In this document: positions 1-64,000 of the stretch, piece after piece
How the letters are laid out: each line of letters begins with the position of its first letter
Position numbering within the stretch: the first letter of the stretch is position 1
From: Thuidium tamariscinum
Taxonomy: Eukaryota; Streptophyta; Bryopsida; Hypnales; Thuidiaceae
Assembly (NCBI GenBank): GCA_947034885.2
Contig: OX344753.2
Span: 14,074,001 to 14,138,000 of the forward strand
Reading direction: 5' to 3'
Length of the DNA: 64,000 nt
Translations under genes and position numbers: made by a program
The notes under the pieces: model-generated
Database searches by the model: none
What the model was told of the DNA's origin: nothing
Seen by the model: the letters and a program-made list of their open reading frames with translations, nothing else

Positions 1-546
1 GGTCATTGGACGTGGGTTTGTGATCAGGGCTTTGGCTAGCGGATTGAAACTACGCTGCGTGGTAGGGGTTACTTTAGGTTTTGATATTTGGAGATTGGTT
101 CGTGGAGGGAGTTCATTGCAGCTGCTTTTGAGTAACTTCGGTGAAGCTTTTGATTTAGAACGAATATTTTGCTGCTATTTTTCTAGGAGATCGTCATATC
201 GATAGTGGGTTTGTGATCAGGGCTATGACGCGGTAAAATTGTAACCAGGGGGCACAGTGACGGGTGGTTTAGGTTCAAGTGTTTCGCCTCTTCCTTAGCT
301 TCACACTCGCGTGAGAATCTCTGTTTGTGGGTTCCCTTCGAATCTAGAACTCAGCGATCATGAATTCAGTGTTAGGTAGCTGTGATCGCATTGATTGGGA
401 TCCAGCGGAGTTCCCTTTCTTGTATACCGTGCATAATGAACACATTTGGGCTTGAATCGTCTCAGTCATGCTCGCTCTGCACTTGATACAAGCGATTCTG
501 GGATTACGGGCCGGTTGTTGAAAGTTCTGCAGCGAAGGCGGCCTTA
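1..546 (+). promoter_or_regulatory. Upstream and 5' UTR region of the TRPC4AP-like gene
   Basis: No coding region is supported here. The stretch precedes the first ATG of the TRPC4AP-like gene and should hold its promoter and 5' UTR. A 20-bp sequence, GTGGGTTTGTGATCAGGGCT, occurs twice in direct orientation at 12-31 and 205-224. I see no convincing TATA box that would fix a transcription start. Confidence 0.4.
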
Positions 547-3500
547 ATGGGGTCGGAGAAACCGTATGGTGACATTGGGACTGCGAGGAAGAAGACGGAC
601 ACGATGCTGAATGGGATAATTAGGGCACAGACGACAGGGAAAGGGTGTAAGAGTTTACGACAATTGCCGGCAGCGGTTTACGATAGGCTCCAGAGCGCCA
701 CTGAGGATGTGGCGCCTCTGTGCATTGCGCTAGAGAGCGCCTTGGTGGCTTACGATGTGGATTCGTGCCACGAGGTGTGTTGCAGCTCCTTTTGAAAGCT
801 AATTCGAAGAAAACTGATATAGATGCTAGAAGTCGTTTTTATAGATGTAATTAAATGATTGCGTGGGGTCTTTTTCACTTTGAATGTGAACAGTTTGAAA
901 GGACACCGTCACGTTTTTGCCAGGCGCTTTCAAAATTGACCCAATGTCTATGCGAGTGGAACAACGCGCATCACCAGCGCAACCGAGAAGCTTTCGTGCT
1001 GTTCGGGGGGGATGTGGTTCTCCTAAGAGCTCTCTTTTGCAAGTTCCCCTCTCCTGAGAACGCGGAGAAGCTACGCTTCACGGTGAAGGTGCTGTACATC
1101 CGGAACGAATGCTTAGGCATCTTGCGTGAGCTCTGTTTTACAGTGCATCCCTTCATCGAGTATTTGGCTGCCGATGCCACGTTCGTGGTGAAGTTGTTCG
1201 GCATGATGCGCTTTCACAACACGTTCAATAACGGTGAGTGCCTGCGCTATCCCCTTGGGATCCCCTCATTATCAGATTTGTATGCAACTTCCTGTGACAT
1301 ACCGGAGTGTAATCATGAAAGTACAGAGTGAGTTTTAAATCACAATTTTCATCTCCATGGCGTGAAATTGCAAGTAGCTCTGAAGATTCTGTATGAAATT
1401 CAATGGCACTTGATCTTTCTAGCTTGTATATTCAGAGAGAAGCCAGGATGGTCATTCGTTTTCATTATTATCCTGGCTTCCTCTCCGGTGCCGTTACATT
1501 GAGGGACGAGTACTGCTCAGGAGATTCCACCCCTTGAAATGTACACCACTGGTACATTCTCTTCATAAAACATGCATTGGGTGCACCTGAGCAGCACTCT
1601 ACCCCATTTTGAATGTATGCTTCCTCGGTAGCCCTACGCCACGATAGCTGCATTCGTTTGAAGCCGAGGCTGTGGATAGTGCTACAGACTTTGAGTGACG
1701 TGCAAGTTATTTTACAATGGTTACTAGATGGTTTCGTTCTGTGCAGCTGTTAATCTGGCAGAAGAGGTTCTGGCAATTCGACAAGAGACATGGAAAGTGC
1801 ACGATGTTCCGAATTTCACAAGCCTAGTGTGCAATTTCTCCTCGCGGCAGCTGGCTTCCTTCTGCCGTGTTCTGGCGATGGTGGTCTTTGAACCTGAGGT
1901 ACTTCACTGTGGGCAATGCTTGTATGAAGGGTCACGAGCATATGATCATCGTGATACTTGAATATCCAGCAGCTGTATATTCACCATGTCAAGTTTTTCA
2001 TAAATATCAAGCGTCCTCTCCGTAAGAATGCTACTCGTGGAAGCCAATTTTCAAATGGCTGGATATTAGCTGTATTTCTTATTATTGCGTGATAGATATA
2101 TGTCATCTTTGATTTTTTGATAGCAGTATTTGACCCTTAAGGTTCGAACAATCATAAATGGGTTGCTTTTACTAATAGCATTTCGCATCATGGACCTTAA
2201 AGTGGGGAGCGAGGGCTCCCGTGCCTCCCAACTATTGCTCTTAATCAAAGTCTCAGCGCAGAGTTTCAATAAGCCGGAGACTACTCTGAAAGCCCGATGG
2301 ATTACAGCATTGTGAGAGTGTTATTAGCGCTTGAATTGTGTTCCAAAGGAGGCAAGTCCTGCTGGTGGGTTAGAGTGCTCAGATGTGCAGCTGCTGCTGT
2401 TTCTTGTTGTTTTCAAGGCAGGGAACACGTTGTTGGGCCAGGAGCGGAGTGCAGACACTTGCGTCCAGCAAAAGAAGTCAAGGTTCGAGGAGCCCGAATG
2501 GACGGTGGCTGACAGAAACCATGAGACCATTTTACTGATACCGGACATTCTTGCACGCCTGGTGAAACTCCTCACATTGGACAAAGTGTCCTTCAGTGGT
2601 GAGGTGAGGCAGCACCTGTCCAAATTGAGAGCTCTTTGTTTAGATTTAGAGCATATGATTTTAGAGCTGAAGACTTGGAAATCATGACTTTACTCAATCT
2701 TCGCTTTTGATCCTATCAAGCCTATGCTTGCACTTGAATCTCGGTAATTATAAATGGTCCATGTATATGCCCAGTCGGTCGTTCATGTTTGCATTATGTA
2801 TGGTGTGATAATTTAATTAAGTGGCGGTGCAGAGTAATCTGTCTTCTGAATTTTCCGAGCTGTCGGCAGCCTTTTCCATGAGGGGCACGTTAGAAAGGAT
2901 GTATCATGCGTTCCGTATGACTCAAGCTCAACTTCTGGACGAAACAGGGGCTGTGATTTCGGAATTGGAAGGTCGGCAGGAATCCGGCCCAGCTTCTCCT
3001 CTGCGACAAGAGAGGGCAGGTCTGAGTTTACCGGATGAGAGTATTTTAGATTGGCACATCATAACATTTCTGGACCGTACTGCTCTCTCCACCGGCATTG
3101 TACACCTGGCCGCTTCTGTAAGATATTCATGGGATTGCACCTAGTGATTTCACTTCTGATTGTGAGAAATACCAATTGGTGAACAATGCGTCAGCGAGGA
3201 TATCCAATGGCATTGCTCCCTATTTTCTCTTGCAACTACTAAGGGAATAAAGAACTTCATGAATGAGGCCATTTGAGAAAAGGTGTTTTGCCAGGGAGAT
3301 ATAATAACTTCGTATAGAATGCATAATAAACCCCAGAGGCTCTTCACTTTCGTGATAATTTCATTTAGACTAAATGCCAACTCTTTTGTTTGATATCTTT
3401 ATTTCAGATCCTTGATGTTGGATTTTGATGTTTGAGTTTGTTGAATTCAGCATCACGTGGAAGTGCTGTTTGTATTATGTGCCTTGTGTGGCGGCAAGAG

Positions 3501-6500
3501 AAGAGAACAGGTACTCTTCCAGCGTAGCTCTTTGTCAACTTTTTTTGGTTATACGATATCATATTGGCAAAAGGATCATTGTTGGAACCATGTAGTTTTG
3601 GTTGTGTGTATTCAACTGAATTCTTGCAATGTAAGATGTGAAGCGTGATGATTTTTCAGGTGCAGAATTCGCTGGCGGAACTGGGTCTGGTTAGTGTTTT
3701 GAATGACATGTTTGACAAATTGGATTGGGTGCCGGCACAGCCACGTGCTCACCCTCGAGGAATCCATGGCCTCGGTTGTGTGTGCAACCCAAATTCGGTA
3801 AGGACTTCAAGCTCATATGAACTTAATTTGCCCAAGCTTTCGACATATAGTGTCCATGATGGAGGGCATCCTAAACGAGTTGGAGCAAAATTTGACATTG
3901 CATGTGTGCTAAACAAGGGAATTTTACCCCTAAGTTTTAACCTAAAAATTTGAAAGTCCCCTTTGGAAGCTGATAGTCGATTGTTGTCACGTTCAAAACA
4001 GTTTCTTTTGTTCAAAATGTAGGACATGATCTCTTTCTGTTGGTACATTTTGTTGCCTTGAAGCTTCCTAAATGATTCATTTTTAACTCCTATAGATATG
4101 GAAGCAGCCACTGTGGGCCATTTAGTGGTTTAAGGACTTTGGGTTTGGAGTGGATATAGAATGGTAAACTCTGCTGAAAGATTGTCACCAAGTGGTAACT
4201 TCAAGCTTCTCTTATAGTTTGTCAACTTGGTGAGCGGTATTTGTGAGTGGTGTCTTGACTATATTCCTTACTTGCAGGCCCTCAAAATTCAATACCTAAG
4301 GCTGATTCACAACTTCTGTGATCGTGACAGCTGCAATCGTATCAACAAGCAGCTATTATTGGTTCCAAGTATCCCCAAGGTACTCTTATAAGATCAGAAT
4401 CAGTATTCATCAAACTATAATCATGTATTATTTAACATTAGAAACAAGAGGGGTCCCAAATGTGACGCCTGTGCTTGTTGTCGATGCCTTGCTACTACTG
4501 AAACGTATGCATGTGGTTGTGATCAGGAGAGTTCCTCTTTTTGGAGCAAGAATAGCGACAAGGAATCAGATAGCCTTCTGGTGAAGATATTGAAATTATT
4601 CGTCAATGAACCGGGAGACTCACTTTATCGGTATACCCATTCACGCACTGCAAACATGGGTTTGTGTTGTAGCGCTTTGCAAATGAAAATTTGTTGACAG
4701 CAGTTTGCAGATTGTACACAACTTACAGGACAGCACTTGCAGGTTCTGGCTTGCGTCATGTGTGGAATCTTTTTTGCGAGGTGCAGATCGTAAGGATCAA
4801 GTAAGTGACATTCCTCAACATCAGTTTGATGTTATATGTCAGAACACAATCTTTAAGCTAGTTTACATCCTATCCTAAATGTTGTGGGGGACTCGTGATG
4901 GATACTATGAAATGATTGGGATTGACTGATGTGTCATTTCCTATGTTTACCTCTAATTTTTTTGTTTTGAAAAATTCAATGTTCCGAAATGTGACGTTCA
5001 AGTTCTTGAGTTAGTACTTTCAAGCGCTCAGATGGGTTTTTAGCCTCCCGTTTGAAACCTCAGATCTCTAGGATGAATATAGATCTGTTTTTCTAGATGA
5101 GTCTCAAACTGCTCCAGTTCCAAATGGGCGTTTCAAACTGCTTCGATGCCTAGTTGAGAGCTCTTCTTTTTAAATGTGCCAATTTTGTTAGATTACGCCA
5201 CTGTAATGAAAGACGCTTCTGGTTCTCTGTTGAATTGAGCAGGAAATTGTAGCATCGACAGGTCTGATGGAACATCTTGTACATGAAATTCTGAAAGGAG
5301 GATTTCTATGTGCTACTTCTTTACAGGTTTGATTGTGCGCCTGTTCTACTTGAGATTTTGTTATTGCACTTGCGGAAGTTGCAAGGATCTTTAATCCGTT
5401 GATCTCAGATACTTTTATGTCTCTGGTTGTGCTTAGATTAACTTTGATCTTCTCGGGGAGCTCATCAAGTTCAACAGAACCTTATTCGAGCATCTTGACA
5501 GACTTTTGGTTGGAGACAAGTTTGACCAATTTGTAGAGGTACTTCGTGAATGCACTGGGGATATCTGTGTTCATGCTTTCCCTTCATCTTGAATAATTCT
5601 TGAATCATCTTTGCTGCAATAGACGGATCTCAGGGTAGTCATCGCTATTTTTGTGGTGAAAATATTAGCCATTAATACACATTTAGACATTGAATGTTAA
5701 CGGGCTGGTTTCGACAGGGTGGGCATTTCGTAAGCAGATGAATATGTGACTACTTGGTACCCATAGTGTTTACAATCTCTGATTTGTTTTCGGGTGTATT
5801 GACTTCAGATCTTGGTTACGAACCTGGTGGACTCGAATGTATTCATTCGTTCTGTATTGCTGTCTCTGGACTACTTCAAGCGATCTCAACTGGATACAAT
5901 GGAACTTGTTTCAAGCCCATTTCTGTGTTCTTTGGAGGAGACGAGCATCAGGAATGGTGACTTTAGTTATGGAAATAAAGAGGATGGCACTTACTACAAG
6001 ATTACTGCCTTCGTCTCGCACAATACCTTACGGTTGCTGAAAGACCTCATGTGTGCCGTTCGGCTCGACGACATCAACCAGGTCTGCTTCATCACATCCC
6101 TACTGTTCTCCCAAGTAATTCAGTTGATTCTTAGTGTTTCTACCGGTTCACTTGTTTCTCTGCGCTTTTGGAAACATGTTTAACTCGACTGTGACTTCCC
6201 TGTTGTCATCTACTGCTCTATCTAATTGGCTTCTGGAATGTTTAAAGTAGAGGATACTATACTATTTTCGTCTTTTTAAGCATTTAGCATATGTAGGAGT
6301 GAGATTTTGGGAGATCATTATTGAGCTAGGGAGAGATCGCTTTTTGTGGAATAGCCAATTCCTTTTGAGATCAATTTTTCACAGTATTAATCTCGTACGC
6401 AATTTCGAAGTGGGAGGTTTTAGGCCACTATTTGGAGAGACCTCAAACAACCCCCTCTTCATTCACAAAGATCAGTGGCCTTAGACATGCTTACAGAATT

Positions 6501-6957
6501 TACTGAAGACCAACCAAGATAAAAGACCATAAATCTTTTCTGAATGTGAAAAGATGAGTTGCTGTTGTTGGTAACACGGGTTGATGTAAGAGATGGGTTC
6601 AGGTCCCTAACGATCTTTTATCCTGTCGCTTTTCGTGCTTGAATCCCGTTATGTTTGCAGGATAACATATGTGTTTTGAATACGGCTCTCATCATTTTCA
6701 TCTTTGTGGAGAAACGCGGAGAGCTTCAGGCCTACCTTCGAGCATTGAGGACAGCTGACATGAGAGTGCTGCGAACGTTCCGGTCTCTTCTGGAGTTTTG
6801 GCGTAACTACTACCTCAGGAAGCGAGGGCGTGAAGGCGTGTCTCTCCAGTACTCCACCCAGCTACCGTTTCCAGATTGGCTGCACGTTGTGGACTTGCTC
6901 TGTGCCCACCCTGACTCCTCCTGTTCCCTCCTCCATAGGCAGTCTGATTTCTCGTAG
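547..6957 (+). CDS. TRPC4AP: TRPC4AP/TRUSS-like protein, 14 exons, 858 residues
   Basis: Fourteen exons join in one frame with GT-AG introns: 547-774, 894-1233, 1747-1898, 2328-2603, 2833-3117, 3451-3510, 3660-3797, 4278-4379, 4449-4630, 4743-4800, 5243-5326, 5437-5538, 5809-6081, 6661-6957. The 2,577 nt give 858 residues, close to the roughly 800 of animal TRPC4AP. Family hallmarks visible are LAELGLVSVLNDMFDKLDW (exon 7), then HPRGIHGLGCVCNPNS, ALKIQYLRLIHNFCDRDSC (exon 8), and a C-terminal part with VLNTALIIFIFVEKRGELQ. Exon 9 adds a cysteine-rich patch (KCDACACCRC, then ACGCDQ). The fold is expected to be helical and armadillo-like, with no signal peptide. In animals the protein is a substrate receptor for CUL4-DDB1 ubiquitin ligase and a scaffold in TNF and calcium signalling; its plant role is inferred only from homology. 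The least certain boundaries are the start of exon 4 and the donor after it (2598 or 2603). It converges on the PSI1-like gene. Confidence 0.85.
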
Positions 6958-9721
6958 CCAGGAACGCCCCTCCGACATGCTCCAATGAGTGCCATTGTGT
7001 ATTATTTGTATTGATTACAGTATGCTTGTTAGTTAGTACGCTAATTATAGTTCAATTATGGTGAAACATCAGCTACCTCAGAACAGTACTCTGGAATCAA
7101 GGAGTTTCTGTACGTTGGGAACCAGGTTAAAGAATATGGCACTATCTTTGTCTAAAATGAGCACTATGTTGTGAACACTGCAGGAAAATTTCAGTACTTT
7201 CAGTACTTGCATAAAGTAAACAGTCAAAATAAAAAAGTAAAAGTAGTTTTCTAATGTTTTAATTCATAAAAATCTTGGAGTTCAATATCTTTCAATCCAT
7301 AGGTCAAATGATACAAAACAAAGCTTTTCCACTCTTTGTCGAGAGCTTTCCCATGGTCAAGGAGATATTGTTGTCATTGTGACAACCAACCAAACCAACA
7401 AAGAGCCTCACTTAAGGTATTGATGTTCCCCATCTTTGTAATCAAATCACTTATTTCAACTATTGCCCCTTGTATTAATTACTCGCACTTATAAGTACTG
7501 AATTTTCAAAGGTTTGCCTGTATGATGGGTATGATCTAAGCTTTGATACTTCAATTGTTGTGCATTGTCAATGTGATAAGATTTAAAATGTGCATTTGTT
7601 AAAAGCATTACTTCCTAAAAATGTGTTTGCACTCTATATTATAGGTGATGGTAGTGAAGCAAATTCAATCCAATGTAATACCTAGTGGGAATTTTTGTAG
7701 GCCTATCAATAGCATATCCACAACAAACAATATCCCATGAAATTTGATTTATTGGTATATTTTCAAAGTACATTCACACCAATAGAAGAAATCTTAACTT
7801 TGAGAAGGATAAAATAGTTCAATATTTCTTTTCTTTAATTTTAGTCTTCCATGATCAATGTTTAATCCTTCTTTAGCCCTAGGTGTGAATATTTCTCTAA
7901 TAAAATGGTTTGTTTTAGGTTAGGTAACAATGGTAAATTACTACCATAGGTCATTAAGGTAGGAAGCTCAAAAACTATTCATCTAAGGATTGGTTTTCCT
8001 TTTTCATGTATTTATATATATGAAAATATTATAGAGGTCAATTTAAGAACCATCTCATGTCCATTTCATAGCCATTTATAGGGACAGTTCTTGATGCCCA
8101 TTTGATTTAAGAGACTCCTACCTTACCATAAACTTGATTTTGAAGGTTTTGGAGTATATAATCTTTTTTCTATTTCAAAGACTATAATCTTAATATCTAT
8201 GTGATCAATTTTATTGAAAACTTTGTCACATAGTGTTCTAATAATGCAAGGCAAGATCCTATAGCTAGAACCCAAAATTAACTTCTTTTTTTTCATGATT
8301 GTGCCTCACATGAGAAATGATAGTATAGAGTAGTTCTTGATGAAACATTGTCAAGATCCTTGAGGGGATTAGAAGCATGAAAGAATACCTCAATTTATAA
8401 GTTCCATTGCCTTGGAAGTACATGTCTTCTTAAAGCACCTTGTTTTGATGATGAACTCCATTGACAACATCACAAAAGTACCCTCAAATAAGGACATTAC
8501 ACCATCTAATAAAGCACCTCCTCTAAGAACTTCCACAAAATAAGCTACCCTCTACCTTCCAGCTCCACGGTCAAGCTTGGGTACCTTATTTCAAAAAAGT
8601 TCCTTAAGGAGAGAGTGTAAAGTAGAGATACCTAATTGTAACATCTTTAGTTCTCTAACACGTATAAGCACACCTTGAATGAACCCTCTTATAACTCAAA
8701 ACCATCACAACTTTTCAAAAGCAACCAATGAGAGTGGAGACATTTCATGCTTCAAGGGTGCCCATTCAAGGTGAGTTTACTTAGTTTTATGTATAGACTA
8801 CCCTATGTTTTCAACTTTGAAAATTCATTAAATATTATGTAAGTGTTGAAACATTACAAAACCCATTTACACTTCATTTGTCTTTGCTTCACTAATAATC
8901 TCATCAAAATTTTCTGGTTATTCAACCTGAGATGGAGACTAGAAAAAGTGTTGCTTCTAGAAACCGGTCCCTTACCCTCGCCATAAGTCACTGAGCTGGG
9001 CAGCTGATTCAAAGAGAGGCCTTCACAACAACTCAATTGCAGTCAAATATTTTCGATGTGATCATCATGAAACTCTGTATTCTGTAACCCCCAGTCTGGA
9101 ATACATTATTTACAATGGTACAAAGACCAGGCACAGAGTCAAGGGCTCTAGTTTCTACAGATCAATTATTCACTACCAATTTTTACAGATGTTATTCACT
9201 ACGAGTTTCTAGACGAAGTAAAACGGTCCTCCTCAAGCTCCAAACGTCTACCAATCTCCATGAATTTATGAGTTATACGAGAACGATTCACAAACTCATA
9301 ACATTCTTGAAAAGACTACTCAAAAGCCACTTTTTTTTCTTTTTCATTTCCAGCCAGTGCAGCAATCTTCTTATGACTTGTGAGTCACCACCCCGATTGT
9401 GGCAGCATGCCATTCACTGAAATCTTGCAATCAACTCTTGCTATGCATCCAAGTATTCCTTCTACTGGATGGGAGAGACCTTTCTTTGACGTTGAATTCA
9501 ATCCTTCCGAGGCACTCAGGCGAGGGATATATATTCCTTCTACAATGCGCTGCCTGGAGGGACCTTCGGCCTGGCCTCCAAGAATGTGATGCTGACCACG
9601 ACTAACTTAAGGCCAAGCTTAATATAATAGAACTCGGTTAGCCAACCAAAAACTGGAAAGGGAAAAAAACTCATTACTATCAAGGACATGAAAAGTGTCC
9701 GAATTCAGAATTGCATCTACA
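6958..9721. other. Convergent intergenic region (3' UTRs plus AT-rich spacer)
   Basis: The region lies between the stop codons of two convergent genes, so its ends should be their 3' UTRs. The first few hundred bases and 8.9-9.7 kb are more mixed in composition; 7.2-8.8 kb is AT-rich. I found no reading frame with a recognisable product and no clear terminal repeats. Confidence 0.5.
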
Positions 9722-12700
9722 TTATGAATTTACTTTCAATCTATGAGTATCATGACTAAGGGGAATATCACGCTTACTGGTTCTGCGTTGTTGCTGCTCC
9801 AGCTTCTGTGCTGTACTCGGAGAATGGCTACTGCTTTTACTTAACCCTATTAAACGCTCCCGGGCCACACTGGAGGTGAACTCTTGAGACTTACTGAGCC
9901 CAGGAAGTATTCTTCGACCTGACGGTGTTGCACAATAACCCTTTCCTGAATCCATCACAACCACATCAGGCTTTGCAGTTCGAGAAGCGGAGCGTCCAGA
10001 GTCATCCACCCCCTCTTCTCCTGCACTCTCAGCAGGCCGTAGATCTCCAACATCTGACGATCCTGACTCAGAGTTATGTTCAATAATCATCTCAGCCCGT
10101 GACGGGTTATCTAGGTCATCCACGTCTTGCAAAATGGCTTCGTCCTCCTTCACAGTATCGACTACAGGCACAGGAGCGGGGACAGGAGTAGAATGAGGTG
10201 TGAGCCGTTCACTGGACAAACCTGCTGAAGAAGCAAACATGTCAGGGGGTGGGGGGGAGATGTTCCTCTCCGGGGGTATGAACGGTTGAGTGGGCTTCCT
10301 TGTGACCTGTGGTACCTTGTGCGGGAATTGTTGCAGTCCATTGTTGAGCTTGTTTTTCCTTGCCCGGCAGACCAGATGATGCAGCCCCACTATGAGTTCT
10401 AAAATATAGGCTTCCACTTTCTGTTGATTCGCATGGTGTAATGTTTGTAATAATGTGAGTTCCGAGTATCCCATAGACTTCCGATCAGCTGATGACCTGC
10501 AGTTAGGAAGACATACGAAGTAAGCGGCAGAAACACAACCATGTGCATGAAAAGGAATGGTAGTAATCTACCGGTGGTGCAACACATAACGCCCATTGGA
10601 CCAAGGATGACGGATGACTGATCATTCTGCGAAAACTATGAGCCAAATTTCATATCACTAGAATATCATGAGAATAATTGCATGATAAATAAATAAAATT
10701 GACCAAAAAATACCCTAATAAGAACTATTCAAAACTGCTAGAAAAATACATGAGGCACAATTTGGGCTTCTTGGTCAATCAGGGGATAATAACTTGAAAT
10801 GTGAGATACGGTACATATCTCGTCCCTCTGAAAGATTCGAACACTTAGAGACACCAGAAAGGTGTCATCACCAGCTGAGTTCGGCATGAAACATTAGAAC
10901 AAAAGTTATTTACAGGTTTACATGCCTGCACCATCCACGCATGGTTGCCCAAGTCCTAAGCCATAAAAGGAAGTAATGACTGATGCAGTTAACACGGCCT
11001 GTGTTAGATACACCAATCAAGTGTTGCCAACTGGCTGGTGCCCCACGGCCTATCAGCTAGCTGGAAGTGAACCAACCTATAATGTGCCGGATTAGCAAGT
11101 TAACTACGAGAGTAATAGACTTTCAGTTAGCTAACTACTGCTACTTGGTTGGTATGAGCGGTTAGCAATCCAAATCATTGACACGATTACATTATTCCGC
11201 TAAAATCGAGGAGATAAGTTTAAATGATGGAAATGAAGGTATTTTCAACGCTAATCAGTAAGGGAGTTGGAACCAATTTGTTAACTGGCGCAACTTTGGC
11301 GGGCACAGATTCATCACACCTACAAAACTACAAGGAAAAAACGTCGGAAGGCACCTTATAGTCTCTATTCAGGCTATTTGAATACAAATTTGGATTCATG
11401 GAACCAAAATTACAGTAGTACACTAGAATGTTCCACATGAGGATGATCACATGCTAAATCAACCACCCTTAAAAAAGATGGTATATGTACTATTCATCAC
11501 TTGGGTAGGAGTAATGAAGTTCATGACCTACTTTGGAAGTGCGGGCCACCAGTATCTATTTCGAGTTAGCTAAAGACGCGACTAATTCTTTTATTTTGAA
11601 ATTTTAGAAACTAACTCTAATATTTTTGGGCGGCTTAGGAATGAGGAAAATTGAAAGTGCAAGTTGAACTGAACGTAATGCAATGCAAGAGATAAATACT
11701 CACCCAGTATTTGCCCACTCTCCAACCCATCCAAATCCGTGGTGAGCCCTGAGCTCCAGGACAAAACACATTCCCAAAGGCAAAATTTAAATCAATTCAT
11801 TGAAGCCTCGCGTTAGAAAGCATCATAAGCCAGTGAACCTCTTCACTAGATGAAAAAAGTTGAAATGGGGATTTCACATAACTTAAAAATTGCAATATCT
11901 AACAGGCAGAAGACTACTGGCAACAAACCACTAACGCGGAACAAACAATGCCCATACAATGAAAAGTCTTACGATACCACTCTAATAACACTGTCCTTCT
12001 GATGGAATCAATGAGGAGACTACATTTTTCACGACCAAAAGATGTTAATCCCTACTTGTTGCAATTCTTACTTGGTAGTGTTCGATGCCACTGGAACCAT
12101 CCAATCCAAGATCTTGTACAGCTCACTTTTGAGTTCCTCCATTGTCAGCTGCACAGCAAGCAAGTATGAACATATGTACATTATATAAGTGAGACTTTAC
12201 TTATGATGGGTAGTATGTAAGCTTTCTTCTTTTGCTTGACAAACCCATAGTCTTGGATGTTACAGTGAAAGACCAAGTTCCTCCATGTTCACTGCAACAT
12301 CCTTCAAACACTATTAATTTGAAACATTTCAAATAGCTTCAGTTCAGGTTGCATAAGGTTCGCAGTTACAAACATGACTCACTGCATCTTTATTGGAATT
12401 TTGCTGCAGGCGACCTTTCAATGCAATCTTCATGGTTGGGGGCAACCCTTGGTATAGATTATCTCTTGCATGAGCAGGCACTGAACTAGGTCTCGACACC
12501 TGGACACGCAAATGTCAACAAAAGGAGGGGGTGGAGCCTAGAACAACATAAAGCCTATCAGAACTTTCAATATTGCCCAAAAGTAGCTCTAAATTCCGTT
12601 AAATTGCGTTACAATTAGGGGGTGGAGGGGTTGTGTTTCTACTGGTTGGTTGAAAGTAAACCCCGTCAACCTCGTCAAAAGTCATAAGGCTTGATTTTGT

Positions 12701-15700
12701 AGAATGCCTTAGCGAGGTGGATTCTTTACTAGTATCGTAAAGACTTCACACATGTAACCAAGAAAATAAGACCAGAAAGAGCCCAGATTAGCAAATAATT
12801 CAAAGTCCTCTACGTGTACAATTCCCTCTTATGATGTAAGCAAGCTCTTAGGATCTATTCAGTATAACATTACAAGCTCAGCTCGTTCAGTTATGCCAAA
12901 ATCAGACTATCTAAGTGTGATAAAGCCTGGGAAATTCACAACACCGACGAGTAAACCAAAGTGGGGAATGCTACAAGGAACAAACCAAAGTGTCAATCTG
13001 GTTGATGATATTCGCATAATGAAGAGCCAAGCCCGACGCTCCCAGCTTTCCAGACTTCCTTTTGCACCCATTTTCAGCATCCTCCAGAAACACTGCAAGG
13101 CATCATATGGAAACCCACCTGACTCAGGTTCATTCCTTGTCTACACTAGATTGTCTTCAATATTGGCTGGTTGCATGAATATCAGCTAAACAAATTTTCG
13201 TAATAACTAGCAGAGACCTGCTTTTGAATCCTCAAAATTGATGGAAAATGTATGTGTTTTAGAAACCAAAGAGCATCAATTTTACCATCAGGCCCAAAAT
13301 TGTCATGGATTTCTTGGTAAAGATAATACACGATGTCCACCAATTGTTCCATTACCTGAAAAAATTAAAGGTTCAAAGCTCAGTGAGTAAACATTCTGTT
13401 CTTTCATGACAAACAACTGATAGGAAAGAAAAGGATGCAGCCTTTTTAAAACAGGAAAATATCCACAGCATGACCTTGACTGCCTTTGAACCTATTTAAC
13501 AAGGAATTAGATTTAGATTGGTAAAATTAGATTGCCTCAGGAACTAATAGACATCATCATAAGAAGAATCTTCTTGTGGTCACAGAATCAGATGGAGCCC
13601 TTTCTATGTATCATGCCGAAGTCTCCATACGATCACTGTAGGGAGACCTCCCAATAAATAATAGAGAAGATTCTTTTTATGGTGTCTAAAAGGCCCTGAA
13701 ACAGACTAATATTTTAGAAAACCATGTTATTCCTTGGGATGCACTTCAAACAGTGGCTGCTACAAAGTACGTGACGATTACCTCTTCTAAAACCTTGGCC
13801 CACAGTGATTTCCTCTTAAGAGTCTTCACATGTCTCTCCTGGCTCTTGACTTCACTCTTCAAAAGAGCCACAGTTTCTTCTGCATGCCAAAACGCACCAT
13901 CAAGAAAAGGATCAGCCGTGGTCGCCAATGTCATTATCAGCTCTCGGTAAGATTTCACAGTACTTTTTTTAGTTCACAAAGGCGAGGATCGGCCAAGGAG
14001 ATCATTATGTGCAACCCTAGCTAGCCCAGAAGCACACCTGGGCAAGCAGCCCATGGAAATCAGGTTAAAAGCGGCATTTGTTGTCCTTCAAAGTTCAGGC
14101 AAAACCTGTTGCAAAGTAACAGTGATCTACACTCAGATCGTTTACAATGACTAATCACTGAGTAATTAACGCTGTTAAATTCTAACTATTACCAATGGAT
14201 GACAGATAAAAAAGATTGACCTGGCATTGAACCACGAGAACCCGCCCCAGAAAAGAATTCTTCCTCTTGCTGCTTGCGCTTCAGATCTATCTGGAGGCGA
14301 TCCAAAGCGTGAAGCTCATGGTACAACTCCTGCACCATAATCATGGTACTTGAAAGATGAGGAGCCCGTTTGGGTGTCATTCACATAATGCTGCCGATGA
14401 CAAAAGGTATCGATGACCTAGTATTATTTATCATTCGCTTCTCGTTCACAGGTTGAGAACAAGTCGAACGGCATTCTGAAGTTCAAGAACATACAATGAA
14501 GCTAGAGCAATCATTGCGTGATAGGTCCAAGTTCTTATTGTGCTCCAAAATAATGAGAATGATGTACTAACCGCAGTGCTCTGAGCAAGAATCATCAAAT
14601 CATCCATAACACGATTTGCCTCCTCTTTCGACTGATGTGAAAGAGTACCCTCCGTGATCAAGCTGAAAGGAAAAAACATACGAACAATAAATGCTACCGG
14701 GATGGTGAAAAAATGGTATACCATAGTGCAGACACTTGACAACTGGGGAACCGAATTTGCAATCAACCAAGGCAGTGCAGACTAAGCCCTCGCATATGCA
14801 CAATATTTGAACGTCAGACAGTGTGCTTACCGATTAAAAACCCGGTCAAGATTATGCCACTGAGGGTCTCGACAATGGTTACCGAACCGGACCACTTCAT
14901 CCGTGAAAATTTTTAGCTCGTGCCTGCCCCCCCCACAAAGCAGAGCAGTCCATCTCACATGCTTGGTAACTAAAATCTCAAGACTGAGGAGAAGGATTTC
15001 TGAGACTTTCCAAGATACTTCAATTACAGCAAAGCATTTGGTCAGTCCTACCTCAATTTACTAGGGTTGAAAAAAAATACATTCATACCTCTTGTCAGAT
15101 GCAGCGATACTCATGAGCACATTATAATCTGTGGAGATCAAGAGCTGAACACCGTCTGAAACCAAGGTCTCCTCCTTCAACACTCTCATTTCTTCTTCAC
15201 TGAGAGATTGCTTCAGATTCGAAGCTTTCACAATTGTGTTGGCAACCTCGAATGCCAGAATGCCAATCTTGTTTGCTTTCGAAACGACCCCTGCTGCGAA
15301 AGTTGCCCCAGTACGGTTCGCAACTGAACTTCCAAGGTTGTCAAATGCTTCCATAGCCTTACCCAAGACCTGTCACATGTAAACACTGAAATGAGTCCAT
15401 GAACTTTCAGCTTTACCCTAATTCCTGAACAAGCACGGAATAACCACAAACAACCAGGCAACTATACTAATCAGAATACTCCATTAACCCCTAAAGGACC
15501 AAGGATGCATGGATTAAAATGACCAACTCAATTGATCGTAATATTCAATACTACGTAATCAATAATTCAGATGGGGCCAAATTCTGAATCACCAAAATCA
15601 GTGAAGAACATTGCATGCGTTGGTTGAAAACTAAAATGAAATCGGGCAAAAGAAAGTCTTCAGAATGACCTACTCCCCAAATCCATGCCCACTCACCACG

Positions 15701-16198
15701 CGTAGCTGTTTCGGAGGACATTTTGTGAATTCACCAATTTACAGGACCTAGTAACAGAATCAAACAAAGGGAAGCAGTCAAGGCACGTACCCTTGAAGCA
15801 CCCTTTTTGGCAACTGTGGACGTCATACTTCGCACAGAACTGGCTCTACCAGACAAGATTCTAGAAAGCCGCCTCTTCTCATCTTTGTTCTCTTCAGTGG
15901 AAGCAGCAGCCTCAGATTCCCCAGAGCCCACATCGACATCAACAACCGCAGGTTGAACATCTTTCGCTTCGGAAGAACATGGAGTAATTTTGTGTGCACG
16001 AGCAGAGGGTGGTACTACAACTGCTTCATGCCTCCCCTTCTCCAAAGCTTCGGACGGTCTTCGAGAGAGGTCTATTGCCCTCGGCTCGGGCCTACTGCTC
16101 GGTGAGGGCCATGGCGGACGAGGACCTTTATTCTCATAAAACTCCCTCTCGTCGACATGAGATGCCTTCCTCCTGATCCGTGAACACGCAGACCCCAT
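9722..16198 (-). CDS. PSI1: PSK SIMULATOR 1-like protein (DUF3475 + DUF668), 12 exons, 756 residues
   Basis: Twelve exons on the minus strand join in frame: 16198-15791, 15369-15089, 14923-14831, 14662-14572, 14329-14221, 13879-13782, 13355-13286, 13092-12986, 12499-12383, 12148-12072, 11748-11704, 10496-9722. The protein starts MGSACSR, an N-myristoylation signal (Gly2) with Cys5 available for acylation, as in Arabidopsis PSI1. DUF3475 starts near residue 172 (IGILAFEVANTIVKASNL) and continues through FGNHCRDPQWHNLDR. The middle has ELYHELHALDRLQ and KSLWAKVLEEVMEQLVDIVY. DUF668 covers GKLGASGLALHYANIINQID, the SRPSSVPAHARDNLYQGLPP block and HHGFGWVGEWANTG. The tail (residues about 530-756) is a long Pro/Ser/Asp-rich disordered region. 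Known members act at the plasma membrane or nucleus in phytosulfokine-linked growth control. Every junction keeps phase, so the gene looks intact. Introns run from about 110 to 1,207 bp (11703-10497). Confidence 0.92.
15484..15504 (-). repeat. Lone terminal repeat of the TTAA element family in PSI1 intron 1
   Basis: TTAA followed by CCCCTAAAGGACCAAGG matches exactly the reverse complement of the right end of the complete element at 26352-27271. No matching second end is visible nearby. It lies in the intron between the first two coding exons of the PSI1-like gene and is probably a remnant of an element that was deleted. Confidence 0.5.
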
Positions 16199-17574
16199 CG
16201 TTGCTACTGTCTACGTTACAAACCAGCAGCACAAGCCTTCGGAACTAAGGCAGAGTGTAGGCTTCATTTCCCCTGCTTGGACAGCGGAGTAACGCATCCA
16301 CAACAAAAAATTTCCTTCAATCATAGTCTCAGCTACGGATGGAAGGAATGTCAAAGTTCGAGATTCCGGTCGCCAAATTCCAAAACCGAGATCCAAGGAA
16401 GCTGAAGCTTAAGATTCCACTTCTCAAACACCGAAACTAAGATCAATGAATCTCAAAGCATCCAGCGAAAGGGCAGCACATAGCAAAGCTATGGCAGATG
16501 TCGGTCGGTCGGTCAACTATGATACACACTCCAATCGATACGCTTCAATCGAAACACGTCTTCAACTATGAATGATCGGAATTTTGCCACAGATTTGCCC
16601 TTCCTCACTCCATAAAGGCTGCAATGATTTCATAAGGAAACGCTCGCATCAGCCCCTACGAATGAAAATAGCGATGTAGTACTCTTAAGCATGTACCACA
16701 AAATCAATCCCCCTTCGGTGCATGGAGGAAGCTAGAAAAAAAAAAACCTACTGCAGTAACGACCCAGATATACGTGCGCAAGAGATCACATGGGAGATAG
16801 ATACTCGCAGATGTAAGTTAATCACAGTTGAATGTGCAAAGAATTCAGAAGGAGGGGTGGTCTTGATGTGCATACACATCGATCAGGAGAATTCAGTCTT
16901 CCTTCCAGCACTTGAGTCAGACATCACTGTGTCAGTCTTACGACTTTCTGAACATGGGACAGGGGAAGCATACTGTAGTAGAACCTTTTTTCCATCTGAG
17001 GTAGTCGAAAACACACCAAAAAAATCATAAAAATCATTCAATCTCTAAAGCATACAGTAAAAGAACCTTTTTCCATCTGAGGTGGTCGAAAACACACCAA
17101 AGATATTTAAAATATCATCCAAACTCCAAAGCAAAAGTGTGAGCAATCGTCCAGCAAGTAGAGGTCAAAAACGCCATGTAATCAGCTTTCAAACATGTCA
17201 GACCCACCCTGCCGCTGCACTTTACAGTGCAGGGTCCACAGTGCCTACAGTTGTCGGTACACAGTCATGTGGAAAAGGCACTGCACTTGCTCGGTCCTCT
17301 AACTTCCTACTTCCCAAAGCTGCAGCAGTACAGGAAACAGGACAGCAAAATCTGACAGAAATCCAAGCAACCGATGAAAATATAGGCACCATGACTATGT
17401 GTCACAGATGCCAGCTAGCTTCGCAGTCCCTGTTTCGCCATACCTTTGCTTCATTGAAGCGCAACGAAGAGAAACAATTACGTCAATTCGCTGCAACATC
17501 CATCCCAATAGTGGACACGCCATAGCCAGCTCAGAAGTGGAGAGAGACCACCGGTACCACCACTGCCATACCTG
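16199..17574 (-). promoter_or_regulatory. Upstream region of the PSI1-like gene
   Basis: This region lies immediately upstream of the PSI1 start codon (minus strand) and should contain its 5' UTR and promoter. Reading frames here (for example 17082-17525 +) begin with GTG and show no known domain, so I do not call them genes. It carries a tandem duplication listed separately. Confidence 0.4.
16976..17130 (+). repeat. Direct duplication, offset 81 bp, upstream of PSI1
   Basis: Two copies of a segment containing CCATCTGAGGTRGTCGAAAA and then CACACCAAA begin their shared core at 16992 and 17073. They differ at a few bases, so the duplication is not recent. It sits about 0.8-0.9 kb upstream of the PSI1 ATG. 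Confidence 0.7.
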
Positions 17575-18480
17575 ATGCAACAACGTCGAAATGACGCCAT
17601 CGCCTCCTCCTCGCTTACTACGACGCATTATTGCCCCTTTCCCATGTCGACGACGTTCCCCATCCACAGCCATAGCCATAGCCATAGCCCAAGCAACAAC
17701 CTCAACTCTCCTCAATCCAGTCCCATCATTCCCGAAACTCACCACTCTATCTCAACCTTCGAAATCGTCTCTTCCATTCGCTTACATTAGCCACTCCAAC
17801 TCAAAACACGGCTAACATACTCTGTTCTCCGATCAAACCCTAGAAACCGAAATTCTAAAACACTTACAAACTCTCAACCCCAAGCCCATCAACGCCAACA
17901 AATCAAAAGATTTCAAACCCTTTCTGCGTTCACGCTCACTCCTTCCATCATTTCGCCCTACTGGCGAATTGCTACTCCCCCAATCTCTCCACCATCCCAG
18001 ACAACATCGCGAGCACCATCGCGGACACCATTGCGGGCACCATCTCGGAGGCTCTGGCCAACGTATATCAATATTCGGGTCGATCCTCCAACGTGCAGAA
18101 GCTCATGCCCGGCTGACCCCAAGCTCCCTCCCAACATTGGCTCCCGTCATTCCTGTATTCAGAGGTTTCGGAGCTGCAGTGCGATTGCGACGATCGAAAT
18201 TGAGCCCGAGCGCAATTGAGAAGTGTCCACCTCCAGGATTTGGTCGTGGAAGGAGGCGGGACAGTCAACTCTTCATGTGCCTTTCAAGCTCCACTACAGT
18301 TTCAAGGCTGTCTTCAGCCCTGGACTCCTCGGTTTGGTTTGCTCCCTCGTCGGAATGCACTTGGTAGGTTACAAGGTCGTGGAGGTGGTACCTACCTTGC
18401 TGTGGTACCTACCAAGTTGTCAGATGTCAGGCAGGGAGGGCAGGACAGTAATGGGGGCTTTTTCATGGGAGCTTGAATGA
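17575..18480 (+). pseudogene. Decayed coding-like stretch with a transit-peptide-like start
   Basis: GC content rises here relative to the DNA that follows. From the ATG at 17591 the frame reads as a Ser/Pro/Arg-rich leader without acidic residues, similar in composition to a plastid or mitochondrial transit peptide. It breaks at a TAA after residue 74, then reads on in frame (ETEILKHLQTLNPKPINANK). Further downstream, coding-like stretches jump between frames, for example IPDNIASTIADTIAGTISEA and SFKAVFSPGLLGLVCSLVGM. I do not recognise the family. It could be a broken gene copy, or an intact gene with introns I could not place. Its 3' side is followed within about 120 bp by a pogo-type MITE. 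Confidence 0.3.
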
Positions 18481-18602
18481 CCAGGGAAAAGTCCAAATTG
18501 GAGTCTGGATTTGACTGGACCATAACTGAATGCTCCTGGAAGGTCAGGGGCGGTAAGCCGGTAACCTTCGCTTCACCTTGCCGTTCACAAATGCACGGGA
18601 TA

Positions 18603-18950
18603 AGGTAGAAGCACCCATTACAGCCAAAGTTAGCAGTTTCAGCATAGTTGGAGCCACCTTTTCCTATAAAGAATATTTTTGTAGTATTGGCAACTGGAAA
18701 TCATGAATTTTTAAAAAAAAATTAGAATTTTTGGACAGGGCATCAAAATTCTGTGAATTTTCAAAGTAGGACTTAGTAGAGCACCTAAATCTGCACTCCT
18801 AGTAAATTTGCCTAGATTCTCACACCAAAATCTAAAATAATCAAAGCCCACCAATCACAACTAAAGTTTCAAGGTACTAGTTGGGGACACTTTGTAGGAA
18901 ACTCTAATGTCAAACTATAGATACACTGAAAATAATGGGTGTTTCTACCT
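18603..18950. mobile_element. Pogo-type MITE, 348 bp, TA target duplication
   Basis: The left end is AGGTAGAAGCACCCATTA; the right end, reverse-complemented, is AGGTAGAAACACCCATTA, one mismatch in 18. Both ends are flanked by TA. They closely match the ends of the transposase-bearing element at 32304-36037 (AGGTAGGAGCACCCATA), so this is a non-autonomous derivative or relative. The interior has no coding capacity and shows no clear similarity to the large element. Confidence 0.85.
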
Positions 18951-19338
18951 TAATATGGAGGGTGTGGGAATCGAATGGTTGCGAGTGATAGTGGCATTAG
19001 AGAAATGGTTGGGATTAGGCAAAGGAAGGTAACCACACCCATTCACAACTTCCAAAGAAATTGCCCCCCTCCCCTTCTCTTATCAAGAGTGGTTATCAAT
19101 ATATTTGTGTCATTATTCTTTAGGAAAAAAATACAATGAAAAAAAAATTATCTTGAAAAAGTTGTTTTATTTTAGTTTTCTTTTGTGAATTTTTAAAATG
19201 AAAGAATAGTAGGCACCTACTAGTGTTTCTAGATTTATCTTAACATGTTCTTCAAAAAGTAAAAAAAGTAAAAATAAATAAAAATTCAAGGAAAGAAAGT
19301 CCATTGATATCTCAAAAGGTCAATAAATCCTACTTTAA
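18951..19338. other. AT-rich spacer
   Basis: Low-GC sequence with A- and T-runs. I see no gene and no terminal repeats. Confidence 0.4.
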
Positions 19339-19520
19339 CCCTTGAAGGATAGACTAGTGACTATGGAAATCATGCATTTTGATACCATTATTACCATATG
19401 ACATCACCTACTTTGAAAAGGCCAAATATACTCATTGGAAGAAAAGTTGCATTTTTGTCCTAGAAGGTAAAATTCTTTGTCATTCAAAGGATGCCAAATG
19501 TCCTCAGCAGCATTCAAGGG
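19339..19520. mobile_element. Short TTAA-flanked element, 182 bp
   Basis: Ends CCCTTGAAGGAT and, reverse-complemented on the right, CCCTTGAATGCT, each directly flanked by TTAA. The ends resemble the CCCCTAAAGG family but are diverged. No coding capacity. Confidence 0.5.
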
Positions 19521-19845
19521 TTAATCGGATTATAAACAAATTGGGAATGGGTTCAAAAGTAGGGCTTGACATTAGAGAGGGATAGGAATGGATTGGTTAC
19601 CTTATTTTTAGTCTTGGTGTATGTCTTTAAGTAAAAGCATGTCCCTTTTTGTAATTGGTTATTTTTGTGGTTCCTTATCCTAAATTGAGAATAGAAGGTC
19701 TTTGATTCCAAATTTTTTTTAAATTTATTTATTTATGGTATGTAACAAATTTCAACATTTTTGTTATAAAGCTCAATTCAGTGGTAGTTCATCCATACTC
19801 TATGGTTTAGAAAGCATGTTCAAAACTTCTTGCACTCTTGTTGAA

Positions 19846-20690
19846 CCCCTAAAGGATTAATGTGCCTTTGTTTATAATCCAATTTTTGGGAAAAAAATTT
19901 GAAAATAGAAAAAATGATTAGCTTTATGGGAGTATAATTTTTTTCCCAATTGATGCTAGGGAACAAAAATTATGCCAAAATAAGCTCAAAACAAAATCAA
20001 GTAGCAAAAACAAATTTGAATTTAAAAAATAATCTCATAGATTATTATTTTTTCTACAAGGAAATCTTTGATTCATTTCATTTGAATAAGTTATGTGAAA
20101 AATATAGATATTCTTGTTTTTGGAGCAATCTAAGCGTCTTCTAGAAAAAATAACTTGTAGAATTCATTTATGAATGCAATTTTTATAATTTTTTGAAAAA
20201 AAATTCCACACAATTTAGTTTGCTTACTAGAAAAATCTCACCAATGGGATTATTGTGTTTTAAATCAATCTTAGAAATATTAATAATTTAGACCTTCCTT
20301 TGATCTTGTACCTACTTATACTTGACAATTTTCTTAAGAATAAAAATTAGGTTTTTTTAATTCATTTTTTCTTAAAACTCTTGACTTAATTTCCCACTAT
20401 GAAGATCTAAAGCTCAAAACTCTATAGTCCAAAAAAATTAAGTTAAGAAGGCTCAAAGTCAAATAATCAAGACTTGCAATGTGCAAAAAAATTGTTTTCT
20501 TTACTTTAAGCAAAGATATCTTGCAATATGTGCTATCAAAAATTTTGAAATTTATTCTACAAATTTTTATACTATTTAAATATAAGATCCTATGGTCAGA
20601 TGTTCAAAATAATTATTTTCAATTTTTTAATTCTTTGCAATAGAAATAATAGTTTTCAATTCTTTTTTGATACATTCGGATACAATTTTT
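19846..20690 (+). mobile_element. TTAA-family element, right end eroded
   Basis: It starts CCCCTAAAGGATTAATG, preceded by TGAA (a probable mutated TTAA). The body shares with the elements at 26352 and 37447 a block about 120 bp in (GATTAGCTTTATGGGAGTAT) and a 3' part with TTTGCAATAGAAATAATAG. The last 20-30 bp, including the terminal repeat, can no longer be recognised, so the end is approximate. Confidence 0.6.
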
Positions 20691-21129
20691 TTTATCACAA
20701 GTAGAATATAATAGTAGAGTAGAAAGGAAACTTTGACTTGAATCCAATAATTTATCCTCTACAAATGATATTTGTGTATAGAAAAAGGTCAAAAGGTGAA
20801 GATAGCTAGCACTCATAAGATCATTATGAATTCCAAATTGATTGATTGGATTGCATATGTGTATATTAATTTCACATTTGTTGAAAACCTTGCAAAAAAA
20901 AGTTAAATAGTTTATTCTATTCAAGCACATAAATTCTACCTATTAATAGTTTTGAACTTAAGAAATATACCTAAATATGTACTTTAGAAGACAATAAGCA
21001 AAATTAATATAGTAGTACTAATTGAAAATGTGTCTCTACAATATAGAGCATTTTTTTTGTCTTGTCAAATGTTTCTTTATTACATTGAAGTTTTTGAAGT
21101 GATTTATTTTAAGTCCTACACATATTTAA
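20691..21129. other. AT-rich spacer
   Basis: No gene or terminal repeat recognised. Confidence 0.4.
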
Positions 21130-21943
21130 CCCCTAAACATCTAAGCCTTTCCAAATGTGTTTTGACTATGAAAAAAAAGCCTTGACTTGTAGTTATTCTA
21201 GTGAAGCATATTGTGTTTTTTTCCAAATCTAATCATACAAATGTTTATGGAGCTTGTTTATTAGTATGCACACCAATTTTGAGTGCAAAATTTCATAGGA
21301 TTTGTGAGATTATACCAAGAAAAATGTGCATTTTTTATTTTTAGTATGTTATCTTTGCCTAAAATGTTTTAGAAATTTGCATTTTAAAGTTTTTTGGAAT
21401 TGGAGATAAATGAACAACTACAAAGAGTGATAGTACACTAAAATGCACTTCCAAAAAACTTAATCTCACATGAAAAAACATGAAACTCATTAGACAATCC
21501 AACTTGCAATTGTTGAAATGCAATTTTCTTTTATAAGTAGAGATTGCAAATAGTTTCAAATCAACACTTACATGTTGAAATTTTCAATGGTGAAAATCAT
21601 GAAAAGACTTTAAGCTTTTCAAAGAGCTGAAAACATTCTCAAAGCAAATGGATAAGTACAATTTCTTTGATCACAAATCAAGTGAAATTGCCAAGCTTTA
21701 CATAAAGGCGGGAAATAAAGTAAAATTGGCAAGTTGTACACTCCACTGATAGTATTTATATGCCTTTGAAGACCTCTCGATAATCAAATATACACTTTTT
21801 TTAGTGAAAAATAAAAGTTTTCAATAGTTAACCTTTAAAATTGCCCAAATTTTTTTATAACAATCAAAGGAATTTAACTACCTGCCCACAAATGGGCCTA
21901 AATTTTCAAATTGAACATATATAGTCAACTAGGCTTTTAGGGG
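21130..21943. mobile_element. TTAA-family element, 814 bp
   Basis: Left end CCCCTAAACATCTAAGCC; right end, reverse-complemented, CCCCTAAAAGCCTAGTTG. Intact TTAA stands on both sides (21126-21129 and 21944-21947). No reading frame of note. The body is not obviously the same subfamily as the 26352 or 29185 copies. Confidence 0.7.
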
Positions 21944-22505
21944 TTAAAGAGGGCATTTTTGATCATATATACTTGAGGCGTTATTAGAACCTACTTTAAT
22001 CACAACAAGAAAATATTTAATAAGAGCTTCCCCACAATATTGTACCAATAGGCCTCAACATGGCCAATGGCTGGGTCATATCTAAGTAATTGCCCCACAT
22101 CATACTTGTTAAGTGAAAATTAATGACCAAACACTTCAAAAATTATCAAGGACACAAGCAAATAAAGAATCTTGGTTGTGACTCACTAAGCTACTCTGTA
22201 TTTAATAATCCATTTGACCTCATGTGTTGAAAATCTTCTCTTCAAGAATGCCAAAGATTCTCTCAAAATATTAAAATAGTAGTTATAAGTGGATTGTTTT
22301 ATTACTTGGGGAGTCTCTCAATAGGACCACAACTCTTTACAAAAAATGGTCTCTTGAATGAAGGATGCCTAACTTCAAATATTTCCTATATGGCCCCCTT
22401 ATGTGTACCATATTGCAAATGTTCTAATGGAACCAAAATGGCATTTGAAATTATGAAAATAAAATAAAATAAAAATAAATTATATCATATTTCAATACAA
22501 GTTAA
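21944..22505. other. AT-rich spacer
   Basis: Nothing recognised apart from short A/T runs. Confidence 0.4.
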
Positions 22506-23075
22506 ATCCTAAAGGACTAAATGGTTGTTGAGCATATGCAAATGACCTCAAGTAGGTGCATATGGAGTCATTTTTGTTTAGATGTTTATGAATTTTGGAC
22601 ACAATGTACAATCATGTACATCCTTGCTATGAATCTATTTTTTTAATCAAGTGCCTAGATTAAAAGTTATGTTGTATCTTAGGTAGCTTTAGGAAGTATG
22701 TGCAAAAATCTTCCTAAATATGATTTGAAATTTTGTGGATATGCAACTTACATGATATAAGATGCAAATGTGAAAAACAAAACAAAGCAAAAATAAAAAT
22801 ATTTGTAGTGTAATAAAAATCTCATTTTAGAAGGAATTATAGTTTATAGGCCCCATGGAGCAAGATTGGAAAAAAAATTCATCTTATTTAAAACATTATA
22901 GTCTTCTAATCCATGCAATAAAAGAATTTGAAATTTTTTGCATACATTTTCAGGAAAGCTAGTACAAATTTGAACAATTGAATTATAGAAAAAAAAATTA
23001 TCATTTTTTCTTACTACCCTAAAAAGTAGCACTCTTGACAATTTCTGCCTCAAATTTGCCTCAGTCCTTTATGGG
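22506..23075. mobile_element. Possible TTAA-family element, 570 bp
   Basis: Left: TTAA then ATCCTAAAGGACTAAATG. Right: CAGTCCTTTATGGG then TTAC. The ends pair as imperfect inverted repeats and the flanks are TTAA and a one-base variant. It is a more diverged copy than its neighbours. Confidence 0.5.
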
Positions 23076-25056
23076 TTACAATAAAGTTCAATAAATCATC
23101 AATCTTTCTTCCTTATCCTTAGGTGTAATAAATCATGAATATTGGTTGGTTCCATAATATAATTCATTGAAGATGATTATTACTAAAAAAAATTTAAAAG
23201 TTGTAAGTTTTTAAGAGTTTAGAATATGTTGGAAGTATAGTGAGAAGCCAAAAACTAGTTGCATGGTCATTATCTACAAACTTAAAAAAATAACTTCTAA
23301 ACCATCTACAAAAATGTCTTGATCCAAAAAGTCCCAATGACCCTACAAGGGATAAAGTGGATTCTAGATAGGTTCCATGATTTCCTATAAACTTTTTTCA
23401 AAGATTGAAATTTGGACTAGTAATGTGAAAGTTATGGAGTTCCTTGTATTATTGGCAATCATACCATCTTCCTTGTTGTTGAGATTAGTGTACTTCAATT
23501 TCATCTTAGAACTAAAAATGGTTTAATATCCCTTTTAGTCTTGTACCAATTTTTACTTAAGAATTTTTGTTAGAATGAAAATTATCAAGTAATTTAGGAA
23601 AAAAATTCCTAAACTTCCTACTAAAATCTTTAACATAAGAAAATGTAATTAAAATCTTTAGTATAAAAATCTTATGTTAAAAAGATTCTTAGTCAAATAA
23701 TCTAGTCATAGAATGTGCACAAAAAATGTCTTCTGCACTATTAATGCAAATATCTAGTGATCTTTCACACATTCTTACACGATCTAAAATACTACTTAAT
23801 CATACATTTCAATATGTGAAACAATCAAGTTGCAAAGTTTTTCCCTATTTGCAATAGAAATGGCAATTCTAAGTGCTTTTTGACAAATTAAATCTTCAAA
23901 AAGTCTAGGAGTTAATCCATTTGTTGTTATTTTTGCATTTAACAAAAAAAAATCTTCTCCTTCTTAAGATAATATTGTGCATTACTTCCAACCTTGGTGA
24001 ATAAGGTTATTATATTTGAGGAAAAAATTTTACAAGGAAAAGTTGAAATTGAATTTCACACCAAATTTTAGAAGGTCAACTTCACCCTATATATACCAAT
24101 GACAATTACAAGGTGACATAAGGATCTTTTGATTAGTATTACTTAGCTTATGCCTAATCTCATCATGATGTGGAGGATGCAAGGTGGGAACACCTATAAT
24201 CACCCCTTGCCTAAAATCATTATCATCACTCTATATACATTCCAAAAATCAATCATGTATGTATACATGATTGCAAGAAACATTTGTACTATTTGTTGCA
24301 TTTTGCAATAATACTCATGACTTTTTTTGGAATACTTTAAAATTAGAAAACTAATTTTAAAATTTTAAAGAAAATATGTCTTATGTATACACCTTTAAGA
24401 TGAAGGTTCTTAGGGAAAAATGCATAGAAAAATTCTCTAAATAAGAGTACTTGAAAATGGCCAAACCTCAAGAATATAGGTAATTTGATGTTTAAATTAG
24501 TTAAAAATAGTAAAAATAATTTAATACAAAAAATAAATTGGGCATTTGTAATAATTCTATAGAGATGGTCATTCACCAACAAAAAAAACATTTTATATGT
24601 TTCAAAATACAAGTAGAAAGAAGCTCATTTTGTAGACTTTTAGACCACACAAAATTAATTATTTTAAAAATTTCTTAAGCCATTAGCTACAACCACCTCA
24701 TCCAAATTTCACCTCAAAATTCATTTTTGGGGGTACTAAATAGTACTAAAAACCTCCAAATTGACAATTGTGACATTCAATTGGGGTCTATTTTTGGATA
24801 GTATACTATTTTTGTTAATTATGAAAAAAATAGGTAAGGTGTATGATAGTCATGAGTATCTTTTCTATAAATCTTGAGTCATTTGAAGCCAAAATGCAAA
24901 AAATATGGTGAAAAAACAGAGATGTGTGAAGGAAAATAGTACAAGTGTTTCTTGCAAATCACTTGTTGAATAGACAATTTTAGTAACTAAACCAAAAAGA
25001 CTTTGATTCTTCATAACTTTTGTATATCGTATTCAAATGCCACATTCTTTGGTGTG
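23076..25056. other. AT-rich repeat debris, no gene seen
   Basis: About 2 kb of low-GC sequence. A short palindrome (AATCATGTATGTATACATGA) lies near 24251. No protein family is recognised on either strand. Confidence 0.4.
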
Positions 25057-25424
25057 TTGAAACCTCCTTTCACTTGCTAATAAGAATTTATGAAATTTTG
25101 ATCAATATAATATTAGTAACTAGGTACAAGAGGAAAAAAATTGTGGTTTGGATAGGTACCGACCTTTAGCTTATACATTGCAATGCATTAGACAAGAAGC
25201 TTTTGACACTAAGGTAGTCTATTTTAAAAGTGCCCATGATTTGAAACCTCCTTTCACTTGCTAATAAGAATTTATGAAATTTTGATCAATATAATAATAG
25301 TAACTAGGTACAAGAGAAAAAAAATTGTGGTTTGGGTAGGTACCTACCTTTAGCTTATACATTGCAATGCATTAGACAAGAAGCTTTTGACACTAAGGTA
25401 GTCTATTTTAAAAGTGCCCATGAT
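25057..25424. repeat. Tandem duplication, two 184-bp units
   Basis: Units 25057-25240 and 25241-25424 are nearly identical, each containing AACCTCCTTTCACTTGCTAA and a GGTTTGGRTAGGTACC block. Only a few substitutions separate them, so the duplication is recent. Confidence 0.85.
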
Positions 25425-26347
25425 CTAAAAGTGACTCGTAATACAAAGGTACAATTTACTTTCTTCAATGTACCAATAGTGTTTATCTTCAAGGGCCCGT
25501 CAAGAGGTGGTCACTTCTAATAACCATCACATTTCTCAACTTCAAAAATTTATAACTAATTTCACAAAGGTCCAAAAAATGTGAAATGACTTGGATTAGA
25601 TGCCAATTCCATTTATCTTCCTCCAAAAATTTACTGAAAACTGTTTTGAAGGAGTTTCGCTTCCCTGAAAAAGACCATCATTCAGCTCTTAAATGGTAGC
25701 TTTCAAAGCAGACTACCTTTTAACTTATGTCATGCTTTAATAAAATGAACAAGTGGATTCAATCTTACTTCAACCTTGCCAGAATCCTTGAGGACATGTG
25801 GCCAAGTAGGCTCTACCATGTGTCCCATATACATCAATTCACTTAGTGGAAAAATGGGTTCAAATAATAAGTTAAGATAAGTTCCATTTGTTTCAAAAAT
25901 AACAAAAATTAAAATTAAAAATTAAAAATTAAAATAATAAGCTAAGTTAAATTAGTAGGTGACAAAAGTCGACTGATTTGAATGGTCCTTCTCTTTCAAA
26001 ATATCTGAAGGTCATCAGCCTTCCTTAAGTTAGTGCCCTGCCGGCACTTCCAATAAGGTGGTACGGGGTCTGTGACTGAATGTTTGACTCTCCACACCCA
26101 AAATTAGATGCAAAGACCTATGGATTGTGAGGGTCTATAAAGTGGGTGTCCCCATAAACCACCAGTTTGGGCTACCGGTTGCCTAGTTTGGATCATTAGA
26201 CTGGTCAAACTTTCATATCTTATTTTTGGGGGTTGGCAAGAGAGAGAATGTTCCAACGTACCAAAGAATACAACATTTAGATACCATACGTCAAAGTTGT
26301 TGTTGATTGTGAGCGTCAACCCTTTTTCTTAACTTTTTGAAAAAGTG
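25425..26347. repeat. Interspersed-repeat flank including a diverged unit of about 180 bp
   Basis: The stretch 26126-26315 is a diverged relative of the units at 27945-28300. Shared landmarks in order are GTGAGGGTCTA, a CACCASTTT-like block, GTCAAACTT and ACATTTAGATACC. An imperfect run of AAAATTAAAATT lies near 25910. No gene seen. Confidence 0.45.
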
Positions 26348-26351
26348 TTAA

Positions 26352-27271
26352 CCCCTAAAGGACCATTGTCCCCTCGGGGGACAATTTTGAGTTCGGGCAG
26401 CTTCCGTAGACCTCAATTTTTAATGAATATTTTTGAAACTTTTTCATAAGATAGGAAAATTGATTAGCTTAATGGGAATGTCATTTTGATTTCAATTGGT
26501 GACCAAGAGCAAAGTTATACCACAAAAAGCACGGATTTTAGTTCAGCGGGCAGAATTTTTCTTTTGCAAAAAGTCACGATTTGATTTAAAATTTTTTTTT
26601 TTCCTAAAATAATATATTTTTGCCTACATGTGAAGCTTTGATTCACTCTATTTTGACTTATAATGAGAAAGTTATGGACAATCTTGTTATTCGGGCAATC
26701 TAAACAATTTCTCGAAAAAATAACTTATAGGATTCATTTTTTAATGCAATTTTCACAATTTTTCAAAAAAAATTGTTGAACAAGGTTATGTTTACTTGCT
26801 AGAACAATCTCACGATTGGGATTATTGTATTTCAATCCCATCTTAGAGTTATTAACCATTTAGTTTTTCTATCAATCTTGGACCTACATGTACTTACCAA
26901 TTTTTTAAAGAATGAAAATCAAGTGTTTTTTGTGTGAAATTTTTTTCCTAGACTCTCAACTCAATTTTTTAACACAAAAAATTATAAATTCAAAGTCTAT
27001 AGTGCAATTTTTTTTTACAAATGCCAGCCAAAGTCATCTGAAATTGCAAACCACAGTTCAAAAAAACTCGTATTTCCAACTTTGAATGCTCATATCTTCC
27101 AATCTGTACGGTCAAACTTCATGAAATTTTTACCACTTGATCTCAATTAAGTTAAGTACAAGATCCTACGGTTAGATTCTTACCAAAAAAAATTGTTTTC
27201 TTGAGTGAATGCAACAGAAATGGCAGTTTTGAAAGGTTTTTGACAGAAAAAAGGCCTTGGTCCTTTAGGGG
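26352..27271 (+). mobile_element. Complete TTAA-family element, 920 bp
   Basis: Left end CCCCTAAAGGACCATTG, right end reverse-complemented CCCCTAAAGGACCAAGGCC, with perfect TTAA at 26348-26351 and 27272-27275. The sequences on either side (CTTTTTGAAAAAGTG and GATGGCAATCACTTC) are contiguous in an unoccupied relative on the minus strand near 53023-53062, where CCAA stands in place of the insertion. This gives direct evidence of mobility at a four-base site. There is no transposase frame inside. Confidence 0.85.
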
Positions 27272-27426
27272 TTAAGATGGCAATCACTTCAATATGGTGA
27301 AGTATTGTATTTCTACATTCATCCATCTTTTGGACTTTAAAACACTTTTTCATCATATTCATACACTTTTTCATCCAAATTTGGTGACTTCATCTATACT
27401 AGGGTGGCCCATGCCATTGCCATGGT

Positions 27427-27800
27427 CTAATTTTTTTAATGTATAGAAACTTCAAAATTCAATAACTTTCATGCCATAGGTTGGAACACCATGAATCAAA
27501 GCCCGTGCACCCCTCCTCGCTGAGGGCTTTCCAACAGTACCAAACACACACCCAGGGGACTCACGGTCCGGGAGATCTCAACATAACAAATAAACAAACA
27601 GAATAAATAATTTTCTAATTTTTTTAATGTATAGAAACTTCAAAATTCAATAACTTTCATGCCATAGGTTGGAACACCATGAATCAAAGCACGTGCACCC
27701 CTCCTCGCCGAGGGCTTTCCGACGGTACCAAACATGCACCCGGGGGACTTACGGTCCGGGAGATCTCAATGTAACAAACAAACAAACAAACAAACATCCA
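27427..27800. repeat. Tandem duplication, period 188 bp, ending in a CAAA microsatellite
   Basis: Two copies start at 27427 and 27615. Both contain TTCATGCCATAGGTTGGAAC, CCCCTCCTCGC and GGTCCGGGAGATCTCAA. The second copy ends in repeated CAAA units. A diverged third copy lies at about 56320-56500. The pair interrupts the repeat that continues at about 27840 and is seen uninterrupted at 50451-50690. Confidence 0.8.
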
Positions 27801-27944
27801 AACATCCAAACAAATAGTGTATCTTCATAGGGGGATTTTAAAGAAAAATGGAAAAAATTTGGCAAAAAAAGATTACTTTTATCTAGTGAAAAAAAAACAT
27901 TTATTATGAAATGGTGCAATTTGGCCCCATAATGTCAAAATGAA

Positions 27945-28300
27945 AGGGCTAGTGAGGATCTAAGGTGGATATCCAATAAATCACCACTTTCTGCTACTAG
28001 TCATGCTTGGTTATTATTATTAAGCTAGTCAAACTTCCATGTCTTCTTCTTGACAACCGAAAGGACGTTTCAACACATTAAAGAACATGGTACTTGGATA
28101 TTGTATGCAAAAGTTATCAATTGTAAGGGTCTAAAGTGTATACCCTACTAATCACAACTTTTTGTTACTAATTATGCCTAATTACTATTTTTAAATTGAT
28201 CAAAATTTCATTGTATCTTCTTATTGGCCAGCAAATGAAAAGACATTCTAATGCAATAAAGAACACAGCATTTGGATACAATATACAAAAGCTATGAAGA
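27945..28300. repeat. Diverged tandem repeat, two units of about 178 bp
   Basis: Landmarks repeat at a spacing of about 178 bp: TTGTATGCAAAAGTTAT (28102) against ATATACAAAAGCTAT (28281), and GTGGATATCC/ATCACC blocks before each. A third relative is at 26126-26315 and a fourth at 53640-53700. Confidence 0.55.
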
Positions 28301-29184
28301 GTGAAAGTTTTTTGGGGGAATGTTCTAGAATGACTTCTTCAACATACATTCATATTGATTTTGGAGATGTACACAAGAGTGATAATGGCACTTTTAGCCA
28401 CGGTGTAATTTTGGATGTACAATACATACTTTATAATGTATTGGGAGATGTATTAGGTGAGAAAACATTTTTTATTCTAACCCTTTAATTTCAATTTTTT
28501 TTTTCAAAAATGCTATTTTTGAGTATCTCCTCACAAAACATTGATTTGTACAATACAAAAATATAGAATTTTACATGAAGACTTCAAGTGTAAAAAATAG
28601 AAGTGTACTTGGTAGTGTTATAGTGTGTCAAATTTGGTGCACATCTAACACGACACTTTGTGACAATTTTGTGTATAGAAAAACATATGATTAGATACTT
28701 TGTGCATTATTCAATGACCTCATTCAATATTTACAATTATAAAGGAATCATAGCCGCCCCCCCCCCAAAAAACAAACAAACAAACAAACAAACAAAAAAC
28801 ATTGGTCAAGCGAAACAAACATGGACATGAATTCAAAATTTTAACCTTTCTAATAAAAGATTGCAAGCAAGCTCACAAATTTTTCTTAAATTTCTATTGA
28901 GTTTCTAATTTAGAAAACAATGCAATTCAAATATGGTTCAAGTAGTGGACTTATACAAGCCTCTAACACTAACTCATTTATTTATTACAAGGTAATAAGG
29001 TCAATTTTGATAGCTAACCACAAACTTTATGATCTTTTAAAATGAAGCATATAAATTGAACTTGCAAATGTTATTAATCTGTTATAGTATACCATTGTAT
29101 ATTGTTACACATTGTTAAATATTAACTTATAATTAATGTATTATTAGTGTATCTTGTAGTATTTGAAAAACTTAAACAATTTAA
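28301..29184. other. AT-rich spacer with a homopolymer and CAAA microsatellite
   Basis: 28756-28800 is a C-run followed by repeated AAAC units. The first 130 bp resemble 53700-53830 and belong to the same dispersed repeat. No gene seen. Confidence 0.4.
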
Positions 29185-30111
29185 CCCCTAAAGGATCAAA
29201 TTATGTTTTTGGGCAACATAGCAATTTCGAGCAGCTCACTACAGATGGAATTTTTATTTTTTTTCTTTGAAATTTTCACACAGGATGTGCCCGAGGAGTA
29301 TCTTGAAGGCCCAACATTTTTTATAACTTTTGACTACATGGTCAAAAAGTTATTGCATGATATGTAGTTTTCATTGGTCGCCGGGTAGTCCAAAAATTTC
29401 TTATAAAAACATTTTTTTTGAAATTAATAATTTGAAATTGGTTTTCTAGATGTATATATGTATGCAAAAATATTTGAATCATTCCATTTTGATTTATGAG
29501 ATGAAAGTTATGAGGAGATTTAGTTTGCTAGCAATTATGGATTCTCTACCCTAAAATAAACTTTGGAAGCCTTTACTTTATTCAATTTTAAATATTTTTG
29601 AAAAAAAATTAAAAATTTGGATGTTAATTGTTTGTCACAACATTACAACATTTGATATTGGCCTTTTTTGATTTCTTAAATAAATTTTTTAACAATTTAG
29701 TATTTTGAATGACTCTCTACTTCTTTCTACTCATTAATTTTTTCATGTATGTTCTACAATTCCAAATGATGCGAATTTTTTTGAGCATGTAGCCAACTTG
29801 CTATGAAGAATGAACCCAAAGAAGAACCACCATTTTGGGTATTTTTTCATAGAAATGTAACCTTGTGAAGAGCAGCTACCCGATTTTTTGCAGGGACAAA
29901 AAAGGGGTTTTGTCAATTCAAATGCTAATATCTTGCAATCTACGTGGTGGAAATTTCTGAAGTTTTTTCCACATCTTTTGACACCAGTGTACTAAAAGAT
30001 CCCATGGTTACATATGTCAAAAAATGTTTTTTTTCAAAAATTTGGTGCTTATAGTAGAAATGACAGTTTTAGTGTGTTTTTGGTGAAGACATAGTCTCTG
30101 ACCTTTAGGGT
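29185..30111 (+). mobile_element. TTAA-family element, 927 bp
   Basis: Left TTAA then CCCCTAAAGGATCAAATT; right CTGACCTTTAGGGT then TTAA. The body is homologous to the copies at 43505-44453 (same strand) and 40778-41722 (opposite strand), sharing CAACATAGCAATTT and GCAGCTCACTACAGATGGAA near the left end. This defines a second subfamily, distinct in body from the 26352 copy but with the same ends. Confidence 0.8.
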
Positions 30112-30867
30112 TTAAGAGACAACATTTATGTCATTTTTAATCCATTATAAGATTTGTTCAACTAGCCCAAAGTTTTAATTTTGGGTGGATTTCAAGTTAT
30201 TTAATATTACATACCTAGAGTGAAAGCTCTAGGCTATTCATGAATCTACAAGGTCAAAATTATCTATTTTCTTTATAGTCTTTCCTCAAAAAATTTAGCT
30301 ACTTTCTTCCACATCCAAAAGAAATATTAAATGATGTTAAATTGATAAGAAATTAAATAGGATAAGTTTTTTTAACACATGCAACCTAAATCTAAATTAA
30401 AGACAAAGTTATTAATTGATTATTTGGCAAAAAATACCAATTCTAATAGGTGGGTGCAAGGATGGGTGTACTATTTGAACAAATCAATGTAGTTAAACTT
30501 GAAAAGACCAAGACCTTTTTTCTACAAAAAAACACACTTGAAATTTTCATTTCTATAGGAAAGAATAAAAAAATTTGAAAACTATATTTTTTTGTATTTC
30601 TAACCATAGGATCTTATGCCTAACTAGCATGAAAATGTATGGAAAAATTTTCAAATTTTTTGATTGTATAGATCATTGCAAGGTATCTAATATTTAAAAT
30701 TAAAAACAAGTTTTTCAACACATTGTAGGACTAGATTAATTGCCTTTGAACCTTCTTAACTTTAATTTTTTGCACTACAAAGTTTTGAATAGTCTCAAAT
30801 GTTTTTACCAAATTGGAGATGATTATGTTTAGTTTGGAATATATCTAGTCTTCCATCTAATTAAGAT
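30112..30867. other. AT-rich spacer before the LTR
   Basis: Low-GC sequence with no recognised gene. Confidence 0.4.
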
Positions 30868-31574
30868 TGGAATTGTTGAGAATTGTATAGTTGACTTTGC
30901 AACTTCAATTGGATAGTTGGAGGTAGTTAGGTTGTCTCTCCCAATTTGGATAGCAGCTAAGGTCCATCTCCCTATTAGGTTGTTAAGTTGGATTTCATTC
31001 CCACCCATTGATGAGTGTTCAAGTGTGAGTCTTAGCCAAGGGCTATGTAATTTTTTGGTTTTTTGGGAGTGTTATTGTATTTGTGTCTTATATACTTGGA
31101 TTCTCTGTGGCAATGTTGCAGAGTGTAAGTTGGTGATGGCAACTTCTTAAAGTGTGCATAGAAATTATGATGAATTACAAGTTAGAAGGAATGAATGTGA
31201 TGGTATTACAAGAATTATAAGTAATTTAGAGAGAATTTTTCTTGTTAGTGAAGTGAATGTGATGGTGACATTAAGCTACTTGATGTACCTCTAATTATAA
31301 ACAGTGACCTTGTCACCAATTACACTGATAAAAAAATATTATAAAAATGTGGATCAAGTTGGAATACTATAAGAAACCCGTGTTTTTTTTGGTGTCAAGA
31401 AAAACGACAGATTTGACATAGGAATGTTACATGTGATGTTTTACCACGTCAAAATGGACACTGATTTACTTGCGTTAATTTTGACGTGCCAAAAACATGC
31501 TATGCTAATGAAAACATAACATGTTAAGCCTTGAACATAAAAAAAACACTGGTCAACGGGGGCCTCAAAGTTTG

Positions 31575-31735
31575 CCATGTGGCTGCCACCTAAGCACAAA
31601 AATGCCAACATGGAAGATTTTTCATCCATTGCCCGTTGATGATGTGGCACATGACGTGGCAATGATGTGGCAACAAAAATTGGATGATGTGGCATCCAAA
31701 TATGCGGAGGTGGCAGGCCACGTCAGCACAATTTT
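31575..31735. repeat. Left subterminal repeat cluster of the CACTA element
   Basis: At least six copies of a motif around GAYGTGGCA occur in about 160 bp in both orientations (ATGTGGCTGCCAC, GATGTGGCA three times, GACGTGGCA, GGCCACGTC). Such clusters are binding sites for the element's own DNA-binding protein in En/Spm. Confidence 0.7.
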
Positions 31736-31979
31736 GTGCTACTTAAAAATTTGAAACTATTTTTAGAGATATCAACTTAGATATTTTAATGATTTTTGGT
31801 GTTAGCTTAGACATCCACACATTTTATGAGATGATTTTTGAGACATCAACTTGAACATCGAGATGTTTTGCAATGTTAACTTAAATGTTGACATTTCTTT
31901 ATAAATGCATGTTGGATCATCTTATTTGATTCATGTATAAAAAAAGATGTCACATTTGACATCCTAGTCATTGAATGCA

Positions 31980-32300
31980 ATGTGGAACATGGTGTCAATA
32001 TGTATAGTCCCATCTCTCCACCCTAATGCACATATAAATTTTAAAATAATCACCAAGTACATATGCAATGCAAGTATAATGTCCACTAAAGCATGTCATG
32101 TCGACTAAAGCATCATATAATACATTGTACACTGCATACAAAATTCCATACATCACTTACAATATTCCATATACAATACATCATACACATGCCATACACC
32201 AAACTTAATACTCCATACAATTTACACATTACAATATACACCATATTTCACCTCAAAAGGCATTTGCGTTTGAATATGTAAGGAGGAAAACTGAAGCTCT
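31980..32300. repeat. Degenerate CATACA-rich low-complexity stretch
   Basis: Repeated short blocks such as CCATACA, TTACAATAT and ATACACCA. No gene is supported, although a 62-codon frame passes through it. Confidence 0.4.
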
Positions 32301-32303
32301 TTA

Positions 32304-35300
32304 AGGTAGGAGCACCCATATCCATCAAACTAAGGAAAATGAGATACCAGATATAACAGATTGAGCTCAAAACTTTTGTAGTTACACTAGCAAGAAGAAA
32401 AGAAAAATAATGGCATCAATTGCTGCAGTTCACTGAGAACCATGTGTTTGCACAGAATTTTCAAAGTAGAAAATCATTGAAAATGAATCTCCATCCATAG
32501 GTTTTCCTACAGTAGTTAGAAATTGACACCTTCAGCGTCCTACAAGTATTCATTGCTAAGCCTTCATAGTCCCTGCAATAGCTACAGAGAGTATTTAAAT
32601 CCGTCATAAATTACCTCCAAATACCATGCCAAGGGTATCGATATACCATGCCAAGGGTATCCACATACCATGCAGGCAGTGTTACAAAAGCACCCACAAG
32701 TTCCCTTCTGCCATCCCACAGAGGGAGAGAAACCGCGTCTAAAGTACCTCGAATTGCCCAAAAAGGACCCTACTGTACCTGCTGGCCCACCTAACTGCGT
32801 CAGCCTGGGCCCTCGGTCGATGCAGCTCGTTCGGGCAGAAGGCGGACCGTTGAAGGCGGGACTCCGTCGATGAAGCTCGTCCGGTCAGGGAGGCGGACTG
32901 TTGAAGCACAGGCGGGGAATTATTTTGAACTAGCTAATGAATCTCCCGCCTTCCGCAACGTCTTCCTCCGCCCTTCCTTGCTGCGGCGTGACGACCCCAC
33001 TTCGACGTCGACGGTGTTCGATATCGAGCCTTTTTTTAGCTCGCTCTGTCGCCTTGCGAGCCTTCTCGCGCTCCCTTTCAGCTTTCCGTTGATCAGCTTG
33101 GATGCGGCGCATCATCTTCTCCGCTTCTTTACGATTTTTTTCTTCTTGCCGTTGCACCCGTCGCTCCTCTGCCTGTGTCTTGCGCAGCTCGCGTTCTCTT
33201 GCCACAGCTTCTCTTTTTGCCAGTTTGGCTTCCATCGCAGTGATGTATTCAGCAGAGGTCATCAGGATAGACTTACTGTAATCAATGAGCGGCTCTGTAG
33301 AGTTGGAGTGCCTGCGATTTGAGCGCTGCACTTGCGGCAAGGGAAATAGATCTTGTATGCTTTCTGTCACTCCTCCCTCACCTTCTAAATCACTGCTATT
33401 GTCTGACTGGGTGCTGGATTCTTCTCCTGCTACGAAATATTGAGGTTGTGGTGACTGGGTCTCGAGGATGCACTCTTCTTCTCCCTCTGCAACTGCTCCA
33501 TTTGTGTCCATCGGGTCATCTTCATCTTCCTCGTTCTCTGCAGGTGGCTCTACATAACATTCACTAGGTTGCATATAAGTGTCCATGGCAGATGGGTGTA
33601 GTGGCCAGATTCCAGTGCTGGAAAAACCCTTCATAATCTTTGTTGATGTAAGTGCTTTCTTCAATCCTGAAGACACCCACTCTGCAAGTTCTTCTTTTTG
33701 GGCACCCTTCCCTTTGTTTTGTATGGTCCATCTGTCTCTGCATGCTCGAAATGCAGCCTTAAAAGGCTTGAAAATACTAACATCCAGTGGTTGCAACCTA
33801 TGGCTTGTGTGGCTAGGTAAGGTGATAATGTCTAGACCTTCTGCTGTGGCCTTCTGCACTACCTCAAGAGTTACATGTGATCCGTGTCCATCTAAGACAA
33901 GGAGGTGTCTATTTTCACATGAGATTCCATACCTTTCTCTAACTATAGTGATGAAATGAGAGATCCAAGCTAAAAATAGAAAAGCAGTCATCCACCCATT
34001 AGGTTGCATTGCCATACAAGCTTGGGGTTCACATCTAACTATGTAATTTCTAAGTTTTCGCTTACCTTTGAAAATATAGAAGTTAGGAATGTATTGGCCT
34101 GCTGCATTCACGCATGAGAGAACTGTCAAGTGCTCCCTACTGTTTGGGATGGTTGTATGAACAGATCTGGTGCCCCGTCGTGCTAAAACAAGGGTCCCCC
34201 CTCCGTTCTTGCCTGCTTGTGCTCCTGACTCATCTGCATTCCATATATGTGTTGGTGGATAACCTTGGCGTTCGTATACTTGCTTTAGATTTTCATAGAA
34301 AGAAGCCACGCTTTCTGGATTCAGTCCTCTTGCACGTCCTTCCTCTAGTCCTTGTGCAGTTCTTAAAGTTAGCTCTGGATGACGTTTTCGAAACCAACGC
34401 AGCCATCCGCGTCCGGGGATGCCATCCTTGAAGGGCGTCCAGCGTTCTTGTGTTATCTCAGTGACTTTGCTCTTCAGCTCTAGAATAGAAATCGGATGTG
34501 CATGATCTTGCATTTGTAAGATCCATTGAACAAGGGCTGCTTCTTCTTCTTTAGTCAACACTCCTTGCCTTCCCTTTTTGCGTTGCACAGTGCGTCCGTT
34601 TATGTGGTCACGGAGGGAGGAAGGCGGGATTCCAAAACCTCTGGCCACGGTGGTTAATGGGGAACCAGCGTCCATTGCTGCAATAGCAGCGACGAGTTGG
34701 GCATCGCTCCATGTCCCAGTCTGTAGTCTACGGCGCTTTCTTCTTGGAGTTGCCATCGTTGCTGCCGCAGGTAGTTCGCCCCTGAATTGGGCCCCTCCTC
34801 GCTCCATCGATGTCGGAGGCAGGCCACCTCCGAACTGGACCCCTCCTCGCTCGGGGGCTGTCAGAGGAAGCCCACCTCCGAGCTGAACTCCTCCTCGCTC
34901 CATCGCATGCAACCCGCCTCCGAACTGGGCCCTTCTTCGTTCCCCTGCTACCGCGCTGTCGCCTCCGAGGTGGGGCCGATCGAGCTCCGTTATTGCTGTT
35001 GGGCCGAGCTGGACCCGAGTCAGCCGCCTGGGCCCTTCCTCGTCGATGCCACCTTCGAAGTCCTCAAATTCAACAGACCCGATCCACGGTGCTCGACCCG
35101 GTCCACGGTAAATGCCATCGATGTCAACACTTGTAGGTACTGGTGTGCTTCCTCGCTCAATGAATCCGCCCAAGTTTGGTGATGTTGGTCGTGTCGGGGC
35201 CCCTCCTCACCATCCACGGAAAGAATCACTACCGAGCCTTTCTGCTGCAGGTCTGCAGATTGTGAAGCTCTCCTGCCTAAGACTTCTTTCCTCTAACTCA

Positions 35301-36037
35301 TGACATCGATTATCTCGTGCAATTCTAAATGGTTGCAGTTCAGGAGCCCATGATTCTGGATAGTTGTAGGGACTCTCGAAATATTGTTCACTCTGTACCG
35401 ATGCAGTTGCCATGGACCTCACTCAGAAACCGAACCTTACTATTCACTAATTGTCAATCACTTGAATCCTTCACTAACTATAGCTTATCGTAAGCTCTCA
35501 TGCATTTAATCGATGACAGTAATCTAAGTGTAGATGAAGCAAATAATCCCTCATGCATTTAATCAATCACCCTGATCTAAGTTAAGCTTTGATGACATAT
35601 AGAACAAGATGCACTTGTCACTGAAAGTTGCACCTTCCACTGTTTTATACTTTTACACAGCCGTCATTCCACGTTTACATCATTGATTATCAAAGCACCT
35701 AAAGTAGATACTATGAACTCCATATCTGTCTCTTTGAAAGACAATATCGTTGAAGACTGCGCATTTAATTATGTTAATGACACTCTTAGTCGCCTTATAG
35801 TGTACCCTTCATCAAAGCTGCATTGACCTTCAAATTTTTCTTACTGACTTCAGTGGTACATATGTGACACTACTTGCCAACCCTATAACCATTTCCATTG
35901 CACTTAAAACCGTTGCATTTATCACCCATCATTTCCATTTTCTTTAGGTTGTAAGGTATGGGACTGAAGGCAACAGTTATGGGTGCAAATATAGGTCACG
36001 ACCATGGGGACAGTCACGTTTATGGGTGCTCCTACCT
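32304..36037 (-). mobile_element. Pogo-like Tc1/mariner transposon, 3,734 bp, apparently autonomous
   Basis: The inverted ends AGGTAGGAGCACCCATA match perfectly over 17 bp. Both are flanked by TA (32302-32303 and 36038-36039), the target preference of the Tc1/mariner superfamily. The element carries one long transposase gene on the minus strand and has much higher GC than the AT-rich DNA around it. On the upstream side of the gene, CTCATGCATTTAATCRAT is repeated with a 53-bp offset (35497, 35550) and could be a transposase contact site. It is inserted inside the CACTA element. Confidence 0.9.
32930..35413 (-). CDS. Pogo/Tigger-type transposase (psq HTH, CENP-B HTH, DDE_1)
   Basis: A frame of 747 codons (35173-32930) has no stop. 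Counting from 35173, an arginine/lysine-rich start and a psq-type helix-turn-helix lie at about 145-195, and a CENP-B-type HTH at about 205-275 (ending GRGWLRWFRKRHPEL). A DDE_1 catalytic domain at about 305-520 has D314 (WNADESG), D428 (LVLDGHGSH) and D464 (LQPLDVSIFK). An acidic stretch (540-600) and a Lys/Glu/Arg coiled coil (645-725) follow. Residues 78-135 hold four copies of ERGGVQFGGGLP-like repeats. No ATG stands at 35173. The best ATG is 35413, in the same frame but separated by one TGA at 35207-35209; a small intron with donor ATG|GTGAGG just before that TGA would remove it. Internal ATGs (residues 91 or 140) are alternatives. It cuts and pastes DNA at TA sites in the nucleus. Confidence 0.9.
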
Positions 36038-37446
36038 TATACATGTTCGAGGGTGGAAGGTAAGACAAACCATATGGGACATTGTCTTGAAATGCAGAAA
36101 TTGGGGCTAAAAGTGCATTTTTAGACCAGATTTAGGCATAGTAGAGCAATTTTTTTCAAAATACTTTCAACTAAGAAAAGTTGGTGATTTAAGCTAAGTT
36201 TCATCTCCAAATTTTTTTTTCAAATTCCAAGTCTTTAACTAAAAGTTATGGGCAAATTTAAGAGGCTGATTAGAAGGGGTAGTTTCTTTGGCTTTTTTTT
36301 GACATTTTCATTGACATAAAATCTAACATCCTTTCAAAACTAGTGATGTTGTAGAAGACATGACATTTATTGTTAGAATGTTGCACATGATGTCTCAATG
36401 GACATGTTCATGTTGTTCACAACATTCAAACAAAGGCATTTGTGTTAGAATTTTATCTCTACATTCTAAAAGACATATCTTTTTAATAAATATGAATTTC
36501 AACCTACAATTTTGAGCTTTATTTAATAATAATTATAAGTTTCTAGTGCCAAAAACTTTCATTTCAAATAACAAGTGGTATGTATTTTAGAAAAGATTGA
36601 AAAATGAATTGAAATGGTTTGTTTTTTAACTCAAATAGTTATAGAGATCACATTTAGATGACTATTGCATCAACAATTAAGGAAAATAAACTTTCAATAT
36701 GAAGTTACATTTTAGAATGTTTTGTTGAATTTTTAAACATTTTTGTCTTATATAATATAGGGGTGAAGAAATTATTTTTAGCTTTATAAGTATCTTTTTC
36801 ACTTGAAAAATTTGTAATTAATTATTGTAAACAAGAAAAAATGTCAAATTTTTTAAACATAAATTTTCAAAGTATTATATTCTCTTTATATTTTTGTCAA
36901 GCATTTAAATGTACTCCTTATGTATAAGTATATATAAGTAAATAAGTATCTATATATATGTATCTATATATGAATAGATTTTACAACTTTGAAAGTTTAT
37001 GTTTAGAATTATCAATATTTTTATTTATTCAATGTAATTAGTTACAAATTTCTGGAATAAAGGAATACACTATAGAATTAAAAATAACTATCACACTCAT
37101 ACATTATTATGTTAGATAAAAAATTGTCGTAAACAAGAATGAAAAATTGCAAAAAATTACTCTCTATTAAAAATCAATTTCCAAATAATTATGAAAAAAG
37201 AGAACAATGTGAACTTTTTTATTCTTATTGAAGACTTATGTAGTCCTAAGAAGTGGCACTCTCTCTTATATTTTGCATACACCTACAATAATGACTTATT
37301 TAAAAGGGGAGTATTTACCTTGCAAAATTCATGAAAAGACATAGTATTTTTTAAATTAAAGATAAATGTTGGTGATTAAATAATTGCATTGTATTAGTAA
37401 TTATAATTTTTTTGGTGGGCATTTAAAAATATAATATGTTACTTAT
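36038..37446. other. Interior of the CACTA element, AT-rich, no gene
   Basis: Noncoding low-GC sequence with a short TATATA/TATCTA tract near 36925-36970. No transposase motif recognised. Confidence 0.45.
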
Positions 37447-38220
37447 CCCTTAAAAGACCATTTCCCTTTGAGGCACAAATGGAATTTTGGGCAAGTACTT
37501 ACAAGTTCAAATTTTATCCTGATTTTTTTTTTAAATTTGAAGATAAAAATGTTTATTGTCTTCATGGGAATATAATTTTTTCAATTGATGTCTAGGAATA
37601 AAAGTTACATTCAAAATTGCTCAAAATAAGGGAGATCAAGAAACAAAACAAATTTTGAAAATTTGAGTTTAAAAAAAAATAACTTGTAGGATTCAATTTC
37701 AAATGCAATTTTTACTATATAAAAAAATTTGCTACATGGTTTAATTTTTTTGCTAGAACAATTCCACCATTGGGATTAGTGCATTCTAATTCCACCTTCA
37801 AGATGTTAATTATTTAACTTTTCCTTCCGTTTCATACCTACTTCTATAGAATACTTTTTTAAAGAATAAAAATTAAGTTTTTTTGTACTCTTTTTTCCCT
37901 AGAGTCTCAACTCAATTATACATTTCAAAGATTTAAAGCTCAAAACTCTATAGTGCAAAAAAATTAAGTTAAGAAGGCTCAAAGTCAAAAAAATTAAACC
38001 TCACAATGTGCTAAAAAACTTGTTTTTTTCACTTTAAATGTAAAGATCTTACAATCTATATTGTTCAAAATTTTGAAATTTATTCCACATGCTCTCATAC
38101 TAAAAATACTATGGTTAGATTTGGAGAAAAAATAGTCTTCAAATTTTTTACTCTTTGCTATAGAAATAGAATTTTTTTTAAATTTTTTAACAAAAAAATA
38201 AGGCCTTGGTTCTCTAGGTA
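37447..38220 (+). mobile_element. TTAA-family element inside the CACTA element, 774 bp
   Basis: Left TTAT then CCCTTAAAAGACC; right GGCCTTGGTTCTCTAGGTA then TTAT. The body is homologous to the copies at 19846 and 26352 (shared GGGAATATAATTTTTTCAAT and the TAAGGCCTTGGT end). Matching but altered flanks suggest insertion at TTAT or a mutated TTAA. It is an older, shortened copy. Confidence 0.6.
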
Positions 38221-38859
38221 TTATACCTCATTATTTTCCTATAGACCCCAATCTTTTCAAGATTACACACCATTTTTTTCCCTTAGATACTAAGTTTTAA
38301 AATATTTTTTGCATATACCATATGTACCTTGCAATGAAGTACTCTATTTAGAATGTGGGCAAAATTTTATGACAAATCACCCCATTCATGAATACATTTA
38401 AAGCTTCATATGGTAATCTATAACCCTTTTTTTAGTTACTTACATTTGTATATATTATTTTATATGTACTCTTCAGTCTTCATATAATTTATTGTATTAT
38501 GTCCAACTCTATAGTTATATAATCATGCATGTTTCACAATTTTAAAGCACCCTATGATCAATATAATTTTTTACAAATTTTACGTGAAATGAATATATTA
38601 AACCCTATATTTTATTACACATTGTTCCTATATTTTTCAACAATGCTTCACCCCAACTCCCCAAGTTGTAGTCAATTGTCAAATCTAAGAGAAGGAAGAA
38701 ATATAAAATGTTATAATTTTAGTAAGGTAAATTTTGTCAATTGTGAGACTAAAAAATATTGCAAGTCTTAATTTTTTGTAGAAAAAATCTATTCCACCCT
38801 CATTACAAAGAAAGTGTGTCTTAGTCTTAGTCTTGTAAAGATATATCCAATTGTAACAA

Positions 38860-39670
38860 TGAGAAAGAAATGAATGTTGGTATTTTCTAAAGGAAAAGAC
38901 AAACTCCAATAATGAAAAGATTGTTTGGATCCCCTCATTCTTCTAAGAAAAAAGGTCAATTGCCCTAGAAATTCCCTTAAAAAAGAAAAAAATATAGATG
39001 TTAGTGTATTCACTTGAAGAAATTAATTACTTTATGTATTGAAATTTTGAAAAAGGCATACATGATTTGAATCTTATAAACTAAAGTTATTGCATATAAA
39101 AAAATGTAGGTGTTACTAATACTCATACATAATTAATAATTAAAAAAAACATGGATGTTTAGATTTGTAAAGAGACAATATTGAAATTCAAATAGTGAAA
39201 AGAATATGAATTGTGTGCTTATTCATTTAAAGAGAATTTTCTATTGTAAGAAAGAAAGAAATTGAAATTATCCAATCTTATATTGAAGAAAATACTTACC
39301 TTTGATTTAAAAAAATATGGGTGTTTTTATTAGTGCAAGAAAAATATGCAATTGTAATTGATAGTGCAAAAATACAAATTATGTTGTTATTCTTCTTTAG
39401 AGCCCTCATATGCAATTGTAGTAAAAAAAATGAGAAAATGGGACTTTCTAATCTTGTAATAAGAGAAATACTCAAATACAATAATATAAAGAATATAAGT
39501 GTTCTAGATTTCCTAATGACAATATTCAATTGAAATAATGTCATGAATAAATTAAAAAATTTCTTATTTTACCAAGAACTACCAGAATTGGAATTACAAG
39601 GAAAAAAATGTTTTTATCAAGTAAAGAATATGCTCAACAAAAGGAAAAATAAAAAATATGGATGTTCACA
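38860..39670. repeat. Degenerate array of an A-run plus ATATGGRTGTT motif
   Basis: An A-rich run followed by TATRGRTGTT or a close variant recurs near 38989, 39098, 39146, 39197, 39309, 39367, 39487 and 39650. Most spacings fall near 50 or 110 bp. The motif is too diverged to define one unit, but the recurrence is clear. It lies in the right half of the CACTA element. Confidence 0.45.
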
Positions 39671-39914
39671 ACACATGAAAGCCTTTGTTGATATAGTCGT
39701 GCTTACATCAAAGAAGACATCCCCAGTAGCTTGCATAAGGTTTGCTTATCCTTTCTGATGTTATGAATTGCATAGTGATTAACATTTGCTTTGATGTTAC
39801 GATTGCAAATAGTAAATAACAATTCTGTTAAAAGTGATGTCTTTAAAAACATTTTTATGTCTAGTATGATGTTTAAAAAAACATCCAAAGTTCTAACATA
39901 GGTTTGTCATGATT

Positions 39915-40005
39915 GCTGACGTGGCATGCCACGTCAACATACCATGTCCACGTCACGTAATTTTCACGTCATTGGTCCATGTCAAATGCCATGTCACCTA
40001 ATTTT
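39915..40005. repeat. Right subterminal repeat cluster of the CACTA element
   Basis: GACGTGGCATGCCACGTC forms a near-perfect palindrome at about 39919, followed by CCACGTCACGT, CACGTCATTGG and GCCATGTCACC. It mirrors the cluster at the left end and supports the CACTA assignment. Confidence 0.7.
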
Positions 40006-40777
40006 CCACACCATCTACCCGTTTTCATCTTTTTTATCGCGGTCAGTCATTTTACCTCTGACCGAACTAATACTTTGTTAATTACTTTAATTAAGTTTGA
40101 CCAACAATGATGACGTGACTATGAATGTTTTTTTGGATGATTTTAAAAACATTTTTATGTTGACAACGATGTTTTAAACTACATCATTGTTTTGGATAAC
40201 ACCAATTTGTTGTGACAATAATTTAGCATGCTTTTTATAACATTTAATTAAATCTTCCCTTTTTTTAGCCTTCATTACTAGACATCCCAATGTTTTATAA
40301 AACATATAATGTTTTTTTGAACATGTTATGTTTTTGGCCTGACACCAAAAAAAACACGGGTTTCTTATAGTGGAAGTTGTGTTGCGAAATTAGTGTGGAC
40401 CTATTGAATCGGTGAGATGTTGCAAGAGAGTACAAGGAGCCTAATTAAAGATTTATGAATGAGTCATGGAGTGTGTTGGATTGTGTTATATAGTTAAGGA
40501 ATTGAATCTATTAGTACAGAAATTTCCTACTTGAGTGTCTGCCTTGGAACTTATTATTTTAGTAGGATAATTTCCGATTCAATCATTATTCTTCTTCAAC
40601 AAAGATTATTGGCTTTCTAAAAAAGAAATCTTGAGCAATTTGTAAGTAAATTTTTACAATATTAATATTTTTAGAAGTTACTTCAACAATTATGAAAAAT
40701 AAAATCTAGTATTCTTTATACATTGTTTTTGAACTCAATATTACAGATTGCCAACATCTGCAATATTTCTTACTTAA

Positions 40778-41722
40778 CCCCTAAAGGTTTTTGACTATGT
40801 TTTCACCAAAAATTCTCCAAAACTGCCATTTCAAATACAAGTGCAATTTTTTTTAAAACACATTTTTGACTCATGTAACCGTAGGATCTTGTATCAAGGT
40901 GGTTTGTAAACATGTGGAAAAAATTTCAGAAATTTCCACTGTGTAGATTGCAAGATATAAGCATTTGAATTGACAAAAATTGTTTTTTTTATCCCTGTGA
41001 AAATCCGGGCAGCTGCACTTCACAAGGTCACATTTGTGTGAAAAAAAATTCAAAATGGTGGTTACTCTTTGAATTCATACTTCAATGCAAGTTGGCTACA
41101 TTCTCAAAAAAATTCAAACCATTTGAAATTGTACAACATATAGGAAAAAATAAGTAAGTAGAAAGAAGTAAAAAATGAGCCAAAATACTAAATTGTGAAC
41201 ATTTTATTCATGGAATTGAAAATTTTCAATCCCAATGGTTAAAATGTTGTAATAAACAATCTACACCTTTTGTTTTTATTTTTTTTCCAAAAATATGAAA
41301 AATTGAATTAAATGAAGAATTTCACACTTTTTTTGTACTGTAGAGATTCTGTAACTGGCCGCAAACTACCCCAAACTCAAAATCTTCATAACTTTTGAAT
41401 CATTGATCGGAATGGATTGATTCAAAGCTTCACATGTCTGTATAAACCTAAAGAACAAATTTGAAATTTCACTTTTAAAAAAAAAGTTTTTTTGAAGAAG
41501 TTTTTTCAGCTGCCTGGGTTGCCCACCAAGTAAAGAAAACAACATATCCTGCCATAACTTTTTAACCGTGAAGTCAAAAGTTATGAAAATTGTCGAACCT
41601 TAAAGCTACTCCTTGGACACACATTGCATCAAAATTTCAAAGAAATGAAATAAAAACTCCATCCATAGTGAGGTGCCCAAAAAATTTATAATCTCAAAAA
41701 ACGATGTTAAGGGCTTTAGGGG
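40778..41722 (-). mobile_element. TTAA-family element, 945 bp, reverse orientation
   Basis: TTAA then CCCCTAAAGGTTTTTGAC on the left; GGGCTTTAGGGG then TTAG on the right. It is the 29185 subfamily in reverse: the right 100 bp, reverse-complemented, matches the left end of the 29185 and 43505 copies (calls to CTCACTA and ATGGA blocks). Confidence 0.75.
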
Positions 41723-43504
41723 TTAGTTCAATGTTGCAATCTACAAACATCACACCTAGTGATAAGGTAGAACCATCTATAATTGATCATTTAAGATATT
41801 CTAGACATAATCTAGTGTAGTGCATGTTGAAGCAAATATTTTTAGACGTGCAATGATAGAAATGATAGAAATGATGGGGATTACAAAAACTTTGGTAATT
41901 TTGTCACATGAATTGAAATTATTATAAATTTTAAAAGAAAAAAGTGCAATGGACCCATTGCCAATCTCTAGAGTCGATTCTTCCAATTTTGATCATTCAA
42001 AAAACTACTTTTTCTCTTAGTGCTTCCAATTTTTTTGTGTACTACTTTGGGACATGTGTCAAAAAAATTTAAAAGCTTACAATCCATTTTTGATCATTTA
42101 AGGAATTGAGCATAGATTTTGATTGAGTTTGTTAAGGAAAAAAACATTTTTGTGTAGAAAAATAGATTTAAGACAGATTAAAAAATTTTAAATATTCTTC
42201 CAACTAAAACCAAAATTACTATGAATTTCTTTCTTTAACATTTTTTGAAACCTATTCTTGACATATAAATGTGTCTAATTCTGATCATAGGCTGGTTAAA
42301 AAATGCAAAGGAAATCAATGACTCATAATGCATCATAATGGGCTAGTTTCTCCCACTTTATATGCTCAAAATAGAATAGTCTAAACTTTGGAAATGGTAG
42401 AGTGATTGGAAAGAAGTTGGCTACTTTAGTCCCAACTTTGAAAAAGAAAAAGAAAAACATTCTAATCTTGGTTGGAAATACATCAATCTAACTTAGAAGT
42501 TGGCTATGGAGTGCAGATTGGTTATGGGCAGTATTTAATTAAAGTTGAAAGTATCAATTAATAAATGATTAAATGCCTAAGAAAAAAAAATTATATATGA
42601 ACTTGTTCTAAAAAAACTAAGACTCCAACAATCCTGACATTTGTTTAGATATTTTCAAGTCAATTTGGAATCACTTTAATCTCACAATGGGCAAAGGGCT
42701 TCCAAATGCATGTATATTAACCCTTTAGGGACTAGTTGATTTTTGGACTTTTTGTTTGTTGTTGTTTATAGAACATCTCATTTCGAAAATCCCAGAGAAC
42801 AATGCAATTAGAATATCTTTGTACACTCCTAACAAAATCAATTTCAAGGAAATGTGTACAAAAATGCATTAGCTACACTTGTCCAAATTTGAATTGGCCA
42901 ACCCTTCACATGTGAAATATTACAAAAATATTTAATGAATGTAAGAGATGACCACTTATATGTGTGAAAGAACTAATTGGAAGGTTTAGGATTGATTTCT
43001 GGAGCATTTAGTGAAACTTATGTCCAATTGTGGCAAACCATATTTAGCACCAATACATCAATCTTTGAAGATTAATTCAAAGGATGTGAATCCTTGGATC
43101 ACTTTCATTTTTTATTAAGTTTAAGGATTTGTCCTATAGAACCTGTCCATAAAATTTGATTTAGAATTACATCCATAGTGTAGTCACAAAATGGGACTTT
43201 TCAAGAATTATATATAGAAATTGCGCCCACCTTCCAAATCAACCATGGTCACTACAAGGTTAAAATACTAGTAATATTAGAAATCACAACAGAAGACTTA
43301 AGCTTAGTACAATGTAAGCTATGTAAACTATTTGGGATTGGACTTGGAGCACGCTAGTGCATTTTTCTTGCAACAAATAATTAGTTCGTGCTCTTTTTTG
43401 TTTGTTTGTTTTTAAAATTTTCTTAATCTAACTATGTGTTATTTTTCATCTAAACTTTGTTTTATAAGTCGGGAATTGACTGTAATGGGGGGAAATATTT
43501 TTAA
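41723..43504. other. AT-rich stretch with one end of a dispersed repeat
   Basis: 41800-42015 is a dispersed repeat (next entry). TTAACCCTTTAGGG at 42717 resembles a family terminal repeat, but no second end was found. No gene seen. Confidence 0.4.
41800..42015 (-). repeat. Dispersed repeat, reverse copy of 54305-54520
   Basis: The reverse complement of this stretch aligns with 54305-54520. Shared blocks in order are AAGTAGTT, GAATGATCAAAATTGGA, ATAGTAATTTCAATTCA (with one change), CCATCATTTCTA and CTCTAAAAATATTT (with one change). Confidence 0.65.
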
Positions 43505-44453
43505 CCCATAAAGGACAAAATTGTTTTTTTTTGCAACATAGCAATTTTAGGCAACTCACTACAAATGGAATTCTTGTTTATTTCTTTGAAATTTTCTATA
43601 TGAATTTAATGCATTTCACATTAATGGATTATAATTAAAAATTCTTATTAAATATATTGTTGAAATCTTGGTATCACTATGTTGTTGTAACCTTATATTA
43701 AATCACTTGCAATCCAAAAAAATATACTATATACAATCCTTACAAACTAATGAGTGCATGCAACAACTCAAATTGCAACCTATATGTCTTCTATATATAA
43801 TTCTTTTGATGCATATGTATGTCAATTTCTTAAAACACTTATGGGAGTGGGTCTTAAATAGTGCCTTACAAGATGCCCCCAAATATTCAAGTCATTAAGG
43901 CTCAAAAAAGAAGTCTAGGCAATTTTTGGAGTAACTATGAATTCAGCCTCTACTATTGAGCCTATAGGGTGGTTAGCTTTAGAATTCATTTACTTCCAAA
44001 TTGTAATTGCTTTTTGCTTCAAGTTTTTGTGGATTGTAGTGCATAAAAAATATTACAACATCCATGTTTGTTCATTTGCATTTTTTCCACTTAGATTCAA
44101 TATATAGTGCACAAAGTAAAACAAAATCAAACATAGACTCAGTTTTTGGAGCCACCATACAACCATTTAAGACATTTTTTTGTACAAATGTGAGCTTGTG
44201 AAGTGCAGTTGCCTAATTTTTCAATTGCAAGGCTAAAAAAAGAATTTTTTTGTCAATTCAAATGCTAAAATCTTGCCATCTACAAGGTGGAAAATTCTGA
44301 AGTTTTTTCTACATCTTTTCAAACAAGGTTACTACAAGATCCTATAGTTATGTGTGTCAATAATTTCTTTTTCTAAAATTTTGTACTTGTAATAAAAATG
44401 ATAGTTTTGGAGCATTTTTGGTGAAAACATAGTCAAAATTAAACCTTTAGGGG
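43505..44453 (+). mobile_element. TTAA-family element, 949 bp
   Basis: Left TTAA then CCCATAAAGGACAAAATT; right AAACCTTTAGGGG then ATAA. It is the same subfamily and orientation as 29185-30111, sharing GCAACATAGCAATTT and AACTCACTACAAATGGAAT near the left end and the GTGAAAACATAGTC block near the right end. Confidence 0.75.
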
Positions 44454-45256
44454 ATAATTCTTAAAAGCCAATGCCTATAAGGCAAGCTCGGCAAAAAAAT
44501 AATCTTAAAATTAGATGCCAAAATCTTTGGAATTCTTTATTATTAAAAATATTGTACGAGCAGAAAATTTATTTTCAACATTTTTTTGTCAAACCTTATT
44601 TTATGAGAAAAATCAAACATTTGACAAAGATGTGGTCATCTTGCTTTACACAATCACAACAGTAACTGTTTAACAACATTGCTCAAACTATTTTTAAAAA
44701 TTTATATTTGAAACCACATATTTTGGTATTTCCCATGAATTTGAAAAAATTCATATGGCTTGAACATCGAAGAATGTTATTTGTAATAGTTTAAATGAAA
44801 AAAAAACTCAAAGTATATTGTAAAGTGGTAACTCCTTTCTATTTTGTTCTAACTAACAAACTTTCATTTTGAGAATTATTCATTGAATGTAAGAAATTAC
44901 TCGTGTTCAATTTTCACCAATTTAAATAAAGATTTTAACTAAAATTTCAGCATTGCATTTAAAATACTAAAGAATAGAAAAGTATAGTAATTTTGATTTT
45001 TCTTTTGAGGTTTCTTTTGAGTCCTTACTCTAGGGAAAAAAAATCTCCCAACATGAAACTTGAGCTAAAAGAATCTAATTGGAATAGCAATTTAGAGTGA
45101 GGTCAATTCAAAATATGACATTTAGTTAAATAATGTCAAAGCTGCAATGTCTTCTTACATTTTCAACTTAAAACTTTAGTTATTATTATAATTTTTACTA
45201 TTTTCTTCATAAATATTACTATTTGTGTTTAAGTAAGTCAAGTCATTTTATCCATA
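44454..45256. other. AT-rich spacer
   Basis: No gene or element recognised. Confidence 0.4.
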
Positions 45257-45498
45257 CATGTGAGAAAATCTCAGGCCAATAGAAGGCCCTTTCAGCTACA
45301 CTGAAATGTGCAATTAGAAGAAAAATCAATGCAGAAAGTCGTTAGGGAATCTGTAAGGTGAGCAATTAGCTCACTTGTGCCCCATCAAATTTCGGATTAA
45401 AAAAATATTATTAATTATATATATATATATATATAATTTTCTGTATTAGCACATTTCACTCTAGCTAAAAGGGCTATTGGCCTCAGATTTCTCTCATG
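45257..45498. repeat. Hairpin repeat, 242 bp, with an AT dinucleotide core
   Basis: About 56 bp at each end are inverted copies of each other (left GAGAAAATCTCAGGCCAATA, right TATTGGCCTCAGATTTCTC) and both run on through AAATGTGC. The centre contains an (AT)n tract. It may be a MITE without a clear target duplication, or a hairpin that gives rise to small RNAs when transcribed. Confidence 0.7.
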
Positions 45499-47790
45499 AA
45501 ATGAAGCAAGGAATCCAAATTCCAAAGCCCAATGTTGTCTATAAGGGCTTTATATTCAAAGAAATATGTATACTATTAAATAACAAATTTTGAAATAAAG
45601 AGATAAAGAGACTCATGGGTGAATGCAAGAAAGACTTGTACTATTTGGCATCACACTTTGAGTGACGGAGTTGTCATGAGCTATAACTTTTGAAGCATTA
45701 ACTCTTTGAACTTGAAATTTTTATTGAAGATGGCTGACTTGGTATTTATCAAAAAACTTATTTTTCAGAAATTTTTAAAAATAGTTTTATATTTAAATTC
45801 TAATTTCTCTAATTTGTCACACTTTGCGGTTTAGGGGTTTTTAGTACTGGGGAGTACTTTAAATTAATAATTTAGAGCTGAAATTTCTAGGGTATATTCC
45901 TACACTAAGTAGGCATGTTTCCACCAAAGGAAATTTAAAAAATCATTATTCTCTTTCCTCTACATGTGTGCTAACAGGCCTTCCTTGCGCGCACATTTTT
46001 GAACAATCAAGATAGTTTTTGGATCATTATTTTGGTGAAATAACTTTACCATAAATTCTTCCCAAATGGAAAATTTTTAGTTTTAAGAAAAATTACTTTA
46101 CCTATTTTCTACAAATTAAAATGTGAAACTATAGTAAAAGTTACAATTTTCACGAAATTCAGCACTTTTCTAGTTCTCCTACTTAGAGAATTTTTCTACA
46201 CTTTTCCTTCCTAGGGTATCTTCTTCTTAAAGGTATATACATCAAACATATTTTTTACTTTAAAAAAAAATTGATTTACTATTTATATAGTACTCCCAAA
46301 GAAAAAAGCAAGTACTGTGCAAAACGCTACGCTTTTCAGCAAGTCTTTCTTGCAATGACCCTCATGTTCTTTATCATCAAAATAGCATGGCATATTCCAA
46401 TCTTACTTGTAACATTTGTCCATTCCTTTAGCATTTCATCTTTAGTTCTTTCTTGTAATCTTATATATACATTTATACTTTATAGGCTAACTTTATTTTC
46501 ATTGAATCCATGTAGATTTATAGCTCTACTATTTCATACCTAGTCAAGACCAATATATAATATCATTCTACACATGCATTGTCTAATATGATTGTTTTTC
46601 TACTTGTCCGAAAGAGACTAAGCATAGAATACTTAGTCAATGATTCATAAGTATGGTCCTATGCTACACTATAAGCTTGTTTGGAATTTTTTTGACTAAT
46701 TTGGAGATGATGTAATTTGCCCTTGTTGGTTTCTCCCAATCTTTGTGTTTTTTAGTATTTAAATACCATTGTAAAGGAATATTTGAGAATTTTCTACACA
46801 TAAAGAAATTGTAGCTTTTCTTTGAATCTTTGTAGGGATTTTTATAAAGCTTCTCCATAATTATTCCTTGTGTGCAATCCAAATTGATTGACTTTACAAC
46901 ACATTAGCACATCTTTCATTACATTCAATGCTGTTTCCACCTAATATTGGGTAGGTTTTATAAGATGCAATTGTCCAATATCAATTGTTAAAGGTTATGT
47001 GAAGTTGAACATATAAGACTATAAGAGTTATAAGTTGTAAAATCTTTCAGGCATTTCATTCCTTTCATAGGAATCTACCAAATCTAATTCATATTTTAGA
47101 AATTAAAGAAGTTTTGTAATATGAAATTGTAGAATAATTGAACAAATGAAATCTACATATTACTAATGTTTTGAACTTGTGAAATTTAGAAAAAGGTCTA
47201 GATCAAAAATTCAAAAATATACAAATCAATAAGATTAGAAAGCCAAAATCTACATATTAATTAGATTTGTGCCTCCAAATTCTACAAATTGCATTGATGG
47301 TGCACACAAAAATCTACATCAATTTTTAGATTTTAGAGGCATAAATCTACATTTGAAGACATTGAATTCCATAAAGTGAGCTAATTTTGGAGATGGAAAA
47401 ATCTTCAAATATCACACTTTACTAATAGCTTAGGCACTCAAGTGCCTACTATTTATTAAAAGTCCAAACATAAGGTTAGGCAAAATTTAAAATCATTTAT
47501 AATATAATTTAGGCAGCCATTCAAAATTGAACAAAGTATAAGCATTTGGCTAGGTTTAGACACTTCAATTGATGGTTTTGAAGAGAATAAGAGGTTATAT
47601 GTTCATAAGATGCATTCAATATTGAAATAGAATTGCTATAAATTACCAACTAATGTCTCTAGAAAAAGATATTTTGATTCCTTCTCAATCAATTGCAATT
47701 TCCAAATATTAGGCAAAACAAGGGGATAATTTTAAAAATAATCAGACAAGAATTATCCCCTTGCATTGTAACTACAATCACAGGTGCACA
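45499..47790. other. AT-rich stretch, no gene seen
   Basis: Low-GC sequence. AATCTACAT-type phrases recur between 47150 and 47355. No protein family recognised. Confidence 0.4.
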
Positions 47791-47959
47791 AAACCAAGTT
47801 CACTCAAAAAGATTCCTAGTCTGATATGTAGATGTCTTTGAATAAACCCAAAGACTGCAGCAAAGTAAAGATATGTAGAGCAGTTTCATAGACCGCAATG
47901 TTGATGAAGGTCCGTGCCCGAATTGAAGTATCTCGACGTCATCGACCATCTTTTTATCA

Positions 47960-48375
47960 ATCTCGTTCCAGAAGCGGCCGTGTACGTGAGTTGCGTTCCA
48001 AGCATGAGGCCGGGTCAATCTCCTTCCGGCTTCCAGATCGAACTGCCGGCCTGTGAGTTGAGCTAGTTCGACTCTAGCTAATTCAGTAAGCATGAGGTCA
48101 ATCGATCTCGTTCCAGAACTTGTCAGTTGCGTTCCAAGCATGAGGGCCGACCCTCCAGAATCTCTTTCCAGAATGTGCGATGTGCGTTGAGATCCAAGCA
48201 TGAGGGTCAATCGATCTCCTTCCAGAACTTGTGAGCTGATCGAGTTCTAAGCACGAGAGTCAATCTAGCTACTTTCAGAACCTGTGAGTTGAGTTCCAAG
48301 CATAATATACTGTATGAGGGTCAATCGATCTCCATCCACAATCTGTGAGTTGAAGGGCTCCGAGCATGAGGGTCG
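47960..48375. repeat. Degenerate minisatellite, about 7 units of 49-88 bp
   Basis: A unit of the form GTTCCAAGCATGAGGGTCAA then TCGATCTCCTTCCAGAACTT recurs with AGCATGAGG (or a variant) at 48001, 48089, 48138, 48198, 48250, 48299 and 48363. GC content is near balanced, in contrast to the AT-rich DNA on both sides. A reading frame across it on the minus strand (47800-48210) is only a translation of the repeat. Confidence 0.75.
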
Positions 48376-49238
48376 ACTCACCTACAGTTCCCATGCATCC
48401 CGGCTCGACAATTCAAAAATTAAAAGTAGTCATGCACTTAATGTACCTTCAAACCAGCTTGCCTTACACTCATTAATTATGGGTTGACAACGTACACCTT
48501 GCACACATACATTGACGGTAACTATCTGTGTCGAGAAATCTTGATCATACCTCTAGCTGCGCTAGTTTTCTTTCGTATCACTCGATCTTCCATGTACGTC
48601 TAGACTGACCGCATGTACTCTCTAGCTAGCTTGTCCGCAAAGCATTTCATATATATCTTCAGAAATTAATCCAGTACAGTAACCTCAGAAAACCTGATCG
48701 ATCTCGCATATCGACGTCGGCCATTACATTACGAGTTATCCTTGCGCGTAGCGCCTCAGGTAGTAATGCAATCAAACGTAATCCTCCCATCGTTTGCCCG
48801 AAGAGCTCCGATCCACTGTAACGTCATTGCAAAGACCGCATCGATCATTCACGGTATGGTGGCTACCTAGAATGTAGCTTCCGCGAGGTTTCTTTTCTTT
48901 TTCAAGAAACGTTAATCTAACATTATCATGGATCGGAGTGCTGTAGAAATGTTTTTGTTACTCCGATCCATATTTTCTTTTCTTTTCCAAGAAACGTACG
49001 TTTATCTACCATAATCATGGAGTGCTGTAGAAATGTTCTTGTTATATTACTCCGATCATTCCGTGTTTTCAATTCGTAAGCAAGTTCCTCATCAATGATT
49101 TTCTTAGTGGTACGTCACCTATTCGCCGTCTTCGGATTCTGTCATATGGCTGACTGTGTAGCTAAGTATCGTCCGGCAATAAGCAGGTCTTATGATTGCC
49201 TCGCCAGTACGTACTCGCGTAGTGTGGCGGTGAAGTAA
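48376..49238. other. Island of unusual composition with a duplicated 80-90 bp segment
   Basis: Rich in CTAGCT, ATCGATC and ACGT words and unlike the surroundings. Two copies of a segment with TTCAAGAAACG or TTCCAAGAAACG, then GGAGTGCTGTAGAAATGTT and ACTCCGATC, lie at about 48890-48968 and 48973-49060. No gene recognised. Confidence 0.45.
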
Positions 49239-49370
49239 GTGGTCCTTGCAGAACACTGGGAAGGAACTATGCTTGGGAAGGACTTATCAGCGAACTCAAA
49301 AGGATTGGGGATGGCTGAAGAGTATGACATCAATATGGCTGAGGGTTCACTATTGGGGTTCCCTATTTAA
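49239..49370 (+). other. Coding-like fragment of about 43 codons
   Basis: The frame reads AEHWEGTMLGKDLSANSKGL, then GMAEEYDINMAEGSLLGFPI and a TAA at 49368. It begins just after a plausible acceptor (TCCTTGCAG, ending 49249) and its composition looks like real protein. I cannot name the family and found no upstream exon. It may be a last exon of a gene or gene fragment within the balanced-GC island. Confidence 0.25.
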
Positions 49371-50450
49371 GCATGAAAAATGGACCCTTGCCTTATTGAT
49401 AAACAGTGTTAAGTTGGGGTGTTGGGGTTAAATTTTGAGTTCAGCCCTCGTTCCTTTCCCCCATCAGTTACTTCGTTGCAGAGGATGTTTTAGTTAGGGT
49501 TTACTCTATTGTACTCTATTATGGCTGTCTTTTGAGTGGATATATAGTGTGAAACTGTGAATTTCCAATTAATCTTCAAAGTAATTGTATTGGTTGTACA
49601 CATGGTGTCTTGTGATAGGACATTAGATTTATTTAAGAACCCCCCAGCTATGGAAAGTTGTAGTAAAAGCTTTTACATCAGATGGCACATGTTGCACCAA
49701 AAGAGGCTGTACATCATAGTTTCGATTAAGAAAAGAAGTTTTACATGAGAGTTTTAGATCTCGTAGTAAGGTCAGGGAAGAAGTGTACCAAAAAAAGAAC
49801 TCAAAATTGTGAAGCAAGAGTATCGAAAGCCAAAGCATCTACCTCAAACCATGAATGTAAAAATCATTAAACCCTTAGACTTCAAATCATGTGGCCACAT
49901 TTGAACTTCATCCGCATCAGCCACGAACACCTGCATAGTGCCACAGAAATCAAAATATGCAACATAGCCGAAGAAATGTAAGCGGAGGACACCACGCTCT
50001 CACCTGGCAGCACGACGCTCTATTGAGAATGCAATCCAAACTAAAGGAAATGAGGCTCTGTGAAGAGAGACGTGATCAAACGACAGAAGAACAACCAATA
50101 CGGAAAAACGAAAAGAAAGTTATGGGAATGCCGCTTTAGAGTGTACTACGGTTTGGAGGACAAGTTATTTCTTGCAATGCTGGGGGTGCTCTTCTCAGTA
50201 CTTACTACAAGAATGAAAAATTTGGTGGTAACTTACAATGAAGTTGTAATGTGGTTCCACGCATGGCTCCGTTGTCATGACATCCTTAAATCCTCACACT
50301 TAATTATTATTCCATCTCCCGCCTTGCCCTGTCAGCTGACTCAGCTCTGTCTGTAAGCCTAACTTGCAGTGGGAGTGGATCTCATGTTGCAGGCGGTAAC
50401 AAATTTTGAAAGACTTACATTAAGTTATTAGCAGCCCTTTTTTTTTACTT
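49371..50450. other. Mixed-composition spacer
   Basis: No gene recognised; the first part could be a 3' UTR of the preceding coding-like fragment. Confidence 0.35.
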
Positions 50451-50690
50451 TTTGAGAAAGTGCCAACAAATTTGGTGAAGCATTGTATTTTTACATTCAT
50501 CCATCTTTTGGACTTAAAAACATTTTTTCATTATACCCATACACTTTTTCATCCAAATTTGGCAACTTCATCCATATTTTTAAGAAAACTAGAAAATTTC
50601 TGGCGAAAAAAGATTACCTTTATTTGGTGAAAAAAAGACATTTACTTGTAATGGTGCAATCTGGCCACACGGTGCCGAAAAAAAAGGGCT
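50451..50690 (+). repeat. Dispersed repeat, inverted copy at 52810-53062
   Basis: It opens ACTTTTTGAGAAAGTGCC and contains TTACATTCATCCATCTTTTG, CACTTTTTCATCCAAATTTG and GGTGCAATCTGGCC. A third copy, broken by two insertions, runs from about 26330 to 27935. Confidence 0.75.
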
Positions 50691-51187
50691 GGTTATTAGC
50701 CTCATTTTTTTAAGAATGCAACTACAGAATTAAGATAAGTTATTTAGAGAGACAAGCCGCCTTTGTTACGTTCGAGAATCACCTTCCACCTTCAAAAGAA
50801 CAGTGTCGCATTTAGTTCCAAGTTATGGGCCTATTGGCAGTAGTTGTATGTTCCCAAACTTAACCCCTTTAGGATGTTAATTGTGGCTAGGAATGACTTG
50901 CTGAACCCGTATTTCAGTCCTTGTATAAAAGATTTTTCTCCCACACAATCTTAATCTTATGAAAATCACAAAGCAAAGCATTGCATTCCCACATAATCTT
51001 TTGGAAAAAATTTCATTGAAAAAAAAGATTTTTGCTTTGCACAAATGGCCTTTGTACTTAGAAGTTGCAACTCTATCTACATTGTATGAGTAGTGTTAAC
51101 ATCCTTTACAAGTGGATGAAAAAAATTATGTTTGATCTATATCTATGTAACATTATATGATTGATATAGTATTTTGTTTCATGTCTA

Positions 51188-52688
51188 AGGTAGAAGCACC
51201 AATTGTCAAACACACCCAATAGCCAGTGTTTAGGAATGTAATAATTCCAACCAAGAGATGGAGTGATATCCAAGTGAAGCTTAGAAATAATGCATTTATT
51301 TGGTTCTTTTCAAAGTTGGTCCAACTATTAAGGTAATGACGTGTGACGTTAAATCCTCCTTACGAAGGTGGGCCCAGCCCAGCTGGCTGTTGTCAAAATC
51401 ATGGGACCTGGCCGATCGCATAGCTGCACAGGACATGACTCCGCATAACATAGTTTGCGTCGGGTCGTCCTGCTGTAGGACATCAACTTTGTGTTTTTTT
51501 AAACTATGAACTAATTTACAAATCCCACATTGTTTGTCTTACCTCCCACCACCCCGTGTGTACATATAGAGCTGTCTTTGCAATGCAGAATACAAATCAC
51601 AAAACACAAAATACAAATTATAAATTGTAAAATAAAAAATTGCAAATTACAAAATAAAAAACACAAATCACAGAAAATTTGAAATAATTATTTTAAATTC
51701 TAAGACAACAATGACAAATTTCATTAAAATGACAACATTTCATTACTTTAATACTTTGAACACTTCAAAACATGCAATCTGAAATCTAAATTTGTCATAG
51801 ATTTTTGAAATCTATATATTCTAGATGTTTGAAATCTATACTTAATTAAGATGTGTTTAAACAACATAGTTTGAAATGTATACCTATTATAGATTATTTG
51901 ACATCTATAAGAGTCCTAGATGTTTGAAAATTAGTCTACACATTTCTTGGATGTTAGTTTTTATTTTTAGTTGCATGTTCTGAAGTGTATAAAGTGTCAA
52001 AGTAATGAAATGTTGTCATTTTAATGAAATTTGCCATTGTTGTCTTAGAATTTAAAATAATTATTTCAATTTTTCTGTGATTTGTGTTTTTTATTTTGTA
52101 ATTTGCAATTTTTTATTTTACAATTTATAATTTGTAATTTGTATTTTGTGATTTGTATTCTGCATTGCAAAGACAGCTCTACATGTACACACGGGGTGGT
52201 GGGAGGCAAGACAAACAATGTGGGATTTGTAAATTAGTTCATAGTTTAAAAAAAACCAAAGTTGATGTCCTACAGCAGGACGACCCGACGCAAACTATGT
52301 TATGCGGAGTCATGTCCTGTGCAGCTATGCGATCGGCCGGGTCCCATGATTCTGACAACAACCAGCTGGGTTGGGCCCACCTTCGTAAGGAGGATTTAAC
52401 GTCACGCGGTAATGACACATGTCCTAGAGTAGTGAGTGGAAGAAGGGAGCAGAAAGCACGTATGGAATGATTGGAATTTGAAAACTCTCAACTTCGGACA
52501 TTGGACAAATACACTTTTTGACTCCCAAAATTCATAGTACTTTCAATTTTGGAAATAAAATTGACTTAAAAATTTTCTATCTCCACATTCCCTATCTTCC
52601 AACATGGGAAAAATTTCCACCACCTTGTATTCCCCACAATTTGCTGCATAATTGCTTAATGGTGGACTACACTGAACTGTTTCTACCT
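51188..52688. mobile_element. Possible pogo-end MITE split by the foldback element
   Basis: AGGTAGAAGCACC after TA at 51186-51187 matches the pogo-family left end. The only opposed end is TGTTTCTACCT before TA at 52689-52690. Without the foldback element this would be about 425 bp. Only about 11 terminal bases pair, so the call is weak. Confidence 0.25.
51341..52407. mobile_element. Long-inverted-repeat foldback element, 1,067 bp, 9-bp duplication (Mutator-like)
   Basis: The arms 51341-51776 and 51973-52407 are inverted copies over about 435 bp, starting GTGTGACGTTAAATCC and GCGTGACGTTAAATCC, and leave a centre of only about 200 bp. A perfect 9-bp direct repeat GGTAATGAC flanks it (51332-51340, 52408-52416). 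Long inverted ends with a 9-bp duplication indicate a non-autonomous Mutator-like element. The outer 250 bp of each arm are GC-balanced; the inner arm consists of ACAAAT/AAATTG words. A frame at 52153-52470 is arm sequence, not a gene. Confidence 0.9.
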
Positions 52689-52809
52689 TACAACTTCTTG
52701 AGCTTATGGAGCCACTCCCTCACTTCTTTCAATTTAAACTGTGCATCTTACTTGAATCTTACTTGGTCTCAGGCTCCTACACGATCGAGATTTAGATCCC
52801 TTCCATCTG

Positions 52810-53062
52810 AAAATAATTTTTTCTGGCACCATGGGGCTAGATTGTACCATTTCAAAATAAATGTCTTTTATTCACCAAATAAAAGTAATCTTTTTTTGCC
52901 AGAAATTTTCTTTAAATTTGGATGAAGTTGCCAAATTTGGATGAAAAGTGTATGAATATGATGGAAAAGTGTTTCTATATAAGTCCAAAAGATGGATGAA
53001 TATAGAAATACAATGCTTCACCAAATCTGAAGTCATCGCCATCTTGGCACTTCCTCAAAAAG
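52810..53062 (-). repeat. Dispersed repeat, inverted relative to 50451-50690
   Basis: The reverse complement begins ACTTTTTGAGGAAGTGCCAA and continues GATGGCGATGACTTC. It therefore preserves the undisturbed sequence across the point where the 920-bp TTAA element sits in the copy at 26.3 kb. Confidence 0.75.
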
Positions 53063-53130
53063 TAAAAAGAAGGGTTGGTTGCAGTGGAGCTCCTAATATC
53101 AACATTCATCCACATATTTGATACAAAATA

Positions 53131-53208
53131 CTCCCTCTATCTCAAAATAAGTCTAGTGTTTCCTTTGAAAACTACAAACAAATTGACACTATTTTTAGAT
53201 AGAAGGAG
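53131..53208. mobile_element. Stowaway-like MITE, 78 bp
   Basis: Ends CTCCCTCTATCTCAAAATAA and, reverse-complemented on the right, CTCCTTCTATCTAAAAATAG, flanked by TA on both sides (53129-53130, 53209-53210). The CTCCCT start and TA target are the Stowaway signature (Tc1/mariner). It is very short and may be an internally deleted copy. Confidence 0.75.
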
Positions 53209-53639
53209 TAATACATTAACACATATTACATGTCCATAATTTTGTTTTCATTCACATTTTGACAATTTCATTCAAAATTTTACAAACCGATTGTCGATGA
53301 AAACCTTACTATACATCCAATAAGTGGACAAATGTTGCAATTTGGAGTACCACTATAACATTTTATATTGCCACTATGGTGCTTCTTCAAATATGAAAAA
53401 AAAAATGCTCCAATTGTTTCATTTGCCTTTTGACTCATGATTGAATGGATAGAGGGGAAGCTATTCTTCCAAATTGTTTTGTTGATCCTACGCAACAATC
53501 AAAAGTTGAATTTGACCAACTTGCAATGTTACAAGTGCAATAGGTAGATCATTACAAGATGGAGCAAGTATTCATTTCTATGGGCTTTGTGACAAGTCCA
53601 TTATATTTTGGTGCAAAATGATGAGAAATTGCCCAAAAA

Positions 53640-53830
53640 ACACATAGGTTTCATCACCAAAGAAGTGACATTTGGATATTGCATACAAAAATTATGAAGG
53701 TTTAATATTTTTTAGTCTAAGAGATTCTAAAATCAATTCTTCAACATATGTACATATTGATTTTAGAAATGAATTCATAGCAATGATGGTGGTTCTAGGC
53801 AAGGTGCAATTTTAAGGGTATATCTAGCTT
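53640..53830 (+). repeat. Dispersed repeat, copy of 28250-28430
   Basis: Shared order of blocks: ACATTTGGATA, ATACAAAA, TTCTTCAACATA, CATATTGATTTT and GGTGCAATTTT/GGTGTAATTTT. It follows the inverted repeat at 52810 in the same neighbourhood, as at 28 kb. Confidence 0.5.
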
Positions 53831-56319
53831 AGAGCAAATTCAAATTATGTTATGCTGTAATCTCTTATAAAACATTTGCAAAGGAAAAGGGCATCCATTG
53901 GTCAACCTACAATATTTTGTGCATTGAGTCACGACCCTATCACAAAATTCATCATGTTTCCATCTTGAAAACATATCATCCAATGTTCATGATGGAAACT
54001 TAGAGCACAATTGAATCTTTCTTGTGAGTTGTTATGCATACATTCCCTTATATCTTGCTATATCCTTATATATGGATTTGGCTAATAAGATGTATTAAAA
54101 AAAATTAAGTATTTTAGAATTACTACAATTATAGTAGAAAGATCCATTACTAATTGGTGTCCCATCAACAATCAATGGAGTACCTGTAAATCCAATCAAG
54201 GTTCGAATGGATTTCCATTTTCTCCTTGGAATGTGATTTTTGTAGTTTTCAGATTTAAACCAATAAATTCATGGAACATGAGTGAGCAAGAAAGTAGGAA
54301 TTGATGAGCAAAAAAGTAGTTCTTGAATGATCAAAATTGGATGACTCTAGGTGTTGGTCACTAGTCAAGTCCAACTTTTGTCTTTCAAAATTCATAGTAA
54401 TTTCAATTCAAGAGATAAAACTACTAATTTTTTTTGCAATTTCCATCATTTCTACCAATGCACCTCTAAAAATATTTTATATGCCTTGCACTATCCTAAA
54501 TCATGTCTAAGTGTGCTTATTTTATTAGTTATGGATTCCTCTACTATAGGTTATGATATTATGTAACACATAACAATTGAATTTGTAGCTCAATTTGTAG
54601 TGATTTTAGGATATTTAGAGTATATATTGGTTACATTGATTATAGCTTTATCAAAGAAACTATAAATGCTTAAAAATTTTGTGATTCATTTCAAATTAAG
54701 GTATGTTTTAATGTGATAGTACTCATTTTCAATACCTAATTGGATTGGCCTAATAGTTTAATTATTACTTGTTTTATTAGTATTTTGATAATGTGGTACT
54801 TCCTCTATCCCTAAATGATTTTCTTGTTTACCTTATTTCTCCTTTGTAGAGTGATTCTCCCATTGCACTCTGTAACATTGCAAATGATTCAAATTTAGAT
54901 TTCGATTCCTATTTGGGACAAGCATAACAATTCTAAGCATTGGTACTCCCTCCCTCAATGCAATCATCAATAAAAAAAAATGAAATGACAAATGGGTCAG
55001 TCAACATTATTAAATCTTATTTTTTGCATCTCTTTGAGTGTTACCTGATTGAAGGAAATGAAACTTTAGGAGGTGGAATAAAATTCTATTCCTAGATTTG
55101 GGCCCACACTAACTAACTACAAAATGACAACCTCACATTTAATAATTAAGTGCCTACTATTGTACGTGTAGGTCAATTTCAGTAGTTCATGCCAAAATAG
55201 TTTACCTTTTTGCAATACGATAGTTCACCACCATAGACAGGAATTTTTTTTGGCTCTTTATAAGGATATTCCTAATTTTGGATTGATTCTACATAAATGT
55301 GTTCCTTTTCTATTTTTTTCTCAAAAACATTTTTTCAGATTTTTAGAAACAGTTATGAATAATTTTCTAAATTTCGACATTTTCCAAATTCCCCTGAGTT
55401 ATTTAAGAAACTGACCTAAGTAGTGCTCCTTGAAAATTACCCCAAAATTCCACTTTTCAATATTTCAAAATTGCACTTTAAAAGGATTCTAAAATTAAAA
55501 TTTTATAGGATGCTAAGAGTGCACCAAAGGCAGTAAAAAAATTCAATAGTAAAGACTTTAATTTCATTTTCATTAGTTTAAATCTTAAATCTTATATATT
55601 TCCGAATTTCCAAATTGAGAATAAAAAACTTCCAAGCTATCAACGTTTGCAACTCTAAAAACTTAAAAAATACAAATTCACATATTTATTAACTATAATT
55701 TTTCAAAAGAAACATTTACAAATTATAAGTGAATATATCAAAATATTATGGTGGTTCAAAGCTATGGGGTTTGAAAAGACAAAGAATATACAAGACATTG
55801 ATGGCTATTTTATGGTTGTAATTTTCTTCCTTTACATAATGTAATCAGTGTCTAAGGGCTAATAAACTCTAAGGCCCTTTGAAAATTAGGCCTTTTAAAA
55901 ATTGGGACCTTGTATATATCAATATAGATACCAACTTTGTTTAAAAGGTCATCACTAAAATAACTATTAACATTGAATGTCTAAAGTATGACTCTTAGGT
56001 GTATCTATTTTAATAAAAATGTCATATTTATGTAACTTTTTTTATTCATCTTGAAGAAAACACTTAGAGACCCTATAGTATAATTAAATGAATTTTCTTT
56101 TGAATTTTTTGAAAATTAATGTGATTTTTTCTTTTTTTAGAACACTTTTTTCTAAAGGAATCCTACTTATGGCTACTTCTTTGACATTGGTGTTGCTTTA
56201 GACATGATTGGAGTTTTAAGGTCATTTTATATTTTATATTTTAAGTTTGTATCAGCATGCCTTGTATCATTCCTACAATCAACTTCAAAATAAAAGTAAT
56301 TTTTGAACTTTTGAATCCA
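53831..56319. other. AT-rich stretch containing one dispersed repeat
   Basis: 54305-54520 is the forward copy of the repeat at 41800-42015. The rest shows no recognised gene or element. Confidence 0.4.
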
Positions 56320-56500
56320 TAAAAACTTTGAAATTCAATCACTTCCCTACTACATGTTGGACTCTACAAAACCAAATCCATGCACCCCTCGTCACTGAGG
56401 CTTTTTGATAATATCAAGAATGCAACCAAAGAATGTACAATTTGAAAGAATTCAACGTAACAAAAAGAACAAATAAACCAAACAAATAAACCAACTAAAG
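56320..56500. repeat. Diverged copy of the 188-bp unit of 27427-27800
   Basis: Shared blocks in order: AAACTTTGAAATTCAATCAC, GTTGGA, CATGCACCCCTC, CTGAGG and AACAAATAAACCAAACAAAT. Confidence 0.55.
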
Positions 56501-59027
56501 GTATGGATTATTAAATATAAGCTTGAAATTTTTCACAAAACTTATGGATTATAGTAAAAGGTTAACTTCAAACTTAGTGTAAAGGAGGCAAAAGTTTTCA
56601 AATTTTTTAAATTTTTTAGCAAAAAATTATTGAAAAAACCATTGTTCAACAAAAATTGGTTATTAATCTTCAAAATTTTGAACAATCCAAGATGGTTCAA
56701 TCCATTTTTAGAACATCCATTTTTGAATCTAGGAATACAAAGAGTCACATGAACTTTGGCTATTCTCAATATAATCAAATTAGCTATAGCGTGGTATATT
56801 TAGATTTAGAAGAAGATTTACTATTGAATTTACAAACATTTCCAAAGCATAGGTGGTGTAGTATAGAATCGTTGGATGAAGGAACATTGGTCAATGAAGT
56901 TGAGGCATGTGTTTATGAGTGGACAAAGCTATAATTGTGCCATCCAATGTAAGCAAGGCTTGGCCCAACTTTTGGAATGGAAAAGAGGTGGTTGGAGACT
57001 TTTGGATGTATGTTGAAAAGTGATGCATGACAAGCTATTTCAAGAGCATCTAAATAGAAAACTATTGAAAATCTTCAAGATGAGATTAGACAACAATGAT
57101 GTTTGGAATTCTAATAGGTTCTTAGCCTAGACCATTCATGGACCTTTTCAAATTTCAATGGTCTTGTCCTATAGTAGATTAGACCTACAGTGACATTGCC
57201 TTTTCCAATTTTTAACTTTGTTTGGATTATTGGTGCAAATGAAACTATTTGCCAATACACATCTTGCACTTGGATTTGGGCAGTTTTAAAAAATAAATAA
57301 ATTCCTACTAGATTTTTTTGTATTCTTTGGCTCTACCATATTTCATATTGAATTTTGGTTGTATATTTGTGACAAATCTTCGATTTCTCTCAAAACTATT
57401 GAAAAACAGCAATGAATTGGTCACTATTGCAAGAGCATGTTTTCACTCATTTTGGGTTTTAAAAAATACAAGATTTGTTTCTATGCTTGTAGAACTTGGT
57501 TACCTTGAGAATGAGCATATGATGCCAATTTTCTAAAATTTTATGTGTCCAAAAGAGTTAGTCAAAGCACAATTTCAACTATACCAAAATATTGATTTCT
57601 TTAAAGCAATCATTTCTATATAATATTTTTGCAATTTAAGACTTGGATTGAAACCAAACTTTGTAGAGATGATGAATAGTTGTCTTTCTACAAGATTGCA
57701 TAGTTAATTTTGCCTTAAAATGACTCATCTTACTACAAGCTTTAATTCTTCGTAACTTAGAATATCAAGATCCAAAACACCTTGAAAATGGCTTTAAATT
57801 TTAAATGCTAATATGCTCTTTTTTATATCTATTTTTTTCATTTTACAACAAACATGCAAAGAATAATGCTAGTGATATTATTGATTCCTATTTCCAACTT
57901 AACTCTTATCATCAAAAAGACATTCAAAAATCCCATCTCTATAGTAAAGAGAATTTTTTTTATAAATACCATCTAGAGTACTATTGAGTATAATTGTGAG
58001 TGTTTGGCAACTTTTAATATTCAAACTTCAAATTAAAAAAAACATCCCCTTTCTTTTCTACAATATCGTGTTCCTTGTTTGAAACAATGTGGAGCCAATG
58101 GGTTCAATATGGTTGGTTTTGTATATCACAAAAAAATGAACCTTAGATAAACTTGGCCAAATTTGGAACAAACCCAAAATACACCCTTTCAATTGTTATT
58201 GCCATTGTGTCATTGTCATTATTATGGCAAGGTGCGACCAAACCAATGTTGTTTTATTAGATATCATTGAACCTTTACCTTGCCCACCTTCTACAACCTT
58301 TATGCACACCCAAAAAAATTGATCAATGTTTCTTTAAATTTGTGTTTGGAGTGCATTTTTATTGCAAAGCTCAACATTATTACCCTTTCATTACTTTATT
58401 TGAATACAAAGGTATTTCATTTTAAATGAGAGTTGTTTTATTTGCAATGGTTTCAATGTACAAGAAATATTAATTTGATGGATACAATATGTTTCAAAGA
58501 ATTTGGTTGTTAGTTATTGCATAGATTTTGTACGATGGATCTTGAGGCAATTGATTAATTGAGTATGTGAGTGCATATGGTAGTAGTATGTGTCAAACAA
58601 TTTGTGGAGAGGTAATGGAGTAAGCAAGGCAAAATTAATTTGTGCATTAGGTTGCAAAATACAATTCTCTAGAAGTGGTAGAAGATTATTTAGTAAGGGT
58701 TTTATTTGCAAGAAAATTTATTGTTCATGGGACAAATAGGGAATTAAAGGAGGATGATTAGGGTTGTTACTAGTTTTTCGGGATGGATTTGCATCTTTGG
58801 AAGACTATGATACACCTTAATTTGGGAATAAATTGAATGTTTGCCTATATAATAATTTTTGAAAAAAATAAAAAAATAAACCAAAGAATCAACTTTGTAG
58901 ATTTTCAATATCACTTTTTAGACACATTATTAAAGCTATTAAATAAAATTTAGGCATTGTGGATGACTAAATTTAGATTACAATTTTAATTAAAAGCACA
59001 AGCACAACAAAGAAAAACCAAGTCAAA
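56501..59027. other. AT-rich stretch upstream of the HVA22-like gene
   Basis: No known protein family is seen in the reading frames here. The last few hundred bases should include the promoter and 5' UTR of the HVA22-like gene. Confidence 0.4.
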
Positions 59028-61451
59028 ATGATTGGATCCTTCATAACTCGGGGAATCACGTAAGATATTCATGTTTTTAGTTCTTAGAATTATTTACAAA
59101 TGCCAATAACATCTCTTCAAAAGATGAATAATTTGTGCACATTGTTTTTAATAAAATGTTGAAGCAAATAGGGAAGCAATACTTAGTATTGAAAACCACA
59201 ATTGATGTTGGATTCTAATTTTAATTCAATTGTGGCTAAAAAACAATTAATAGTGAGAATAACAAAGCATCTTTGTAATGATGTTTCAATACTTTTGTAA
59301 ATACTTGTAAAATCTTGATTAAACTAACTCTAGAATTGTCAAATGTTGATCATGATTGTGGTGTTTTGGGCATTATTACAGTGTGGCCTTTGGATTTATT
59401 TACCCAGCTTATGAATGTTATAAGGTAGTAGAAAAGAAAAACCCAAATTTAGAGCACCTTCAGTTTTGGTGCCAATATTGGTAAGTGTTTGTTCATGCCA
59501 TGTATTATATATGCACAGTGTTGAACAATTTTGTTTGTCTTTTCTATTTTTGATAAAATTATGTACTTTCAATAATAGTTAGCCTCGGTTTAGGTTTATT
59601 TACCAAATTAGTTGGTGAGAAAGAGTAGTTGAAGGCTAATTCATCTAATTCACCAAGTTGCAAGTACTAGAAATGGAATTTCAAAAAGATATAAACATGT
59701 TTAAAAAATTAGGTTGAATGTATAAATAGTTCTTTCCTATCTTGCATGATAATAATCTAGTATTCCTTATTATAATCATCACTTTGATGGAATTGTCAAA
59801 AATTATGAAGAATTTGGTATTATATTAGTAATTGTATTATAAGAGAATTTCATATATGCTTATACTCAATGTTGATGTTTTATATTGTATTGCAGGATGA
59901 TAATTGCAGTGGTGATTGTTTTAGAAAAATTGGGAGATGTACTCATTTCTTGGTGTTTCTCAATTTTTTTTCATTTTTGTCTTTTCGTATCAAAATATTA
60001 TATTTATTGAATAAAGTAAATGAATACAAGATAGATACTAGTAAATCTAAATTGACTTGGATGTTTTGCAATCTTGATATTTGATAATTGTAACATGGTA
60101 AGTGGCTATCAAATGTAGGTAGTGACAATAACATTTTTTGGATTGAATTTCTAATTTGTGATTTTCTTGTTGTTTTCTAGGGTGCCTATGTATAATGAGG
60201 CAAAACTTGCCTTTATCATTTATCTTTGGTATCCCAAGACTATGGTAGGTCATATTTTACAATATATATATCCTTCACTAGATACAATTCTTTGGTTCAC
60301 ATCTAGATATAAAACAAAAAAATTTGGTACATAGATGGTTGATATTTTATGATTGTAAATGTTGAACATAGACATCTTACTTAGATGTGGAATGTTGTTT
60401 GTAGGGAACAACATATATATATGACTCCCTCTTAAGACCATTTATTGCCAAACATGAGTTAGAAATTGACCAAAACCTCAATGAGCTAAAGACTAGAGCT
60501 GGTGATGTAGCTCTTCTTTGGTGCCAAAGAGGATCCATGTATGTTCAAACTCGATTTTTTGAGTTACTTCAATTCCTTGCATTACAATCTGATCGAACTC
60601 AAAAAGTCTCTCTTTCTACTAAAGGCCCTCCCATTACTTCACCTCCACCTTTTACCCAAAGGCTTCTTCAAAATCATCTACAGGTGTGTTTATTACATGT
60701 TACTTCAATCTCTCAATTCTTAAACTCTTTTCATTTTGATAGAGTAGCCAATGAAAGATTTGATGTTGTTGCTTAAGCTAATTTAGTTTTATTACCTTTG
60801 ATATGATAAAGTGAATATACATAATATGTCAAGTCCTCTAAATCAAGTCCTTTGAATTCTTGCTTGATGTATAGACAATTCAAACACATAAGATTTGTTC
60901 AAATGCTAATTTGCTTGCTTACTTGGTTGGTGTAGAGTTTATTGTATATCTATATTTTATAAGGATTAAAAAATTAATAGTATTAGAAATCTTGAGTTGA
61001 ACTTATTATTCATGTGAATTAGAAGTGCATATCAATCATATACTATATTTTGGATACATGTACTATCAACTTGCATTTTTTAAGAAGAATCATGCAAGTA
61101 GTAGTTTTAAAGTCCCTAAAGGTTTTATTTATTTTTAGAATTGAAGGAAAATAAATCCAATAAAGTTGCTATAAATTTTGACAATGTTTATTTATGCAGA
61201 ATGGTTCATTCTATGCTATACAACCTCTACCTCATACTACAGGCGTAGGGATTAGCCTTGACCCTTCTTGTCTACAAGGTTATCAACTTGGTCAAGAGAC
61301 ACATCTTCCTCACAAGTCAAGGTTACACAATCTTTCAAATGGTGAAAAAGAGTCATGCTACAATGAAAGTCGGGTAGAGCAATTAGGTGTAAAGCAAAAA
61401 TTGCCTCCACAAGTTTTGAATACAAAATTTTTTACCGATAATCCTTGGTGA
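59028..61451 (+). CDS. HVA22: HVA22-like (TB2/DP1, REEP family) ER membrane protein, 6 exons, 260 residues
   Basis: Six exons join in frame with GT-AG introns: 59028-59059, 59382-59480, 59896-59952, 60181-60244, 60405-60683, 61200-61451 (783 nt). The start MIGSFITRGIT matches the usual HVA22 N-terminus. The TB2/DP1/HVA22 domain runs over about residues 12-95, with FIYPAYECYK, FWCQYW, MIIAVVIVLEKLGDVLISW and VPMYNEAKLAFIIYLWYPKT, then TYIYDSLLRPFIAKHE and LKTRAGDVALLW. The hydrophobic segments form the hairpins that sit in tubular ER membrane and shape it; plant members are linked to stress responses and autophagy. Residues 130-260 are a variable, Pro/Ser-rich tail, as in the long HVA22 forms. 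An alternative donor at 61440 (CTTG|GTGAGA) joined to 61555 would replace the stop and add about 21 residues. Exon GC is low, like the surrounding DNA, and no break is seen. Confidence 0.92.
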
Positions 61452-61950
61452 GATTTTCTTTTTCTTTTTAAAATTATCCATTTTAAAAAAGTCTTTAGAA
61501 ATAATTGAATATGAAAATGAGTCTATGCAATTCATTTACTCCGTGTATTTCAGGTTTGTTTTGGCAAGGATAAAGTTGTTGCTCCTTTTATGCTTCACTC
61601 ATGAAGCCAATTGAAGATGGTGATCAAAACATATTCTTGATAGTTACTTAAAAGAATATAAACATGAAAATTTTTAATTTAATTTAAATGATTTTTTAGT
61701 TCAATTCTACAAATTGATGCTAGTTGGATTTGTGGAATTTAATATTAGCATTTGTTTATACTTGAATTCAAATATTGATTCATTTTTATCAATTTCATAA
61801 ATTTGTAGAATTAAATCATGCATTTATGTTTTGTTGATGAAATAACTTAGAATGCTTCTAACCTCATTTAAATTAAAATGGGATTGGTTCTAACCTCATT
61901 TAAAAATATATGGTCTTTTAAGAACAATTCTAAGCTTTGTTTCATTGCTC

Positions 61951-62391
61951 TTAGCAAGCATTGTTTTTTACATTATAAAGTAAATTATCAAGATCATGCC
62001 AAATTAAATTGTAGCCTTTTTTTATTACAATGAAATTTGTTCTAGTGGTACATAGTTGCATAAATGTGTCACACCTAAATTGTAGAACAAACTGAATAGT
62101 TTCCATCTTGCTTTTTCTTTTTCTAATTAAGTTGCATATGTCTTGTTCAATAACATTTGGGCATGTTTTAAGAGCAACTAAAAGTCTTTCCAAATCTTGG
62201 TCATACATATAGGATAGGCCAATTATGAATTTATTTGTCATATAAGTTGAAATTTCACTACAAATAGTTAATCCTTTCATCACATACTTTTTCTTAAAGC
62301 TTTTACAATTTATAAATGGATTAAAAAAAATTGTGCTTATTCTATTTTTATCATTGAAAATGGTGAATTTTTTCTTTGACCATGTACCCAC
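61951..62391 (-). other. Unrecognised reading frame, up to 146 codons
   Basis: This is one of the longest uninterrupted frames in the AT-rich part. Its first codon is GTG; the first ATG in frame gives about 109 residues (starting MKGLTICSEI). The composition is protein-like (charged and hydrophobic residues mixed, YDQDLERLLVALKTCPN), but I recognise no domain. It could be a fragment of an old transposable-element protein or chance. Confidence 0.2.
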
Positions 62392-64000
62392 AATTATAGT
62401 TGAAGAGTCAAAGTTTATCTACAGTTTTTACATCCCATTTAACAAAGTCTAAAAAAATTGTAATTAATTATTCATTATATGAAAATCATATATTTAAGTG
62501 TATTGGAAACTTGATAATTTGTTCAAGGATGTTAAAACTAAAAAAATGAATCATATGATTCATTCACACATAAAGGTTTTACAAAGTTATCCATCTAAGA
62601 TTTTCTTTTAAATAAAATAAATTGGTATAGACTTATATCATTGATTGAGGTTAGAGATTAATGACAAATTTAATCTTTATGCACACCATTACAAATACCT
62701 TATCACATATTGTGATTATAAAGTGCAAAGAAGTTGAATGGTCACATCAAAACAATACATGCATGGTTCAAATATAGATCAACTAAGAGGTCAATTCCTT
62801 GTATTTTCCAACTTGTCTTCCAACAAGTTGCAATTACTACCATTTAGTTGACTTGGTCAAAATGAATAGGTTGTAGTCTTTCAATCTAACTACATTCTTA
62901 CATTTGTAATTATATAAATAAGGCCCAAACTTATTGCTACTAAAGAGAGAGTTAGATGCCAAATTTTTTGATGAAATGTTTTGAAGAGGGTGATAAGCCT
63001 TTCAATTTTTATTGCTTATTTAAAACCATTACTATGATTCTAATATTTACAAGAAGGGATAAAACATTACATGATTACAAAATACATCAAAGCTTCATTG
63101 CAACAAATAAAAAATAATTAGTTATAAAATGTGATTGAATTAAAATGATTAGTAATCTTCATTCCTCAATGATAGAAATATTTGATAAGTGGCTCAAAGT
63201 TGAATTCCATAATAAGCTTCTTAATCCCCTTGTTTTCAATTCAAATGCCTTTCTAGCTATTTCAAGCAAATACAACTCTAATATCCAAACCTCTTTAATG
63301 CCACATTTTCTAATGTCACTTTTTTCGTATCAATATAGGTAGGATCTATCTAGTTGTGATTATTGGATAGACTAAATCAATTGTATATGTATTGTTGTTT
63401 GGAAAGTAGATATATTCTAAAATATTGATAATTTACAAAATGGATACACAAATAGATGAAATTGTGATAGCATATTTAGACAATGTGCATTTGGTACAAT
63501 GTGTATAACAAAACAATTAGATATTCAAATATTATCATTCAACTCTTGCTCATAATCCCAACCTTTGAATCAAATTAAATTTGAAAATTAAATATCATTC
63601 ATAATTTTTTAATTAACTCCTAAAGTTCTTTCATATTTAGAGGCCCCAAATATCATAAGTTATAAGATATAAGATGGCTTTAAGATATAAGTTTCCAAAG
63701 CAAAGCAAAAATCTCCATCAATATTTATTTTTTAACAAATTCAATCATAAAATCTTTTAGTTAACTTGTTAGAGTATACTAGTTGGAAGTATACCCTCCT
63801 AAAATTTCAAAATGAGAAACCTTACCAAGTCCAAGATCATGATCCTTGAATTCAACAAGAAGTATTTTAAACTTTTTCCAAATTGTTAGATCTCATCTTT
63901 CAAATTTTTCACCTCAATTTAATATGTATATCCTACAACTTGAAACTCTCTACAATATATAGAAATAAATATTGAAAATTGAATCAAATAAAGGACTTTC
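62392..64000. other. AT-rich stretch to the window end, no gene seen
   Basis: Low-GC sequence without a recognised gene, RNA or terminal repeat. Confidence 0.4.

Follow-up and report, generated by a model that had tools for sequence, protein, structure and literature searches.

The 64,000-nucleotide window of Thuidium tamariscinum DNA analysed here contains a dense family of repeats flanked by TTAA, which are rather likely to be ancient, non-autonomous, MITE-like cut-and-paste transposons of ~0.2–0.95 kb that were mobilised in trans by a transposase specific for TTAA, most probably one of the piggyBac type. The TTAA repeats are genuine. Eight elements with both ends (E1, E3, E4, E6, E7, E9, E10 and E12) and three fragments (E2, E5 and E8) lie in the 19.3–44.5 kb part of the window, and another right end is present at 8164–8371 (Table 1). 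An earlier note on this DNA had counted nine copies in 25 kb, most likely E1, E2, E3, E4, E6, E7, E9, E10 and E12; these repeats are real, but eight of the nine possess both ends, E2 having lost its right one. Beyond these nine, there are E5, E8, the right end at 8164–8371, which falls outside the interval covered by that note (19339..44453), and a lone end at 15484, for which no partner end was found. The copies are old, with K2P distances of 0.30–0.72 between aligned pairs, and so single flank bases are unreliable.

Table 1. Elements, fragments and E6-target relatives in the window
Feature	Position	Strand	Description
E1	19335..19524	+	TTAA repeats 182 bp apart; ends CCCTTGAAGG / CCCTTGAATG; own body; matches only itself
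E2	19842..20697	+	Type A; left TGAA, then CCCCTAAAGGATT; right terminus lost; blastn to E6 and E9, alignment
E3	21126..21947	+	814 bp; TTAA, CCCCTAAA...TTTAGGGG, TTAA; own body; matches only itself
E4	22502..23079	+	570 bp, TTAA / TTAC; homology to type A over the right ~200 bp (nhmmer E=2.7e-8)
E5	23410..23885	+	Type A internal and right fragment, no recognisable end; nhmmer E=2e-33, 5.4e-5
E6	26348..27275	+	Type A, best kept copy; 14-bp perfect inverted ends; TTAA each side
E7	29181..30115	+	Type B, TTAA each side; 75% to E10 over 916 columns
E8	30493..30793	-	Type A right part, TTAA at end; blastn to E2 and E9
E9	37443..38224	+	Type A, TTAT each side; sits within a CACTA-like element
E10	40774..41726	-	Type B; flanks CTAA and TTAA in family orientation
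E12	43501..44457	+	Type B ends, ~95 bp on the left and ~300 bp on the right; middle without match; TTAA / ATAA
Decayed right end	8164..8371	+	Profile A, nhmmer E=2e-9; profile B, 2.6e-7; filters lax
Lone 21-bp end	15484..15504	-	Identical to E6 right end including TTAA
E6-target relative without E6	50432..50576	+	GTGCCAACA at site, then 13-base gap
E6-target relative without E6	52921..53077	-	GTGCCAAGATGG, no gap across site

The ends of the family read CCCCTAAAGGACC, and conservation stops four bases further outward, at TTAA. Allowing up to two mismatches, CCCCTAAAGGACC matches the window 10 times against 0.61 expected, a count reached in none of 100 shuffles; one of the 10 matches, at 32757, lies in no element. 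Similarly, TTAACCCCTAAAGG has 9, 14 and 19 matches in the 19.0–45.2 kb part at up to one, two and three mismatches, respectively, and 40 first-order simulations gave means of 0, 0.25 and 2.9 and maxima of 0, 2 and 9. C occupies the first, second and third terminal positions in 15, 17 and 18 of 19 ends, respectively, bearing out the CCC...GGG ends claimed previously, and the fourth position is C in 13, T in 4 and A in 2 of the 19, with a strict CC[C/T]T motif in the minority. The ends contain a telomere-like CCCTAAA, which was discounted because the end table holds no tandem copies.

Four of the eight two-ended elements (E1, E3, E6 and E7) have TTAA on both sides and three have TTAA together with a one-base variant, in keeping with the claim of TTAA or a one-base variant on both sides, and E9 has TTAT/TTAT, most plausibly interpreted as a directly repeated target. 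Among 14 ends backed by body similarity, TTAA itself is found at 7 (P=4e-11) and a sequence within one base of it at 13 (P=4e-12), against chance backgrounds of 1% and 11%, respectively, these P values being approximate because the exact boundaries are those of the pattern matches. This test omitted E1, E3, the 15484 end and the left end of E4, which have no body similarity behind them, as well as E5 and the right side of E2, where no end remains. The next four bases outward of the same 14 ends are TTAA in none and within one base of it in 3. Over 19 ends, which were found with a pattern that itself includes TTAA, relative entropy is 0.78–1.56 bits at the TTAA positions and 0.06 bits at the next base outward. 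No flank agreement beyond 4 bp appears in the table of the eight two-ended elements. Mutator-like elements, with target duplications of 7–12 bp (PMC10741241), were rejected on the ground that the flanks agree no further than 4 bp.

Two sequences elsewhere in the window (50432–50576 and 52921–53077) resemble the E6 target without E6, and both carry a single 4-base site, the former with a 13-base gap just past it. They read CCAA rather than TTAA, and so the target of E6 itself must differ by two C-to-T changes. For the other seven two-ended elements, searches for unfilled sites within the window gave no match across the junction. The flanks, the 14-end test and these CCAA-bearing relatives together support the proposal of a TTAA target with a 4-base duplication.

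PIF/Harbinger (Tourist) elements make a 3-bp TTA/TAA target duplication, and Spy-like elements insert without a target duplication. It is very improbable that the family belongs to either, as a Tourist-like group with a 3-bp duplication or as Spy-like insertions with TTAA forming part of the inverted ends. PIF/Harbinger is a plant superfamily (PMC10741241), and since TTAA is palindromic, the flanks alone cannot separate a repeat from an inverted end; nor can duplications of 3 bp and 4 bp be told apart from the joined E6 site alone. However, the outer T is kept at 5 of 6 ends on the left and 6 of 8 on the right (11/14, P=0.0009), and therefore TTA by itself is a poor fit, as is TAA, the fourth flank base being conserved on both sides. 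The previous rejection of a 3-base duplication is thus upheld, with small numbers. TTAT/TTAT at E9 is direct and not inverted, and the relatives of the E6 target retain a 4-base site where a model without duplication predicts none, which argues against that model.

Two main body types of ~0.9 kb had been described, here called type A (E2, E6 and E9) and type B (E7 and E10), but the two are related along their length. A type A profile, with E2 and E8 among its training members, finds E10 at E=1.1e-47 and E7 at 2.4e-39 by nhmmer. The two types are divergent versions of a single non-coding family. E12 matches type B over ~95 bases at its start and ~300 at its end, and E4 shares its right ~200 bases with type A; E1 and E3 have the ends alone in common with the family, their bodies being their own. 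The TTAA elements give no sign of coding. Substitutions between E7 and E10 fall 71/84/70 by phase, with no 3-base periodicity, and among the 62 stop-free stretches of at least 40 residues in E1–E12, the 20 longest have no Pfam match at its cut-off. Below that cut-off, the same 20 stretches gave ORC4_C (0.014), V-set_2 (0.062) and zf-H2C2 (0.092), which look like chance. The window contains no Rfam match at the gathering score and no tRNA, and an exact IMG/VR scan for TTAACCCCTAAAGGACC, from which the window's own genome records may have been left out, returned no contigs.

The statement that no transposase is present here was wrong as written, since an uninterrupted pogo-type open reading frame of 758 residues lies at 32930–35206 in an element whose ends differ from those of the family. 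It is the sole transposase domain seen in the 19.3–44.5 kb interval and could for that reason be supposed to have moved the TTAA elements, but the pogo element has the ends AGGTAGGAGCACCCAT and TA flanks, and no TTAA element here has such ends. Mobilisation by pogo is hardly credible, being contradicted by both ends and target. No transposase with the ends of the TTAA elements was found within the 64-kb window.

One group of Sola elements prefers TTAA, and this preference favours a rather unlikely, though not negligible, alternative, in which the family consists of non-autonomous relatives of Sola, with its DDD transposase, 4-bp duplications and variable ends. Sola was absent from the considerations of the earlier note. 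In the excerpt of a review, Sola is one of seven plant TIR superfamilies, with 4-bp duplications like those of the TTAA elements and ends of 11–1124 bp, and is found in a moss (PMC10741241); in a table for the fern Ceratopteris, it exceeds PiggyBac, with 2,739 copies and 1.57 Mb against 1,230 copies and 0.12 Mb (PMC6890710). The feature shared with Sola is the 4-bp duplication; the combination of a CCC terminus with TTAA is the signature described for piggyBac (PMC10813416, PMC2872659). A non-autonomous form of Kolobok, the other TTAA superfamily, is very improbable. Kolobok has a TTAA-specific 4-bp duplication and occurs in chlorophytes and rhodophytes, but its termini are 5'-RR...YY-3', purine-purine at the 5' end, as opposed to 5'-CC...GG-3' here, and the distribution given in the excerpt includes no land plant (PMC9587614).

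The elements behave like piggyBac-type TTAA MITEs, their membership of the superfamily being putative. Published piggyBac ends conserve CCC, with the motifs CCCTC, CCCTT and CCCAT and also CACTA, and the target is TTAA with a few variants such as TTAG, CTAA and GTAA (PMC10813416). Autonomous piggyBac thus resembles the family in its TTAA target, CCC at the ends and a few one-base target variants, and differs in that the elements here have no transposase found within the window. A CC[C/T]T motif and ends of 12–19 bp are given for piggyBac-type elements, among which a coral MITE family with CCCCT ends and TTAA is counted (PMC2872659). Such coral CMITEs share with the family the TTAA duplication, ends of 13–14 bp starting with CCC (CCCCT in CMITE family III) and a non-coding body (PMC2872659), but are ~0.1 kb long as compared with up to ~0.95 kb here, where the host is a land plant. 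Moreover, the CMITEs are conserved in their interior, whereas the family described here has common ends and a variable middle.

A putative transposase would bind the ~13-bp CCCCTAAAGGACC ends together with the conserved subterminal DNA, ~95 bp on the left and 200–300 bp on the right. Supplied in trans, it would excise the element, and joining into TTAA through a 4-base staggered cut would leave TTAA on each side. The middle of the element is exchangeable between the shared end modules.

The description of piggyBac as rare in land plants is fair, though rare is not absent, as PMC10794571 and PMC6890710 mention PiggyBac. Its land-plant status in print is unsettled. In the excerpts, a 2023 review does not place it among the seven plant TIR superfamilies (PMC10741241) and PMC9033089 does not use the word; another review names it in a general list of plant superfamilies without detail (PMC10794571), and its isolation from insects, fungi and plants is mentioned (PMC10813416). 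The 1,230 PiggyBac-labelled copies of Ceratopteris amount to 122,417 bases (PMC6890710), a single copy of 75 bases is listed for the grass Stipa (PMC8319324), and piggyBac of insect origin is readily transposed in rice cells (PMC10905368). Among the literature matches listed, no title or abstract beginning describes a land-plant family of TTAA MITEs; the word in the excerpts of PMC10619864 and PMC7744516 is 'piggybacking', and in PMC2820488 TTAA merely stands inside a sequence.

It is an evenly balanced proposition that a land-plant lineage once hosted abundant endogenous piggyBac, which seeded TTAA MITEs and then died out, and, jointly with this, that the ancient non-coding copies are what remains visible of a superfamily that the reviews cited here leave in doubt as a native of land plants. 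A land-plant TTAA family that is dense, old and well defined would suggest a formerly native TTAA transposase, and the exact end sequences of the family provide a handle for finding it.

Both ends are recognisable in eight of the TTAA-flanked repeat elements between 19.3 and 44.5 kb of the window (E1, E3, E4, E6, E7, E9, E10 and E12), and three elements in this interval are incomplete (E2, E5 and E8). The consensus of the ends is TTAA followed by CCCCTAAAGGACC. Matches to TTAACCCCTAAAGG with up to one, two and three mismatches number 9, 14 and 19, respectively, whereas 40 simulated sequences of equal composition gave 0, 0.25 and 2.9 on average; such end-like sequences are far more frequent than expected by chance. 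Column scores are 0.78–1.56 bits at the four TTAA positions and 0.06 at the next position, for ends found with a TTAA-containing pattern. Because the search pattern itself included TTAA, the test was redone on the 14 ends with body similarity, where TTAA is present in 7 (background 1.0%, P = 4e-11) and within one base in 13 (background 10.9%, P = 4e-12), these P values being approximate because the exact boundaries still come from pattern matches. The control 4-mers just outside the same ends are TTAA in 0/14 and within one base of it in 3/14.

Since TTAA is palindromic, the flanks by themselves do not show whether these bases were duplicated or prolong the inverted ends. The flanks of E9, TTAT on both sides, form a direct repeat that favours duplication, and two separate mutations could also produce the pair. 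E6 sits in a repeat, two relatives of which lie in the window without E6. After E6 plus one TTAA is taken out, the relative at 52921–53077 can be aligned over the site with no gap (159 columns, 87%), and the alignment of the relative at 50432–50576 (158 columns, 80%) runs through the 4-base site before it meets a 13-base gap. A 4-base site therefore existed before E6 inserted, which argues against insertion without duplication. The site is CCAA, not TTAA, in both relatives, and so the target of E6 itself must have become TTAA through two C-to-T differences. With a duplication of 3 bp (TTA or TAA), the joined E6 site would be identical, but one of the outer flank bases would be free to vary, and the outer T is kept in 5/6 left ends and 6/8 right ends.

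Features of the window (window coordinates)
Feature	Position	Strand	Details
Reading frame with DUF3689	5803–6183	+	E = 4.7e-8
Decayed right end of the TTAA family	8164–8371		outside 19.3–44.5 kb; profiles built from copies, E = 2e-9
DUF3475 exon	15061–15369	minus	E = 5.7e-21
Lone 21-bp end	15484		same as E6 end, by sequence identity
Tandem duplication	25057–25424		184 bp, 98%
Tandem duplication	27426–27788		188 bp, 94% over 175 bp
CACTA-like element, about 9 kb	31365–40372		33-bp inverted ends (C)ACTATAAGAAACCCGTGTTTTTTTTGGTGTCA, GAA both sides; by eye
Pogo-type element	32304–36037		inverted ends AGGTAGGAGCACCCAT, TA flanks; by eye
Pogo-type transposase ORF	32930–35206	minus	uninterrupted, HTH_Tnp_Tc5 and DDE_1 domains
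Single end-like matches	42717, 50860, 63613		no partner end in the window for any of them
Long near-palindrome	at least 51450–52300		lies between the E6-target relatives; by eye

Type A (E2, E6, E9, plus the E5 and E8 fragments) and type B (E7 and E10), the two body types distinguished earlier, appear distinct by simple repeat search, but a type A profile aligns with type B almost end to end (E10, E = 1.1e-47; E7, E = 2.4e-39). Of type B, E12 retains ~95 bp at the left (84% to E7) and ~300 bp at the right (78%), no match being found for its middle. The right ~200 bp of E4 are type A, and E1 and E3 have only the termini in common with the other copies. The right module can be aligned across A, B, E12, E4 and the decayed right end near 8.3 kb. 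A variable middle between common ends is the usual picture of non-autonomous elements, which need just their ends. K2P between aligned pairs ranges from 0.30 (E7/E10) to 0.72 (E10/E12, a value that takes in the unmatched middle of E12). Substitution rates in slow plant lineages are roughly 1e-9 per site per year, and these distances would, as a rough estimate, place the copies at tens of millions to more than 100 million years.

The view that no transposase is present is contradicted by the 758-residue pogo-type ORF, carried within an element with inverted ends and TA flanks that is possibly a complete plant pogo element. The CACTA-like element, the ends of which differ only at the first base, encloses this element and E9, and so at least three kinds of DNA transposon are nested in the interval; the TTAA elements cannot be attributed to the pogo transposase. 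Among the matches listed (the best 120 of 123; 7,996 candidates scored), the closest relatives of the pogo protein show 67% over 77% of the query and 81% over 53%; the best-scoring ones from named species are those of Taxus chinensis, at 47 and 45%, and of Adiantum, at 39, 44 and 53%, with lower-scoring ones in a beetle, an oomycete and fungi. Of 62 stop-free stretches, mostly within TTAA elements, the 20 longest showed no coding remnant. Elsewhere, the DUF3475 exon points to a land-plant gene; this domain marks the plant PSI family, and the exon is presumably part of a PSI-type gene, to which the frames at 9722–10567 and 15731–16210 may also belong. The DUF3689 frame is probably an exon.

TTAA is duplicated by both piggyBac and Kolobok, according to passages of PMC9587614. 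Kolobok was rejected: its ends are 5'-RR, and those of the TTAA elements differ. PiggyBac ends conserve CCC and the target is TTAA with a small number of variants, among them CTAA, GTAA and TTAG (passages of PMC10813416), and one-base variants of this kind also occur here; CCCCT begins one coral piggyBac-type MITE family (part of PMC2872659). Because of the CCC ends, the TTAA target with one-base variants and the CCCCT-starting coral family, piggyBac is the best fit, as judged by ends and target only. Some Sola elements use TTAA. Sola is the main rival source of the family, since its target duplication is 4 bp long and a review records it in plants (part of PMC10741241). As for piggyBac in plants, the same part of that review lists seven TIR superfamilies without it; another, apart from its table, gives six TIR superfamilies and never mentions piggyBac (PMC9033089); the general list in a section of a third includes PiggyBac (PMC10794571); its isolation from insects, fungi and plants is mentioned in passages of PMC10813416; and a repeat table for the fern Ceratopteris labels 1,230 copies PiggyBac (part of PMC6890710). 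The family behaves like a piggyBac MITE and is a putative member of that superfamily. These land-plant elements form a real and old family, non-autonomous and TTAA-duplicating, that is probably of the piggyBac type.
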